Below are positions 1-49,612 of a stretch of 49,612 nt of DNA, piece after piece. The DNA comes from an uncultured Mycobacteriaceae bacterium (GTDB lineage: Bacteria > Actinomycetota > Actinomycetes > Mycobacteriales > Mycobacteriaceae). Positions within the stretch are counted from its first letter, which is position 1; each line of letters opens with the position of its first letter. The stretch covers positions 1 to 49,612 of the forward strand of contig CADEGF010000054.1 in NCBI GenBank assembly GCA_902826815.1, given 5' to 3'. A program made the position numbers and the translations under genes. Below the pieces are notes generated by a model, which worked only from the letters and a program-made list of their open reading frames with translations, did no database searches and was not told where the DNA came from.

Positions 1-105
1 GGCCACGTGGCCCGCAGCTTCGACTCCTGCCTGGTGTGCACGGTGCACGCCTACGACGGCAAGGGTCGGGAGCTGTCCAAGTTCGTGATCAATGGAATGG
101 TGTGA
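1..105 (+). CDS. [NiFe]-hydrogenase large subunit, C-terminal end (partial)
   Basis: Only the last 34 codons are in the window; the reading frame is open at the left edge. The segment contains DSCLVCTVH, which fits the C-terminal L2 cysteine motif (DPCxxCxxH in most families) that holds the Ni-Fe site, with Ser in place of the usual Pro. After the motif histidine come 18 residues ending in INGMV, the size of the tail removed by the maturation endopeptidase. That protease is encoded directly downstream and overlaps this gene by four bases. The gene order after it resembles the mycobacterial huc (group 2a-like) locus, so HucL is the likely identity, but the class cannot be settled from 34 residues. 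Confidence 0.88.
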   Translation, partial: GHVARSFDSCLVCTVHAYDGKGRELSKFVINGMV

Positions 106-944
106 TCGCTACGTCTGCTGAGCCGTGCGCTGACCGCAGCGGTGCCGATGTCGACATCGAGCCGCCGGGTTGTGCGGTGCTCGTTGTGGGCTGTGGGAAC
201 CTGCTGCGCGGCGACGACGGGGTCGGGCCGATCCTGGTGCGTCACCTGTGGGAGCGCGGAGTTCCCGACGGTGCCCGGCTGGTCGACGGTGGCACGGCAG
301 GAATGGATGTCGCGTTCCAGATGCGCGGCGCCGAAAGGGTCGTGATCATCGATGCAGCGGCCACCGGTGCGGCGCCGGGCACCGTCTACCGGGTGCCCGG
401 CGCGGAACTGGAGGAGCTGCCGCCCCTGCAGGGACTGCACACCCATTCGTTCCGCTGGGACCACGCAATCGCGTTCGCGCGCTGGGCACTTCGCGATGCA
501 TGCCCAAGCGACATCACCGTCTTCCTCATCGAGGCGAGTGGGGTGGATCTCGGCGCTGACTTGACCGAGCCGGTCGAGTCGGCGATGGAGCAGGTCATCG
601 ACATCATCGAACGCGACTACCTCGCAGGCCTTCGGCCCGCGGCATCGCCGGACCTGCAGGTGGAGTTCACCGCAGACGGTTACCTCCGCCTTGACGCAGC
701 GCTGGCGGCCAGCCGGTTCCCGTCGGATGCTGTCGTCGCCGTCGTGCGGGACGGCGACCTGTGGCTGGTACCACTGCGTGGGCCACGCAGCGGCGGGCTG
801 CTGCTCAAGCAACGTAACCCGGCAGGCGACCGCACCACCCTGGTGCGGGAAGTCCTCGAAGACCACATTCCAACGGGCGTCCACGGTGCATTCTGGGACG
901 ATGCCCAAGCAGCGCTCCGTATTCCGCTGGGGTCTGGCGCGTGA
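102..944 (+). CDS. Hydrogenase maturation endopeptidase (HupD/HybD family) with extra C-terminal domain
   Basis: This protease removes the C-terminal tail of the hydrogenase large subunit after nickel insertion. The GTG start at 102 overlaps the upstream stop (GTGA), giving 280 aa. The N-terminal ~180 residues show the family landmarks: VGCGNLLRGDDGVG (acidic residue at the position of HybD Glu16), DGGTAGMD, IIDA (HybD Asp62 region) and LHTHSF (HybD His93 region). Stand-alone proteases of this family are about 150-190 aa. Here about 90 further residues (roughly 185-280) form a separate module with no motif I recognise; it could assist recognition of this large subunit. No putative start upstream is preferable, because earlier in-frame codons lie inside the hydrogenase gene. 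Confidence 0.88.
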   Translation: MIATSAEPCADRSGADVDIEPPGCAVLVVGCGNLLRGDDGVGPILVRHLWERGVPDGARLVDGGTAGMDVAFQMRGAERVVIIDAAATGAAPGTVYRVPGAELEELPPLQGLHTHSFRWDHAIAFARWALRDACPSDITVFLIEASGVDLGADLTEPVESAMEQVIDIIERDYLAGLRPAASPDLQVEFTADGYLRLDAALAASRFPSDAVVAVVRDGDLWLVPLRGPRSGGLLLKQRNPAGDRTTLVREVLEDHIPTGVHGAFWDDAQAALRIPLGSGA

Positions 945-1192
945 CTGTCATGTGTGAGGAACGCCCCACCCGGCCGAAGACCGCGCGCCGCCTCGACAGC
1001 TCAACCGACGATGCGGTCGACGTGCAGACGTTCGTGGTCGGGGACCATGGCCGCTGGGCGGTGGAGATCGCCGTGGTGTTCGCCGACGGCGTTGTGCGCC
1101 ACCGCATCGAGACGCACCCGACCAAGGCGCGTGCCGAGATTTCGGCCGGTCTCATCAAACGGGCCGCGGAACGTGACGGGCGGCAGCTGTGA
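941..1192 (+). CDS. Small conserved hydrogenase-operon protein, unknown function
   Basis: The GTG start overlaps the protease stop by four bases (GTGA), and the next gene begins just after its stop, so it sits inside the hydrogenase transcription unit. It encodes 83 aa (80 from the internal ATG at 950). The N-terminal third is basic and polar; the C-terminal half (VEIAVVFADGVVRHRIETHPTK) looks like a compact alpha-beta fold with no cysteines after residue 5 and no membrane segment. I do not recognise a family. Position between the protease and the TPR gene suggests an accessory role in hydrogenase assembly or regulation, which is inference only. Confidence 0.7.
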   Translation: MTVMCEERPTRPKTARRLDSSTDDAVDVQTFVVGDHGRWAVEIAVVFADGVVRHRIETHPTKARAEISAGLIKRAAERDGRQL

Positions 1193-1236
1193 GTACAGGA
1201 CAAGTGCGAGCTACCAGGAATAGGGGATCTGAACCC

Positions 1237-2517
1237 ATGACGGCACTTCACACTGACGCCGAGTTCACCGGGCCGGCCGCCGTTGCGGTCAGGCCACAGC
1301 CGTTGGGCGCATTTCCGCTTCCGTTGGGCTACATGCTGATACCGGCCGTATCTAGCACCGGCGCCGACACGGAGGCGGCGCGCGCAGCGCTGGTGTCCGG
1401 CAACGTGCCGCAGGAGTGGCCGGACGGACTTTCGGCACATGAATTCGCGCTCGCCGGCGACAGGAACGCCGCGCTGGCGGCGCTGCAGGGTACCGACCCG
1501 GTGACGCGCTACAACCGGTTCGTCCTCGATCCGGACGGCGAGGATCCGGACGAACTGCGTTCGGATCTCGGCGAATTCGGTTTGTTGGTCGACCTTGTGC
1601 TGTTCACGCTTGGTCGATCGGACACCCCACCCGAACCAGGCGCCGCGGACGGCGAGCTAGCCGCGGTTGCGCTTTCGGCGCAAGCGAGTCATGCCCTGCA
1701 CGACGGAGATTCGGTGGGCGCCATCGAATTACTCGAGCGTGCGACGGCCACGATATCCCCCGATTCGGGGTGCCTACCCGGTGTTCTCGTCGGCGCTACG
1801 GCCTCGATCTGCCGGGATCTCGGCGACCCGGCCGCCGCGCAACGACTCGAGCAGGCGCTGCGTCTGCTCGGCGACGCAAACGGTCTTCGCATCGGTCGTG
1901 CCGAACTTCATCTGAACCTCGCAGGACTGCTGCACGAGCAGGCCGAGGACCATCCCGAGCTGCTCGCCCAGGCGATTCCGCACTACCACTCCGCACTGCA
2001 GTTGGTGCTGCGCGACGAGGCGCCGCTGTTGTGGGCGGCCACGCACGCCAACCTCGCCACCGCCTACCTGACGATGCCGATGGTGGAGGCATCCGGCCAG
2101 CTTCGCCTGGGTGTCGCCGCGCAGTCACTGCGGTCAGCGCTGAAGGTGTACACCAGGGAGACCCACCCCGAGCAGTGGGCGAGTGTGCAACTGAACCTTG
2201 CCAATTCGCTGGTGTACACGCCGTCCAAACACCAGGCGGACAACCTTGTCGAGGCCGTCGAACTCTACGAGGGAGTGCTGGAAGCCAGGGACCGGGAGAC
2301 CGATCCCCTCGGTAGGGCCAGGGTGCTGGCCAACCAGGGCAACGCACTGGCGCATCTCGGGATGTTCGACCAAGCCAAGGCGAAGCTGTATGAAGCGCGC
2401 TTCCTGTTCGAGGACCTCGGAGACGAGGAATCAGTGCGCGCCGTACGCGGAGTACTCGACGAGGTTGCTCGTCAACTGGTGCTGATGCGCACCGAACCCG
2501 AACCCGAACCCGACTGA
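1237..2517 (+). CDS. TPR-repeat-like protein of the hydrogenase operon
   Basis: This encodes 426 aa from ATG 1237, which has purine-rich AGGAA/AGGGGA signals at 1216-1227. A GTG at 1189, overlapping the previous stop, would add 16 residues and is the alternative. From about residue 150 on, the protein is a run of helical pairs with TPR-like spacing (ALHDGDSVGAIELLERA, THANLATAYL, VQLNLANSLVY, LANQGNALAHLGMFDQAKAKLYEA), with no signal peptide or transmembrane segment. TPR proteins usually act as binding scaffolds. Its place before a NifU-Rieske gene suggests a scaffold for hydrogenase assembly or electron-transfer partners. The acidic Pro-Glu tail (EPEPEPD) is low-complexity. Confidence 0.78.
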   Translation: MTALHTDAEFTGPAAVAVRPQPLGAFPLPLGYMLIPAVSSTGADTEAARAALVSGNVPQEWPDGLSAHEFALAGDRNAALAALQGTDPVTRYNRFVLDPDGEDPDELRSDLGEFGLLVDLVLFTLGRSDTPPEPGAADGELAAVALSAQASHALHDGDSVGAIELLERATATISPDSGCLPGVLVGATASICRDLGDPAAAQRLEQALRLLGDANGLRIGRAELHLNLAGLLHEQAEDHPELLAQAIPHYHSALQLVLRDEAPLLWAATHANLATAYLTMPMVEASGQLRLGVAAQSLRSALKVYTRETHPEQWASVQLNLANSLVYTPSKHQADNLVEAVELYEGVLEARDRETDPLGRARVLANQGNALAHLGMFDQAKAKLYEARFLFEDLGDEESVRAVRGVLDEVARQLVLMRTEPEPEPD

Positions 2518-2528
2518 GGAGGCCATGA

Positions 2529-3440
2529 ATGTCAGCCACCACCGTGGAGCCGTCCACCGCCCGCCCGCCCGCCGTGGACGCAGTCGATTTCGAGAGTCTC
2601 GCCAAGCGGGTTGACGACGCGATCGCCGCGCTGGAGAGCTTGGACTCCTCGGCGCGTGCCGTCGCGGACGAAGTCAAGGCGGCCGTTGAGGCCATTCACC
2701 GCGCCGGGCTGGTCACCATCGTGCAACGGATGCGGGCCGACGATGGTGCCCGCGCTCTGCTGTTCGACCTGGTCGACGATCCGGTCGTGCACATGCTGCT
2801 CTCATTGCACGAGATCGTGCGTCCCGACCCGATGACACATGCCAACCGCGTTCTGGTGACGGTGCGGCCCCAATTGCAGAGCCACGGCGGCGATGTCACC
2901 CTGGTGCGGATCGAGGAGGGTATCGCCTTCGTCCGTCTCGACGGCGCTTGCAACGGATGTTCCATGTCGTCGGTGACGCTCCGAAACCTCGTCGAGGGCG
3001 CACTGGTGGAAGGTGTTCCGTCGATCACGGGCGTCGAGGTGGTGCCGAATGAGCCCTCACCGACGCTGATACCGCTGGAGTCGCTGCGCATCGGGCCGGA
3101 CCCCGCGAGTGAAGGCTGGGTCAGGGTGGGTCCCGCCGCGAGTTTGCCGACCGACGACCTCACCGCGCTGAGTCTGTCTTCGGAGTCCGGTGAGCCTGCC
3201 GACATCATCGTGGTGAACGCCGGCCAGCGATTGTCGGCGTACCGTAACGAATGTGCCCACGAAGGGCTGCCCCTCGATAACGCTGTCCTCGATCTCGACA
3301 ACGGCACCCTGACATGTCCATGGCACGGGTTCTGCTACGACGCGACATCGGGGGAGTGCCTCAGCGCACCCGGCGCCCAGCTGGAGCAGGTGCCGCTGCG
3401 GGTCGATTCCGGCGAAGTGTGGGTTCGGGTCGGGACATGA
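2529..3440 (+). CDS. NifU C-terminal domain / Rieske [2Fe-2S] fusion protein
   Basis: This encodes 303 aa with a strong GAGGAGG ribosome site at 2516-2522. The first ~100 residues are helical and unrecognised. Residues about 105-180 match the NifU C-terminal (Nfu) domain, with HGGDV and the CNGC cluster ligands Cys141 and Cys144. Residues about 190-300 form a Rieske-type domain with ligand pairs Cys242/His244 (CAHEG) and Cys263/His266 (CPWHG). It therefore probably carries or delivers two kinds of Fe-S centre. In a hydrogenase operon it could relay electrons from the small subunit toward the respiratory chain, or deliver clusters. The first role is inferred from the Rieske domain and the operon context. 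The downstream NHL gene overlaps by four bases. Confidence 0.88.
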   Translation: MSATTVEPSTARPPAVDAVDFESLAKRVDDAIAALESLDSSARAVADEVKAAVEAIHRAGLVTIVQRMRADDGARALLFDLVDDPVVHMLLSLHEIVRPDPMTHANRVLVTVRPQLQSHGGDVTLVRIEEGIAFVRLDGACNGCSMSSVTLRNLVEGALVEGVPSITGVEVVPNEPSPTLIPLESLRIGPDPASEGWVRVGPAASLPTDDLTALSLSSESGEPADIIVVNAGQRLSAYRNECAHEGLPLDNAVLDLDNGTLTCPWHGFCYDATSGECLSAPGAQLEQVPLRVDSGEVWVRVGT

Positions 3441-4639
3441 CCCAGTTCACCGTCCGTCACAACATCGGCAGGACGTCGGTTCGGGCCGAGCCAGGCCTCG
3501 ATGCCGCCGGCGCTGACCTCAGCGACGGATGGTCACCAGACGTCTGGCTCGGGGCCCCCGCACCCGGCGGTCTCGCTTTGCCGCCTGCCAGCCCGACGAT
3601 GGCGTGGATGTATTCGCCGCGGGGAGTCTTCCTCGGCGAGGATCACCTGGTGGTCGCCGATTCCGGCAACCATCGGGTGCTGGTCTGGCACGGCATTCCC
3701 GACAACGACGAGCACCCTGCCGATATCGTTCTCGGCCAGCGGGACGGCATTACCGAGGGCCGCGCCGCCGGTGGTCGCGGACCCGAGCGGGGCATGAATC
3801 TGCCGACCGGCGTCCTCGTGCACGATGGCCGACTCATCGTCGCCGACGCCTGGCACCACCGGATCCTGGTGTGGAACTCGGTGCCGCAGGCAAGCGACAT
3901 GGCGCCCGATCTGATCCTCGGGCAGCACGACCCGGCCGCTGTTCAGCCGAATCGCGGCGGCCAATGCTCGGCGGCGACGTTCTACTGGCCGTTCGGCATA
4001 GCGATCGTGGGTGCACGGTTCTGGGTCGCAGACACCGGCAACCGCAGAGTTCTTGGTTGGGACAACGGAATTCCCGACCCCGGGCAGCCGGCTGATGTCG
4101 TGCTGGGTCAGCCTGACGGGGCGCACCGCGACGAGAATCGTGGCGCTGCCGCCGGCCCCGCCAGCTTCCGCTGGCCGCATGACGTCACCGGAAACGACGA
4201 ACTGCTGCTCATCGCCGACGCGGGCGATCACCGACTGCTCGGCTGGTCGCCGCATCCGGCGGCGGACCGGGACGCGGACATCGTGCTTGGTCAGCCGGAT
4301 TTCACCTCGGCTGACGAATGGCCCTACGGCCCGCACACCGGGGACAGGTTCCGCTTTCCCTACGCCGCGCGACTGGACGGCTCCGCAGGCAAAGGCGAGA
4401 GGTTGGCGGTCGCGGATACCGCCAATAACCGAATCCTGCTGTGGGACACCATTCCCCGTGATGGTCGAGCCGCTGACCACGTGCTGGCGCAACCGAGTTT
4501 CGCGTCCAACGGCGAGAACCGCTGGACGTCGGTGCAACGCGACACGCTGTGCTGGCCGTACGGCATCTCGCTGCGGGGCGATCGGCTGGCCGTGGCGGAT
4601 TCCGGCAACAACCGGGTCGTGATTTGGCGGCGCAGATGA
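3437..4639 (+). CDS. NHL-repeat (beta-propeller) protein of the hydrogenase operon
   Basis: ATG 3437 overlaps the preceding stop (ATGA), giving 400 aa. The sequence is built from about six repeats centred on [60 protein letters not shown] and [12 protein letters not shown], each followed by a segment of the form ADIVLGQ. This is the NHL beta-propeller signature. No signal peptide is evident, so a cytoplasmic or membrane-peripheral location is likely. NHL propellers bind proteins or ligands; together with the TPR and NifU-Rieske neighbours it probably belongs to an accessory complex of the hydrogenase. The exact role is unknown. Confidence 0.88.
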
Positions 4640-7008
4640 TCGACACCTCGCTGCGGCTACGGTCCGATGACGTCCGGTATCGGTTCACGGTGACCGGCGT
4701 CGTCCAAGGGGTCGGTTTCCGTCCGTTCGTCCACCGGACCGCCGTCGAACTCGGGTTGTCGGGATTCGTCGGCAACGATTCGAGCGCGGTTTTCGCCGAG
4801 GTGCAGGGCCCGAAGGCCGCCGTCGACGAGTTCGCTCATCGGCTTCGCGTCGATGCGCCGCCGCTCGCGATGATCAGCACCGTATCCGCGGTCCAGATCG
4901 ACGCCGACGGGAACTGTCCGGTCGACTTCCGCATCGTGGCGAGCCGGACGGTCGACGGTGCCGCAACGGCGATTCCGCCGGACATCGCGGTGTGCGACGA
5001 CTGCATCGCCGAGCTCTTCGACCCCAACGACCGGCGTTACCGCCACCCGTTCGTGACGTGTACGAACTGCGGGCCGCGGTTCACGATCATCCGCGAGCTG
5101 CCGTACGACCGGCCGGCCACCACAATGGCGGGCTTCGAGATGTGCGCGAGGTGCGCCGCCGAATACCACGATGCATCGGACCGGCGATTTCATGCCCAGC
5201 CCGTCGCCTGCCCGGATTGCGGGCCGTCGCTGTGGTACCGATCGGATGCCCGCCGGGTCGTCGGCTCAGACCCCGCGTTGGCGGCGACCCAGCGGGCGCT
5301 GATCGACGGCGCCGTCGTCGCGATCAAGGGCGTCGGTGGATATCACCTGGGCTGCGCCGTCGACGACGACGCCGCGGTCGCGACGCTGCGCGCACGAAAG
5401 GCCCGGGGCGGCAAGCCGTTTGCGGTCCTGGTCCGCGATCTCGATGTTGCGCGACGGTACGCAGAGATCGACGACGATGCGGCCGCGGTCTTGTGCAGCC
5501 CTGCCCGTCCGATCGTGCTGCTCCGGCGCAGGCCCGATGCGCCGATCTCTGAGCTGGTAGCGCCGGGCAGCCCGCTGATCGGGCTGATGCTGCCGTATTC
5601 CCCTATCCACCACCTGCTTCTGGCAACCATTCCTGGAGTGCAGACGACGGTGCCGGAGGCGCTGGTGCTGACCAGCGCCAACCAAACGGATGAACCGATC
5701 TGCTTCACCGATGACGATGCGGCGCAGCGACTTCCGTACCTATCCGATGCGGTGCTCGACCACGACCGGCCCATCCACGTGCCGTGCGACGATTCGGTCG
5801 TGCGTGTCGTTGACGGACGGGAACTGCCGATCCGCCGGTCCCGCGGCTACGCGCCGCTGCCGATCGACCTCGGAGCCATCGCACGCAACGGGCCCGCGGT
5901 GCTGGCCGTCGGCGGCGAACTCAAGAACACCTTCTGCCTTACCGACGGAACGCGCGCGTTCTGCTCAGGCCACATCGGCGATATGGGCACGTTGGAGACG
6001 TTGCGGGCGTTCGAACGCGCCGTCGACCAGCTCAGCGGAATCCGGCAGGAACCGCAGCGGCTGGCAGCGGATCTCCATCCCGGGTATCAGACCCGCAGCT
6101 GGGCGGAGCGCCACGCCGGTGAGCGCCCGCTGGACCTTGTTCAGCACCACCACGCGCACGTCGTGTCGTTGCTCGCCGAACACGGCAGGCTCGGCGAACC
6201 GATCATCGGTGTCGCCTTCGACGGCACCGGCTACGGCTGCGACGGAACGGTGTGGGGCGGGGAGATTCTGTCCGTCGGACCCGACGCGCACCGCTTTACC
6301 CGCGTGGGTCACCTCAAGCCCGTGCCCCTGCCTGGTGGTGATGTCGCGGTGCGGAATCCGTGGCGGATGGCGCTGTCGCACCTGTGGGCGGCGGGCATCG
6401 AATGGGACGAAGACCTGGCACCCGTTGCCGCGGCTACCCGCGCTGAGCAGCGGCTGCTGCGATCTCAGCTCGCCAGCGGAGTGGGCTGCGTGCCGTGTTC
6501 GAGCATGGGTCGGCTGTTCGACGCGGTCGCCGCGCTGCTCGGTGTGCGGCAGCGGATCGATTACGAGGGCCAGGCCGCCATCGAACTGGAGGCGCTGGCC
6601 GAATCGGTGGGCGATTCGCCACCCGCGCCCGCAACGCGGCTGACTGTCAGTGCCGACGGGGTGATCGACGCTGCCGAGTTGATGGCGACGATTGTGTCGG
6701 AGCGTCGCGCAGGCGTCGAGCCCGCGGTTTTGGCGGCCGCCTTCCACGAGGCGGTGGCGGTCGCCGTTGCCGAGGTGGTCGGACTTGTCGCAGGCCCGGT
6801 TCGTTTGGTCGGACTCACCGGCGGGGTATTCCAGAACGTGCTGCTGCTGCGAGCGTGTCGGCGGCGGCTACAGCAGGCGGGATTCCTGGTGCTCACCCAT
6901 CACACCGTTCCGCCCAATGACGGTGGGCTCGCGCTCGGGCAGGCGGCGGTGTCCGTGCTGACCGCGCTGGACCCGCTCAACGGTTCCCACGAGGAGGCGC
7001 AGAGATGA
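4636..7008 (+). CDS. hypF: HypF carbamoyltransferase, hydrogenase maturation
   Basis: HypF makes the cyanide ligands of the Ni-Fe site from carbamoyl phosphate and ATP, passing a carbamoyl group to the C-terminal Cys of HypE. ATG 4636 overlaps the NHL stop (ATGA) and gives 790 aa, close to family length (~750). Domains in order are: acylphosphatase ([14 protein letters not shown], about 20-33); two zinc-finger modules ([13 protein letters not shown] and [12 protein letters not shown], about 115-200); YrdC-like ([21 protein letters not shown]); and the Kae1-like C-terminal domain with [15 protein letters not shown] and [16 protein letters not shown]. All modules look intact. It overlaps the next gene by four bases. 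Confidence 0.97.
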
Positions 7009-7727
7009 TCTCGACCGAAATAGACCGAGGGCTCGGCGCAGATCTGGCCGCCGATCTCGCCGCGACAGCACTCTCCCTCGCGAGGCGGTTCTCCGCAGGC
7101 GCCACCATGTGGTCGATCGCGCCGTCGTGGCAGCCGCACGCCCAGCACATCGCCGTCGAGTTCGTGCATCCGGTGATCGTCGGCAAGAGGGCGCTGCCTG
7201 CGGTCGCGCTGACCGGACCGGAACTGGTGGACGTGGTGCGGGTGTCGGTCCGGCCCGGCGACATCGTGATCGCGGTCGCCGATGCCGACGACCCCGAGGT
7301 TCGGTCGGTGATGCGCCGGAGCCCGGCCTGGGGTGCCACCACCATCTGGATCGGTAGCGGTGAGCGACCCCAGGCGGGGGCCGCCGACCACGTTCTGTGG
7401 CTGGACGACCCGGATCCGACGGCGCCCGCGACCGGCGCCTTCGTGCTGCTCTATCACCTGCTGTGGGAACTGACCCACGTCTGCTTCGAGCACCCGGGTC
7501 TGCTGAAGCCGACGGAATGCACCGAGGAGGTGTGCATCACCTGCAGCGACGAGGGCCGCCTCGGCGAAGTGCTCGGCGCCTCGGCGCAGGGTTCGGCTCA
7601 GGTACGGACCCCCGAAGGGGTGGAGACCGTCGCTACGACGCTCGTCGACCCGGTCGCGGCGGGCGAGCTCGTCCTGGTACACGCCGGGATGGCGATCAGC
7701 AGAGTGGATATTGGGGGTGACTCATGA
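7005..7727 (+). CDS. Two-domain protein: SIS-like N-terminus fused to a HypC/HupF-like domain
   Basis: ATG 7005 overlaps the hypF stop; the product is 240 aa. Residues 1-170 look like a sugar-isomerase (SIS) type alpha/beta domain ([28 protein letters not shown]), weakly similar in layout to the GmhA-like neighbour. Residues about 175-240 resemble Hyp[15 protein letters not shown], then [21 protein letters not shown], which matches the HypC ending LVLVHVGFAI. In classical HypC the catalytic cysteine is residue 2, exposed after Met removal. Here the equivalent Cys177 is internal and followed by Cys180. A canonical HypC is also encoded at 9543, so this is a second, specialised chaperone-like protein. 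Confidence 0.8.
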
Positions 7728-8413
7728 GCCAGGAACAGCCCGGCGTCAACGTGGACCAAGATGCTGAGCAGGAGCCCACCAACTTCCTCTATCCCTTCAT
7801 CGATGCGCAGGAAGACGACCCGAACTCGCTACTCGTCGATCTGGCAGCGTCAGCGCAGGCCAAGGCGGCCGAGAGCGCCGCGCTGCGCCGATCCACCCTG
7901 GAGTCGAGCACAGAACTGGTGGCAAAAGCGGCGGCCGAGATGGCGGCTCGATTCGCGGCGGGCGGGCGGCTGTTCGCCTTCGGCAACGGTGGCAGCTCCA
8001 CCGATGCCACCACGCTTGCGACGCTGTTCGCGCGGCCGCCGACGGGGAAACCCTTGCCGGCCTGGTCGTTGACCGCCGACCAGGCGATCTTGACCGCGCT
8101 CGGCAATGACGTCGGCTTCGAGCTCGTCTTCGCCCGACAGCTGATCGCCCGCGCCAGGGCCGGGGACATCGCGGTTGCCATGTCCACCAGTGGCAGTTCG
8201 CCAGACCTGACGGTCGCCCTGCGGGAAGCGCGTCAGCGGGGGATGTACACGGTGGGCTTCGCCGGATACGACGGTGGCACGTTCGCGACCAGCCCGGATG
8301 TCGACGCCTGCTTCATCGTCCATTCGCAGAGCGTGCACCGAATTCAGGAATCGCAGGCGCTGCTCGGCTACCACCTGTGGTCGGCCGTGCACGAGCAGGG
8401 GACGGATATCTGA
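7724..8413 (+). CDS. SIS-domain protein, GmhA (phosphoheptose isomerase)-like
   Basis: ATG 7724 overlaps the previous stop (ATGA); 229 aa. After a ~50-residue N-terminal extension the protein has the SIS fold landmarks: GGRLFAFGNGGSSTDATTLAT (phosphosugar-binding loop), GNDVGFELVFARQL, and GDIAVAMSTSGSSPDL. It ends with HRIQESQALLGYHLWSAVHE, as in GmhA. True GmhA converts sedoheptulose 7-phosphate for heptose synthesis; in mycobacterial hydrogenase loci, GmhA-like proteins sit among hyp genes with no known substrate. The location between the HypC-like fusion and hypE suggests a role in maturation or in sensing a metabolite, which is inference. Confidence 0.88.
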   Translation: MSQEQPGVNVDQDAEQEPTNFLYPFIDAQEDDPNSLLVDLAASAQAKAAESAALRRSTLESSTELVAKAAAEMAARFAAGGRLFAFGNGGSSTDATTLATLFARPPTGKPLPAWSLTADQAILTALGNDVGFELVFARQLIARARAGDIAVAMSTSGSSPDLTVALREARQRGMYTVGFAGYDGGTFATSPDVDACFIVHSQSVHRIQESQALLGYHLWSAVHEQGTDI

Positions 8414-9525
8414 TGAGCAAGGCGGCAGGCGACTACGTGTCGTCGGGACCCAGCTTCGCCGAGGGCGAGGTGATCGAACGGATCGAGTTGTTCCGCAGGC
8501 GCCGTCCGCGGCTGCGCGACGAGGTGGTGACGCTGGCGCACGGGGCGGGCGGGAAGGCATCGGCGGCGTTGGTCGACGCGGTGTTCCTCGAGGCCTTCCG
8601 CAACCCGCAGCTCGAATCCCTCGGCGACGGTGCGATTCTCACCTTGCCCAGTGGCGAGCGGATCGCCATGTCCACCGATTCGTTCGTGGTGCAGCCCTTG
8701 CGATTTCCCGGCGGCTCGATCGGCCACCTCGCCGTCCACGGCACCGTCAACGACCTCGCCATGGTCGGGGCGCTCCCGTCGTGGATCTCGGCGGCGTTCG
8801 TGCTCGAGGAGGGCTTCCCGATTGCCGAGTTGAAGGAGATCGTCGCCGATATGGCGGCGGCGGCCGCCGCCGCAGGCGTAGAGATCGTCACCGGCGACAC
8901 CAAGGTGGTGCCAAGGGGCGCGGCCGACGGACTGTTCGTCACGACGGCCGGAGCCGGTGTGATTCCGGCCGACCGTGCGCTATCGCCGGAGTCGGTGAAG
9001 GCGGGGGACAAAGTGCTGCTGTCCGGGACAATCGGCGACCACGGCATGGCGGTGATGCTGGCCCGCGGCGACCTTGCCATCGAGGCCGACATTCACTCCG
9101 ATACCGCGGCCGTGAGCCCGTTGGTGGAACTCCTGCTGGCAGCGGCACCGTCCACTCGTTGGCTGCGCGACCCCACTCGAGGGGGAGTGGGCACCGTCTG
9201 CAATGAACTCGCCCAGTCCAGCGGTCTCGGCGTGGTGCTCGATGAAGCGCACCTGCCGGTCCGTCCGATGGTCACCGGCGCCTGCGAAATGCTCGGAATC
9301 GATCCGCTGTACGTGGCTAACGAAGGCAAGTTCCTCGCTGTCGTCGCGCCAGAGGAGGCCGAAGCCGGTCTCGCGGCGCTGCGTTCGCATCCGCTGGGAA
9401 TCGATGCCACCGAAGTCGGCGAGATCACCGAGGAGCCTGCGGCGACGGTCGTGGTGCGGACCGGGTTTGGCGGTACCCGGATCGTGGACATGCTCGTCGG
9501 CGACCCGCTGCCACGTATCTGCTGA
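8413..9525 (+). CDS. hypE: HypE, carbamoyl dehydratase, hydrogenase maturation
   Basis: HypE receives the carbamoyl group from HypF on its C-terminal cysteine and dehydrates it with ATP to a thiocyanate, which is passed to the HypC-HypD iron. ATG 8413 overlaps the preceding stop by one base (TGATG), giving 370 aa. The protein shows the AIR-synthase fold motifs (LAHGAGGKAS, MSTDSFVVQP, GTVNDLAMVGA, GDTKVVPRG, PTRGGVGTV) and ends in PRIC, the conserved acceptor cysteine, so it is complete. hypC follows 17 bases later. Confidence 0.97.
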   Translation: MSKAAGDYVSSGPSFAEGEVIERIELFRRRRPRLRDEVVTLAHGAGGKASAALVDAVFLEAFRNPQLESLGDGAILTLPSGERIAMSTDSFVVQPLRFPGGSIGHLAVHGTVNDLAMVGALPSWISAAFVLEEGFPIAELKEIVADMAAAAAAAGVEIVTGDTKVVPRGAADGLFVTTAGAGVIPADRALSPESVKAGDKVLLSGTIGDHGMAVMLARGDLAIEADIHSDTAAVSPLVELLLAAAPSTRWLRDPTRGGVGTVCNELAQSSGLGVVLDEAHLPVRPMVTGACEMLGIDPLYVANEGKFLAVVAPEEAEAGLAALRSHPLGIDATEVGEITEEPAATVVVRTGFGGTRIVDMLVGDPLPRIC

Positions 9526-9542
9526 GAAAGGATGTGACGAAA

Positions 9543-9815
9543 ATGTGCCTTGGAATTCCCGGCCAGATCGTCGAGATCACCGACGCCGCAAACTATTTGG
9601 CGAAAGTAGACGTCAGTGGCGTCCGACGGACGATCAGCGTCCGGCTTTTGGAGAAGGACATGCCCGAGCCGGACGATTGGGTGCTGGTCCATGTCGGTTT
9701 CGCGATGGCCAAGATCGACGAGACCGAAGCGTTGCTCACGCTTGCGGCCGTCCAGAAGCTCGGGACCAGCTATTCCGACGAGATCGACGCGTTCGACTCG
9801 TCCTCAATCGTCTGA
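9543..9815 (+). CDS. hypC: HypC, hydrogenase maturation chaperone
   Basis: This encodes 90 aa with the typical start MCLGIPGQIVEI, whose Cys2 binds HypD and the Fe(CN)2CO unit, and the typical core DWVLVHVGFAMAKID. ATG 9543 is chosen over GTG 9534 because family members begin Met-Cys and because AAAGGA at 9526-9531 is well placed. It carries a short acidic C-terminal tail (EIDAFDSSSIV). HypD follows 15 bases downstream, its usual partner. This is the canonical HypC, distinct from the HypC-like domain in the fusion at 7005. Confidence 0.96.
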   Translation: MCLGIPGQIVEITDAANYLAKVDVSGVRRTISVRLLEKDMPEPDDWVLVHVGFAMAKIDETEALLTLAAVQKLGTSYSDEIDAFDSSSIV

Positions 9816-9830
9816 AAAGGGAGACACACC

Positions 9831-10970
9831 ATGCGTTTTGTTGATGAGTTTCGTGATCCCGCGGCAGCCCGCAAGCTCTTGGGCGCGATCGAGCGACTCG
9901 CGGGCGACGGTGACGAGCAGTTCAAGTTCATGGAGGTGTGTGGCGGGCACACACACACTATTTACCGACACGGCATCGAGCACCTGCTACCGGACAACGT
10001 CGAGCTGGTGCACGGTCCCGGTTGCCCGGTGTGCGTCATCCCGATGGGCCGTATCGACGACGCGATGTGGTTGGCGCAGCAGCCCGATGTCATCTTCACC
10101 TGCTTCGGCGACATGATGCGGGTGCCGGGTTCGAACGGCAGCCTGCTGGACGCCAAGGCCCGCGGAGCCGACGTGCGGTTTGTCTACTCTCCGCTGGACG
10201 CCCTCAAGATGGCTGTCGACAATCCGGACAAGCACGTGGTGTTCTTCGCGATCGGCTTCGAAACCACCGCACCGTCCACTGCCGTCACGCTGGTGCGTGC
10301 GCGGGAGCTTGGCGTCGGCAATTTCACGGTGTTCTGCAACCACGTCACGATCGTGCCGCCCATCAAGGCGATCCTCGAGTCACCGGACCTTCGGCTGTCC
10401 GGTTTTCTCGGGCCCGGTCACGTGTCGACAGTCGTCGGCAACAGGCCGTACCGATTCGTGCCTGAGGTCTACGGTAAGCCGTTGGTGGTGGCCGGCTTTG
10501 AACCATTGGACATCATGGCCTCGGTCGCGATGCTGTTGACCCAGATCCGGGAGGGCCGCTGCGAGGTGGAGAACCAGTACTCGCGGGTGGTCAACGAACA
10601 GGGCAACCCGGCGGCCCTGGCGTTGATGGGCAAGGTGTTCGCGCTGCGGCCGCACTTCGAGTGGCGCGGGCTCGGATTCATCTCGCAGAGTGCGTTGAAA
10701 CTGCACGACGACTTCGCGGAGTTCGACGCTGAGCTGCGGTACGCGATGCCCGGTGTTCGCGTTGCCGATCCGAAAGCGTGCCAGTGCGGTGAGGTGCTCA
10801 AGGGCGTGCTCAAGCCTTGGGAATGCAAGGTTTTCGGCACGGCGTGCACCCCGGAAACGCCGATCGGGACGTGCATGGTGTCCGCCGAGGGCGCGTGTGC
10901 GGCCTATTACAACTTCGGCCGGATGCACCGCGATGCCGCCAAGCTGGTGGGGCAGGCCGGGAGGGTGTGA
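9831..10970 (+). CDS. hypD: HypD, Fe-(CN)2CO scaffold, hydrogenase maturation
   Basis: HypD carries a [4Fe-4S] cluster and, with HypC, is the platform on which the Fe(CN)2CO moiety is built. The product is 379 aa, the usual length, with an AAGGGAG ribosome site. Conserved elements are MEVCGGHTHTIYRHG (Cys37), HGPGCPVCVIP (Cys65 and Cys68, redox-active pair), FFAIGFETTAP, and a cysteine-rich C-terminal half (CQCGEVLKG, CKVFGTACTPETPIGTC, EGACAAYY) that ligates the cluster. It overlaps the next gene by four bases. Confidence 0.97.
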   Translation: MRFVDEFRDPAAARKLLGAIERLAGDGDEQFKFMEVCGGHTHTIYRHGIEHLLPDNVELVHGPGCPVCVIPMGRIDDAMWLAQQPDVIFTCFGDMMRVPGSNGSLLDAKARGADVRFVYSPLDALKMAVDNPDKHVVFFAIGFETTAPSTAVTLVRARELGVGNFTVFCNHVTIVPPIKAILESPDLRLSGFLGPGHVSTVVGNRPYRFVPEVYGKPLVVAGFEPLDIMASVAMLLTQIREGRCEVENQYSRVVNEQGNPAALALMGKVFALRPHFEWRGLGFISQSALKLHDDFAEFDAELRYAMPGVRVADPKACQCGEVLKGVLKPWECKVFGTACTPETPIGTCMVSAEGACAAYYNFGRMHRDAAKLVGQAGRV

Positions 10971-11731
10971 CCGTGCCCGCGACATCCCCGCAATCCCTGG
11001 ACACCCGCGGAACGGAGATGTTCGCACGCTACGCCTACGCCCCGAACCAGCTCGGCTATTGCGGCCCACCGGAGACGGCCACCCTGCAGAACGGGTCGGT
11101 GGAAGACGTCCGAGAAGTCGCGAAGAAGTTCTCCGGCGCCTGGCCGTACCTGCAGGTGCTGTCGAGGATGACCGGTATCGCCGATCCGCTGGATTACCAA
11201 TTGGTGGAGTCGTATTGGCTCGGCGGTGGTGTCGGGGCCGGGCTCGACCCGGACGAGTTCGCGCGCGAGTTGCTCGCGGTGATCGGCCCGCGGGCCGGTC
11301 ACTACTGGTCGCACCTAACCGCGGATCTTGCCGCCGAGGCCGCAGGAAACCATTGCTTCCACGTGTTCGGCGTGTATCCGTGGTCCCGGCTGCTCGGCAG
11401 GGGGATGGACGAACATCCGTTGCGCGTCCTTGACAGTTGCCGAATCACCTGGGCGACTGTGCTTTCCCGCGACGGCGACCACCTCGAGGCCAGCGCTCGC
11501 CAGCTGATCTGGGACGGTCATGCGCTCGAGTTGTCCGAACCGTCGGCGCGGCTACTCGACGTCTGGACCGACGGCTACAGTGCCGTACCCGATGCGGCTG
11601 TCGGCGACGAAGTCGCGGTGCACTGGGACCGGCTGTGCGGCCGCCTGTCGCCCGATCAGGTTCTGGCGCTCGAGGACAGCACGGCACGGCAGCTCCGCGT
11701 CACCAATCACCGGCTCGCGCAGGCGCGATGA
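10967..11731 (+). CDS. Uncharacterised hydrogenase-cluster protein (possibly DUF6390)
   Basis: GTG 10967 overlaps the hypD stop (GTGA), giving 254 aa; GTG 10973 and ATG 11018 are alternative starts, and the clear conserved-looking segment begins at the latter (MFARYAYAPNQLGYCGP). The protein is soluble, rich in Trp and His (HYWSHLTADLAAEAAGNHCFHVFGVYPWSRLL), with no known catalytic motif. I associate this pattern with DUF6390 proteins that accompany actinobacterial hydrogenase genes, from memory. Tight coupling to hypD and to the next unknown gene suggests a maturation or quality-control role. Confidence 0.75.
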   Translation: MTVPATSPQSLDTRGTEMFARYAYAPNQLGYCGPPETATLQNGSVEDVREVAKKFSGAWPYLQVLSRMTGIADPLDYQLVESYWLGGGVGAGLDPDEFARELLAVIGPRAGHYWSHLTADLAAEAAGNHCFHVFGVYPWSRLLGRGMDEHPLRVLDSCRITWATVLSRDGDHLEASARQLIWDGHALELSEPSARLLDVWTDGYSAVPDAAVGDEVAVHWDRLCGRLSPDQVLALEDSTARQLRVTNHRLAQAR

Positions 11732-12573
11732 GACCACGGATCGTCCAGGCCGACGGCCAGATCGGATTCCATTGGGCCACACCCGCGGGCGTGCCGTCGA
11801 CATTGCCCGACCTCGTCGTTGACGACGAGGAAGCCGACCGTCTGGTCGCGACACACCTGGAAGCCCTCGACGATGCGTTGATCATCGCCGCGGGACAGTT
11901 CGGCGAGTTACTCGGTGGCGGCCGCAGACCCGAAACCGAGCGCGAGCGAGACGATCTGGTCCGTCTGCACCGCACTCTGGACGGACTCTGCCACGAATAT
12001 GCGACGGCTCTGGAGCTGACGGGAATCAGGGCCGATCTTCGTGCAGGCAAGATCATCGGCACCGCCGCCCTCTTCTCGATCTGCGCCAGGCGGCCACTGG
12101 ACCTACTGGGACCCGCTCCGTTCGACGGCGAACTCGACGACCCGTCGCTCGGCGTCGTCAGCGGATTCGGCGAGATGTGCCAAGTCGACCCGGACCGGCC
12201 GTGGAAAGGCGGGCGCTGGATCGTGCGCACCGAATCGGAACTGCGATTCCCGCTGACGTTGTCGATGCTGCTGTTCGACAGTTCCGGGGTGAACAAGGAC
12301 GCCGCCCGCAACGAGCATCGAGACGCGTTGTCATCGGTGGTAACAGCCACGGAGATGCCAGATGCCGACCCGATGGCTGCCGCGTGCGCCCTGGACTGGC
12401 TGCTCTACGACTGGTTGATGGCTCACCGCGACGGCCCGGACAGTGCGGAGATCGTATTCCCCAAGGGACGGGACGCGGACGCCGCGGTGATCGTTGCCGC
12501 CGCGGGCGCTTCTGTCACCGCCAGGGCCACCTTTGACCCGGAACTTCTTGCCTCGTCGCCGACGCGCCAATAA
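11728..12573 (+). CDS. Uncharacterised last gene of the hydrogenase operon
   Basis: ATG 11728 overlaps the preceding stop (ATGA); 281 aa. The N-terminus (MRPRIVQADGQIGFHWATP) is followed by helical segments, a cluster around FSICARRPLDLLGPAPFDGELDD, and a middle part GEMCQVDPDRPWKGGRWIVR. There is no signal peptide or membrane span. I do not recognise the family. It is the last gene before the 140-base gap that precedes nuoA, so the hydrogenase operon most likely ends here. Confidence 0.72.
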   Translation: MRPRIVQADGQIGFHWATPAGVPSTLPDLVVDDEEADRLVATHLEALDDALIIAAGQFGELLGGGRRPETERERDDLVRLHRTLDGLCHEYATALELTGIRADLRAGKIIGTAALFSICARRPLDLLGPAPFDGELDDPSLGVVSGFGEMCQVDPDRPWKGGRWIVRTESELRFPLTLSMLLFDSSGVNKDAARNEHRDALSSVVTATEMPDADPMAAACALDWLLYDWLMAHRDGPDSAEIVFPKGRDADAAVIVAAAGASVTARATFDPELLASSPTRQ

Positions 12574-12713
12574 CGGCATCCCCCCGCTGATTCCCCCATA
12601 TCGGGGTCTACCTACTCGCATTCGGTCCGTAGACATGCGGTTAGCGATACGGCCGAGATGGCCTCGGCCGCATCGGTCTACGTTGCGTCACTTCAGCAAG
12701 CGGGGAGGCAGGC
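12574..12713 (+). promoter_or_regulatory. nuo operon leader with GC hairpin
   Basis: This 140-base gap separates the hydrogenase and nuo operons. A perfect 8-bp inverted repeat (CGGCCGAG at 12650-12657 and CTCGGCCG at 12663-12670, five-base loop) lies about 44 bases before nuoA. A GGGGAGG ribosome site is at 12702-12708. No convincing -35/-10 pair or intrinsic terminator with a T-run was found, so read-through from the hydrogenase operon is possible. Confidence 0.45.
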
Positions 12714-13073
12714 ATGAGCGTCTATTTGCCGATCCTCGTTCTCGGCGCGATCGCGGCTGGGTTCGCGGTTGGCTCGGTGGGGATCGCGTTGGTGATCGGT
12801 CCGCGTCGGTACAACCGGGCCAAGCTCGAGGCCTATGAGTGTGGCATCGAGCCTGCCCCGCAGCTGACGGGGGTGGGCCGGTTCCCGATCAAGTTCTACC
12901 TGACCGCGATGTTGTTCATCGTGTTCGACATCGAGATCGTGTTTCTGTACCCGTGGGCGGTGTCATTCCGCCAACTGGGCGTCTTCGCACTGGTCGAGAT
13001 GCTGCTGTTCATGCTGACCGTGTTCGTGGCCTACGCCTACGTATGGAGGCGGGGTGGCCTGAATTGGGACTAG
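12714..13073 (+). CDS. nuoA: NADH-quinone oxidoreductase subunit A
   Basis: NuoA is a small membrane subunit of complex I at the junction of the peripheral and membrane arms. The product is 119 aa with three hydrophobic segments (about 5-25, 60-82, 88-108) and the signature YECGIEP followed by [25 protein letters not shown] (split here as [12 protein letters not shown] and [10 protein letters not shown]), which is almost invariant in the family. It starts a 14-gene operon, nuoA-N, in the standard order. The nuoB start overlaps its last codons. Confidence 0.97.
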
Positions 13074-13618
13074 AGGAGAAGCTGCCCGGCGGGATTTTGC
13101 TGTCGACGCTGGAGAAGGTGGCCGGCTACGCCCGCAAGGGGTCGTTGTGGCCCGCGACGTTCGGGTTGGCGTGTTGCGCCATCGAGATGATGTCGACGGC
13201 GTCGCCGCGATTCGACATCGCCCGGTTCGGGATGGAGCGGTTCTCGGCCACCCCGCGGCAGGCCGACTTGATGATCGTCGCCGGGCGCGTCTCGCAGAAG
13301 ATGGCGCCGGTGTTGCGACAGGTCTACGACCAGATGGCCGAACCGAAATGGGTTCTCGCGATGGGTGTGTGCGCCTCCAGCGGTGGGATGTTCAACAACT
13401 ACGCCATCGTGCAGGGCGTCGACCACATAGTGCCGGTGGACATCTATCTCCCGGGGTGCCCCCCGCGGCCGGAAATGCTGCTGAACGCAATTTTGATGCT
13501 GCACGAGAAGATTCAGCAGATGCCGCTGGGGGTGCACCGCGCCGAGGCGATCGCCGCCGCAGAACAAGCCGCGCTCGCTTCCACCCCCACCATCGAACTG
13601 AAAGGCCTGCTGCGATGA
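13064..13618 (+). CDS. nuoB: NADH-quinone oxidoreductase subunit B (TTG start)
   Basis: NuoB carries cluster N2, the last Fe-S centre before quinone. The N2 ligands are visible: the tandem cysteines of [10 protein letters not shown], the cysteine of GVCASSGG and that of PGCPPRP. A TTG start at 13064, inside the nuoA end, gives 184 aa beginning [15 protein letters not shown], which agrees with the M. tuberculosis protein as I remember it in both start and length. No ATG or GTG in frame gives a full-length N-terminus. It overlaps nuoC by four bases. Confidence 0.95.
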
Positions 13619-14271
13619 GCGGCGCGAACGGCGTTCGCCGAGGGATGTTCGGTGTCACAGGTAGTGGGGACACGTCGGGATATGGGCGGCTGATGGGATC
13701 AACCCCTAAGCCGCAGAGCAGTTCCCGGCCCTACGGCGGCTATCTGGACGAGGTCGTCGATCTCCTGACCGCAAGGCTGGTCAAAGCCGGCTGCACCGAT
13801 GCCGTCGATCGGGTCGTCGTATTCCGCGATGAATTGACCCTGGAGGTACGGCGCGACCGGCTCCTTCTGGTCGCGCGGATATTGCGTGACGATGTCGGAT
13901 TGCGGTTCGACCTGTGCCTTGGGGTGTCCGGGGTGCACTACCCCGATGACACCGGTCGTGAATTGCGCGCGGTGTATCCGCTGATGTCGATCACCCACAA
14001 CCGTCGCATCCGGCTGGAGGTGGCGTGCCCGGACGCTGATCCGCATGTGCCGTCACTGTTTTCGGTGTATCCGACGACGGACTGGCATGAACGGGAGACC
14101 TACGACTTCTTCGGGATTGTGTTCGATGGGCATCCGTCCCTGGCCCGGATCGAAATGCCCGACGACTGGGAAGGCCATCCGCAACGCAAGGACTACCCGT
14201 TGGGCGGCATTCCGGTGGAGTACCACGGTGCTCAGATTGCCCCGCCCGATCAGCGAAGGGCGTACCGGTGA
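13615..14271 (+). CDS. nuoC: NADH-quinone oxidoreductase subunit C
   Basis: NuoC is the 30-kDa peripheral-arm subunit. ATG 13615 overlaps the nuoB stop (ATGA); 218 aa. The first ~40 residues are Gly/Ser-rich, a feature of mycobacterial NuoC as I recall it. The conserved C-terminal signature is present: [16 protein letters not shown] then [18 protein letters not shown]. It is separate from NuoD, unlike the NuoCD fusion of enterobacteria. Confidence 0.96.
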
Positions 14272-15572
14272 TGACCGAAACCGTGCTCACCGTCGGCGGG
14301 CAGGACTGGGACCAGATCGTGGCGGCTGCGGCGGGGACGCAGTCCGGGGAACGCATCGTGGTGAACATGGGCCCGCAGCACCCGTCGACGCACGGCGTGC
14401 TGCGGCTGATTCTCGAGATCGAGGGCGAGACGGTCACCGAAGCCCGGTGCGGCATCGGGTATTTGCACACCGGTATCGAGAAGAACCTGGAGTACCGCAA
14501 CTGGATGCAGGGCGTCACGTTTGTCACCCGGATGGACTATCTGTCACCGTTCTTCAACGAGACCGCCTACTGCCTCGGGGTCGAAAAGCTGTTGGGGGTC
14601 ACCGACGACATCCCCGAACGCGTCAGCGTGATCCGGGTGATGTTGATGGAACTCAACCGCATCTCCAGTCATCTGGTCGCGTTGGCGACCGGTGGCATGG
14701 AGCTCGGCGCGATGAGCGCCATGTTCTTCGGGTTCCTCGGCCGCGAAGACATCCTGAAGGTGTTCGAGGCCATCACCGGACTGCGAATGAACCACGCCTA
14801 CATCCGCCCCGGTGGGCTGGCCGCCGACCTACCCGACGACGGCGTCGACCAGGTGCGGGCACTGCTGAAGACCCTGCCGGGGCAGCTGCGTGAACTCGAG
14901 GACCTGCTGCGCGAGAACGCCATCTGGAAGGCCCGCAACAAGGGCATCGGGTATCTCGGTCTCACCGGGTGCATGGCGCTCGGGATCACCGGGCCGGTGC
15001 TGCGGTCCACCGGGCTGCCGCACGATCTCCGCAGATCCCAACCGTACTGCGGCTACGACACTTACGACTTCGACGTCATCACCGATAAGGGGTGTGATGC
15101 ATACGGGCGCTATCTGATCCGCGTTGACGAGATGAAGGAATCGCTGAAGATCGTCGAGCAGTGCGTGGACAGGCTCGAGCGGCTGGCCGGGCAACCGGTG
15201 ATGATCTCGGACAAGAATCTCGCGTGGCCGGCGGACCTCAAACTGGGGCCCGACGGGCTGGGCAACTCCGACGAGCACGTCGCCAACATCATGGGCACGT
15301 CAATGGAAGGGCTGATCCACCATTTCAAGCTCGTGACCGAGGGCATCCGGGTGCCGGCCGGGCAGGTCTACGTCGCCGTCGAAAGCCCAAGGGGCGAGTT
15401 GGGCGTGCACATGGTGTCCGACGGCGGCACCCGGCCCTACCGGGTGCACTACCGCGACCCGTCGTTCACCAACCTGCAAGCCGTCGCCGCCATGTGTGAG
15501 GGCGGCATGGTCGCCGACGTCATCTCCGCCGTCGCGAGCATCGACCCCGTCATGGGCGGAGTGGATAGATGA
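14271..15572 (+). CDS. nuoD: NADH-quinone oxidoreductase subunit D
   Basis: NuoD is the 49-kDa subunit that forms the quinone site with NuoB and is evolutionarily related to [NiFe]-hydrogenase large subunits. ATG 14271 overlaps the nuoC stop by one base (TGATG); GTG 14268 is an alternative adding one residue. The product is 433 aa with [14 protein letters not shown] near residue 30, [23 protein letters not shown] and the C-terminal [11 protein letters not shown], all family hallmarks. Confidence 0.97.
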
Positions 15573-16267
15573 GCGTCGACCTGCAGTTGGGGCCACGGCC
15601 CGATGAGCCAGGGCCCCGTATCGGTGGACCCACCGCCTACCCCGCCGACGTGGTGGCCCAGTTGGAGCGCGACGCGGCGACGATAATCGCGCGCTACCCG
15701 CGGGCCCGCTCGGCGCTGCTGCCGCTGCTGCACCTGGTGCAGGCCGAGGACGGGTATCTCACCGTGGCGGGCATCGGGTTCTGCGCCCGCCAACTCGACC
15801 TCACCCAGGCCGAGGTGACCGCGGTCGCCACCTTCTACTCCATGTACCGGCGCGTCCCTACCGGCGACTACCTCGTCGGGGTCTGCACCAACACCCTGTG
15901 TGCGGTGATGGGCGGCGACGCGATCCTCGACCGGCTGCAATCGCGTCTCGGGATCGAGGCCGGGCAGACCACCGATGACGGCCGAGTGACGTTGGAACAC
16001 ATCGAATGCAACGCCGCCTGCGACTACGCCCCGGTCGTCATGGTCAACTGGGAGTTCTTCGACAACCAAACGCCGTCTTCGGCATGCGAACTCGTCGACG
16101 CACTGCGCGGCGGCGACCGGGTTGCCCCCACCCGCGGGGCGCCCCTGTGCTCCTTTCGCGAGACCGCCCGCACCATGGCGGGCCTGCCCGATCCGCGGGA
16201 GTCCAACACCATCGGTGAGGCAACGCTGGCCGGACTTCGAGCCGTCCGCGCGGAAGGAGACGGGTGA
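15569..16267 (+). CDS. nuoE: NADH-quinone oxidoreductase subunit E
   Basis: NuoE is the 24-kDa subunit with the [2Fe-2S] cluster N1a. ATG 15569 overlaps the nuoD stop (ATGA); 232 aa. Cluster ligands are the two Cys of [13 protein letters not shown] and the two of [16 protein letters not shown]. The thioredoxin-like core is preceded by an extension of about 30 residues and followed by a ~45-residue tail with [12 protein letters not shown], which lengthens it relative to the E. coli protein (166 aa). Confidence 0.96.
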
Positions 16268-16268
16268 C

Positions 16269-17570
16269 ATGGCATTGACCCCCGTGCTGTCCCGGTTCTG
16301 GGATGAACCCCGCTCGTGGACATTGGCGACCCATCTGTGGCATGACGGATATCAGGCGCTCGAGAAGGCGTTGGCGATGTCACCCGAGGAAGTCATTGAT
16401 GTGGTGACGGAGTCCGGGTTGCGTGGCCGCGGCGGTGCGGGCTTTCCTACCGGGCGAAAGTGGTCATACATCCCCAAGGGCGACGACAAGCCGCACTACC
16501 TGGTGATCAACGCCGACGAGTCCGAACCCGGGACGTGTAAAGACATTCCGTTGATGATGGCGACGCCGCACCTGCTGGTGGAGGGAGCGATCATCGCCGC
16601 CTACGCCATCCGGGCCAACCACGCCTTCATCTATGTCCGCGGTGAGGTGGCCCCGGTGCTGCGGCGGCTGCAGACCGCGGTCGCCGAGGCGTACGCGGCG
16701 GGCTATCTCGGCAAGGATATTGCCGGCTCGGGTTTCGATCTGGAGTTGGTGGTGCACGCCGGGGCGGGCGCCTACATCTGCGGTGAGGAGACCGCGCTAC
16801 TGGATTCCCTTGAGGGCCTGCGCGGCCAGCCACGGTTGCGACCGCCGTTCCCCGCCGTCGCAGGCCTGTACGCGTGCCCAACCGTGGTCAACAACGTCGA
16901 GACCATCGCCAGTGTCCCGCCGATCCTGGTCAACGGGGTCGACTGGTTCACCTCCATGGGCTCGGAGGAATCGCCGGGGTTCACGCTGTATTCGCTGTCC
17001 GGACATGTGAAGTCGCCCGGTCAGTACGAGGCCCCGCTCGGCATCACCCTGCGCGAACTACTGGATCACGCCGGGGGCGTGCGCGATGGCCACGAGTTGA
17101 AGTTCTGGACCCCGGGCGGCTCGTCGACCCCGTTGCTGACCGCCGAACACCTTGACGTGCCACTGGATTACGAGGGCATGGCGTCGGTCGGGTCGATGCT
17201 GGGCAGCAAGGCGCTGCAGATCTTCGATGACACGGTGTGTGTGGTGCGCGCGGTGCGGCGCTGGACGCAGTTCTACGCCCACGAATCCTGCGGCAAGTGC
17301 ACGCCGTGCCGGGAGGGCACCTACTGGCTGACGCAGCTCTACGAACGCCTGGAGACGGGGTCAGGCACTGCGACGGACATTCAGAAGTTGCTGGACGTCG
17401 CCGATGCTCTGAACGGAAAGTCGTTCTGCGCCTTGGGTGATGGCGCGGCCAGCCCGATCATCTCGTCGGTCAGGTTCTTCCGCGCCGAATACGAGGCGCA
17501 TCTGCACGGTGGCTGCCCGTTCGACCCGTGTGCCTCGATGCTGCTGGCCGCCGAGGAGGTTGGTATCTGA
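16269..17570 (+). CDS. nuoF: NADH-quinone oxidoreductase subunit F
   Basis: NuoF is the 51-kDa subunit that binds NADH and FMN and carries cluster N3. ATG 16269 follows the nuoE stop by one base and has an AAGGAG site at 16254-16259; 433 aa. The FMN/NADH loops are GLRGRGGAGFPTGRKW and VINADESEPGTCKD, with GAGAYICGEETALLDSLEG further on. The N3 ligands lie in ESCGKCTPCREGTYW plus a later Cys in SFCALGDG. A palindromic repeat separates it from nuoG. Confidence 0.97.
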   Translation: MALTPVLSRFWDEPRSWTLATHLWHDGYQALEKALAMSPEEVIDVVTESGLRGRGGAGFPTGRKWSYIPKGDDKPHYLVINADESEPGTCKDIPLMMATPHLLVEGAIIAAYAIRANHAFIYVRGEVAPVLRRLQTAVAEAYAAGYLGKDIAGSGFDLELVVHAGAGAYICGEETALLDSLEGLRGQPRLRPPFPAVAGLYACPTVVNNVETIASVPPILVNGVDWFTSMGSEESPGFTLYSLSGHVKSPGQYEAPLGITLRELLDHAGGVRDGHELKFWTPGGSSTPLLTAEHLDVPLDYEGMASVGSMLGSKALQIFDDTVCVVRAVRRWTQFYAHESCGKCTPCREGTYWLTQLYERLETGSGTATDIQKLLDVADALNGKSFCALGDGAASPIISSVRFFRAEYEAHLHGGCPFDPCASMLLAAEEVGI

Positions 17571-17584
17571 TGACGTTTCTCGCG

Positions 17585-17642
17585 CGAGCAGACACAAAAG
17601 TACCCGACACGCCGAGGAAAAAGGGACATTTGCGTCTGCTCG
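17585..17642. repeat. Imperfect palindromic element between nuoF and nuoG
   Basis: The arms at 17585-17605 and 17623-17642 are inverted copies of about 20 bp (CGAGCAGAC then CAAA on the left; TTTG then GTCTGCTCG on the right). They differ at two positions and by one inserted base, with a 17-base A-rich loop. The consensus CGAGCAGACGCAAA resembles a small repeat I associate with mycobacterial intergenic regions. The only notable gap inside nuo is filled by this element. It could form an RNA hairpin that affects stability or read-through. Confidence 0.8.
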
Positions 17643-17666
17643 GCGGAGAAAGGGGTGGGTGTCGAG

Positions 17667-20063
17667 ATGACACAGACCGCTGACATCGGTACCGCCGTCG
17701 CGCCCGTCGAGATGGTCACCGTCACCATCGACGACGTCGAGGTGTCGGTGCCCAAGGACACGTTGGTGATTCGGGCCGCCGAACTCATCGGGGTGCAGAT
17801 TCCGCGGTTCTGCGATCACCCGCTGCTGGCCCCGGTCGGAGCTTGCAGGCAGTGTCTGGTCGAGGTCGACGGCCAGCGAAAGCCGGTGGCGTCGTGCACC
17901 ATCACGGTATCCCCTGGCATGGTGGTGCGTACCCAACTGACGTCGGAACCGGCGGATGCCGCCCAGCGCGCGGTGATGGAACTGCTGCTGATCAACCATC
18001 CGCTGGACTGCCCGGTCTGCGACAAGGGCGGGGAATGTCCGCTGCAGAACCAGGCGATGTCCCACGGCCGGGTGGAGTCCCGGTTCGAGGGTGCCAAGCG
18101 AACGTTCCCGAAGCCGATCAGCCTGTCCTCGCAGGTGCTGCTCGATCGCGAGCGATGCGTGCTGTGCGCGCGCTGCACCCGGTTCTCCAATCAGATCGCG
18201 GGCGACCCGCTCATCGAACTGCTCGAACGCGGCGCACTGCAGCAGGTCGGTATCGCCGCCAATGCGCCGTTCGATTCGTACTTCTCGGGCAATGCCGTGC
18301 AGATCTGCCCGGTCGGGGCGTTGACCGGCACCACCTACCGGTTCCGGGCCCGTCCCTTCGACCTCGTGTCGTCACCGAGTGCGTGCGAACACTGCGCCTC
18401 CGGGTGCGCGCAGCGCACCGATCATCGCCGCGGAAAAGTGCTGCGCCGCTTGGCCGGTGACGATCCTGACGTCAACGAGGAATGGAACTGCGATAAGGGC
18501 CGCTGGGCCTTCACCTACGCGGGCCTCGGCGACCGTATCACCACGCCGCAGGTCCGCGATGTGGACGGGATTCTGCGGGCCGCGTCGTGGCCGGAAGCCG
18601 TCGGACGAGCCGCCGCGGGCCTGGCGGCCGCGGCGGGCCGGGCCGGGGTGCTGGTCGGCGGTCGCGCAACAATCGAGGACGCATACGCCTACAGCAAGTT
18701 CGCGCGAACCGTGTTGGGCACCAATGATATCGACTTCCGCTCCCGACCCCACTCCACTGAAGAGGCGCAGTTTCTCGCCGCGCAGATCGCCGGTCGGCCG
18801 ATGACCGTCACCTATACCGACATCGAGACGGCACCGATGGTTGTGCTGGCCGGGTTCGAACCGGAAGAGGAATCACCCATCGTGTTCCTGCGGCTACGCA
18901 AAGCGGTCCGGGCCACCGGCGTCCGGGTGGTCTCGATCGCGCCGTTCGCCACCCGCGGCCTGGCCAAGGTGTCGGGCCGGCTGGTCGAGACCGCTCCCGG
19001 CGGAGAAGCCGGGGCGCTGGATGCACTCGCTGCCGACGAACCGCTGCTGCGCCAACCCGGCGCGCTCATCCTCGTCGGAGAGCGGCTGGCCGGCAGCCAA
19101 GGGGCACTGACCGCCGCCACCCGACTGGCGGCGACGACCGGTGCCCTGCTGGCCTGGATTCCGAGGCGCGCCGGGGAACGTGGCGCGCTGGAAGCCGGCT
19201 GCCTGCCCACGCTGCTGCCCGGTGGCAGGCCCGTCGCCGACGGCAGGGCTCGCGAACAGATCTCCGCCGTGTGGGGCACGACCGACCTGCCCGCCGCACC
19301 TGGACGCGACACCGCGGGCATCCTCGCCGCCGCCCGCAACGGAGAGCTGGACGCGCTGCTGATCGGCGGCGTCGAACCCGCGGACCTGCCCGACCCCGCC
19401 GCTGCGCTGGCCGCCATCGAGGCCGCGCCGTTCGTGGTGAGCCTGGAGCTGCGGGAGAGCGCCGTGACCGAGCGCGCCGACGTCGTCTTTCCGATAGCGC
19501 CGGTGGCGGAAAAGGCCGGTTCATTCCTCAACTGGGAGGGCCGGATTCGGCCGTTCGCGGCTGCCGTGCCCACCAACGCCGTACCCGATATGCGGGTCCT
19601 GCGGGCCTTGGCCGACGAGGTCGGTGTCGACTTCGGTTGCCCGACCGTGGCGGCCGCAGGCGCGGAGCTGGGCCGCCTTGGATGGTGGGAAGGCCGACGG
19701 ACCGCACCACCGAATGTCTCTGGCTGTGCGCCCGTCCGGCCCGGGCCCGGCGAGGCGGTGCTGGCCGGCTGGCGGATGCTGCTCGATGCCGGTCGGTTGC
19801 AGGACGGTGAATCACACCTTGCCGGCACGGGACGCCCGCCGGTCGCCCGGCTGTCGGAGGCCACTGCCGCCAAGATCGGTGCCGCCGAGGGTGATCCGGT
19901 GACCGTCGCCACCGACCGCGGGGCGATCACGCTCCCGCTGGCCATCACTGAGATGGCCGACGACGTCGTCTGGCTACCGCTGAACGCGACCGGTTCGGCA
20001 GTGCACAACCAACTCGCGGTGAGCGTTGGCGCCGTCGTCCAGATACAGAGGGCGCACGCATGA
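17667..20063 (+). CDS. nuoG: NADH-quinone oxidoreductase subunit G
   Basis: NuoG is the 75-kDa Fe-S subunit. ATG 17667 is preceded by GGAGAAAGGGG; GTG 17655 is an alternative. The product is 798 aa. N-terminal clusters are seen in order: [2Fe-2S] N1b in [19 protein letters not shown]; the His-Cys cluster N5 in [18 protein letters not shown]4 in [11 protein letters not shown] with a later CPVG; and an extra CEHCASGC motif of the kind that binds N7. The molybdopterin-fold C-terminal half is more divergent, as is usual. It overlaps nuoH by four bases. Confidence 0.96.
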
Positions 20064-21304
20064 CATATCCGGATCCCAACGTGTTCGGCCATGACCCGTG
20101 GTGGCTGGTCCTGACCAAAGCCCTCGCCGTCTTCGTCTTCCTCCTGTTGACGGTGCTGGTGGCGATCCTGGTCGAACGCAAGGTGCTGGGGCGGATGCAG
20201 ATGCGCTTCGGTCCGAATCGGGTGGGGCCGTTCGGTCTCCTGCAGTCGCTGGTCGACGGCATCAAGCTCGCGCTCAAGGAGGGCTTGATGCCTGCCGGGG
20301 TGGACAAACCGCTCTATCTGCTTGCGCCGGTCATCGCGGTCATCCCCGCGTTCATGGCGTTCGCGGTGATCCCCATGGGACCAGTGGTGAGCGTGTTCGG
20401 ACACGCCACCCCGCTGCAACTGACCGATCTGGCAGTGGCGGTGCTCTACGTGCTCGCTGTCACCTCGATCGGCGTGTACGGAATTGTGTTGGCGGGCTGG
20501 GCATCCGGGTCCACCTACCCGCTGCTGGGCGGGCTGCGGTCGAGCGCGCAGGTGGTGTCCTACGAGATCGCGATGGCCTTGTCGTTCGCCGCGGTGTTCC
20601 TCTACGCGGGCACCATGTCCACGTCCGGCATTGTGGCCGCCCAGGACGGCACCTGGTATGTCTTCCTGCTGCTGCCGTCGTTTCTGGTGTATCTGACCTC
20701 GATGGTCGGCGAAACCAACCGGGCGCCTTTCGATTTGCCCGAGGCCGAGGGTGAGCTGGTCGGCGGCTTCCACACCGAGTACTCGTCGCTGAAGTTCGCG
20801 ATGTTCATGCTCGCCGAGTACGTCAACATGACGACTGTCTCCGCGCTGGCCATCACCCTGTTCCTGGGCGGCTGGCACGCACCGTGGCCGATCACCATAT
20901 GGGAGGGCGCCAACTCTGGCTGGTGGCCGCTGCTGTGGTTCACCGCCAAGGTCTGGACGTTCCTGTTCGTGTTCATCTGGCTGCGCGCCACCCTGCCGCG
21001 GCTGCGCTACGACCAGTTCATGGCGATCGGCTGGAAGGTCCTCATCCCGGTATCGCTCGCCTGGATCATGGTCGTGGGCACTTTGCAGACGCTCGACGTA
21101 AAGGGCGTTATCCCAGGGCTTCTGGCGAGTCTGGCCTTCCTGGCGGTGGTGCTGATTGCGCTGCGTTTCGGTCGCGCTCGTAGTGAACCCGAGCAGGAGG
21201 CGGTGGACGTGTTCATGGGCGAGGAGATCGAAATGCCGATCCACAATGGGAAGTCACTCCGAATCGACGCCGTTCTGGCCAGGGGGAGTAGCCACGATGC
21301 CTAA
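20060..21304 (+). CDS. nuoH: NADH-quinone oxidoreductase subunit H
   Basis: NuoH is the membrane subunit that forms the quinone tunnel with NuoB and NuoD. ATG 20060 overlaps the nuoG stop; 414 aa with about eight membrane helices. Family signatures are [19 protein letters not shown] and [19 protein letters not shown] (split as [15 protein letters not shown] and LVGG). A ~70-residue hydrophilic tail after the last helix is longer than in E. coli (325 aa total) and typical of mycobacteria. nuoI starts within its last codons. Confidence 0.97.
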
Positions 21305-21842
21305 GTTTGTCGATGCAGTTGCCGGTTTCGGGGTCACGTTCTCGGCGATGTTCAAAAAGCCGGTCACCGAGCAGTATCCGGAGAAGAGGGAACCGACCGC
21401 GCCGCGTTATCACGGCAGGCACCAGTTGAACCGGTACGACGACGGTCTGGAGAAGTGCATCGGCTGCGAATTGTGCGCATGGGCATGCCCCGCCGACGCC
21501 ATCTATGTGGAAGGCGCCGATAACACCGAGACGGAACGCTTTTCGCCCGGTGAACGGTACGGGCAGGTGTACCAGATCAACTACCTGCGCTGCATCGGCT
21601 GCGGGCTATGCCTCGAGGCCTGCCCGACCCGCGCCCTGACCATGACCAACGACTACGAGATGGCCGACGACAACCGCGCCGACCTCATCTACGGCAAGGA
21701 CAGACTCCTGGCCCCGCTACCGCCCGGTGCGCAGGCACCGCCGCACCCGATGGCCGACGGTGCCACCGACGAGGACTACTACCGCGGCAACATCATCGGA
21801 CCCGGCGGGATTCTGAAATTGGCAGAGGGGTTGAACTCATGA
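21297..21842 (+). CDS. nuoI: NADH-quinone oxidoreductase subunit I
   Basis: NuoI carries the two [4Fe-4S] clusters N6a and N6b that pass electrons to N2. ATG 21297 lies inside the nuoH end with AGGGGGAG upstream; 181 aa. The two ferredoxin motifs are [12 protein letters not shown] and [12 protein letters not shown], about 40 residues apart. A Pro-rich, acidic C-terminal tail of ~50 residues follows. nuoJ overlaps by four bases. Confidence 0.97.
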
Positions 21843-22651
21843 GCATTGTCGCCTCGACGGCAGTGATGGCGGCCGAGTCCCTCGCCCGGACCTCGACCGC
21901 GGAGGCTGTCGTGTTCTGGACTCTCGGGGTCCTGTCAGTGCTCACAGCGGTGGGGGTCGTCGTGGCCACGCGGGCGGTGTATTCGGCGGTCTTTCTGGCA
22001 TCGACCATGATCAACCTCGCGGTGTTGTACATCGCGCAGGACGCCATATTTCTGGGTGTGGTGCAGGTGGTGGTCTACACCGGTGCGGTGATGATGCTGT
22101 TTCTCTTCGTCGTCATGCTCGTCGGTGTCGACCACTCCGAATCGCTCGTGGAAACCCTTCGCGGGCAGCGCATCACCACGATTGCCGCCGGACTGGGGTT
22201 CGGCATCCTGCTGATCGGCGCCCTTGGCAACATGTCCACCGCCGGGTTCACCGGTCTGGCGGGAGCCAACGAGGGCGGGAATGTGCAGGGCCTGGCCGCA
22301 CTCATTTTCACTCGGTATCTGTGGGCGTTCGAGCTCACCAGCGCGCTGTTGATCACTGCGGCGCTTGGCGCGATGGTCCTCGCGCACCGGGAGCGTTTCG
22401 CACGCCGCAAGAGCCAGCGCGAGTTGGCCGAGGAACGCTTCCAGCCTGACGGACACCCCACCCCGTTGCCGGCCCCCGGCGTGTACGCCCGGCACAACGC
22501 CGTCGACATTCCCGCCCGGCTAGCCGACGGCACCTTCTCCGACCTTTCGGTCAGCAGGACCCTGGAGCGGCGGGGGCTGGTGCTCACGCTGCTGGTTGCG
22601 GGAGATGCCGAGACCACGTCTGAGGCGGCCGCTGAAGAGGGTGCGCGATGA
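21839..22651 (+). CDS. nuoJ: NADH-quinone oxidoreductase subunit J
   Basis: NuoJ is a membrane subunit of the proton-pumping arm. ATG 21839 overlaps the nuoI stop; 270 aa, longer than the 184-aa E. coli protein because of a ~90-residue hydrophilic tail. Five hydrophobic segments are seen in residues 20-185, including the family pattern [20 protein letters not shown] (pi-bulge helix 3 region). The tail ([20 protein letters not shown] onward) probably faces the cytoplasm. It overlaps nuoK by four bases. Confidence 0.95.
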
Positions 22652-22947
22652 ATCCCGCCAATTACCTCTATTTGTCGGCGTTGTTGTTCACCATCGGCAC
22701 GTCGGGAGTTCTGTTGCGCCGCAACGCGATCGTCATGTTCATGTGTGTCGAGTTGATGCTGAACGCCGCCAACGTGGCGTTCGTCGCGTTCTCCCGGATG
22801 CACGGTCACCTCGACGGTCAGATGGTGGCGTTCTTCACCATGGTGGTCGCCGCCTGCGAAGTGGTGGTCGGCCTGGCGATCATCATGACCGTCTTCCGCA
22901 CCCGCAGCTCGACCTCCATCGACGACGCGAACCTGCTGAGGCACTGA
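22648..22947 (+). CDS. nuoK: NADH-quinone oxidoreductase subunit K
   Basis: NuoK is an MrpC-like membrane subunit of complex I. ATG 22648 overlaps the nuoJ stop; 99 aa with three membrane helices. Conserved features are [20 protein letters not shown] near the N-terminus and the intramembrane glutamate in [16 protein letters not shown], followed by [13 protein letters not shown] with the second conserved Glu. The next gene begins one base after its stop. Confidence 0.97.
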
Positions 22948-22948
22948 A

Positions 22949-24847
22949 ATGTACGCGCTGGTGTGGATGTTGATCGGACTGCCGCTGGCCGGTGCCGCGG
23001 TGCTGCTGCTGGCCGGTCGGCGCAGCGACCGGTGGGGGCACCTGCTGGGGTGCGCTACGTCTATCGCTGCGTTTGCGTTCGGGATGGTGCTCTTCTTCGA
23101 ACTGCTCGGACGAGGCGCCGCCGACCGCGTTCTGCACCAGAACCTGTTCTCCTGGGTACCGGTCGGCGGGCTGCAGGTCGACTTCGGCCTGCAACTCGAC
23201 GTGCTGTCGATCTGTTTCGTGCTGCTGATCACCGGCGTCGGGTCGTTGATCCACATCTACTCCGTCGGCTACATGAAAGAGGACGCAAGTCGCCGACGCT
23301 TTTTTGGGTATCTCAACCTGTTTCTGGCCGCCATGTTGCTGCTGGTGCTCGCCGACAACTACCTCGGACTGTATTTCGGCTGGGAAGGCGTCGGTCTGGC
23401 GTCCTACCTGCTGATCGGGTTTTGGTCGCACAAGCCGTCGGCGGCGGTCGCAGCCAAGAAGGCCTTCGTGGTCAACCGGGTTGGCGACGTCGGACTGGCG
23501 GTCGCGATCTTGGTGATGTTCGCGACCGTCGGCTCCATCTCCTATGCATCGGTGTTCGGCGCCGCCCCGGTGCTGTCAGAGAGCACCCTGACCGCAATTG
23601 GGCTGCTGTTGCTGCTCGCCGCGTGCGGCAAGTCGGCGCAGGTTCCGCTGCAGTCCTGGCTCGGCGACGCCATGGAGGGCCCCACGCCCGTCTCCGCGCT
23701 GATCCACGCCGCCACCATGGTGACCGCCGGCGTTTACCTGATCGTCCGCTCAGGGCCCGTTTTCAACCTGGCCCCGAACGCGCAGCTGGCGGTGGTGATC
23801 GTCGGCGCAGTCACCTTGTTGTTCGGGGCGATCGTCGGGTGCGCCAAGGACGACATCAAAAAGGCACTTGCGGCCTCCACCATGAGCCAGATCGGGTACA
23901 TGGTGCTCGCTGCCGGCCTCGGACCGGCCGGCTATGCGGTGGCGATCATGCACCTGCTGACCCACGGCTTCTTCAAGGCCGGCCTGTTCTTGGGCGCCGG
24001 TTCGGTGATGCACGCCATGGACGACGAAGTCGATATGCGTCGCTACGGCGGTCTGCGCAAGTTCCTGCCGATCACCTTCGCCACCTTTGGGCTCGGGTAT
24101 CTGGCCATCATCGGGGTGCCGCCGTTCGCGGGGTTCTTCTCCAAGGATGCAATCATTGAAACCGCCTTCGGCGCAGGAGGACTCAAGGGCCTGATCCTCG
24201 GCGGCACCGCGCTGTTGGGTGCGGGGATCACCGCGTTCTATATGACACGCGTCATGCTCATGACGTTCTTCGGTAGGGCGCGGTGGACTGAGGGAGAAAA
24301 CGGGGCAAGTCACCACCCACACGAATCACCCTCCGTCATGACCTGGCCGATGATCGTCCTCGCCGTCGGCTCCGTCGCAGGCGGTGCCCTGCTGGCCATC
24401 GGCGGGACCCTGCAACACTGGCTCGAACCGGTGGTCGGCAGCCATGAAGCCGAGCACGCCATGCCCGTCTGGGTGATGACCACCATCACCATGGCCGTCA
24501 TCGCCTGCGGCATCGCCATCGCCTACGTCATGTATGCCACCCGGCCGGTGCGAAGCAGTGCCACGTCCTGGGTTTCGGCGCCGACGGTCGCCGCCCGCGC
24601 CGACCTGTACGGCGATGCGATCAACGAGGCGGTTTTCATGCGGCCCGGTCATGCCCTTAGCCGTTCGCTGGTCGACGTCGACAGGCGGGGGATCGACGGG
24701 TTGGTGGAGGCATTCGCCCGGCTGGTCGGCGGATCATCGGATCGGATTCGGCAGCTGCAGAACGGGTTCGCGAGATCCTATGCGCTGTCCGTGTTTGTCG
24801 GTGCCACCTTGGTGGTGGCGGCCATCACCCTAGTGAGGTTGTGGTGA
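22949..24847 (+). CDS. nuoL: NADH-quinone oxidoreductase subunit L
   Basis: NuoL is the distal antiporter-like subunit with the long lateral helix. The product is 632 aa with about 15-16 membrane segments. Visible motifs are [36 protein letters not shown] (key Glu of helix 5), the broken-helix segment [20 protein letters not shown], and [19 protein letters not shown]. The terminal ~100 residues give the lateral helix and an extra membrane span. nuoM starts in its last codon. Confidence 0.97.
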
Positions 24848-26436
24848 GTCACTTTCCGTGGTTGACCGCGTTGTGGTTGTTACCGATGCTGGGCGCCATT
24901 GCCATCGTGGCGCTGCCCGTCACCGCGCGGCACCTCGCAAAGTACGCGGCGGTGGTGGTCGCGGTCGCGGTGCTCGCCATCGCGATCCTGCTGGCCGTCC
25001 AGTTCAACCCCGACGGTGAGCGGTACCAGTTCGTCGAAAGCCGCACCTGGATACCGTCATTCGGCGCCGGCTACATCCTCGGAATCGACGGTATCGCGCT
25101 GGCTCTCGTCGTACTCACCGCCGTGCTGGTACCGCTGCTGCTCATCGCAGGCTGGAACGACGCCGGCGATTCAGGGCGGTCCACCCACACCTACGTCGCC
25201 CTCACCCTGGCGGTCGAGGCCATGGTGCTGATCTCGCTGGTTGCCCTCGACATACTGCTGTTCTTCGTGTTCTTCGAGGCGATGCTGATCCCGCTGTACT
25301 TCCTCATCGGCGGCTTCGGCAGGGGCAACCCAACGCCGGAAGCCGCCGCGAGTCGATCGCGAGCTGCTCTGAAGTTTCTGCTGTACAACCTGTTCGGTGG
25401 CCTGATCATGCTGGCCGCGGTGATCGTCCTGTATGTGGTGACCGCGCAGAACGACATCGTCCCCGGCACGTCCGGCACCTTTGATTTCCGCGCTATCGTG
25501 ACGGCGGTCTCGAGCGGTCAGTTGGGTGTCAACCCCGCCGTGGCGAACGCGATGTTCCTCGGCTTCATGTTTGCCTTCGCCGTCAAGGCGCCGTTGTGGC
25601 CGTTCCACACCTGGCTGCCGGGCGCGGCGGTGGAGGCCACACCGGCGACCGCAGTGCTGATGATGGCGGTTGTCGACAAGGTCGGCACCTTCGGCATGCT
25701 TCGCTATTGCCTGCAGCTGTTTCCAGACGCCGCAACGTATTTCCGGCCGGTCATCATCACCCTGGCGGTCATCGCGATCATCTACGGCGCGATCGTCGCG
25801 ATCGGCCAGACCGATGTGATGCGGCTGATCGCATTCACCTCGATCTCGCACTTCGGGTTCATCGTCGTAGGCGTCTTCGTGATGACCAGCCAGGGGCAGT
25901 CCGGCTCAACCCTGTACATGGTCAACCACGGCATCTCCACGGCGGCGCTGTTCCTGATCGCCGGATTCCTGGTGTCGCAGCGGGGCAGCCGCGCCATCGC
26001 CGATTTCGGCGGGGTACAGAAGGTCGCGCCCGTGCTGGCGGGCACCTTCCTGGTAGCGGGGATGGCGACCCTCGCACTACCCGGCCTGGCTCCCTTCATC
26101 AGCGAATTCCTCGTTCTGATAGGCACATTCACCCGCTACCCGGTCTTCGCGGTGCTCGCCTCCATCGCGCTGGTGCTCTCGTCGGTCTACATCCTGTGGC
26201 TCTACCAGCGGATGATGACCGGGCCCCTCGTCGACGGCAACGAAAAGGTGCGCGACCTGCGACCCCGGGAGATCGCCGTCGTCGCGCCACTCATCGCCCT
26301 GCTGTTGGTGCTCGGCGTCTACCCCAAACCCGCCCTCGATGTGATCAACCCGGCGGTCGCCCACACCTTGACCACCATCGGCCAGCACGACCCCGCGCCG
26401 ACCGTGCCACAGACTGCCGAAGGGGCGCACCCGTGA
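24844..26436 (+). CDS. nuoM: NADH-quinone oxidoreductase subunit M
   Basis: NuoM is an antiporter-like proton-pumping subunit. GTG 24844 overlaps the nuoL stop (GTGA); a GTG one codon earlier is equivalent. The product is 530 aa with about 14 membrane helices. Conserved parts are [40 protein letters not shown] (catalytic Glu), [20 protein letters not shown] and [16 protein letters not shown]. The family usually reads HTWLPDAHVE; here Gly-Ala replaces Asp-Ala. nuoN overlaps by four bases. Confidence 0.97.
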
Positions 26437-27968
26437 ACCTGCCCACACCGAGCGTCGAATACGGCCAGCTGTTCCCGATGCTGATCGTGTTCGCCGCGGC
26501 CGTCGCCGGCGTCATGGTCGAGGCGTTCCTGCCCCGGCATACCCGCTACCGGATTCAACTCCTTCTCAGTGTCGGGGCGCTGGTCCCGGCGCTGGTTGCC
26601 GTCATCGCGCTGGCCGGAACCCGGCACGCGGCGGTCGGTGGCGCGGTGGCCGTTGACGGGCCGACCCTGTTCGTGCAGGGCACCATCCTGCTCATCGGAC
26701 TGCTGGCGATACTGCTCATCGCTGACCGTCGCGCCGACGGCGCGCTGGAAGGTTTCACCCCGCAGGCATCCGCAACTCCGGGCAGCGTCGCCCAACTCGA
26801 AGCCACCAGGGCGCGGGTTGCCCAGACCGAGGTGTTTCCGCTGACGATGTTCGCGCTCGGCGGGATGCTGCTCTTCCCCGCCGCCAACGACCTGCTGACG
26901 ATGTTCATCGCGCTCGAGGTGTTCTCGCTACCGCTGTATCTGCTCTGCGGGCTGGCCCGCCGTCGTCGCGTGCTTTCCCAAGAATCCGCACTGAAATACT
27001 TTCTGCTTGGCGCTTTCTCGTCCGCGATCTTCCTGTACGGCATCGCGCTGCTCTACGGCTATGCAGGCACCCTCACGCTGACCGGGATCGGCGACGCGGT
27101 AGCCGCCAACTCCGGCAACGTCTCGCTGGCGCTGGTCGGCATGGGCCTGCTGTCGGTCGGTGTCTTGTTCAAAGTCGGTGCGGTGCCATTCCATTCGTGG
27201 ATACCCGACGTCTATCAGGGCGCACCAACGCCGATCACCGCGTTCATGGCCGCCGCCACCAAGATCGCCGCATTCGGTGCCATGCTGCGCATCTTCTACG
27301 TTGCACTGCCCGGGCTCCGCGACGACTGGCGGCCCGTGATGTGGGCGGTCGCCATCCTTACCATGGTGGCGGGTTCGGTCATGGTTGTCAGTCAGACCGA
27401 CGTCAAGCGGATGCTGGCCTATTCCGCTGTCGCGCAGGCCGGCTTCATCCTCATAGGTGTGGTCTCCGCGAACAGCGCTGGGCTGTCCTCGACGCTGTTC
27501 TACCTGGTCGCCTATGGCTTCAGCGCGCTCGGGGCATTCGCCGTCCTCACTCTGGTTCGCGCGCCCGATGGTGAGGAGGACAGCGAGCTGGCCCGCTGGG
27601 CCGGACTCGGGCGGCGCGCACCGCTGGTCGGTGTGCTGTTCTCGGTGTTTTTGCTTGCCTTCGCAGGGATTCCGCTTACCAGCGGCTTCGTCGCCAAGTT
27701 CGCGGTGTTCAAGGCCGCCGGTGAGGGCGGCGCGATCCCGCTCGTCATCATCGGTGTCATCGCCAGCGCCATCGCCGCATTCGTCTACGTGCGCGTGATC
27801 CTGTTGATGTTCTTCGCGGCACCGCACCGCGACGGGCCACAGGTGGCGGCGCCCAGTTCGATGACCGCCACAGCCATTCTGGTGGGAGTCGCGGTGACGG
27901 TGCTTTTCGGAATCCTGCCGCAGCCGCTGCTGGACCTGGCGGGTAACGCCGGCGCATTCCTGCGCTGA
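26433..27968 (+). CDS. nuoN: NADH-quinone oxidoreductase subunit N
   Basis: NuoN is the third antiporter-like subunit and the last gene of the operon. GTG 26433 overlaps the nuoM stop; 511 aa with about 14 membrane helices. Family motifs are FIALEVFSLPLYLLCGLARR, ESALKYFLLGAFSSAIFLYG, FKVGAVPFHSWIPDVYQGAP and AYSAVAQAGFILIGV. It is followed after 20 bases by the convergent end of phosphoribulokinase, with no obvious T-run terminator between. Confidence 0.97.
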   Translation: MNLPTPSVEYGQLFPMLIVFAAAVAGVMVEAFLPRHTRYRIQLLLSVGALVPALVAVIALAGTRHAAVGGAVAVDGPTLFVQGTILLIGLLAILLIADRRADGALEGFTPQASATPGSVAQLEATRARVAQTEVFPLTMFALGGMLLFPAANDLLTMFIALEVFSLPLYLLCGLARRRRVLSQESALKYFLLGAFSSAIFLYGIALLYGYAGTLTLTGIGDAVAANSGNVSLALVGMGLLSVGVLFKVGAVPFHSWIPDVYQGAPTPITAFMAAATKIAAFGAMLRIFYVALPGLRDDWRPVMWAVAILTMVAGSVMVVSQTDVKRMLAYSAVAQAGFILIGVVSANSAGLSSTLFYLVAYGFSALGAFAVLTLVRAPDGEEDSELARWAGLGRRAPLVGVLFSVFLLAFAGIPLTSGFVAKFAVFKAAGEGGAIPLVIIGVIASAIAAFVYVRVILLMFFAAPHRDGPQVAAPSSMTATAILVGVAVTVLFGILPQPLLDLAGNAGAFLR

Positions 27969-27988
27969 GTGAGCGGCGGGCGGGCGTC

Positions 27989-28873
27989 CTATCGGACGCT
28001 GAGTTCGGTCGCCCGACGCTCCCGCAGCCGCAGCACCATCGGAGTGAAGATGAGTTGCATCGCGAGGTCCATCTTGCCGCCCGGGCACACGATGGTGTTC
28101 GGACGTGACATGAACGAATCATGCAGCATCGAAAGCAGATACGGGAAGTCGATGCCGTGCGGGTCACGGAACCGGATGATGAGCATGGATTCGTCAGCCG
28201 TTGGAATGGATCTGGCGATAAAGGGGTTCGAGGTGTCGACAACGGGCACCCGCTGGAAGTTGACGTCGGTCTCCGAGAACTGGCGGCACATGTAGTTCAC
28301 GTAGTCGGGCATCCGCCGCAGGATCGTGTCGGTGACGGCCTCTGACGTGTAGCCGCGGGTCGACTTGTCGCGATGCAGCTTCTGAATCCACTCCAAGTTG
28401 ATCACAGGAACGACCCCGATGCGCAGGTCGGCATACTGCGCGACGTTCGCATCGTCTGTCACGATCGCGCCGTGCAGGCCCTCGTAGAACAGCATGTCGG
28501 TATCGGGAGGAATCACCTCCCACGGGGTGAACGTGCCGGGCTCCTGCCCGTACGGTTCTGCCTCCTTGTCGTCGTGGAGGTAGCGGCGGACCTTACCGCT
28601 CCCCGTCTCCCCGTACGCCTGGAACAGATCCTGGAGTTCGGTGAATAGGTTCGCCTCCGGCCCGAAGTGGCTGAAAGTGTGGTTGCCACGGGTATGAGCA
28701 TCCGCTATCGCGGCCTTCATCTCGGCGCGGTCGTAGCGGTGGAAGCTGTCGCCCTCGACGAACGCGACGTTCATACCCTCGCGCCGGAAGATCTGGTCGA
28801 AGGTGCGCATCACCGATGTGGTGCCGGCCCCCGAAGAACCGGTGACCGAGATGATCGGATGCAGACGAGACAT
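27989..28873 (-). CDS. prkB: Phosphoribulokinase
   Basis: Phosphoribulokinase makes ribulose 1,5-bisphosphate from ribulose 5-phosphate and ATP and is diagnostic of the Calvin-Benson-Bassham cycle (cbbP). ATG 28873 with GAGGAAGGA upstream gives 294 aa, typical of the bacterial class I octameric form. Motifs are the P-loop SVTGSSGAGTTSV, FVEGDSFHRYDRAEMK, FYEGLHGA and RMPDYVNYMCRQFSETDVNF (split as RMPDYVNYM and QFSETDVNF). It lies 14 bases after the fructose-bisphosphatase gene, whose stop overlaps its ribosome site, so the two form an operon. RuBisCO is not in the window. Confidence 0.95.
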   Translation of the reverse strand: MSRLHPIISVTGSSGAGTTSVMRTFDQIFRREGMNVAFVEGDSFHRYDRAEMKAAIADAHTRGNHTFSHFGPEANLFTELQDLFQAYGETGSGKVRRYLHDDKEAEPYGQEPGTFTPWEVIPPDTDMLFYEGLHGAIVTDDANVAQYADLRIGVVPVINLEWIQKLHRDKSTRGYTSEAVTDTILRRMPDYVNYMCRQFSETDVNFQRVPVVDTSNPFIARSIPTADESMLIIRFRDPHGIDFPYLLSMLHDSFMSRPNTIVCPGGKMDLAMQLIFTPMVLRLRERRATELSVR

Positions 28874-28887
28874 TGTCTTTTCCTTCC

Positions 28888-29961
28888 TCAACCAACTGTG
28901 GAGCGGAACAGCCCACGGGTGCCGTAGAGCGGTGAATCGCCCGGGTGGTCGTTCTTTTCGCGGTGATAGGACTCGATACGCTCCACTTCTTCTTTCACGC
29001 CGAAGATGAAGGGCACGCGCTGGTGTATGTGGTCAGGGACGACGTCCAGCATCCGGCCCCGGCCGGTGCTCGCCGCTCCGCCGGCCTGCTCGATGAGGAA
29101 AGCCATCGGGTTGGCCTCGTACAACAGGCGGAGCCGGCCCGGCTTGGCCGGATCCTTTGTATCGCGGGGATAGAGGAAAACGCCTCCGCGAGTGAGAATG
29201 CGGTGCGTTTCGGCCACGAGCGAGGCAACCCACCGCATGTTGAAGTCCCGCTGTCGTGGCCCGGACCGGCCTGCGAGGCACTCGTCGATGTAGCGCGTCA
29301 CCGCAGGTTCCCAGAACCGGCGGTTCGAGGCGTTGATCGCGAACTCTTTTGCGGTGGGAGGGATTTGAAAAGCTTGACGGGTAAGTATGAATTCACCCAA
29401 CCCAGGATCCAGGGTAAACGCGTGGACCCCTGTCCCGACCGTGAGGACGAGCAGCGTCGACGGGCCGTAGAGGGCGTAGCCGGCACATACCTGCTCCGAT
29501 CCCGGCTGCAGGAAGTCGTCGACGCTGGGGTCGGCACCGGGATCGGGGGCCCGCAGGATGGAAAAGATGCTGCCTACGGAGACGTTGACGTCGATATTCG
29601 AGGATCCATCCAGCGGGTCGAAGACCAGAAGGTACTTGCCCCTGGGGTATTGGACCGGCAGCACGTAGGGGTCATCGAGTTCCTCGGACACCATCCCCGC
29701 GACTTGGCCACCCCATTCGTTGGTGCGCAGGAAGTAGTCGTTGGCGAGGATGTCGAGCTTTTGCTGGACTTCGCCCTGCACATTCACCGCGTCGGCGGAA
29801 CCGACCGCGCCGCCGAGTTCGCCTAGCGCGACCCGGTTGGCGATCGCTTTGCATGCGAGGGCGACGTCGAGAATGAGTGCGTTGAGTTCACCACTCGCGC
29901 CCGGATGGCGTTGCCGTTCCTCGATGAGGAACCGCACCAGAGTCGTGTGGTTGGTCAGCAT
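28888..29961 (-). CDS. fbp: Fructose-1,6-bisphosphatase, class I
   Basis: Class I FBPase releases phosphate from fructose 1,6-bisphosphate (Calvin cycle and gluconeogenesis; cbbF). ATG 29961 has AGGTAGGAAAA upstream; 357 aa. Key motifs are VSEELDDPYVL (metal-binding Glu), FDPLDGSSNIDVNVSVGSIF (metal/phosphate site), SNRRFWEPAV, and RDTKDPAKPGRLRLLYEANP (substrate-binding Arg/Lys region). Mycobacteria normally use the class II enzyme GlpX for gluconeogenesis, so a class I copy next to phosphoribulokinase points to a dedicated Calvin-cycle enzyme. It is divergent from the response-regulator gene. Confidence 0.95.
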   Translation of the reverse strand: MLTNHTTLVRFLIEERQRHPGASGELNALILDVALACKAIANRVALGELGGAVGSADAVNVQGEVQQKLDILANDYFLRTNEWGGQVAGMVSEELDDPYVLPVQYPRGKYLLVFDPLDGSSNIDVNVSVGSIFSILRAPDPGADPSVDDFLQPGSEQVCAGYALYGPSTLLVLTVGTGVHAFTLDPGLGEFILTRQAFQIPPTAKEFAINASNRRFWEPAVTRYIDECLAGRSGPRQRDFNMRWVASLVAETHRILTRGGVFLYPRDTKDPAKPGRLRLLYEANPMAFLIEQAGGAASTGRGRMLDVVPDHIHQRVPFIFGVKEEVERIESYHREKNDHPGDSPLYGTRGLFRSTVG

Positions 29962-30119
29962 TTTCCTACCTCGTTCCAGCATGTGGGCGGCCGAGACCAA
30001 AGGTTCAGTACATGCTGTGCCAGGCGGTGACGTGGACCATCCCCCTGGCGGGTGGACCGACGGGGGGACAGCGACCGTCACACCGAGAAGCCGGCCGGAC
30101 CGCGCTAGCATCGGCGGCC

Positions 30120-30578
30120 ATGACCGAGGCGACGACAGCGATTGGCGCGGCGCGCTTACGCGTGCTCGTCTACAGCGATAACGCCGGGACCCGTGGGCAG
30201 ATCATCCAAGCGCTGGGCACACGTCCGCGCGCTGACCTGCCGGAAATCGACTACCTCGAGGTCGCGACTGCCTCGGTGATCATCGAGTGGGTTGACGCAG
30301 GCGACGTCGACCTGGCCATCTTGGACGGTGAAGCCACACCGGCGGGCGGGATGGGTATTGCCAAGCAACTCACCGACGAGGTCGAGGGGTGCCCGCCGAT
30401 CCTGATCCTGACCGGGCGCCCGGACGACGCGTGGCTGGCGCACTGGTCGCGAGCCGACGCCGCCGTGCCGCACCCGATCGACCCGATCCGGCTGGCCGAG
30501 GCCGCCATACCGTTACTGCGCATCCGCCGGAAATCACCCGGTCCTCCACCCACGCGGGTGGGTTCGCGGCGGCCGTGA
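30120..30578 (+). CDS. Response-regulator receiver-like protein (Rv3143 type)
   Basis: This encodes 152 aa with a single receiver-like domain and no output domain: LRVLVYSDNAGTR (start of the fold), VDLAILDGEATPAGGMG (position of the phospho-acceptor Asp in strand 3) and PPILILTGRPDDAWLAHWS, followed by a lysine-poor end. The pattern strongly recalls M. tuberculosis Rv3143, which lies just upstream of nuoA there. Here it follows nuo but is separated by fbp-prk. Possible -10 element TAGCAT at 30106-30111 lies eight bases before the ATG, so the mRNA may be leaderless. No histidine kinase is adjacent. Confidence 0.87.
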   Translation: MTEATTAIGAARLRVLVYSDNAGTRGQIIQALGTRPRADLPEIDYLEVATASVIIEWVDAGDVDLAILDGEATPAGGMGIAKQLTDEVEGCPPILILTGRPDDAWLAHWSRADAAVPHPIDPIRLAEAAIPLLRIRRKSPGPPPTRVGSRRP

Positions 30579-30618
30579 TGCGGTCGGATGAACACACCCG
30601 ATCAGAAAGGCCGCGACC

Positions 30619-31338
30619 ATGACAGCACCCATGAAAACGGACAGCCTCAAGCAGGCGCTCATCGTGCCTTCGGTGTTGCCCGCCGACTTCGCCCGCCTCG
30701 GCGACGAGGTGAGGGAGTTGTGCGAGGCGGGCGTGGACCGGATCCAGTGGGATGTCATGGACGGTGTGTTCGTCCCAAACCTCACCTTCGGCCCTGACGT
30801 CATCGCGGCGGCGCGCCCGCACAGCACGGTCGGGTTCGAAGCCCATCTCATGGTCGTCAACCCCGACGAGCCCCTCGGGCGGTACGTCGACGCGGGATGC
30901 GAGCTGGTCATCGTGCACGCCGAAGCCTGCACGCACCTCCACCGCACTCTCGCGCGCATCCGCGACCTCGGCGCGCGCAGCGGCGTCGCGCTGAACCCGC
31001 ATACTCCCGCAGAGGTTGTCGAGCATGTCCTGCCCGTGACGGACATGGTCCTCGCCATGACCGTCAACCCGGGATTCGGTGGCCAGTCCTACATCTCTGC
31101 CGTGGAGCCGAAGATCGCGCGCCTGCGACGGATGATCGACGAATCCGGGCTGCCGATCGAGCTCGAGGTCGACGGCGGCATCACAGACAAAACCATCAAG
31201 GGCGCGTCCGCCGCCGGCGCCGATGTCTTCATCTCCGGCTCGTGGATGTATGCGTACCCGGACGGCAAGGCGGCTGCCGTCAAACAGCTGCGTGCCGCCA
31301 CGATCGATAACTCACTGCAAGCCTCGTCCCGGCGGTAG
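30619..31338 (+). CDS. rpe: Ribulose-phosphate 3-epimerase
   Basis: Interconverts ribulose 5-phosphate and xylulose 5-phosphate (pentose phosphate and Calvin cycles; cbbE). The product is 239 aa with GAAAGG upstream of ATG 30619. TIM-barrel signature segments are PSVLPADFARLGDEV, WDVMDGVFVPNLTFGP, FEAHLMVVNP, MTVNPGFGGQSYI and LEVDGGIT (catalytic Asp residues in strands 2 and 7, metal-binding His). It is 40 bases after the response regulator on the same strand. With fbp and prk nearby it may be a second, cbb-linked copy. Confidence 0.95.
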   Translation: MTAPMKTDSLKQALIVPSVLPADFARLGDEVRELCEAGVDRIQWDVMDGVFVPNLTFGPDVIAAARPHSTVGFEAHLMVVNPDEPLGRYVDAGCELVIVHAEACTHLHRTLARIRDLGARSGVALNPHTPAEVVEHVLPVTDMVLAMTVNPGFGGQSYISAVEPKIARLRRMIDESGLPIELEVDGGITDKTIKGASAAGADVFISGSWMYAYPDGKAAAVKQLRAATIDNSLQASSRR

Positions 31339-31343
31339 CGCAA

Positions 31344-31622
31344 TCAGGGTCGTGCCAACTGGCGGTGAAGGTCCTCCACGTAGCCGTCGTAGGCGGCGGC
31401 GACCGCATCGAGGTCGACATCCTCGGGCAGGTCCTCGGCGTCTTGACGAGCGATGAGGTAGGCCGCGGTCGCCTCGACGACGCGCTGCTCGTCGTCGGCA
31501 ATCTGCGCAACCACGGCGGGGTCGGCGTGCACGCGCACGACAACGGTGTTCTCGTGCTGTTTGAACCGGACCAGATAGTCGTGATCGCCGAGCACTTCGA
31601 GGGTCAGCTGGTCAATGCTCAT
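31344..31622 (-). CDS. Small acidic conserved protein, unknown function
   Basis: ATG 31622 has a strong GAAGGAGAAA site; 92 aa. The sequence is mixed alpha-beta at the N-terminus (LTLEVLGDHDYLVRFKQHENTVVVRVH) and helical and acidic at the C-terminus (EDLPEDVDLDAVAAAYDGYVEDLHRQL). No cysteines, membrane spans or known motifs are seen. It is the last gene of a four-gene minus-strand unit: ferredoxin, regulator, membrane protein, this gene. It converges on rpe with six bases between the stops. Confidence 0.75.
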   Translation of the reverse strand: MSIDQLTLEVLGDHDYLVRFKQHENTVVVRVHADPAVVAQIADDEQRVVEATAAYLIARQDAEDLPEDVDLDAVAAAYDGYVEDLHRQLARP

Positions 31623-31656
31623 GTCGTTTCTCCTTCGTAAGTCGTTGCAGGGACTG

Positions 31657-32085
31657 TCATCCCGCCAGGAGGGCGGCGCCAAGGGCGGCAATAACCACGA
31701 GCTTGACCGCCTCCAGCCCGATATAGGCGTGGTGTGCGCGCGAGCGCGGTGCAACCTGGCCGGCCAGCACGCGGGTCGAGCGACGGTTGAGTCGCGGCCG
31801 CACCAACAAGAGCTGGACGGCGAGCAGCACGGCCGTCACCGCGGCGAGCACCAGCACCGGGCCGGACGGTTTGGCGATGGCCAGGCAGACCGCGATGACC
31901 ACCGCCCACGCGACCTCGGTGATGTTGAGGGCCCGGAACACGATGCGTCCGATCGCCAGGCCCACCCGAAGCTCGAGCCCTTCGGCGCGAAACTTCAGCG
32001 GAGCTTCCAGGAACGAGATCGCCAACACCATGCCCAGCCATATCAGCGCGGCCGCGGCAGCCACCCGGATGGCGAGGTCGGTCAT
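31657..32085 (-). CDS. Four-helix membrane protein, unknown function
   Basis: ATG 32085 overlaps the regulator stop by one base (TGATG); 142 aa. Hydrophobic segments are at about 5-25, 50-70, 76-96 and 121-141, with a conserved-looking LEAPLKFRAEGLELRVGLAIGR between helices 1 and 2. This layout resembles small integral membrane proteins of the DUF4149/TMEM205 type, but I cannot assign it. Coupling to a ferredoxin and an Fe-S-type regulator suggests a redox-linked membrane role. Confidence 0.78.
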   Translation of the reverse strand: MTDLAIRVAAAAALIWLGMVLAISFLEAPLKFRAEGLELRVGLAIGRIVFRALNITEVAWAVVIAVCLAIAKPSGPVLVLAAVTAVLLAVQLLLVRPRLNRRSTRVLAGQVAPRSRAHHAYIGLEAVKLVVIAALGAALLAG

Positions 32086-32780
32086 CACGATTTCCGATCA
32101 TGGGTCGGCTTGGGTGCCAGGTGCGCGACGCACAAGTCGGGCTCGACGAACGGGTCGAGTTGATCCACGGTGACCGGCGCCCGCATCGCGGTGAGCGCGC
32201 CCTGCATCAGGCCCAGGTGCACAGAGCAGATCACGTCGCCGTGTTGTTCGGCCAGGTTCTGAAAGGGACAGTGCCGCAACCGGATCTCGCGCGTGCGCCG
32301 ACCGTCGACGGGTTCGGGCTCAAAGCCCAACTGGTCCAGCAGCTCCACCAGATCGGTGACCGCGCTGGTTTTCGACGGCGTGCGCGGGTGCGGCGAGGAT
32401 GCGACCAGGCCCCGGCTCGTCGAACGGCCCATTTGGGCTGCGATCTCGGCGGCATCGGGTTCGCGAGCGACGTAGTCGGTCAGAATGCTGGCGAGTAGCC
32501 GATAGTTCGTGGGCCCCGCGGGGTCCATCCTGCGGCTGGCGCGAAACAGGATCGGGGGCCTGCCGCGACCGGCGGAGTCACCGAGGACTTGTTCGACGCG
32601 GCCGGCGCGCAGCAGCGCATCTAGGTGAAAACGAACCGTGTTCGGGTGTACGCCCAGCTCATCGGCAACGCTGGCGATGCTGCGCGGCTCGGCAGCCGCC
32701 CTTAGCAACTGCAGAATGACGTCTCGGCGCCCAGGACGCCCAGGAGGGGCCTGCTGATGCGTGGCCGCGTCGGTGGGCAT
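32085..32780 (-). CDS. Winged-helix regulator with C-terminal cysteines (SufR-like)
   Basis: 231 aa; ATG 32780 overlaps the ferredoxin stop by one base. The N-terminal winged helix is clear (SIASVADELGVHPNTVRFHLDALLRAG, about residues 34-60). The C-terminal domain has LRHCP...VICSVHLGLMQG and DPFVEPDLCVAHL, with Cys171, Cys185 (13 residues between) and Cys217. SufR-type regulators use cysteines in this region to hold an Fe-S cluster that controls DNA binding. Two related genes lie at 37303 and 39126. It probably regulates its own operon and perhaps the divergent DUF2249-ctaD unit. Cluster binding is inferred. Confidence 0.87.
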   Translation of the reverse strand: MPTDAATHQQAPPGRPGRRDVILQLLRAAAEPRSIASVADELGVHPNTVRFHLDALLRAGRVEQVLGDSAGRGRPPILFRASRRMDPAGPTNYRLLASILTDYVAREPDAAEIAAQMGRSTSRGLVASSPHPRTPSKTSAVTDLVELLDQLGFEPEPVDGRRTREIRLRHCPFQNLAEQHGDVICSVHLGLMQGALTAMRAPVTVDQLDPFVEPDLCVAHLAPKPTHDRKS

Positions 32781-33124
32781 CAGTCCTCCCGCAACGGCAG
32801 CGCCGCCACCATCGGGGTGTCGCCGACGACTGCACCCAGTTTCGCGGCTCCTCCCGGTGAGCCAAGGGGATCCGTTTGCCCCGGCAGGGTATCGGTGAAG
32901 AACTTGACGTTCTCTTCGATATACGGCCGCAGTGGCTCGGGCAGGTCATCTTCGTAGTAGATAGCTTCTACCGGGCATACCGGCTCGCACGCGCCGCAGT
33001 CGACACACTCGTCGGGGTGGATGTAGAGCATCCGTGCGCCCTCGTAAATGCAGTCCACCGGGCACTCGTCCACGCACGCGCGGTCCTTGATGTCCACGCA
33101 CGGCTCTCCGATTACGTAGGTCAT
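32780..33124 (-). CDS. fdxC: 7Fe ferredoxin (FdxC type)
   Basis: This encodes 114 aa from ATG 33124 (MTYVIGEPCVDIKDRACVDE). The pattern C...CVDECPVDC followed by CVDCGACEPVCPVEAI is that of actinobacterial ferredoxins with one [3Fe-4S] and one [4Fe-4S] cluster, and it closely resembles M. tuberculosis FdxC from start to the end motif LGSPGGAAKLG. It is an electron carrier. The GTG at 33130 is less likely, because a -10 element TAATAT ends seven bases before ATG 33124, fitting a leaderless transcript. First gene of a four-gene operon with the regulator. Confidence 0.94.
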   Translation of the reverse strand: MTYVIGEPCVDIKDRACVDECPVDCIYEGARMLYIHPDECVDCGACEPVCPVEAIYYEDDLPEPLRPYIEENVKFFTDTLPGQTDPLGSPGGAAKLGAVVGDTPMVAALPLRED

Positions 33125-33171
33125 GGTCACAATATTACTCCAATTACCACTTGTAGGAATAGTATGTGTTC
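33125..33171. promoter_or_regulatory. Divergent leaderless promoters with inverted repeat
   Basis: This 47-base gap serves ferredoxin (minus) and DUF2249 (plus). On the minus strand TAATAT (33137-33132) ends seven bases before ATG 33124. On the plus strand TAGTAT (33160-33165) ends six bases before ATG 33172. Neither gene has a ribosome site, so both mRNAs are probably leaderless. The two halves form an imperfect inverted repeat (CACAATATTACTCC on the left, GGAATAGTATGTG on the right) with a ~13-base centre, a candidate operator for the cysteine-rich regulator in the minus operon. Confidence 0.65.
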
Positions 33172-33447
33172 ATGACTCTCTACGACGAACCCCATGCGGC
33201 CGCTGAAACCGACGAGATGGATGTGCGCCAAATACCCAAACCCCAACGGCACCCGATGATCTTCGCGCGCTTCGACGCTCTCGCTGCGGGTGAGTCGTTC
33301 GTGCTCGTGAACAGTCACGACCCGATACACCTGCGCGAGGAGTTCGCCCGTTACCGTCCGGGTGCCTATGACTGGCGTTATCTCGAGGGCAGCCGGGCCG
33401 ACAGGCTGTGGCGGATCCGGATCATCCGAGTCACCAGCCCGACGTGA
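33172..33447 (+). CDS. DUF2249-family small protein
   Basis: This encodes 91 aa from ATG 33172 (MTLYDEPHAAAETDEMDVRQ). The core IPKPQRHPMIFARFDALAAGESFVLVNSHDPIHLREEF and the end DWRYLEGSRADRLWRIRI fit DUF2249 (TusA-like fold), a family often found near nitric-oxide or anaerobic redox genes. Quoted core is split: RHPMIFARFDAL, GESFVLVNSHDP. It is probably the first gene of an operon with ctaD (12-base gap) and is divergent from the ferredoxin operon. The molecular role is unknown. Confidence 0.83.
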   Translation: MTLYDEPHAAAETDEMDVRQIPKPQRHPMIFARFDALAAGESFVLVNSHDPIHLREEFARYRPGAYDWRYLEGSRADRLWRIRIIRVTSPT

Positions 33448-33459
33448 TGCGGCCGCGCC

Positions 33460-35157
33460 GTGAGCACCGTCGCTGAACTGACACCCACCCGACCGTTCCC
33501 GCCGCGGACGGGAGTCAAGGGGTCGTTCATATACCGGATGGTGACGACCACCGATCCCAAAATGCTTGGCATCATGTACACGGCCACCTCGATCGCCTTC
33601 TTCATGGCCGGTGGGTTGATGGCGCTGCTGATGCGCTCGGAGCTTGCTGTGCCCGGGTTGCAGTTCTTGTCCAACGAGCAGTACAACCAAATGTTCACCA
33701 TGCACGGCACGATCATGCTGCTGCTGTATGCCACCCCGATCGTCTTCGGCTTCGCCAATTGCATTCTGCCGCTTCAGATCGGTGCCCCCGATGTGGCGTT
33801 CCCGCGGCTCAACGCGCTCAGCTATTGGCTATATCTGTTCGGCGCGCTTGTCACCGTCGGCGGTTTCCTCACGCCGGGGGGCGCGGCGGACTTCGGCTGG
33901 ACCGCGTACGCCCCGCTCAGCGACGCGATCCACTCGCCGGGCGCGGGCGGCGATCTGTGGATCATGGGCCTTGCCGTCGCCGGTCTTGGCACCATCCTGG
34001 GTGCGGTCAACATGATCACCACCGTGGTGTGCATGCGCGCGCCGGGGATGACGATGTTCCGGATGCCGATCTTCACATGGAACATCCTGGTCACCAGCGT
34101 CATGATCCTGATCGCGTTCCCGCTGCTGACGGCCGCGTTGCTCGGGTTGGCCGCCGACCGCCACCTCGGGGCCCATATCTATGACCCGGCCAACGGCGGC
34201 GTCCTCCTGTGGCAGCACCTGTTCTGGTTCTTCGGTCACCCCGAGGTGTACATCGTCGCGATACCGTTCTTCGGCATCATCACCGAAATCATTCCGGTGT
34301 TCAGCCGCAAGCCGGTCTTTGGGTACACCGCCATGGTCTACGCGACCGTGAGTATCGCCGCACTGTCGACCGCGGTGTGGGCTCACCACATGTTCGCCAC
34401 TGGTGCCGTGCTACTGCCGTTCTTCTCATTCATGTCGTATCTGATCGCCATTCCGACCGGGATGAAGTTCTTCAACTGGATAGGCACGATGTGGAAGGGC
34501 CAGTTGACGTTCGAGACACCGATGCTGTTCTCGGTGGGCTTCATGGTCACCTTTCTGCTCGGCGGTCTGTCGGGGGTCATGCTGGCAAGCCCGCCTATTG
34601 ACTTCCATGTCACCGACACCTATTTCCTGGTCGCGCACTTCCACTACGTGCTGTTCGGCACGATCGTGTTCGCCACCTACGCAGGCATCTACTTCTGGTT
34701 CCCGAAGATGACCGGCCGACTGCTCGACGAGCGGCTTGGCAAGCTGCACTTCTGGCTGACGTTCATCGGCTTCCACACCACCTTCCTGGTGCAGCACTGG
34801 CTGGGCAACGAAGGCATGCCGCGCCGCTACGCCGACTACCTGCCGACCGACGGGTTCACCACCTTGAACATCGTCTCGACGATCGGAGCGTTCACCCTCG
34901 GCATCTCGATGATGCCCTTCGTCTGGAACATCTTTAAGAGCTACCGCTATGGCGACGTCGTCGTCGTGGATGACCCGTGGGGCTACGGGAGCTCCCTGGA
35001 ATGGGCCACCACCTGCCCGCCGCCACGCCACAACTTCACCGAACTGCCCCGAATCCGCTCGGAGCGGCCCGCTTTCGAACTGCACTACCCGCACATGTCG
35101 GCACGGATGCGGGCAGAATCACATGTCGGCCACCGAGGAGCAGCGGAAGCGAAGTGA
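33460..35157 (+). CDS. ctaD: Cytochrome c oxidase (aa3-type) subunit I paralogue
   Basis: This is the catalytic subunit of a heme-copper oxidase, with haem a, haem a3 and CuB. GTG 33460 gives 565 aa with 12 membrane helices and the expected motifs: [31 protein letters not shown] (D-channel Asp), FFGHPEVYI (CuB His and cross-linked Tyr), WAHHMFATG (CuB His pair) and [11 protein letters not shown] (haem ligands). It is very like the mycobacterial CtaD, but no other oxidase subunit (ctaC, ctaE) is nearby, so it is an orphan second copy. The near-universal TTDHK motif reads TTDPK (Pro33). Its stop codon lies inside a promoter element for the next gene. Confidence 0.95.
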
Positions 35158-35169
35158 TAATATAGAGGA
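35155..35169 (+). promoter_or_regulatory. Shared 15-mer promoter element, copy 1 (upstream of VOC gene)
   Basis: TGATAATATAGAGGA occurs here and, inverted, at 39961-39975. In both cases it reads toward a start codon 34-38 bases downstream. It contains TAATAT, the same -10 hexamer used by the ferredoxin operon. The first three bases are the ctaD stop codon. AT-rich identity of this length in such GC-rich DNA is unlikely to be chance. Confidence 0.65.
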
Positions 35170-35203
35170 GAGAAGTACTCTAAATTAGAACGAGGCGGAA
35201 GCC

Positions 35204-35686
35204 ATGAAGCAGACGACTGAATCAGCTCAAACCGGAGCGGCGACGACGACGGTTGCGTCGACCGTGATGTGGGTGACCGACCTGGACCGATCCGTGGCCT
35301 TCTATCGCGACGTGTTCTGCTGCCGTGTCGCTTTGCGTGAACCCGACACAGCGCTGCTGTTGACCCCGGACGGGTTTCAGATCTATCTGCACTCGGCGGG
35401 CCCGTCTCGGCGGCCGCGGCAGGCCACCATCGGTATCCAGCATTTGATGTGGGCCACTGACAGCCAGGCCGAGCTGGATCGGGTCACCGCCCGTCTGCGA
35501 GCCTACGATCCGTGGGCCTACACACACACCGAGAACGGGGTGACGTTCGCGGAGGGGTGCGACCCCGACCATGGCAGGGTCATCGTCGCCTACCCCAGCC
35601 CGAGTCGGCTCCCGCGAGAACTGATCGCTTCACGGCTGCGCGGGGTGGTACGCGCCGCGAATGAGACACCGGCGCACAGTCATTGA
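35204..35686 (+). CDS. VOC / glyoxalase-fold protein
   Basis: This encodes 160 aa with GAGGCGGAA before ATG 35204. The fold is recognisable from TVMWVTDLDRSVAFYRDVF, LLLTPDGFQIYLHS and QHLMWATDSQAELDRVTARL, and a final GVTFAEGCDPDHGRVIVAYP. The vicinal-oxygen-chelate superfamily includes glyoxalase I, dioxygenases and antibiotic-binding proteins; the substrate cannot be read from sequence. Metal ligands are not clearly conserved. It has its own promoter element 34 bases upstream but may also be transcribed from ctaD. It converges on the DUF488 gene with a seven-base overlap of the ends. Confidence 0.85.
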   Translation: MKQTTESAQTGAATTTVASTVMWVTDLDRSVAFYRDVFCCRVALREPDTALLLTPDGFQIYLHSAGPSRRPRQATIGIQHLMWATDSQAELDRVTARLRAYDPWAYTHTENGVTFAEGCDPDHGRVIVAYPSPSRLPRELIASRLRGVVRAANETPAHSH

Positions 35687-36045
35687 GAGCCGACGAGACC
35701 GGCCAGCACCGCAGCTTCGCTCAGGTCGACGTTCTTGGTGGCGGTAAGCAGCGTCAGCGTGCGTCGCTTCGCCAAGTCGTGCAGATGCGATAGTGCGGCG
35801 GCGCGGGCGGGCTCGGTCAGCTCGTCGCGGTAGCGGCGCACGAACTCCTCGAACAACGCGGGGTCGTGGCTGTACCACTTCCGTAGTTCGGTGGACGGAG
35901 CGATGTCCTTGCACCATTCATCGAGGTGCGCACGTGCTTTGCTCACGCCGCGAGGCCAGATGCGATCGACGAGGACTCGGGTGCCATCCTCGGGCAGCAC
36001 CTGGTCATAGATCCGCCGTGCCTTGACGTTTCGTCGTTGAGCCAT
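35680..36045 (-). CDS. DUF488-family protein
   Basis: ATG 36045 gives 121 aa; GAGGGAG lies inside the end of folE. The protein has the DUF488 landmarks RRIYDQVLPEDGTRVLVDRIWPRG (as RIYDQV, RVLVDRIWPRGVSK), LDEWCKDIAPSTELRKWYSHDP and TLLTATKNVDLSEAAVL. These are small cytoplasmic proteins of unknown biochemical role. It is translationally linked to folE (one base between stop and start). Confidence 0.9.
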   Translation of the reverse strand: MAQRRNVKARRIYDQVLPEDGTRVLVDRIWPRGVSKARAHLDEWCKDIAPSTELRKWYSHDPALFEEFVRRYRDELTEPARAAALSHLHDLAKRRTLTLLTATKNVDLSEAAVLAGLVGSQ

Positions 36046-36046
36046 G

Positions 36047-36640
36047 TCATCTCCCTCGGGTGAGTGCGAAGAACTCCTGCCGTGACCGGGGGTCTTCGCG
36101 CAGGGTGCCAAGCAGTGTTGAGGTGATCGTCGCCGATCCGGCGGCTTGCACGCCTCGCAGGGTCATGCAAGTGTGCTCGGCCTCGATGACGACGCCGACT
36201 CCGCGGGGCTGTAGTTGTGCGGCGAGCCAATCGGCGATCTGTTTGGTGAGCCGTTCCTGGCACTGAGGCCGGCAGGCGAAGTGCTCGGCGACGCGGGCCA
36301 GCTTGGACAGCCCGATAATGCGCTCGCCGGGCAAATACCCGATGTGGGCGATCCCGACGAAGGGCAACATGTGGTGCTCGCACACCGATCGCAGCGGCAG
36401 GTTGCGGGAAATGACGAGTTCGTCGTAGCCCTCGTCGTTGGGAAATGTAGTCAGATCGAAGGCCCGCGGCGTGAACAGCTCGGCATAGCCACGCGCCATC
36501 CGCGCGGGCGTGCCGGCAAGACTCTCCGAGTCCAATGAGATGCCCAGGGCACGAAGGAATGCGGCCGCGGCGACTTCCGCGGCGGCCAGATCCCGATGTG
36601 GTGATTCGTGCACCAGCTGCAGTGCGGCGTTGGAATGCAT
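36047..36640 (-). CDS. folE: GTP cyclohydrolase I (type IA)
   Basis: This converts GTP to 7,8-dihydroneopterin triphosphate, first step of folate and pterin synthesis. ATG 36640 with GGAAGGAACC upstream gives 197 aa. Key motifs are SVCEHHMLPFVGIAHIGYLP (zinc and catalytic His), IIGLSKLARVAEHFACRPQCQERLT (as GLSKLARVAEHF and RPQCQERLT) and VIEAEHTCMTLRGVQ. Mycobacteria usually carry folE next to ftsH/folP. This copy, with DoxX-like and DUF488 genes, is probably a second, condition-specific enzyme. GC content and codon use look like its neighbours. Confidence 0.94.
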   Translation of the reverse strand: MHSNAALQLVHESPHRDLAAAEVAAAAFLRALGISLDSESLAGTPARMARGYAELFTPRAFDLTTFPNDEGYDELVISRNLPLRSVCEHHMLPFVGIAHIGYLPGERIIGLSKLARVAEHFACRPQCQERLTKQIADWLAAQLQPRGVGVVIEAEHTCMTLRGVQAAGSATITSTLLGTLREDPRSRQEFFALTRGR

Positions 36641-36734
36641 GGCGGGTTCCTTCCCGAGACGAGACGATCCCTCCGTTCGCCCGCGCAAGGGTGTGGTGGC
36701 GCCGGGAATGAACGGAGGGATCAGAATGGGGCGA

Positions 36735-37211
36735 CTATGCGGCAGGGGAATCGGTGCGTGCCGCGGTGCGCCGATGCCAGGGCGGGTCGTACACCGAGGC
36801 CAGTGCGCCCAGCGTCAGCGCGGCCAGCAGCAACCCGACGTCGCGCAACGCCACGTCGTAGAAGCCGGGGTAACTCAGCAGGTTGACGATGATGCCTGCC
36901 AGCCACGCAGCGACGATGTAGGCGGCGTATCGCGGCTTGATCGCCACGGCGACACCGGCGACAATTTCGATCACCCCGACCACCAGCATCACCTGGTGCG
37001 CGCTGATCGGACTCATGTCCACGATCCACGGAGCCAGGTAGACCTCCCACTTGGTGAGCACGTTGGTGAACTTGTCGAGGCCGAACACGATCGGCAGCAC
37101 CGTGAATCCGATCCGCAGAAGCAGGAACGCGGCGTAGGCCGGATCGGAGCGGGCGCGCTGCAGCACATCGGAGGAGGTGTGGGCTGATACGGGTAGCGCC
37201 GAGGCGGTCAT
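36735..37211 (-). CDS. DoxX-like integral membrane protein
   Basis: ATG 37211 with AAAGGAG nine bases upstream gives 158 aa. Four hydrophobic segments occur at about 28-50, 70-92, 97-117 and 122-145, with LLRIGFTVLPIVFGLDKFTN at helix 1 and YDVALRDVGLLLAALTLG at helix 4. The arrangement resembles the DoxX family. It starts a minus-strand unit with folE and DUF488 and is divergent from a second cysteine-rich regulator. TTGACA at 37276-37271 could be its -35. Confidence 0.8.
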   Translation of the reverse strand: MTASALPVSAHTSSDVLQRARSDPAYAAFLLLRIGFTVLPIVFGLDKFTNVLTKWEVYLAPWIVDMSPISAHQVMLVVGVIEIVAGVAVAIKPRYAAYIVAAWLAGIIVNLLSYPGFYDVALRDVGLLLAALTLGALASVYDPPWHRRTAARTDSPAA

Positions 37212-37302
37212 CGCAATCTCCTTTGTAAGACCAATCAGAACTAGTTTTAGAATCTCCCGCTGCGGCCTATTTGTCAATACGTTTTGGTGTTAGAATCGAG
37301 GT
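37212..37302. promoter_or_regulatory. Divergent control region with TTAGAATC direct repeats
   Basis: This 91-base AT-rich gap separates the DoxX-like gene and regulator 2. TTAGAATC occurs at 37247-37254 and again at 37290-37297. The second copy contains TAGAAT (37291-37296), which ends six bases before ATG 37303, so regulator 2 may be leaderless. The palindrome AACTAGTT lies at 37239-37246. On the minus strand TTGACA is followed after 17 bases by GATTCT. The repeats are candidate operators for autoregulation. Confidence 0.55.
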
Positions 37303-38004
37303 ATGTCGATCAACCGCTCCGCCGACCTGGCCGCGCTCAACGGTCTGAGTCACCTGGACGACCCGTTGCGGCGGCAGTTGTACGAGTACGTGATCGAGAG
37401 CGACGGACCGGTTTCACGTGAGCAGGCCGGGGCCGCCGCGTCGATCGGACGCACCCTGGCGGCCTACCATCTGGACAAGTTGGCAGATGCTGGCCTTCTG
37501 ACTGTCAGCTACCAACGGCCCGCCGGGCGTGGGGGACCGGGGGCCGGGCGACCGGCCAAGCTCTACGCGCGGGCCGACCGCGAGATCACCGTGAGCGTGC
37601 CGCCCAGGGATTACGAACTCCTCGCCCGTCTTCTCGTGGCATCAGTCGAGCAGGACGCCAGCGGAGCGGTGCAGCAGGCCGTGAACAACGCCGCGCATGA
37701 CGCAGGCCGGCGTGCCGGTGCCGAAACCGGGGGAAGCGTGGTGGGCGCACTGCGCAACTGCGGCTACCTCCCCCACGCGGACGACGAAGGACGCATCGAT
37801 CTACGCAATTGCCCGTTTCATTTGGTCGCCCGGGACCACCGAGACGTGGTGTGCGGGCTGAACTTACGCCTCGTCGAAGGGGTCATCGCAGGCTGTGGTC
37901 ACCCGCACGCACACGCCGAACTCGATCCGGCCCCTGACCGATGCTGTGTCGTGGTGCAGGACGCACAGTCCTCGGCACGCACGCGGCGGCGAGGCCGACC
38001 GTGA
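37303..38004 (+). CDS. Winged-helix regulator with C-terminal cysteines (SufR-like), second copy
   Basis: 233 aa from ATG 37303. The DNA-binding part is GPVSREQAGAAASIGRTLAAYHLDKLADAGLL (as SREQAGAAASIGRTLAAYHL), followed by GRGGPGAGRPAKLYARA. The C-terminal part has NCPFHLVARDHRDVVCGLNL with 13 residues between the cysteines, then AGCGHPH and DRCCVVV, so it has more cysteines than regulator 1. Iron-sulphur sensing is inferred by analogy to SufR. It is divergent from the DoxX-folE-DUF488 unit and overlaps transaldolase by one base, so it may control both. Confidence 0.88.
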   Translation: MSINRSADLAALNGLSHLDDPLRRQLYEYVIESDGPVSREQAGAAASIGRTLAAYHLDKLADAGLLTVSYQRPAGRGGPGAGRPAKLYARADREITVSVPPRDYELLARLLVASVEQDASGAVQQAVNNAAHDAGRRAGAETGGSVVGALRNCGYLPHADDEGRIDLRNCPFHLVARDHRDVVCGLNLRLVEGVIAGCGHPHAHAELDPAPDRCCVVVQDAQSSARTRRRGRP

Positions 38005-39110
38005 TGACAAAGCTCGAGCGGCTCTACACCTACCAGCGGCAAAGCCCGTGGCTGGACAACCTCACCCGCCAGTACCTGCGCGACGGCACCTTGGCCACCT
38101 TCGTCGCCGACGGGATACGCGGAGTGACGGCCAATCCGACGATCTTGGCGAAGGCCATCGGGGCCTCCGACCTCTATGACGCACAGTTTTTCGCCCTTAC
38201 CGCCGCGGGCTATTCGGTCGACGATGCCTATTGGGAATTGGCCGTCGCCGACGTCACCGACGCCCTGACGCTGCTACGTCCGACCTACGACAAATCTGGC
38301 GGCAACGATGGTTTCGTATCCATCGAAGTCGCCCCGGAGTTGGCGCGAGACACCGCGGCTACGATCGCCGCGGCTTCCCGATTACACGAGCGCATCGCCC
38401 GCCCCAACCTGTTGGTGAAGATCCCCGCCACCGCCGAGGGCATCCCGGCGATCGCGGCGACGATCGGCAGTGGATTGAGCGTCAACGTCACCCTGATCTT
38501 CTCCCTGTCCCGCTATGAGCAGGTGATCGAGGCCTACCTTCACGGCCTGGAAACCCTTGCCGCACGCGGCGGCGTTCTCGCGGCGGTCCGGAGTGTGGCG
38601 TCGTTCTTCGTCAGCCGCGTCGACACACAGGTCGACCACAGACTGGAGCAGATCGGCGGTGCGGACGCGGCGGCGCTGCGCGGACGTGCCGGCATCGCGC
38701 AGGCACGCATGGCCTACCAGATGTTCCGGGACCGATTCTCCGGTCCGCGGTGGGAGAAACTGGCCGCCCTCGGCGCCCACCCGCAACAGCCGTTGTGGGC
38801 ATCGACATCGACCAAGAACCCCGACTACCCCGACACCCTCTACATCGACAGCCTCATCGGCCCCGGCACGATCAACACGATGGCCGAGCCCACCATCGCC
38901 GCCTTCGAGGACCACGGCACCGTCGCGCGCACCATCGACGCCGATATAGCTGCCGCGACCCGCGTCATGGGGAACCTGCGCGCCGTAGGCGTCGACATGG
39001 ACGATGTCGGGCGCACCCTCGAGGACCAAGGTGTCGCCGGCTTCCACAAGTCGTTCACCGATCTGCTGATCACATTGCGCGACAAAGCCCACCATCTGGC
39101 ATCGCAATGA
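38004..39110 (+). CDS. tal: Transaldolase
   Basis: Transfers a dihydroxyacetone unit between sugar phosphates in the pentose phosphate pathway. ATG 38004 overlaps the regulator stop by one base (TGATG); 368 aa, as in actinobacterial enzymes. Motifs are GVTANPTILAKAI, FVSIEVAPELARDT, NLLVKIPATAEGIPAI (Schiff-base Lys), FFVSRVDTQVD and WASTSTKNPDYPDTLYIDSL. Coupling to a redox-type regulator is unusual; the housekeeping tal is normally with tkt and zwf. It could supply carbon rearrangement for the Calvin genes at 28-31 kb. Confidence 0.94.
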   Translation: MTKLERLYTYQRQSPWLDNLTRQYLRDGTLATFVADGIRGVTANPTILAKAIGASDLYDAQFFALTAAGYSVDDAYWELAVADVTDALTLLRPTYDKSGGNDGFVSIEVAPELARDTAATIAAASRLHERIARPNLLVKIPATAEGIPAIAATIGSGLSVNVTLIFSLSRYEQVIEAYLHGLETLAARGGVLAAVRSVASFFVSRVDTQVDHRLEQIGGADAAALRGRAGIAQARMAYQMFRDRFSGPRWEKLAALGAHPQQPLWASTSTKNPDYPDTLYIDSLIGPGTINTMAEPTIAAFEDHGTVARTIDADIAAATRVMGNLRAVGVDMDDVGRTLEDQGVAGFHKSFTDLLITLRDKAHHLASQ

Positions 39111-39125
39111 TCGCCGTGCCATGCC

Positions 39126-39923
39126 TCAATCACGCGTGGATTCTCGCGAGGCGGGCAACCTGGCTATGCACAGTTCTGGTTCGACGAACGGGTCGAGTCT
39201 GGCCGACGCTCCTTGGGTTCGCGTGTCGGATTTTCCACCGGCCGCCGCGGCGTGGTCGAGTAGGCCTTGCAGCAATCCCAGGTGTATGCCGCAGCCCACC
39301 TCGGGATGCGCTCGGGCCAAATCCCGTACCGGACAGCCGCGCAGCCGAATGACCCGTTCGCGTCCGACGATCTGCTTGCTGTCAGCCGACAGCGATGCCA
39401 TTGGTTCGGATTCGGCAGCCAGTTCGGGTTCGAACCCCATTCGGTCGAAGACCTTGGTGGCCAGCACCGCTCCTCGATCCAGCTGATCACCGGCCTGCGT
39501 GAGGTCCGCAGTATCTTGGTCCGCAACGGGTTCGTCCTGCGAACCCGCGATCCGGCCGGCCCACTGCACTCCGATGCGCTGGGCACGACGAGCGCGTGCT
39601 TCCACTGTCTCTCCGAGCTCCATCGCGAGAATCTCGGCGAGTATCCGATAGTCCAGGCGCTCCTCGACGGCGCGGTATCCGGTGCGTGGACGACCGACTC
39701 CATCCCGGTTCATCCGGGTGCGCTCGATGGCTCCCTCGTCGCACAACGCGTCCAGATGGAAGCGCACGGTGGTGACGTGCAACCCGATGTGCGAGGCGAG
39801 TTCGACAGCGTCAATCGCGTCGCCGTGCGCACGCACCAGCTGAAGCACTCGTTCGCGTTGCCGGTTGCGCGGCAGGCGATCTCGCTGGCTGCGCCCGGTC
39901 TCGGAGTCTGTTTCGTCGCCCAC
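39126..39923 (-). CDS. Winged-helix regulator with C-terminal cysteines (SufR-like), third copy
   Basis: GTG 39923 with AAGGG six bases upstream gives 265 aa; in-frame codons further upstream run into the promoter. The winged helix is DAVELASHIGLHVTTVRFHL followed by GVGRPRTGYRA. The C-terminal domain has LRGCPVRDLARAHPEVGC (13 residues between cysteines) and DPFVEPELCIARL, nearly the same as regulator 1 (DPFVEPDLCVAHL), so these two are close paralogues. It is divergent from the alarmone synthetase and shares a 15-base promoter element with the VOC gene. Confidence 0.86.
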   Translation of the reverse strand: MGDETDSETGRSQRDRLPRNRQRERVLQLVRAHGDAIDAVELASHIGLHVTTVRFHLDALCDEGAIERTRMNRDGVGRPRTGYRAVEERLDYRILAEILAMELGETVEARARRAQRIGVQWAGRIAGSQDEPVADQDTADLTQAGDQLDRGAVLATKVFDRMGFEPELAAESEPMASLSADSKQIVGRERVIRLRGCPVRDLARAHPEVGCGIHLGLLQGLLDHAAAAGGKSDTRTQGASARLDPFVEPELCIARLPASRESTRD

Positions 39924-39960
39924 CAGAACCCTTACTCTTCTTATATTTAACGGATATACT

Positions 39961-39975
39961 TCCTCTATATTATCA
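39961..39975 (-). promoter_or_regulatory. Shared 15-mer promoter element, copy 2 (upstream of regulator 3)
   Basis: Reading on the minus strand this is TGATAATATAGAGGA, identical to 35155-35169, and it ends 37 bases before GTG 39923. The same bases on the plus strand (TATATT at 39966-39971) could be a -10 for the alarmone synthetase gene starting at 40000, making this a divergent promoter. Confidence 0.62.
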
Positions 39976-39999
39976 GTGTCACGATAAGAGGGGTCGAAG

Positions 40000-40776
40000 A
40001 TGACCGTCGATGGCGCCCACAGTGTGGTCGGTGAGCTGTCGCAGACCGAGTTCAGGCCTATGCACACGGACTTCACACAGTTCCTGCTGCGCTATCAGTG
40101 CGGAATTTCGGCGCTGACGACCAAGATCAACCTGCTCAAGGCCGAGCTCACCGACGACGATCACTGCAGTCCGATCCAGCGCGTCAAATCCCGGGTGAAA
40201 TCGCTCGACAGCATCCTGGTTAAGGCCGCGCGCATCGGCTGCCCGCTCACCTTCGACGACATCCGCAGCAACATCCTCGACGTTGCCGGCGTCCGTGTCA
40301 CCTGCGGACTCATTTCAGATACTTACCGGGTCGCCACCTTGCTCGGCCGGCAGGCCGACCTCACCGTCATCGAGGTTGAGGATTATATCGCCCACCCGAA
40401 GCCCAACGGCTACAGAAGCTTTCACATGGTCGTTGAGATCCCTGTCTATCTGAACGACCGCGTCGAGCGGGTACCTGTCGAGCTACAGATCAGAACGATC
40501 GCGATGGACTTGTGGGCCAACCTGGAGCACAAGATCAACTACAAGCACGAGCACGCCGTGCCAGGCCGACTGCTCAATGATCTGATCGACGCCGCCGACG
40601 CCGCACATCGACTCGATGTGACGATGCAGCGGCTCTACGACGAGGGCGCCGATCGAAACACACTCTGTCCCACTCAACTACAATTAGGCGGGAGGCCTGT
40701 ATGTCCGCACCCATTCTGTCCTTCAAGTCCGGACAAGCGCGCCGGTCGGGAACCGGCAACCTCCGATTGCGGTTGA
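40000..40776 (+). CDS. Small alarmone synthetase, (p)ppGpp synthetase (RelQ-like)
   Basis: Transfers pyrophosphate from ATP to GTP/GDP to make (p)ppGpp. The product is 258 aa with AGAGGGG upstream. It has only the RelA/SpoT synthetase domain: RVKSRVKSLDSILVKAAR, ILDVAGVRVTC, DYIAHPKPNGYRSFHMV and VELQIRTIAMDLWANLEHK, with the catalytic Glu-Gln and Arg residues intact. No hydrolase (HD) or ACT/TGS domain is present. The last ~40 residues (cysteine- and proline-rich) overlap the start of the next gene and may be a poorly conserved tail. Its place in a redox/stress cluster fits stringent signalling. Confidence 0.92.
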   Translation: MTVDGAHSVVGELSQTEFRPMHTDFTQFLLRYQCGISALTTKINLLKAELTDDDHCSPIQRVKSRVKSLDSILVKAARIGCPLTFDDIRSNILDVAGVRVTCGLISDTYRVATLLGRQADLTVIEVEDYIAHPKPNGYRSFHMVVEIPVYLNDRVERVPVELQIRTIAMDLWANLEHKINYKHEHAVPGRLLNDLIDAADAAHRLDVTMQRLYDEGADRNTLCPTQLQLGGRPVCPHPFCPSSPDKRAGREPATSDCG

Positions 40777-41288
40777 AGCCCACCGACCGGTCGTGCGGGC
40801 CTGTGCAAGGTGCCTGGTGGCCGCGAACCAATCAACTGCACACCCAACTCCCGCTCCTATTGGCAGCACTGGCGCCGCGACTAGGGTCGGTCGACCGGGT
40901 TATCTACGACGAGACCAGTTGGGCGCCAGCGTCATTGCGTATGGAGTTTCGGGGGCGCAGCCTCGTCGTGGAGGGCTCCAGCGCCACCCCGCTCAACACG
41001 CTGTCGCTGATCGGCGAGGGGTTCGGAAAGCTGGTTCTGCTGGTCGTTCCGCCCCGCACCAATCCGGCCCGCGCGTACACAGCGGTGATGACGGCGTCGA
41101 AATCCGACGATGTGTCCACCCCCGATGAATTGCTGGGGATTGGGTCGGGGGAGGCGCGGGATCGCCGAATCGCACTGGTGGCCCAGCAGCGTTGGGAGTC
41201 CGAAGGCGGTGCATTGCGCCGTCCGGGCGGTGAACCCGGTAACAGCGCCGTGGTAGCGGGAGCTCAGGAGGTGCGTCGTGCTCAGTGA
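40701..41288 (+). CDS. DUF5994-family protein
   Basis: ATG 40701 with GGGAGG upstream gives 195 aa, overlapping the alarmone synthetase end by 76 bases in another frame. The core LRLKPTDRSCGPVQGAWWPR, LLAALAPRLGSVDRVIYDET and LVLLVVPPRTNPARA fits DUF5994, an actinobacterial family of unknown function, as I recall it. It is soluble. The linked order alarmone synthetase, DUF5994, small ORF, slipin suggests one operon. Confidence 0.83.
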   Translation: MSAPILSFKSGQARRSGTGNLRLRLKPTDRSCGPVQGAWWPRTNQLHTQLPLLLAALAPRLGSVDRVIYDETSWAPASLRMEFRGRSLVVEGSSATPLNTLSLIGEGFGKLVLLVVPPRTNPARAYTAVMTASKSDDVSTPDELLGIGSGEARDRRIALVAQQRWESEGGALRRPGGEPGNSAVVAGAQEVRRAQ

Positions 41289-41481
41289 CGACCTGCACGC
41301 CCTGCTGGCTGCGGCTGCGCTCACGGGGTTCGTGGTTTTGGCACCACGGATCCTCAGCGAGGCCGAAGTCCGAACCCGAAAGCGCCGGCCGTCGCCGCAG
41401 ACCATGCCGTTCGACGCCGCCGTCGCTTGTCGGACCGACCCTGTTATGGGTCCCGCCGTACCGCTCTGCCGAGCGGCCTGA
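41278..41481 (+). CDS. Small hypothetical protein with N-terminal hydrophobic helix
   Basis: GTG 41278 follows a strong AGGAGGT (41266-41272) and overlaps the DUF5994 stop; 67 aa. Residues 7-25 (LHALLAAAALTGFVVLAP) could be a membrane anchor; the rest is basic and ends CRAA. There are no homologous features I recognise. An alternative ATG-less frame from 41285 has no ribosome site. Support is the ribosome site and operon position only. Confidence 0.5.
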   Translation: MLSDDLHALLAAAALTGFVVLAPRILSEAEVRTRKRRPSPQTMPFDAAVACRTDPVMGPAVPLCRAA

Positions 41482-41553
41482 CGTTTCACCAAGAAGGAGC
41501 CCGAGCTCACCAACGAGTACCGACAACCCAGGCCCGGGCGGAAAAGGAGAGAA

Positions 41554-42411
41554 ATGACCGTCCTCTACGTACTGGCCGGAGTAGTCGGCCTTGCGGTGCT
41601 TTGGCTGGGATCCAACCTGCGCGTCGTCAAGCAATTCGAACGGGGCGTCGTCTTCAGATTCGGCCGCGTGCAAACCGGCGTCCGTGCACCGGGACTGACG
41701 ATGCTGATCCCGATCGCGGATCGCCTCGAAAAGGTCAACATGCAGATCGTCACGATGCCGGTGCCCGCCCAAGACGGCATCACCCGCGACAACGTGACCG
41801 TCCGCGTGGACGCCGTCATCTATTTCAATGTCGCCGATCCAGTTCGGGTGGCAGTCGACGTCGAGGACTACATGTCGGCCATCGGCCAGGTTGCGCAGAC
41901 ATCGCTGCGTTCGATCATTGGCAAGAGCGACCTGGACGACCTGCTGTCCAATCGCGAGCACCTCAATCAGGGCCTGGAGTTGATGATCGACAGTCCAGCG
42001 CTGGGCTGGGGAGTTCACATCGACCGCGTCGAAATCAAGGACGTAGTGCTGCCCGATTCGATGAAGCGGTCGATGTCACGCCAGGCCGAGGCCGAGCGTG
42101 AGCGACGCGCGCGGATCATCACCGCCGACGGCGAACTGCAGGCATCGGAAAAACTCGCCCAGGCCGCCGAGGTGATGGCTGAACACCCGGCCGCGCTGCA
42201 ACTGCGGCTCCTGCAAACCGTGGTCGAGGTCGCCGCCGAGAAGAACTCCACCCTGGTACTGCCCTTCCCGGTCGAACTGCTGCGGTTTTTGGAGAAAGCC
42301 ACCCCACAACCATCCGAGGTTCAAGATACAGCGCGCACAACGTCTCCCGACGACCCTCGTGATCTGACTCTCGAGAGCATCGCGGGCCAGCCCTTCCGGC
42401 TGAACCAATAG
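41554..42411 (+). CDS. Slipin / stomatin-like SPFH (band 7) protein
   Basis: AAAGGAG precedes ATG 41554; 285 aa. One N-terminal membrane helix (VLYVLAGVVGLAVLWLGS) is followed by the SPFH domain: LRVVKQFERGVVFRFGRVQ, GLTMLIPIADRLEKVNMQ, ITRDNVTVRVDAVIYFNV and LGWGVHIDRVEIKDVVLP. A coiled coil follows (RQAEAERERRARIITADGEL), as in bacterial slipins that organise membrane microdomains. No NfeD partner is adjacent. The 72-base gap before it holds no clear promoter. Confidence 0.93.
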   Translation: MTVLYVLAGVVGLAVLWLGSNLRVVKQFERGVVFRFGRVQTGVRAPGLTMLIPIADRLEKVNMQIVTMPVPAQDGITRDNVTVRVDAVIYFNVADPVRVAVDVEDYMSAIGQVAQTSLRSIIGKSDLDDLLSNREHLNQGLELMIDSPALGWGVHIDRVEIKDVVLPDSMKRSMSRQAEAERERRARIITADGELQASEKLAQAAEVMAEHPAALQLRLLQTVVEVAAEKNSTLVLPFPVELLRFLEKATPQPSEVQDTARTTSPDDPRDLTLESIAGQPFRLNQ

Positions 42412-42424
42412 TGGAATGGTCGGG

Positions 42425-43330
42425 CTACCGATCCCAGAACGGCGCGGGAACAAGGTCGTCGAGGAGCGCAGCGGCTAGCCGCGAGCCCGCATGAACGTCA
42501 CGCCACAGGCGGGTCACCGCATCGGACGCGTCAAGCGCATGCCGTGAGCTGCCCAGCAGCCGGTCGGCGGCTCGGCAGGCTAGAGCGACGGCCTGCGCCG
42601 ACGCGCCTGTCACGCTGGTGAGGTCCGCCTCCTGGGGTTCCAACGCCGAAGTGATCGCAAGTTTGGCGATGTCGATGTCGGATGCAGAGCGGGCGAGCTC
42701 GGCAGCGCTCTCATCGGTGACCTCGCCACCGCCATGTGAGATCGCGAGCCGGCCACGCACCTGCTCGACGTGTGTGCGCCAGACACCGTCCGCCGACCCG
42801 ACCACCGCAGCTGCGGCGGCGGCCGCCGCAATCACCGCGGGGTACTGCCGACCGTCGGCAAGGACATGTCGAACCGGCGCACTGTCGGCTGCGACGTCAC
42901 ACACGCCCGCTGCGCCGAGGCCGCCGCGAGGGGCCACCGGTTCAGTGCGCACCTCGCGGCACGACACAAGGACACGGCGCACGATGGCGTCGGAGTCGAG
43001 CGCCGAGAGCAACAGCCACTGAGCCTGCTCGGCGCCGACGGCCTGCCAGCGACCGGTAACCCGGCCGTCGGCAACTCGACCGGATCCGCTGTGGCTGACA
43101 GTGGTCAACGCGTCTGGATCCGCACCCCAAACCTGTCGCTGGACCTGCTCGGGCGAGTCCGCCAGGTATCGAGCCGCCGAGTTGACCATCGCGGCGAGCC
43201 AACCGCGCGACCCGTCGACGGCGCCGAGTTCGTAGACAGCACAGATGAAGTCGCCCGCGGTTAGCCCGCTTCCGCCGAATTCGACGGGTTGCAGTAGACG
43301 GCCTGGCCCCGAAGTGCGCGGCGCCGCCAT
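42425..43330 (-). CDS. Acyl-CoA-dehydrogenase-fold protein, N-terminally short
   Basis: ATG 43330 with GGAGGTGGG upstream gives 301 aa. LLQPVEFGGSGLTAGDFICA and the middle part RWQAVGAEQAQWLLLSAL fit flavin-dependent acyl-CoA dehydrogenase/HsaA-like oxygenases. It aligns by eye with the divergent gene at 43355 (LLRPVEFGGLDAEPEDYLTA) but starts about 50 residues later, so the N-terminal helical part is absent. The Ala-rich helix AVIAAAAAAAAVVGSADGVW is unusual. It may be a partner or regulatory subunit rather than an independent enzyme. Confidence 0.78.
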   Translation of the reverse strand: MAAPRTSGPGRLLQPVEFGGSGLTAGDFICAVYELGAVDGSRGWLAAMVNSAARYLADSPEQVQRQVWGADPDALTTVSHSGSGRVADGRVTGRWQAVGAEQAQWLLLSALDSDAIVRRVLVSCREVRTEPVAPRGGLGAAGVCDVAADSAPVRHVLADGRQYPAVIAAAAAAAAVVGSADGVWRTHVEQVRGRLAISHGGGEVTDESAAELARSASDIDIAKLAITSALEPQEADLTSVTGASAQAVALACRAADRLLGSSRHALDASDAVTRLWRDVHAGSRLAAALLDDLVPAPFWDR

Positions 43331-43369
43331 ACCCACCTCCACGAACCGCGACGGATGATATACACGATC
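43331..43369. promoter_or_regulatory. Compact divergent start region
   Basis: Only 24 bases lie between ATG 43330 (minus) and ATG 43355 (plus). TATACA at 43359-43364 ends five bases before an in-frame GTG at 43370, so the plus-strand gene may actually be leaderless from 43370. The same AT-rich stretch gives TATATC on the minus strand for the opposite gene. Confidence 0.4.
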
Positions 43370-44494
43370 GTGGCACGGCACACCGGCACCAGGGAACCTC
43401 CGTCGCAATCTGTGCTCGACGCAGTCCGGTCATTGCTGCCCGAGATCGCCGCGTCCGCCGAGACCGTCGATCGCGACAGCGCCGTCGACCCCCAGGTGAT
43501 CGCAGGCCTTCACGACGCGGGCTACTTCTCTCTGCTGCGGCCCGTCGAGTTCGGCGGTCTGGACGCCGAACCGGAGGACTATCTCACGGCGACCCGCGAA
43601 CTTTCAGCGGCGTGTACATCGACGGGTTGGCTGTCCGGTTGGCTTGGCGTGAACAACTGGGGACTGTCGGTGCGCAACCCGAGGGTGCTGCAGGACATCT
43701 GGGGTTCTGACTCGCGGACGCTGCTGTGTTCGTCATACGCGCCAACCGGCCGCTTGGAACGCGTCGACGGCGGTTTCTGGCTGTCGGGCCGCTGGGCCAG
43801 GTGCACCGGTGCCCACCACGCATCATGGCTCAGTGCCGCAGCGTTGCTGGTCGGGGCCGATGGTGCCGCCCAAGACTTCGTGGCGGTCCTGGTTCCTACG
43901 CCCGATTTCGTTGTCGAGTCGACCTGGAATGGGTTGGGATTACGCGGGATTGGCGCCGACGACGTCGTCGTCGCCGGTGCGTTCGTGCCGGAGCATCGGG
44001 CCTTCAGCTGGCTCGACCTCAGTTTCGACGACTCGATCCCTGCGCTACAACGGCTTCCGCAACCCACGCTGTATACACTGGCCGGAACCATCCCGCTGCT
44101 CGGTGCGGCCCAACGTATGCTTGCCGCGCCGCTGCCGGCGTCTGACGTGCCGCTGAGCCCAGTTGCGCTGGCCCGTACAGAGATTGAACTGTCGGTACGT
44201 CAGAATCTGCGCAATGTCGCCGACCAGATGCAGTGTATCCGGGCCGGCGGCTATCCCGATCCGGACTCGATGCTGCGGCTGCGCCGCGACCAGGTGATGG
44301 CCGCGGAACGGGCCTGGCGGGCGATCGCCACCGTTGTGCACAATCCTGGCTCCGACGTCGATGAGGTTGTGCTGGAACGTGTATGGCGCGACGCCCAGAC
44401 CGCACGGATGCATGTGGCCAGCAGCGTCGATCAGGTGCTCTCCGTCGTCGGCCGCTTCGCCCTTGGGCTCGACGTCGATCACCTGATCTGGTGA
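43355..44494 (+). CDS. Acyl-CoA-dehydrogenase-fold flavoprotein (HsaA-like monooxygenase family)
   Basis: 379 aa from ATG 43355 (or 374 from GTG 43370). Domains follow the family: N-terminal helices (VLDAVRSLLPEIAASAETVD), FSLLRPVEFGGLDAEPEDYL, TRELSAACTSTGWLSGWLGV, the beta domain with GGFWLSGRWARCTGAHHASW, GLGLRGIGADDVVVAGAFVPEH, and C-terminal helices with WRDAQTARMHVAS and the final DVDHLIW. The overall type is that of FMNH2-dependent hydroxylases such as HsaA, which need a separate reductase; none is seen here. Substrate unknown. It is flanked by an IclR regulator that may control it. Confidence 0.85.
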   Translation: MIYTIVARHTGTREPPSQSVLDAVRSLLPEIAASAETVDRDSAVDPQVIAGLHDAGYFSLLRPVEFGGLDAEPEDYLTATRELSAACTSTGWLSGWLGVNNWGLSVRNPRVLQDIWGSDSRTLLCSSYAPTGRLERVDGGFWLSGRWARCTGAHHASWLSAAALLVGADGAAQDFVAVLVPTPDFVVESTWNGLGLRGIGADDVVVAGAFVPEHRAFSWLDLSFDDSIPALQRLPQPTLYTLAGTIPLLGAAQRMLAAPLPASDVPLSPVALARTEIELSVRQNLRNVADQMQCIRAGGYPDPDSMLRLRRDQVMAAERAWRAIATVVHNPGSDVDEVVLERVWRDAQTARMHVASSVDQVLSVVGRFALGLDVDHLIW

Positions 44495-44501
44495 GAACCG
44501 A

Positions 44502-45356
44502 TCACACCCAGCTGTCCGACGACAGCGTGCGCAGGACCCGCGAGAGCATGTCGTCGGTCACCGCCTCCAGCTCCGCAGGGTCATTCGTCGATGCGGGAAT
44601 GCCGAGCTGGTCGGAGATGCCCCGCGCCGCGCGAGTGAGAAAAGGAGCCATCCGAGACAGCCAGCGCGCGGGCACCGCACCGGTCAGCGAGAGTCCGGCG
44701 ACGGTTGCACCGGTCATCGCGATCGGGGCTGCGATGCTGGAGAGCCCGACCGCGAGTTCTTGATCGTCGTAGGCCAGCCCGTGCCGTGATCTGATCTTCG
44801 CCAGTTCCTGGTGCAGGGTGGTGCGGTCGGCGATCGTCGAAGGAGTCCGTTTGGGCAGTACGTCTTCGAGGGTCCGATCGACGTCCTCGGCAGGCAGCTG
44901 GGCCAGCATCGCCTTGCCCAGAGCGCTGGCGTGCGCCGGCGTCCTGCCTGCCACCCGGGTCGGCACTGCGGCGGCGCAGTTGCCGGAAACCTTGTCGAGA
45001 TAAACCACATCCGAGCCGACCAGCACGCCCAGATGTACGACGAGTGTGGTGTCGGCACACAGGCGTTCCAATACCGGCGAGGCGGCACTGCGCAAGTCGG
45101 CATGGTCGCCGCCGCGCGCCGCGGGGAGGGCGGAGGCCGCCAGCCGGTAGCCCTGCGTGCTGTGCTGAAGCAGACCGGCGGAGTGCAGTTGGTTGAGAAT
45201 GCGATGCGCCGACGAGCGAGGCAAGCCCGTGCGCGCCGCCACCTCATCCAGCCGCAGCGGCTTATCGATGCGGTCGAACGCGTTCACTATCAGCGCGATT
45301 CGGCCGACCATCGACGCCGGTGCATCGTCGGTGCCGACGTTCGCAGCAGGTGACAC
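44502..45356 (-). CDS. IclR-family transcriptional regulator
   Basis: GTG 45356 gives 284 aa. The N-terminal winged helix is VNAFDRIDKPLRLDEVAART followed by GLPRSSAHRILNQLHSAGLL; the effector domain includes LVVHLGVLVGSDVVYLDKVS, RTPAHASALGKAMLAQLP and SSIAAPIAMTGATVAGLSLTG. IclR proteins control catabolic genes, so the divergent flavoprotein pair is a likely target. No ribosome site is present; TACAGT ends six bases before the GTG, so the transcript is probably leaderless. Open frame continues upstream but through a terminator-like hairpin. Confidence 0.92.
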   Translation of the reverse strand: MSPAANVGTDDAPASMVGRIALIVNAFDRIDKPLRLDEVAARTGLPRSSAHRILNQLHSAGLLQHSTQGYRLAASALPAARGGDHADLRSAASPVLERLCADTTLVVHLGVLVGSDVVYLDKVSGNCAAAVPTRVAGRTPAHASALGKAMLAQLPAEDVDRTLEDVLPKRTPSTIADRTTLHQELAKIRSRHGLAYDDQELAVGLSSIAAPIAMTGATVAGLSLTGAVPARWLSRMAPFLTRAARGISDQLGIPASTNDPAELEAVTDDMLSRVLRTLSSDSWV

Positions 45357-45371
45357 GTGCTCACTGTAAGG
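45357..45371 (-). promoter_or_regulatory. Leaderless promoter of the IclR gene
   Basis: On the minus strand TACAGT (45368-45363) followed by GAGCAC leads straight to GTG 45356. The hairpin at 45372-45408 sits where the -35 and spacer would be, so termination of the upstream gene and IclR promoter overlap. Confidence 0.5.
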
Positions 45372-45408
45372 CGTCGGCCCCTCCCGCTGGGCGCGGAAGG
45401 GGCCGACG
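45372..45408 (-). terminator. Strong GC hairpin after the phosphatase gene
   Basis: Arms 45372-45387 and 45393-45408 pair over 16 positions with one mismatch or wobble, closing a five-base loop. It begins six bases after the stop of the minus-strand phosphatase gene. No T-run follows, which is common for mycobacterial terminators. Confidence 0.75.
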
Positions 45409-45414
45409 GTGCTG

Positions 45415-46734
45415 TCATGCGGCCGCGTTGCCGCTCTCCCCGGTGCCGGAGTTGTCGGTATTGCCTGCTGTGTCACCGGAGCCGACGGTGGCGGGGGTGG
45501 TGTTCTGGCTCGCGTCGGTTCCACTGGTGGCATCGGCGGTCGTCGCGGGAACCACCTTGTTCCCGCCGCCCAGCACCGTTTTGGCCGTTTTGTCGATGGC
45601 CTTGCTCAGTTCCTTGAGCGTCTGGACCACTTTGTGTGCCGGCTTGGTCACCTTCCTGGTGTTCGAGCTGATGACATTCGTCGTCTTGTCGGCCAGGTCG
45701 GAGCGCGCGGCGTCGGTCACAGCCACATTCGACGCCGACGGTGGGGCAGGCAGCTTGGCGCCCAGTTGGTCCACCTCGTGGGAGACCTTGTTGGACACCG
45801 CGCCTACATACTTGGTTGCCGAGTAGACGGCGTCGGTCGAGGCTTTGACGGCAGCCGTCAGGATCGTCGCCGGGTCGCGGGTGGCGACGGCGGCGGTCAC
45901 CTGGCTCACAGCGGCGGTCAACTGCCGCGACAGCGTCCGTGTCTGAAGCTGCACCTCGGCACCCAATGTCGGCTCGGGGGCGAGCTGAACACCGTTCCAC
46001 TGCACCACTGTCCAGCCGTCCTCTGGGTTGCCCTCGATGATGACGGAGTCGGTGTTGCCCAGTGCGTGGCTGCGCAACAGGTCCAGCTTCTGGTCCGGGG
46101 TGAGGTTGTTGGCGTTCATCAACGTCCAGAACATGATGGAGCCGCCGTGGGAGTAGACGACGACGTTGCGGTCGCCGTTGTCGTACATGGTCTCGAGTGC
46201 ACCGTCGAATCGGGCGTCGAACTCGTTGCCGTTGATCGAGCCCGGTATCGGCAGACTGCGGGCGCCCTGGAACACCCAGGCGAGCGGAATCATGGCGTAG
46301 CCGCTGGCGGCCCCACTTTCCGGAGTGTCCTCGTAGTCGCCTGCCTCGATCTCCTGAAGTCCGGGCAGCACCTGGACCGGCAGGCCAAGGCGTTGCGACA
46401 TCGGGAGGGCAGTCTGCTGCGTCCTGATCATCGTCGAGGCGTAGATGGCGTCGTAGTTGTTGACGGCCAACTCGTTCGCCACGGCTTCGGCCTGTTGGCG
46501 GCCCGTCGCGGTGAGCGGCGGACCCGGTGTCTTGGTGTTGATAAGGCCGGATGCATTGCCTTCGGACTCGGCGTGACGGACCAGCGTCACCCGCATCAGC
46601 TCGGCCGCGGCCGCCGGAACCGCGGCGGCAACGAGCAGCGCGAGCGCGCCCACGACGATGCCGAGATACTTCCAGGTCGCGGCCCAGCGCGGGCGCCGGG
46701 ACGGTGGTGCGCCGGATATGGACGCGTCGATCAT
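45415..46734 (-). CDS. Exported histidine-phosphatase-family protein with repetitive Ala/Thr/Lys tail
   Basis: ATG 46734 with GAGAGGAA upstream gives 439 aa. A signal peptide or anchor spans about residues 22-45 (YLGIVVGALALLVAAAVPAAAA). The phosphatase core follows: MRVTLVRHAESEGNASG (catalytic RHG-type His), AIYASTMIRTQQTA, QEIEAGDYED, and VVVYSHGGSIMFW (second His). From about residue 265 the protein becomes a low-complexity Ala/Thr/Lys-rich region ending in a Gly/Thr/Asn-rich tail, probably a cell-wall-interacting segment. The substrate is unknown. Confidence 0.9.
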   Translation of the reverse strand: MIDASISGAPPSRRPRWAATWKYLGIVVGALALLVAAAVPAAAAELMRVTLVRHAESEGNASGLINTKTPGPPLTATGRQQAEAVANELAVNNYDAIYASTMIRTQQTALPMSQRLGLPVQVLPGLQEIEAGDYEDTPESGAASGYAMIPLAWVFQGARSLPIPGSINGNEFDARFDGALETMYDNGDRNVVVYSHGGSIMFWTLMNANNLTPDQKLDLLRSHALGNTDSVIIEGNPEDGWTVVQWNGVQLAPEPTLGAEVQLQTRTLSRQLTAAVSQVTAAVATRDPATILTAAVKASTDAVYSATKYVGAVSNKVSHEVDQLGAKLPAPPSASNVAVTDAARSDLADKTTNVISSNTRKVTKPAHKVVQTLKELSKAIDKTAKTVLGGGNKVVPATTADATSGTDASQNTTPATVGSGDTAGNTDNSGTGESGNAAA

Positions 46735-46848
46735 GGGGCACATTCCTCTCGCTGTTGTCAGACAGCTCACGGTGAATGCGCAGCGAACTGCGAACAAGGC
46801 GGGGTCTCACTCACCGAGACTCGGCGCGGCCCTTCGCGAACGGACCCT

Positions 46849-46916
46849 AGACAGAACGATCGGTCTTACATGGTCGATGCGTGCTTGCCACACTGACGAG
46901 ACCGATCGTTCTGTCT
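46849..46916. promoter_or_regulatory. Pair of 18-bp inverted operator-like sites
   Basis: AGACAGAACGATCGGTCT at 46849-46866 and its exact reverse complement at 46899-46916 flank 32 bases. Each has a CGATCG centre and AGAC/GTCT ends, typical of TetR-family operators. They lie between the phosphatase gene and the remnant tetR coding sequence, so they are probably the former autoregulatory sites. Confidence 0.7.
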
Positions 46917-46918
46917 CG

Positions 46919-47236
46919 ATCGTCGGCCAGATCAAGAGCTCCGAGTTCCGCGGATGCGCGTTCCTCAACGCGGCCGCCGAGTATCACGATCCCCAGAGCC
47001 GTGTGCAGCGGACCGTGCTCGATCATCGCGAGTGGTTCCAGTCGGTGATGCAGGTCGAACTAGAGCGGCTTCGCCAAGAACCGTCCGAGGCCGCCGGGGC
47101 TCGGTTCTTCGTCATGATCCGCGATGGAGCGATGGCGGCGGGCTTCCTCGCCGACCGCGACGCCGTGTGCGAGGCATTCATGCGCGGCGTCGAGGCGATG
47201 CTGAGCTACCGGCCAATCGCCGATGGAACCCGCTGA
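46919..47236 (+). pseudogene. TetR-family regulator remnant (C-terminal part only)
   Basis: The frame encodes GQIKSSEFRGCAFLNAAAEY, HREWFQSVMQVELERL and FFVMIRDGAMAAGFLADRDA, which match the ligand-binding half of TetR/AcrR proteins that contain the FRGCAFLNAAAE motif. The N-terminal ~90 residues with the helix-turn-helix are missing. The open frame simply continues upstream through the operator repeats, with no start codon and ribosome site giving a DNA-binding domain. This suggests an internal deletion that fused the operator to the middle of the gene. Confidence 0.75.
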
Positions 47237-47244
47237 CAAAAACA

Positions 47245-47259
47245 GTGCCCCCGGCAGGA
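47245..47259 (+). repeat. Left direct repeat (att-like)
   Basis: GTGCCCCCGGCAGGA is identical to the tRNA-Arg 3' end at 48907-48921. After base 47259 the similarity to the tRNA stops (GACC instead of TTCG). Confidence 0.7.
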
Positions 47260-47280
47260 GACCTTAGCGAGTTTTCGAAT

Positions 47281-47326
47281 GAGACGAAGTGAGTACAGAT
47301 GGAGTTATCTGCATACGCTTCGTTTC
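47281..47326. promoter_or_regulatory. Inverted repeat upstream of abiEi (likely operator)
   Basis: Arms 47281-47300 and 47307-47326 match at 15 of 20 positions around a six-base centre. A further related motif, CGTTTCGTTTCG, lies at about 47382-47393. AbiEi antitoxins repress their own promoter through inverted repeats, so this 159-base gap is the probable control region. Nothing else is seen in it. Confidence 0.55.
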
Positions 47327-47418
47327 AGTCCCGTCAAACGCGCCGTGGAACGATTCGTATACAGGTAACATTAGCTGTAGACGTTTCGTTTCGCTCGATT
47401 TGGAGATGGGTGGCCTCA

Positions 47419-47976
47419 ATGAAACCCCTGACTCCGAACACGGCGGAGCTAGCCGGACTGTCGCGCAGCGCGCTCTACCGCCGCGCACATTCGGGTCGGA
47501 TGGACCGCATCGCCCGTGGCATCTACCTGCCCGCGGACGCGTCGGCCGCCGACTGGGATCAGCTTGAGGCCGCCACGCGCCGCCCCGATGCGACGATCTG
47601 CCTGATCTCCGCGCTCGCCTTTCACGACTTGACCGACACGATCCCAGCTGCGCTGGATGTCGCGATCCCGCGGGGGTCGAGGAGACCGGCGAGCACGGGT
47701 GCGATCGCGTGGCATCTATTCGATCGGGCCACATTCGAGATCGGACGCGAGCAGACCACAATCCCAGGATCTGACCAGAAGATCTGGATCTACTCGGCCG
47801 AGCGATCGATCGCCGACGCGTACCGCCTCCGCGGCGAGGTGGGGTACGAGTTGGCGCGGGACGCGCTGCGGGAGTGGCTTCGCCGCGGCGGTAAACCGGG
47901 TCAGCTGATCGGCATCGCATCCCGCCTGCCCCGCGCGAAGACCCCAGTTCTGCAGGCGCTGGAGATGGCTGGGTGA
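47419..47976 (+). CDS. AbiEi-type antitoxin (type IV toxin-antitoxin system)
   Basis: ATG 47419 with GGAGATGGG upstream gives 185 aa. The N-terminal winged helix reads LSRSALYRRAHSGRMDRIAR followed by GIYLPADAS, the usual AbiEi pattern. The rest has ATICLISALAFHDLTDTIP, WHLFDRATFEIG and SAERSIADAYRLRGEVGYEL. It probably represses its own promoter. The toxin gene starts in its stop codon (GTGA). Earlier in-frame codons from 47299 run through the inverted repeat and are unlikely. Confidence 0.88.
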   Translation: MKPLTPNTAELAGLSRSALYRRAHSGRMDRIARGIYLPADASAADWDQLEAATRRPDATICLISALAFHDLTDTIPAALDVAIPRGSRRPASTGAIAWHLFDRATFEIGREQTTIPGSDQKIWIYSAERSIADAYRLRGEVGYELARDALREWLRRGGKPGQLIGIASRLPRAKTPVLQALEMAG

Positions 47977-48859
47977 CCACTGGCGAAGCGATCTTCCGTC
48001 GCATCCAGTCCGCCGCCCGCTCCGCCGCGTCCGACCAGGGGACGGCCGTGCCGACGCAGGGGTACCTGACCCGGCACGTCCTCGAGTCGTTCCTGGATCG
48101 CCTCACCCGTACCCCGCACGCCGACGACTTCGTCCTCAAGGGTGGGATTCTGTTGGCCGCCTATGGCTTTCGGCGGCCGACTAAGGACGCGATGTCAGCG
48201 CTGTCAGCGCCGACGTGACCGTCGATCATCTCGCCAACGTGGTGCGCGACATCGCTGCGGTCTCCGTGGATGACGGCGTGGTTTTCGATCTCGACACGAT
48301 CAACGTGCAGGATATCCGCGAGCAGGCCGACTACCCCGGCCTCCGTGTGCGGGTCGAGGCATCAATCGGAAAGTGGCGGGGTGTCGCCGTCTGGGACGGA
48401 TCCACCGGGGACCCGATCGTGCCGCCGCCGCGGCAGGTGACCATCGAGCGGATTCTCGGCGACCCGATCACTCTGCTCGGTTACGCGCCCGCGACCACGG
48501 TCGCCGAGAAGGGGGTGACGATCCTCGAACGCGGTATCACGAGCACCAGGTGGCGGGACTACGTCGACATCGTCGCGCTCGCCCGTCAAGGCATCGACAC
48601 CGACGAATTGCTCCGATCGGCGCGGGCTGTCGCGCACCACCGTGGGGTTACGCTCGAACCCGTCGCGCCTCACCTCGCTGGATATGGCCCAGTCGGACAA
48701 GCGAAATGGGCTGCATGGCGCCGCAAGGAGCACCTCGAGTCCGCCTGTGAAGAGAACCTCGACGACCAGGCTGCCCTGGTGGCCTCCTACCTCGATCCCA
48801 CCTTTGAGACGGTGACTGACAACGGAACCGCACCAGAGCAACCGGCTGAAGCAAATTAG
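47973..48859 (+). pseudogene. AbiEii-type nucleotidyltransferase toxin, frameshifted
   Basis: GTG 47973 overlaps the antitoxin stop. The first frame reads VLKGGILLAAYGFRRPTKDA and then leaves the family pattern at 48191, stopping at 48218. Restoring one G (GCGATG to GCGGATG) would read TKDADVSA and continue in the frame of TVDHLANVVRDIAAVSVDDG to a stop at 48859, total ~295 aa. The break is in the GG...TKDxD nucleotidyltransferase motif. The downstream part (LGDPITLLGYAPATTVAEKG, RWRDYVDIVALARQG) matches AbiEii. Either an inactivating mutation or a sequencing error. Confidence 0.8.
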
Positions 48860-48906
48860 GACGACCCGAAGCGTTGTGAAGCCTGGCTAATTATCACCGC
48901 TGAGCT

Positions 48907-48921
48907 GTGCCCCCGGCAGGA
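48907..48921 (+). repeat. Right direct repeat (att-like), within tRNA-Arg 3' end
   Basis: Same 15 bases as 47245-47259. It covers the discriminator base and acceptor-arm 3' strand plus part of the T-stem on the minus-strand tRNA. Confidence 0.7.
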
Positions 48922-48980
48922 TTCGAACCTGCGACACCAGCTTTAGGAGAGCTGTGCTCTATCCCCTGAGCTACGAGGGC
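48908..48980 (-). tRNA. tRNA-Arg (anticodon CCT)
   Basis: On the minus strand the 73 bases fold as a complete cloverleaf: acceptor GCCCTCG with CGGGGGC (one G-U pair), D-arm GCTC...GAGC, anticodon stem CAGCT/AGCTG with loop CTCCTAA giving anticodon CCT (arginine, AGG), T-stem GCAGG/CCTGC with loop TTCGAAT, discriminator A. CCA is not encoded. Confidence 0.96.
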
Positions 48981-49005
48981 GGGGACGCTGGGAGCTTACT
49001 AGTTC

Positions 49006-49299
49006 CTAGTTCGCCTGCGACGCGCCCGCCGAAACGAGCAGCGGTCCCCATTCATACCGGGCGATGGCGATCGCGCTGTAGTCGTTGTTACCGTCGCTCG
49101 CGGCAACCGCGGCAACCGCGGCAACCGCGGCAACCGCGACGAGCGCGCGAGCCACCCGCAGCGGCGGTACGTGGTGGCGCCCAGCCGCCTCCAGGATCTC
49201 GTAGAACGCCTCGTCGGTCGTGCATCGGCGCAGTCCGACCAGGACTCCCTCCGCCCTGGCCAACGTGCGCGCATCTGCTTGGCTTGACGGCATCTCCAT
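49006..49299 (-). CDS. ANTAR-like small protein with tandem Ala-Val-Ala repeats
   Basis: This encodes 97 aa from ATG 49299. The N-terminal 55 residues (ARAEGVLVGLRRCTTDEAFY, EILEAAGRHHVPPLRVARAL) resemble an ANTAR RNA-binding domain, which in mycobacteria regulates transcription antitermination. Then four AVA repeats come from the 9-bp tandem array, and the tail ends GASQAN. It lacks the sensor domain that normally precedes ANTAR, so it is a stand-alone or truncated copy. The ribosome site is weak. Confidence 0.6.
   Translation of the reverse strand: MEMPSSQADARTLARAEGVLVGLRRCTTDEAFYEILEAAGRHHVPPLRVARALVAVAAVAAVAAVAASDGNNDYSAIAIARYEWGPLLVSAGASQAN
49101..49136. repeat. Four tandem copies of a 9-bp unit (CGGCAACCG)
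   Basis: Exact tandem repeats, in frame in the minus-strand gene, coding Ala-Val-Ala each. Multiples of nine keep the frame, so copy-number changes would lengthen or shorten the protein without breaking it. Confidence 0.95.
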
Positions 49300-49555
49300 G
49301 GCGAAGGAAACTTCCCCCTGCGGGCCCGGTCAAAACCGTAAGCCCGCTTATCGCAGCTCGGCGATGACCTTCGAGAGTCGTTCAAGGCTGATGGCGGAAG
49401 GACGCGGCGTCTGGCGCGCGAAGCCACTGCCGCAGGAATGGCGCCGGCGCGTCCCGCTCCCATGCCGGGGAGACCATCAGCTCATTGTCAACGATGAGCC
49501 GAAGTGAGCGGAACGCGCCGACGAAATCAATTGTCAGGCAGCAACTGTGCGGGCC
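49300..49555. other. Intergenic stretch without a supported gene
   Basis: These 256 bases hold the upstream region of the minus-strand ANTAR-like gene. A plus-strand open frame ending at 49507 (LPQEWRRRVPLPCRGDHQLI) has no ribosome site and might be a decayed gene fragment; I cannot assign it. Confidence 0.4.
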
Positions 49556-49612
49556 TCAGTTCATGTTCCAGGCTTCGCCGTAGGTGGTGACGCTGTCACC
49601 GGTGCTGGCGAT
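49556..49612 (-). CDS. C-terminal end of an unidentified minus-strand gene (partial)
   Basis: The frame is open at the right edge of the window and ends IASTGDSVTTYGEAWNMN with TGA at 49558-49556. Eighteen codons are too few to identify a family. Confidence 0.5.
   Translation of the reverse strand: MASTGDSVTTYGEAWNMN

Follow-up and report, generated by a model that had tools for sequence, protein, structure and literature searches.

Mycobacteria are already known to grow autotrophically on hydrogen, and there is older work on the RuBisCO of Mycobacterium sp. JC1. Several described systems come close to the one considered here. Mycobacterium mageritense H4_3_1, which came from H2/CO2 reactors and was cultured on H2/CO2/O2, has a Calvin cycle and a group 2a hydrogenase (PMC10497747), and CO2 fixation under H2 has been reported in mycobacteria other than the present one. 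The M. smegmatis hydrogenase Huc reduces menaquinone (PMC10017518). The hox-hyp-cbb cluster of Achromobacter xylosoxidans H1_3_1 was suggested to be a transposable element (PMC10497747), and the chemolithoautotroph Nitrospina gracilis has an additional complex I, NUO-2, for which a function in reverse electron flow has been proposed (PMC3578206). In our judgement, the source of NADH for CO2 fixation in aerobic, menaquinone-linked H2 oxidisers is usually assumed and seldom tested.

The hydrogen-to-CO2 island

The stretch analysed here (the window; 49,612 nucleotides) corresponds to contig C54 in a mycobacterial genome of 6.87 Mb and forms the right portion of a hydrogen-to-CO2 island (Table 1). 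Because its bases 1-55 match the last 55 bases of contig C111 exactly, and because cbbL, hucL, nuoD and prk follow in this order on a single contig in four relatives (genomes G132, G285, G303 and G177), we place C111, which carries fba, cbbL, cbbS, cbbX, cbbR and hucS-hucL, directly against the window. The window start falls within hucL; bases 1-105 had not been identified in the initial annotation. That annotation had grouped hydrogenase accessory genes, nuoA-N, fbp-prk, rpe and tal, all of which were recovered by profile scans, and had proposed a genomic module for H2-supported CO2 fixation, a proposal supported by the RuBisCO genes that lie with huc on C111. The suggested search for cbbL/cbbS and transketolase in the flanks and the rest of the genome located cbbL and cbbS on C111 and tkt, along with an incomplete gap, on contig C48. 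The grouping of genes is more than chance, as the identical gene set recurs in relatives, and since hydrogenase genes were in general separated by >80 genes from either RuBisCO or prk in a published survey (PMC7895386), the huc-cbb-prk linkage seen here is unusual. The transaldolase gene is indeed present at 38 kb, but lies outside the conserved island; both tal and an aa3 oxidase gene are found to the right of rpe, where no match to either was detected in ~17.5 kb of relative G132, and tal was hence rejected as a member of the module.

Table 1. Features located in the window
Feature	Position	Strand	Basis or remark
hucL 3' end, group 2a [NiFe] hydrogenase large subunit	1..105	+	remainder on C111
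Hydrogenase maturation protease	36..944	+	TIGR00072 138.8 bits, PF01750; true start later, past hucL
Island protein, weak TPR match	1189..2517	+	below cut-off; adjoins huc in relatives
NifU-Rieske iron-sulfur protein adjoining huc	2529..3440	+	matches below equivalog cut-offs; gene order in relatives
NHL-repeat protein adjoining huc	3437..4639	+	PF01436 (scanned as 3314-4639)
hypF	4549..7008	+	TIGR00143 742.3 bits; open frame, true start later
Protein with HypC-like C-terminal domain	7005..7727	+	PF01455
SIS-domain protein	7724..8413	+	PF13580
hypE	8377..9525	+	TIGR02124 418.6 bits
hypC	9534..9815	+	TIGR00074 80.3 bits
hypD	9831..10970	+	TIGR00075 501.2 bits
DUF6390 protein	10817..11731	+	PF19927 363.1 bits
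orf378, no family	11437..12573	+	conserved ahead of nuoA (or nuoL) in window-type islands
nuoA-nuoN, second complete complex I operon	12714..27968	+	profile scans, 14 subunits in order
prk, phosphoribulokinase	27989..28891	-	NF011997 495.7 bits
fbp, class 1 fructose-bisphosphatase	28888..30111	-	NF006779 512.8 bits
Rv3143-type response regulator	30156..30578	+	NF050825 202.9 bits, cut-off 200 (scanned as 30012-30578)
rpe	30619..31338	+	TIGR01163 249.2 bits
tal, transaldolase	37941-39110		profile scan

With regard to the Calvin cycle, RuBisCO large and small subunits and phosphoribulokinase are all encoded in the genome, and the island itself holds cbbLSX, fba, fbp, prk and rpe; a second rpe, 43% identical, is found on contig C37. 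Between fbp and rpe lies an Rv3143-type response regulator that had gone unlisted and is a paralogue of the regulator preceding the housekeeping nuoA on contig C34. The hydrogenase large subunit on C111 has M. smegmatis Huc as its best solved match (1034-1036 bits), which identifies it as a group 2a [NiFe] enzyme. While no hypB was recognised among the scanned window genes, one is present on C48. A genome-wide search for [NiFe] large subunits with PF00374 yielded two other full subunits (on C48 and C36), both closest to 5aa5, as well as a match on C13; among these matches, of which that on C13 is weak and partial, none was recognised as the HoxH-type large subunit of an NAD-reducing (group 3d) hydrogenase, and making NADH from H2 would therefore need uphill electron flow.

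A second complex I restricted to RuBisCO-positive mycobacteria in the sample

The initial annotation had missed that the nuo operon of the window is a second, island-bound copy; its identification as the housekeeping copy was rejected, as C34 bears nuoA-N preceded by Rv3143, with a nuoD 82% identical to that of the window. Like respiratory complex I (NDH-1), the island copy has all 14 subunits, NuoA-N, in a single operon. NuoF keeps its FMN/NADH features (TIGR01959, 630.1 bits; PF01512 FMN-binding domain, 153.9 bits), and NuoL matches the mycobacterial complex I structure 8e9g with 1046.5 bits. At 2197 of the 2240 columns that are invariant among 39 housekeeping copies, the window operon has the same residue, and 53 of 54 housekeeping-invariant cysteines are conserved in all island copies read, so that both NuoF and the Fe-S ligands are preserved. 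The island copy thus looks like an ordinary NADH:quinone enzyme, although the direction of electron flow is not readable from sequence. A Nitrospina-type NUO-2, with a NuoF devoid of an FMN site, is not what we find, as the FMN-binding domain is present. A 2M complex I has an operon with two nuoM genes; here nuoL, nuoM and nuoN occur once each. Finally, an NdhF3-type L subunit, as in NDH-1MS, was not found in the window or in genome G014 (TIGR01960, 268.6 and 279.5 bits, respectively; cut-off 588.7), whose NuoL proteins score 800.2 and 774.5 bits with the ordinary NuoL profile (cut-off 556).

We surveyed 297 mycobacterial genomes (41 with and 256 without cbbL), scoring the 4 to 7 top-ranking candidates in each, a depth at which distant second copies could escape; all candidates were rescored for 38 genomes, nearly all RuBisCO-positive. 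Two nuoD genes were found in 19/41 cbbL-positive genomes (including G017, where the second copy is in two pieces) and, among the 4 to 7 top-ranking candidates, in 0/256 cbbL-negative genomes, a comparison that ignores kinship. Of 82 hucL-positive genomes, 45 lack cbbL, and 0/45 of these had two nuoD by the same best 4 to 7 candidates. Two nuoL matches, either fragments or copies, were seen in five cbbL-negative genomes (G040, G066, G130, G157 and G244). All 19 second nuoD copies fall in the huc-cbb cluster; 18 were mapped at the level of individual genes and G269 by coordinates only. Complex I genes occur in the island of all 37 genomes that have both cbbL and hucL: 25 have the nuo operon (truncated at a contig end in 6), 11 have nuoL and nuoM alone, between prk and orf378, and one (G090) has nuoF only. 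The remaining four cbbL-positive genomes lack hucL and have no second nuoD. Loss of complex I from five nuoD-less RuBisCO-positive drafts was considered and rejected, as contigs end inside the island nuo (the housekeeping partner was sought in G220 only).

Open frames were checked in 19 island copies (from 18 of the two-copy genomes and G220); full frames were found for 257/261 island and 541/545 housekeeping genes. The exceptions on the island side are G017 nuoD, G046 nuoI and G063 nuoL, which are shortened, and one further gene cut by a contig end; stop signs that had appeared where 19 gene copies were matched mostly represent alignment run-over according to this check. In the islands with nuoL and nuoM alone, 22/22 genes have full-length open frames. 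NuoM position 257 is T in 19/19 island copies and 11/11 copies from nuoL-nuoM-only islands, as compared to R in 38/38 housekeeping copies. A new adaptive R257T change was rejected, as T is also found in Nocardia (3/3) and Pseudonocardia (1/1) copies; for this reason T probably represents the ancestral state, with R having arisen in the mycobacterial housekeeping lineage. Patches with 97-100% identity between island and housekeeping nuo suggest gene conversion. The island copies split in a tree of concatenated nuo genes, and trees of nuo segments are mutually discordant; in the nuoN tree, 20 island-type copies (including G006) fall on one side of a branch whose support, 78, is not strong. A single old origin followed by conversion would fit these patterns best.

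Role of the island complex I

We consider it probable (roughly 0.6) that Huc passes electrons from H2 to menaquinone and that the island complex I, running in reverse, makes NADH for the Calvin cycle. Most of the menaquinol formed by H2 oxidation would pass its electrons to O2, building a proton motive force; the remainder would feed the island complex I, reversed by that force, and the resulting NADH would enter the Calvin cycle. The island Rv3143-type regulator may tune this complex. We infer the reverse direction, the dedication and the co-regulation of the island nuo. As nuo genes are incomplete in the 11 of 37 islands with nuoL-nuoM only and in the one with nuoF only, the whole second complex is not indispensable, and cells of these two types would have to depend on the housekeeping complex I. 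We counted against reverse flow through the island complex the shortened genes in three island copies, the four cbbL-positive genomes without hucL and the weak [NiFe]-like match on C13.

The ordinary NADH/FMN-binding and Fe-S features would also suit an isoform that runs forward, oxidising NADH during mixotrophy or at low oxygen, and that is separately regulated and switched together with the island; the island's own Rv3143-type regulator is in line with this, as Rv3143 binds NuoD (PMC9274095). However, so close an association with RuBisCO would be surprising for a general respiratory isoform, and two nuoD were found in none of the 256 cbbL-negative genomes and none of the 45 that are hucL-positive as well (4 to 7 top-ranking candidates in each), making such an isoform unlikely. 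Even longer odds attach to a duplication that arose by chance, is carried along with the island and is gradually disappearing, which we regard as the least probable explanation: islands reduced to nuoL-nuoM or nuoF, the split G017 nuoD and the short G046 nuoI and G063 nuoL look like erosion, and the near-identical patches suggest conversion, but full frames are about as frequent in island as in housekeeping genes, the stripped islands retain all 22 frames, and T at NuoM 257 in all island and nuoL-nuoM copies points to an old, retained lineage.

The stripped islands bear on another reading, in which selection acts on the antiporter subunits. NdhF3 and NdhD3 are antiporter-type subunits of cyanobacterial CO2-uptake complexes; by analogy, island NuoL-NuoM might move protons to support the uptake of CO2 or bicarbonate, or might replace their counterparts in the housekeeping complex. 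The 11 cbbL-positive genomes that keep only these two genes, with every frame open, speak for such a role, yet the NuoL proteins of the window and G014 score far below the NdhF3 cut-off and above that for ordinary NuoL, and G090 retained nuoF instead; we regard this reading as improbable. A broader scenario, which we offer tentatively and with the odds against it, is that of a complex I devoted solely to autotrophy: a second nuo operon of ancient origin might have been built into the hydrogenase-RuBisCO island to raise menaquinol electrons to NADH, with gene conversion maintaining its compatibility with the housekeeping enzyme and with one clade reduced to a NuoL-NuoM pair that swaps into the housekeeping complex for CO2 fixation, like NdhF3/NdhD3.

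A separate and deletable complex I, found only alongside RuBisCO genes in our sample, makes reverse electron flow testable with housekeeping respiration intact, and the islands with nuoL-nuoM only raise the question of an antiporter subunit role in CO2-fixing cells. A literature search, with many subscription papers beyond reach, turned up no description of either a second nuo operon or a dedicated complex I in RuBisCO-positive mycobacteria.

Comparison with known systems

N. gracilis NUO-2 has scattered genes and no FMN site, with ferredoxin reduction proposed (PMC3578206), whereas the island nuo genes form a single operon that encodes an ordinary NuoF and adjoins hydrogenase and Calvin genes. 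Cyanobacterial NDH-1MS (NdhF3/NdhD3) and the DAB inorganic-carbon pumps (DAB: PMC13144422) resemble the nuoL-nuoM-only islands in tying NuoL/NuoM-like proteins to CO2 fixation; NuoL here, however, is not NdhF3 by profile cut-off. The A. xylosoxidans H1_3_1 cluster likewise has adjacent hydrogenase, maturation and Calvin genes, but its hydrogenases belong to other groups, and complex I is unmentioned in the accessible portion of that source (PMC10497747). Mycobacterial complex I (PDB 8e9g-8e9i) and the nuo operon on C34 have the same 14 genes in the same order as the window; in contrast to the C34 operon, the window copy sits in the island, does not have Rv3143 directly before nuoA, and has T rather than R at NuoM 257. 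M. smegmatis Huc (PDB 7utd, 7uus) matches in the large subunit and in the adjoining small subunit, NifU-Rieske and hyp genes, while the island huc differs from it in its linkage to genes for RuBisCO, the Calvin cycle and a second complex I.

Gene content of the island and its RuBisCO

Family scans of the window, which spans positions 1-49,612 of contig C54 in a 6.87-Mb mycobacterial assembly (141 contigs, 99.9% complete), agreed with the initial annotation in identifying hydrogenase accessory genes (encoding a maturation protease, NifU-Rieske and NHL proteins, and hypF, hypE, hypC, and hypD), a complete nuoA-N operon followed by minus-strand prk and fbp and then rpe, and tal farther along; an Rv3143-type regulator gene was also found between prk/fbp and rpe. 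RuBisCO, which the initial annotation noted as absent from the window and proposed to seek elsewhere in the genome, is represented by a single large-subunit match; it lies on C111, a contig of 9.6 kb, together with fba (class I aldolase), cbbS, cbbX, LysR and AraC regulator genes, a DUF1641 protein gene, hucS, and hucL. The window opens with 55 bases that also end the C111 reverse complement, inside hucL; this overlap places cbbL about 7-8 kb upstream. The order cbbL, hucL, nuoD, prk is found within about 37 kb in G132 (on one contig), G285, G303, and G177; gene-by-gene reading covered the whole island of G132 and part of that of G285. The closest solved match of HucL is M. smegmatis Huc, and the RuBisCO, judged from its best solved matches, reads as red-type form I.

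Contig C48 begins within a gap gene and also carries a two-component pair, tkt, a HAD phosphatase gene, and hypB. Since fba, pgk, gap, and tkt are consecutive in G285, C48 may be the continuation of C111 beyond a gap; we infer this join, and a search for an end overlap between the two contigs found none. Further features are listed in the table; no match to the oxidase gene listed there turned up in the G132 segment to the right of rpe.

Features located in the window and in islands of related genomes
Feature	Sequence	Positions	Setting
aa3-type cytochrome oxidase subunit I gene	window	33460-35157	right of the island
RelA/SpoT-domain protein	window	40000-40776	right of the island
second PRK, another subfamily (PRK07429, 346.9 bits)	L013 (C48)	4329-5333	beside tkt, HAD phosphatase, hypB, and the hydrogenase closest to 5aa5
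phenol/alkene hydroxylase gene and Cpn60 gene	L199 (G116 island)	5600-18300	between cbbS and prk
GH15/trehalase-like gene	L208 (G285)	15453-17468	between Rv3143-type gene and rpe
nuoF, sole nuo gene kept in island (431 residues, stop-free)	L202 (G090)	7414-8706	between fba and cbbR-cbbX

A second nuo operon in RuBisCO-positive genomes

The window's genome carries two nuoD genes, 82% identical, in the island (C54) and on contig C34, where an Rv3143 gene directly precedes nuoA-N. The same gene precedes the other housekeeping operons whose upstream flank was mapped, apart from a few in which it was not detected, and M. frederiksbergense LB 501T likewise has two nuo operons, one preceded by Rv3143 and one within the huc-cbb cluster. 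Full open frames were found for 257 of 261 island nuo genes (19 island copies, from 18 two-copy genomes and G220) and for 541 of 545 housekeeping genes, making the island set roughly as intact as the housekeeping one; the island exceptions are G017 nuoD, G046 nuoI, G063 nuoL, and G220 nuoF, the last at a contig end. The G017 island nuoD (L124) is split in two and contains a stop, and the remaining measured nuo genes of that island are full-frame.

Among 297 genomes of the genus, surveyed for cbbL, prk, hucL, nuoD, and nuoL, cbbL and prk were each found in 41, 40 of them shared (G289 has prk without cbbL, G301 the reverse), and hucL in 82, including 37 of the 41 cbbL-positive genomes; the cbbL of the other four (G146, G201, G260, and G301) is only 72-79% identical. 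In G289, where no cbbL match was found, a hyp-rpe-prk-fbp stretch (L178) may be an island that lost RuBisCO. Two nuoD genes were found in 19 of 41 cbbL-positive genomes (the second of G017 broken) and in 0 of 256 cbbL-negative genomes (Fisher p about 6e-19, kinship ignored), including 0 of 45 with hucL and no cbbL; two nuoL matches were found in 31 of 41 versus 5 of 256. The huc-cbb cluster contains every one of the 19 second operons (G269 placed by coordinates alone): 11 are of the window type, following orf378 or genes next to it and preceding prk (the G225 contig ends before prk), and seven, of a second type, lie between fba and cbbR. Six further island operons (G048, G050, G116, G151, G183, and G220) are cut by contig ends, the housekeeping partner having been fetched for G220 alone. 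Eleven genomes (L175, L177, L185-L193), each with one nuoD located elsewhere, have nuoL-nuoM alone between prk and orf378, and each of these 22 genes is a full-length open frame. Operon, nuoLM-only, and nuoF-only islands account for all 37 genomes with both cbbL and hucL.

History of the island operon

A concatenated tree does not group the island copies as a single clade, and segment trees of nuo conflict with one another. Between the island and housekeeping copies of G193, nuoA-E are 97-100% identical and nuoF-N 70-86%; in G163 the values are 100% for nuoB, 99% for nuoD, 80% for nuoG, and 77% for nuoN. Such patchy near-identity within a genome looks like gene conversion. In the tree of nuoN, among the least converted genes, a branch with support 78 has the 20 island-type copies together on the same side, and NuoM position 257 is T in 19/19 island, 11/11 nuoLM, and 3/3 Nocardia copies versus R in 38/38 housekeeping copies. 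The simplest reading would be a single old origin of island nuo with later conversion. Five Nocardia with Calvin genes have one nuoD apiece (stretches L181-L183, L033, L073, and L094 were inspected); the Calvin genes and the nuo operon with its Rv3143 gene are a few kb apart in G305, G308, and G309, near each other by coordinates in G306, and about 45 kb apart in G307. This closeness may be how the link began.

A putative role in NADH supply

Menaquinol is too weak a reductant to reduce NAD without an uphill push, and NADH must therefore come uphill; the enzyme known to drive such electron flow is complex I. No [NiFe] enzyme reducing NAD directly was recognised in the window's genome, where the C111 hydrogenase is Huc-like, those on C48 and C36 have 5aa5 as their closest match, and only a weak partial [NiFe]-type match on C13 fell into no group. 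Published work reports that Huc reduces menaquinone directly (PMC10017518) and that Rv3143 both binds NuoD and has a modulating effect on complex I (PMC9274095). Huc would pass electrons to menaquinone, and the island complex I would then make NADH uphill. Because a second complex I is found only with RuBisCO, in the same island, with an Rv3143-type gene inside, the best reading of these sequences is that the island enzyme would be a dedicated device for uphill NADH supply. The window's nuo genes retain 2197 of 2240 housekeeping-invariant columns; the direction of electron flow is not provable from sequence.

Against a dedicated complex I stand the eleven species that dispense with most of the second complex, the one that retains NuoF alone, and the four RuBisCO-positive genomes with neither a Huc-type hydrogenase nor a second nuoD. 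As the eleven retain NuoL-NuoM, a role for the antiporter subunits themselves is hinted at; profile cut-offs identify this NuoL as ordinary NuoL rather than NdhF3.

Among the papers listed by our literature searches, none reported a dedicated nuo operon inside a mycobacterial huc-cbb island, the tie between a second nuo and RuBisCO, or the nuoLM remnant. H2-driven autotrophy in mycobacteria is already known from PMC12999727, PMC13413523, and PMC10497747: M. mageritense H4_3_1, which has both a complete Calvin cycle and a hydrogenase of group 2a, came from H2/CO2 reactors and was cultured on H2/CO2/O2 (PMC10497747), and more mycobacterial isolates grow on H2/CO2/O2 (PMC13413523). A second complex I copy in a chemolithoautotroph is likewise already known, in Nitrospina (PMC3578206).
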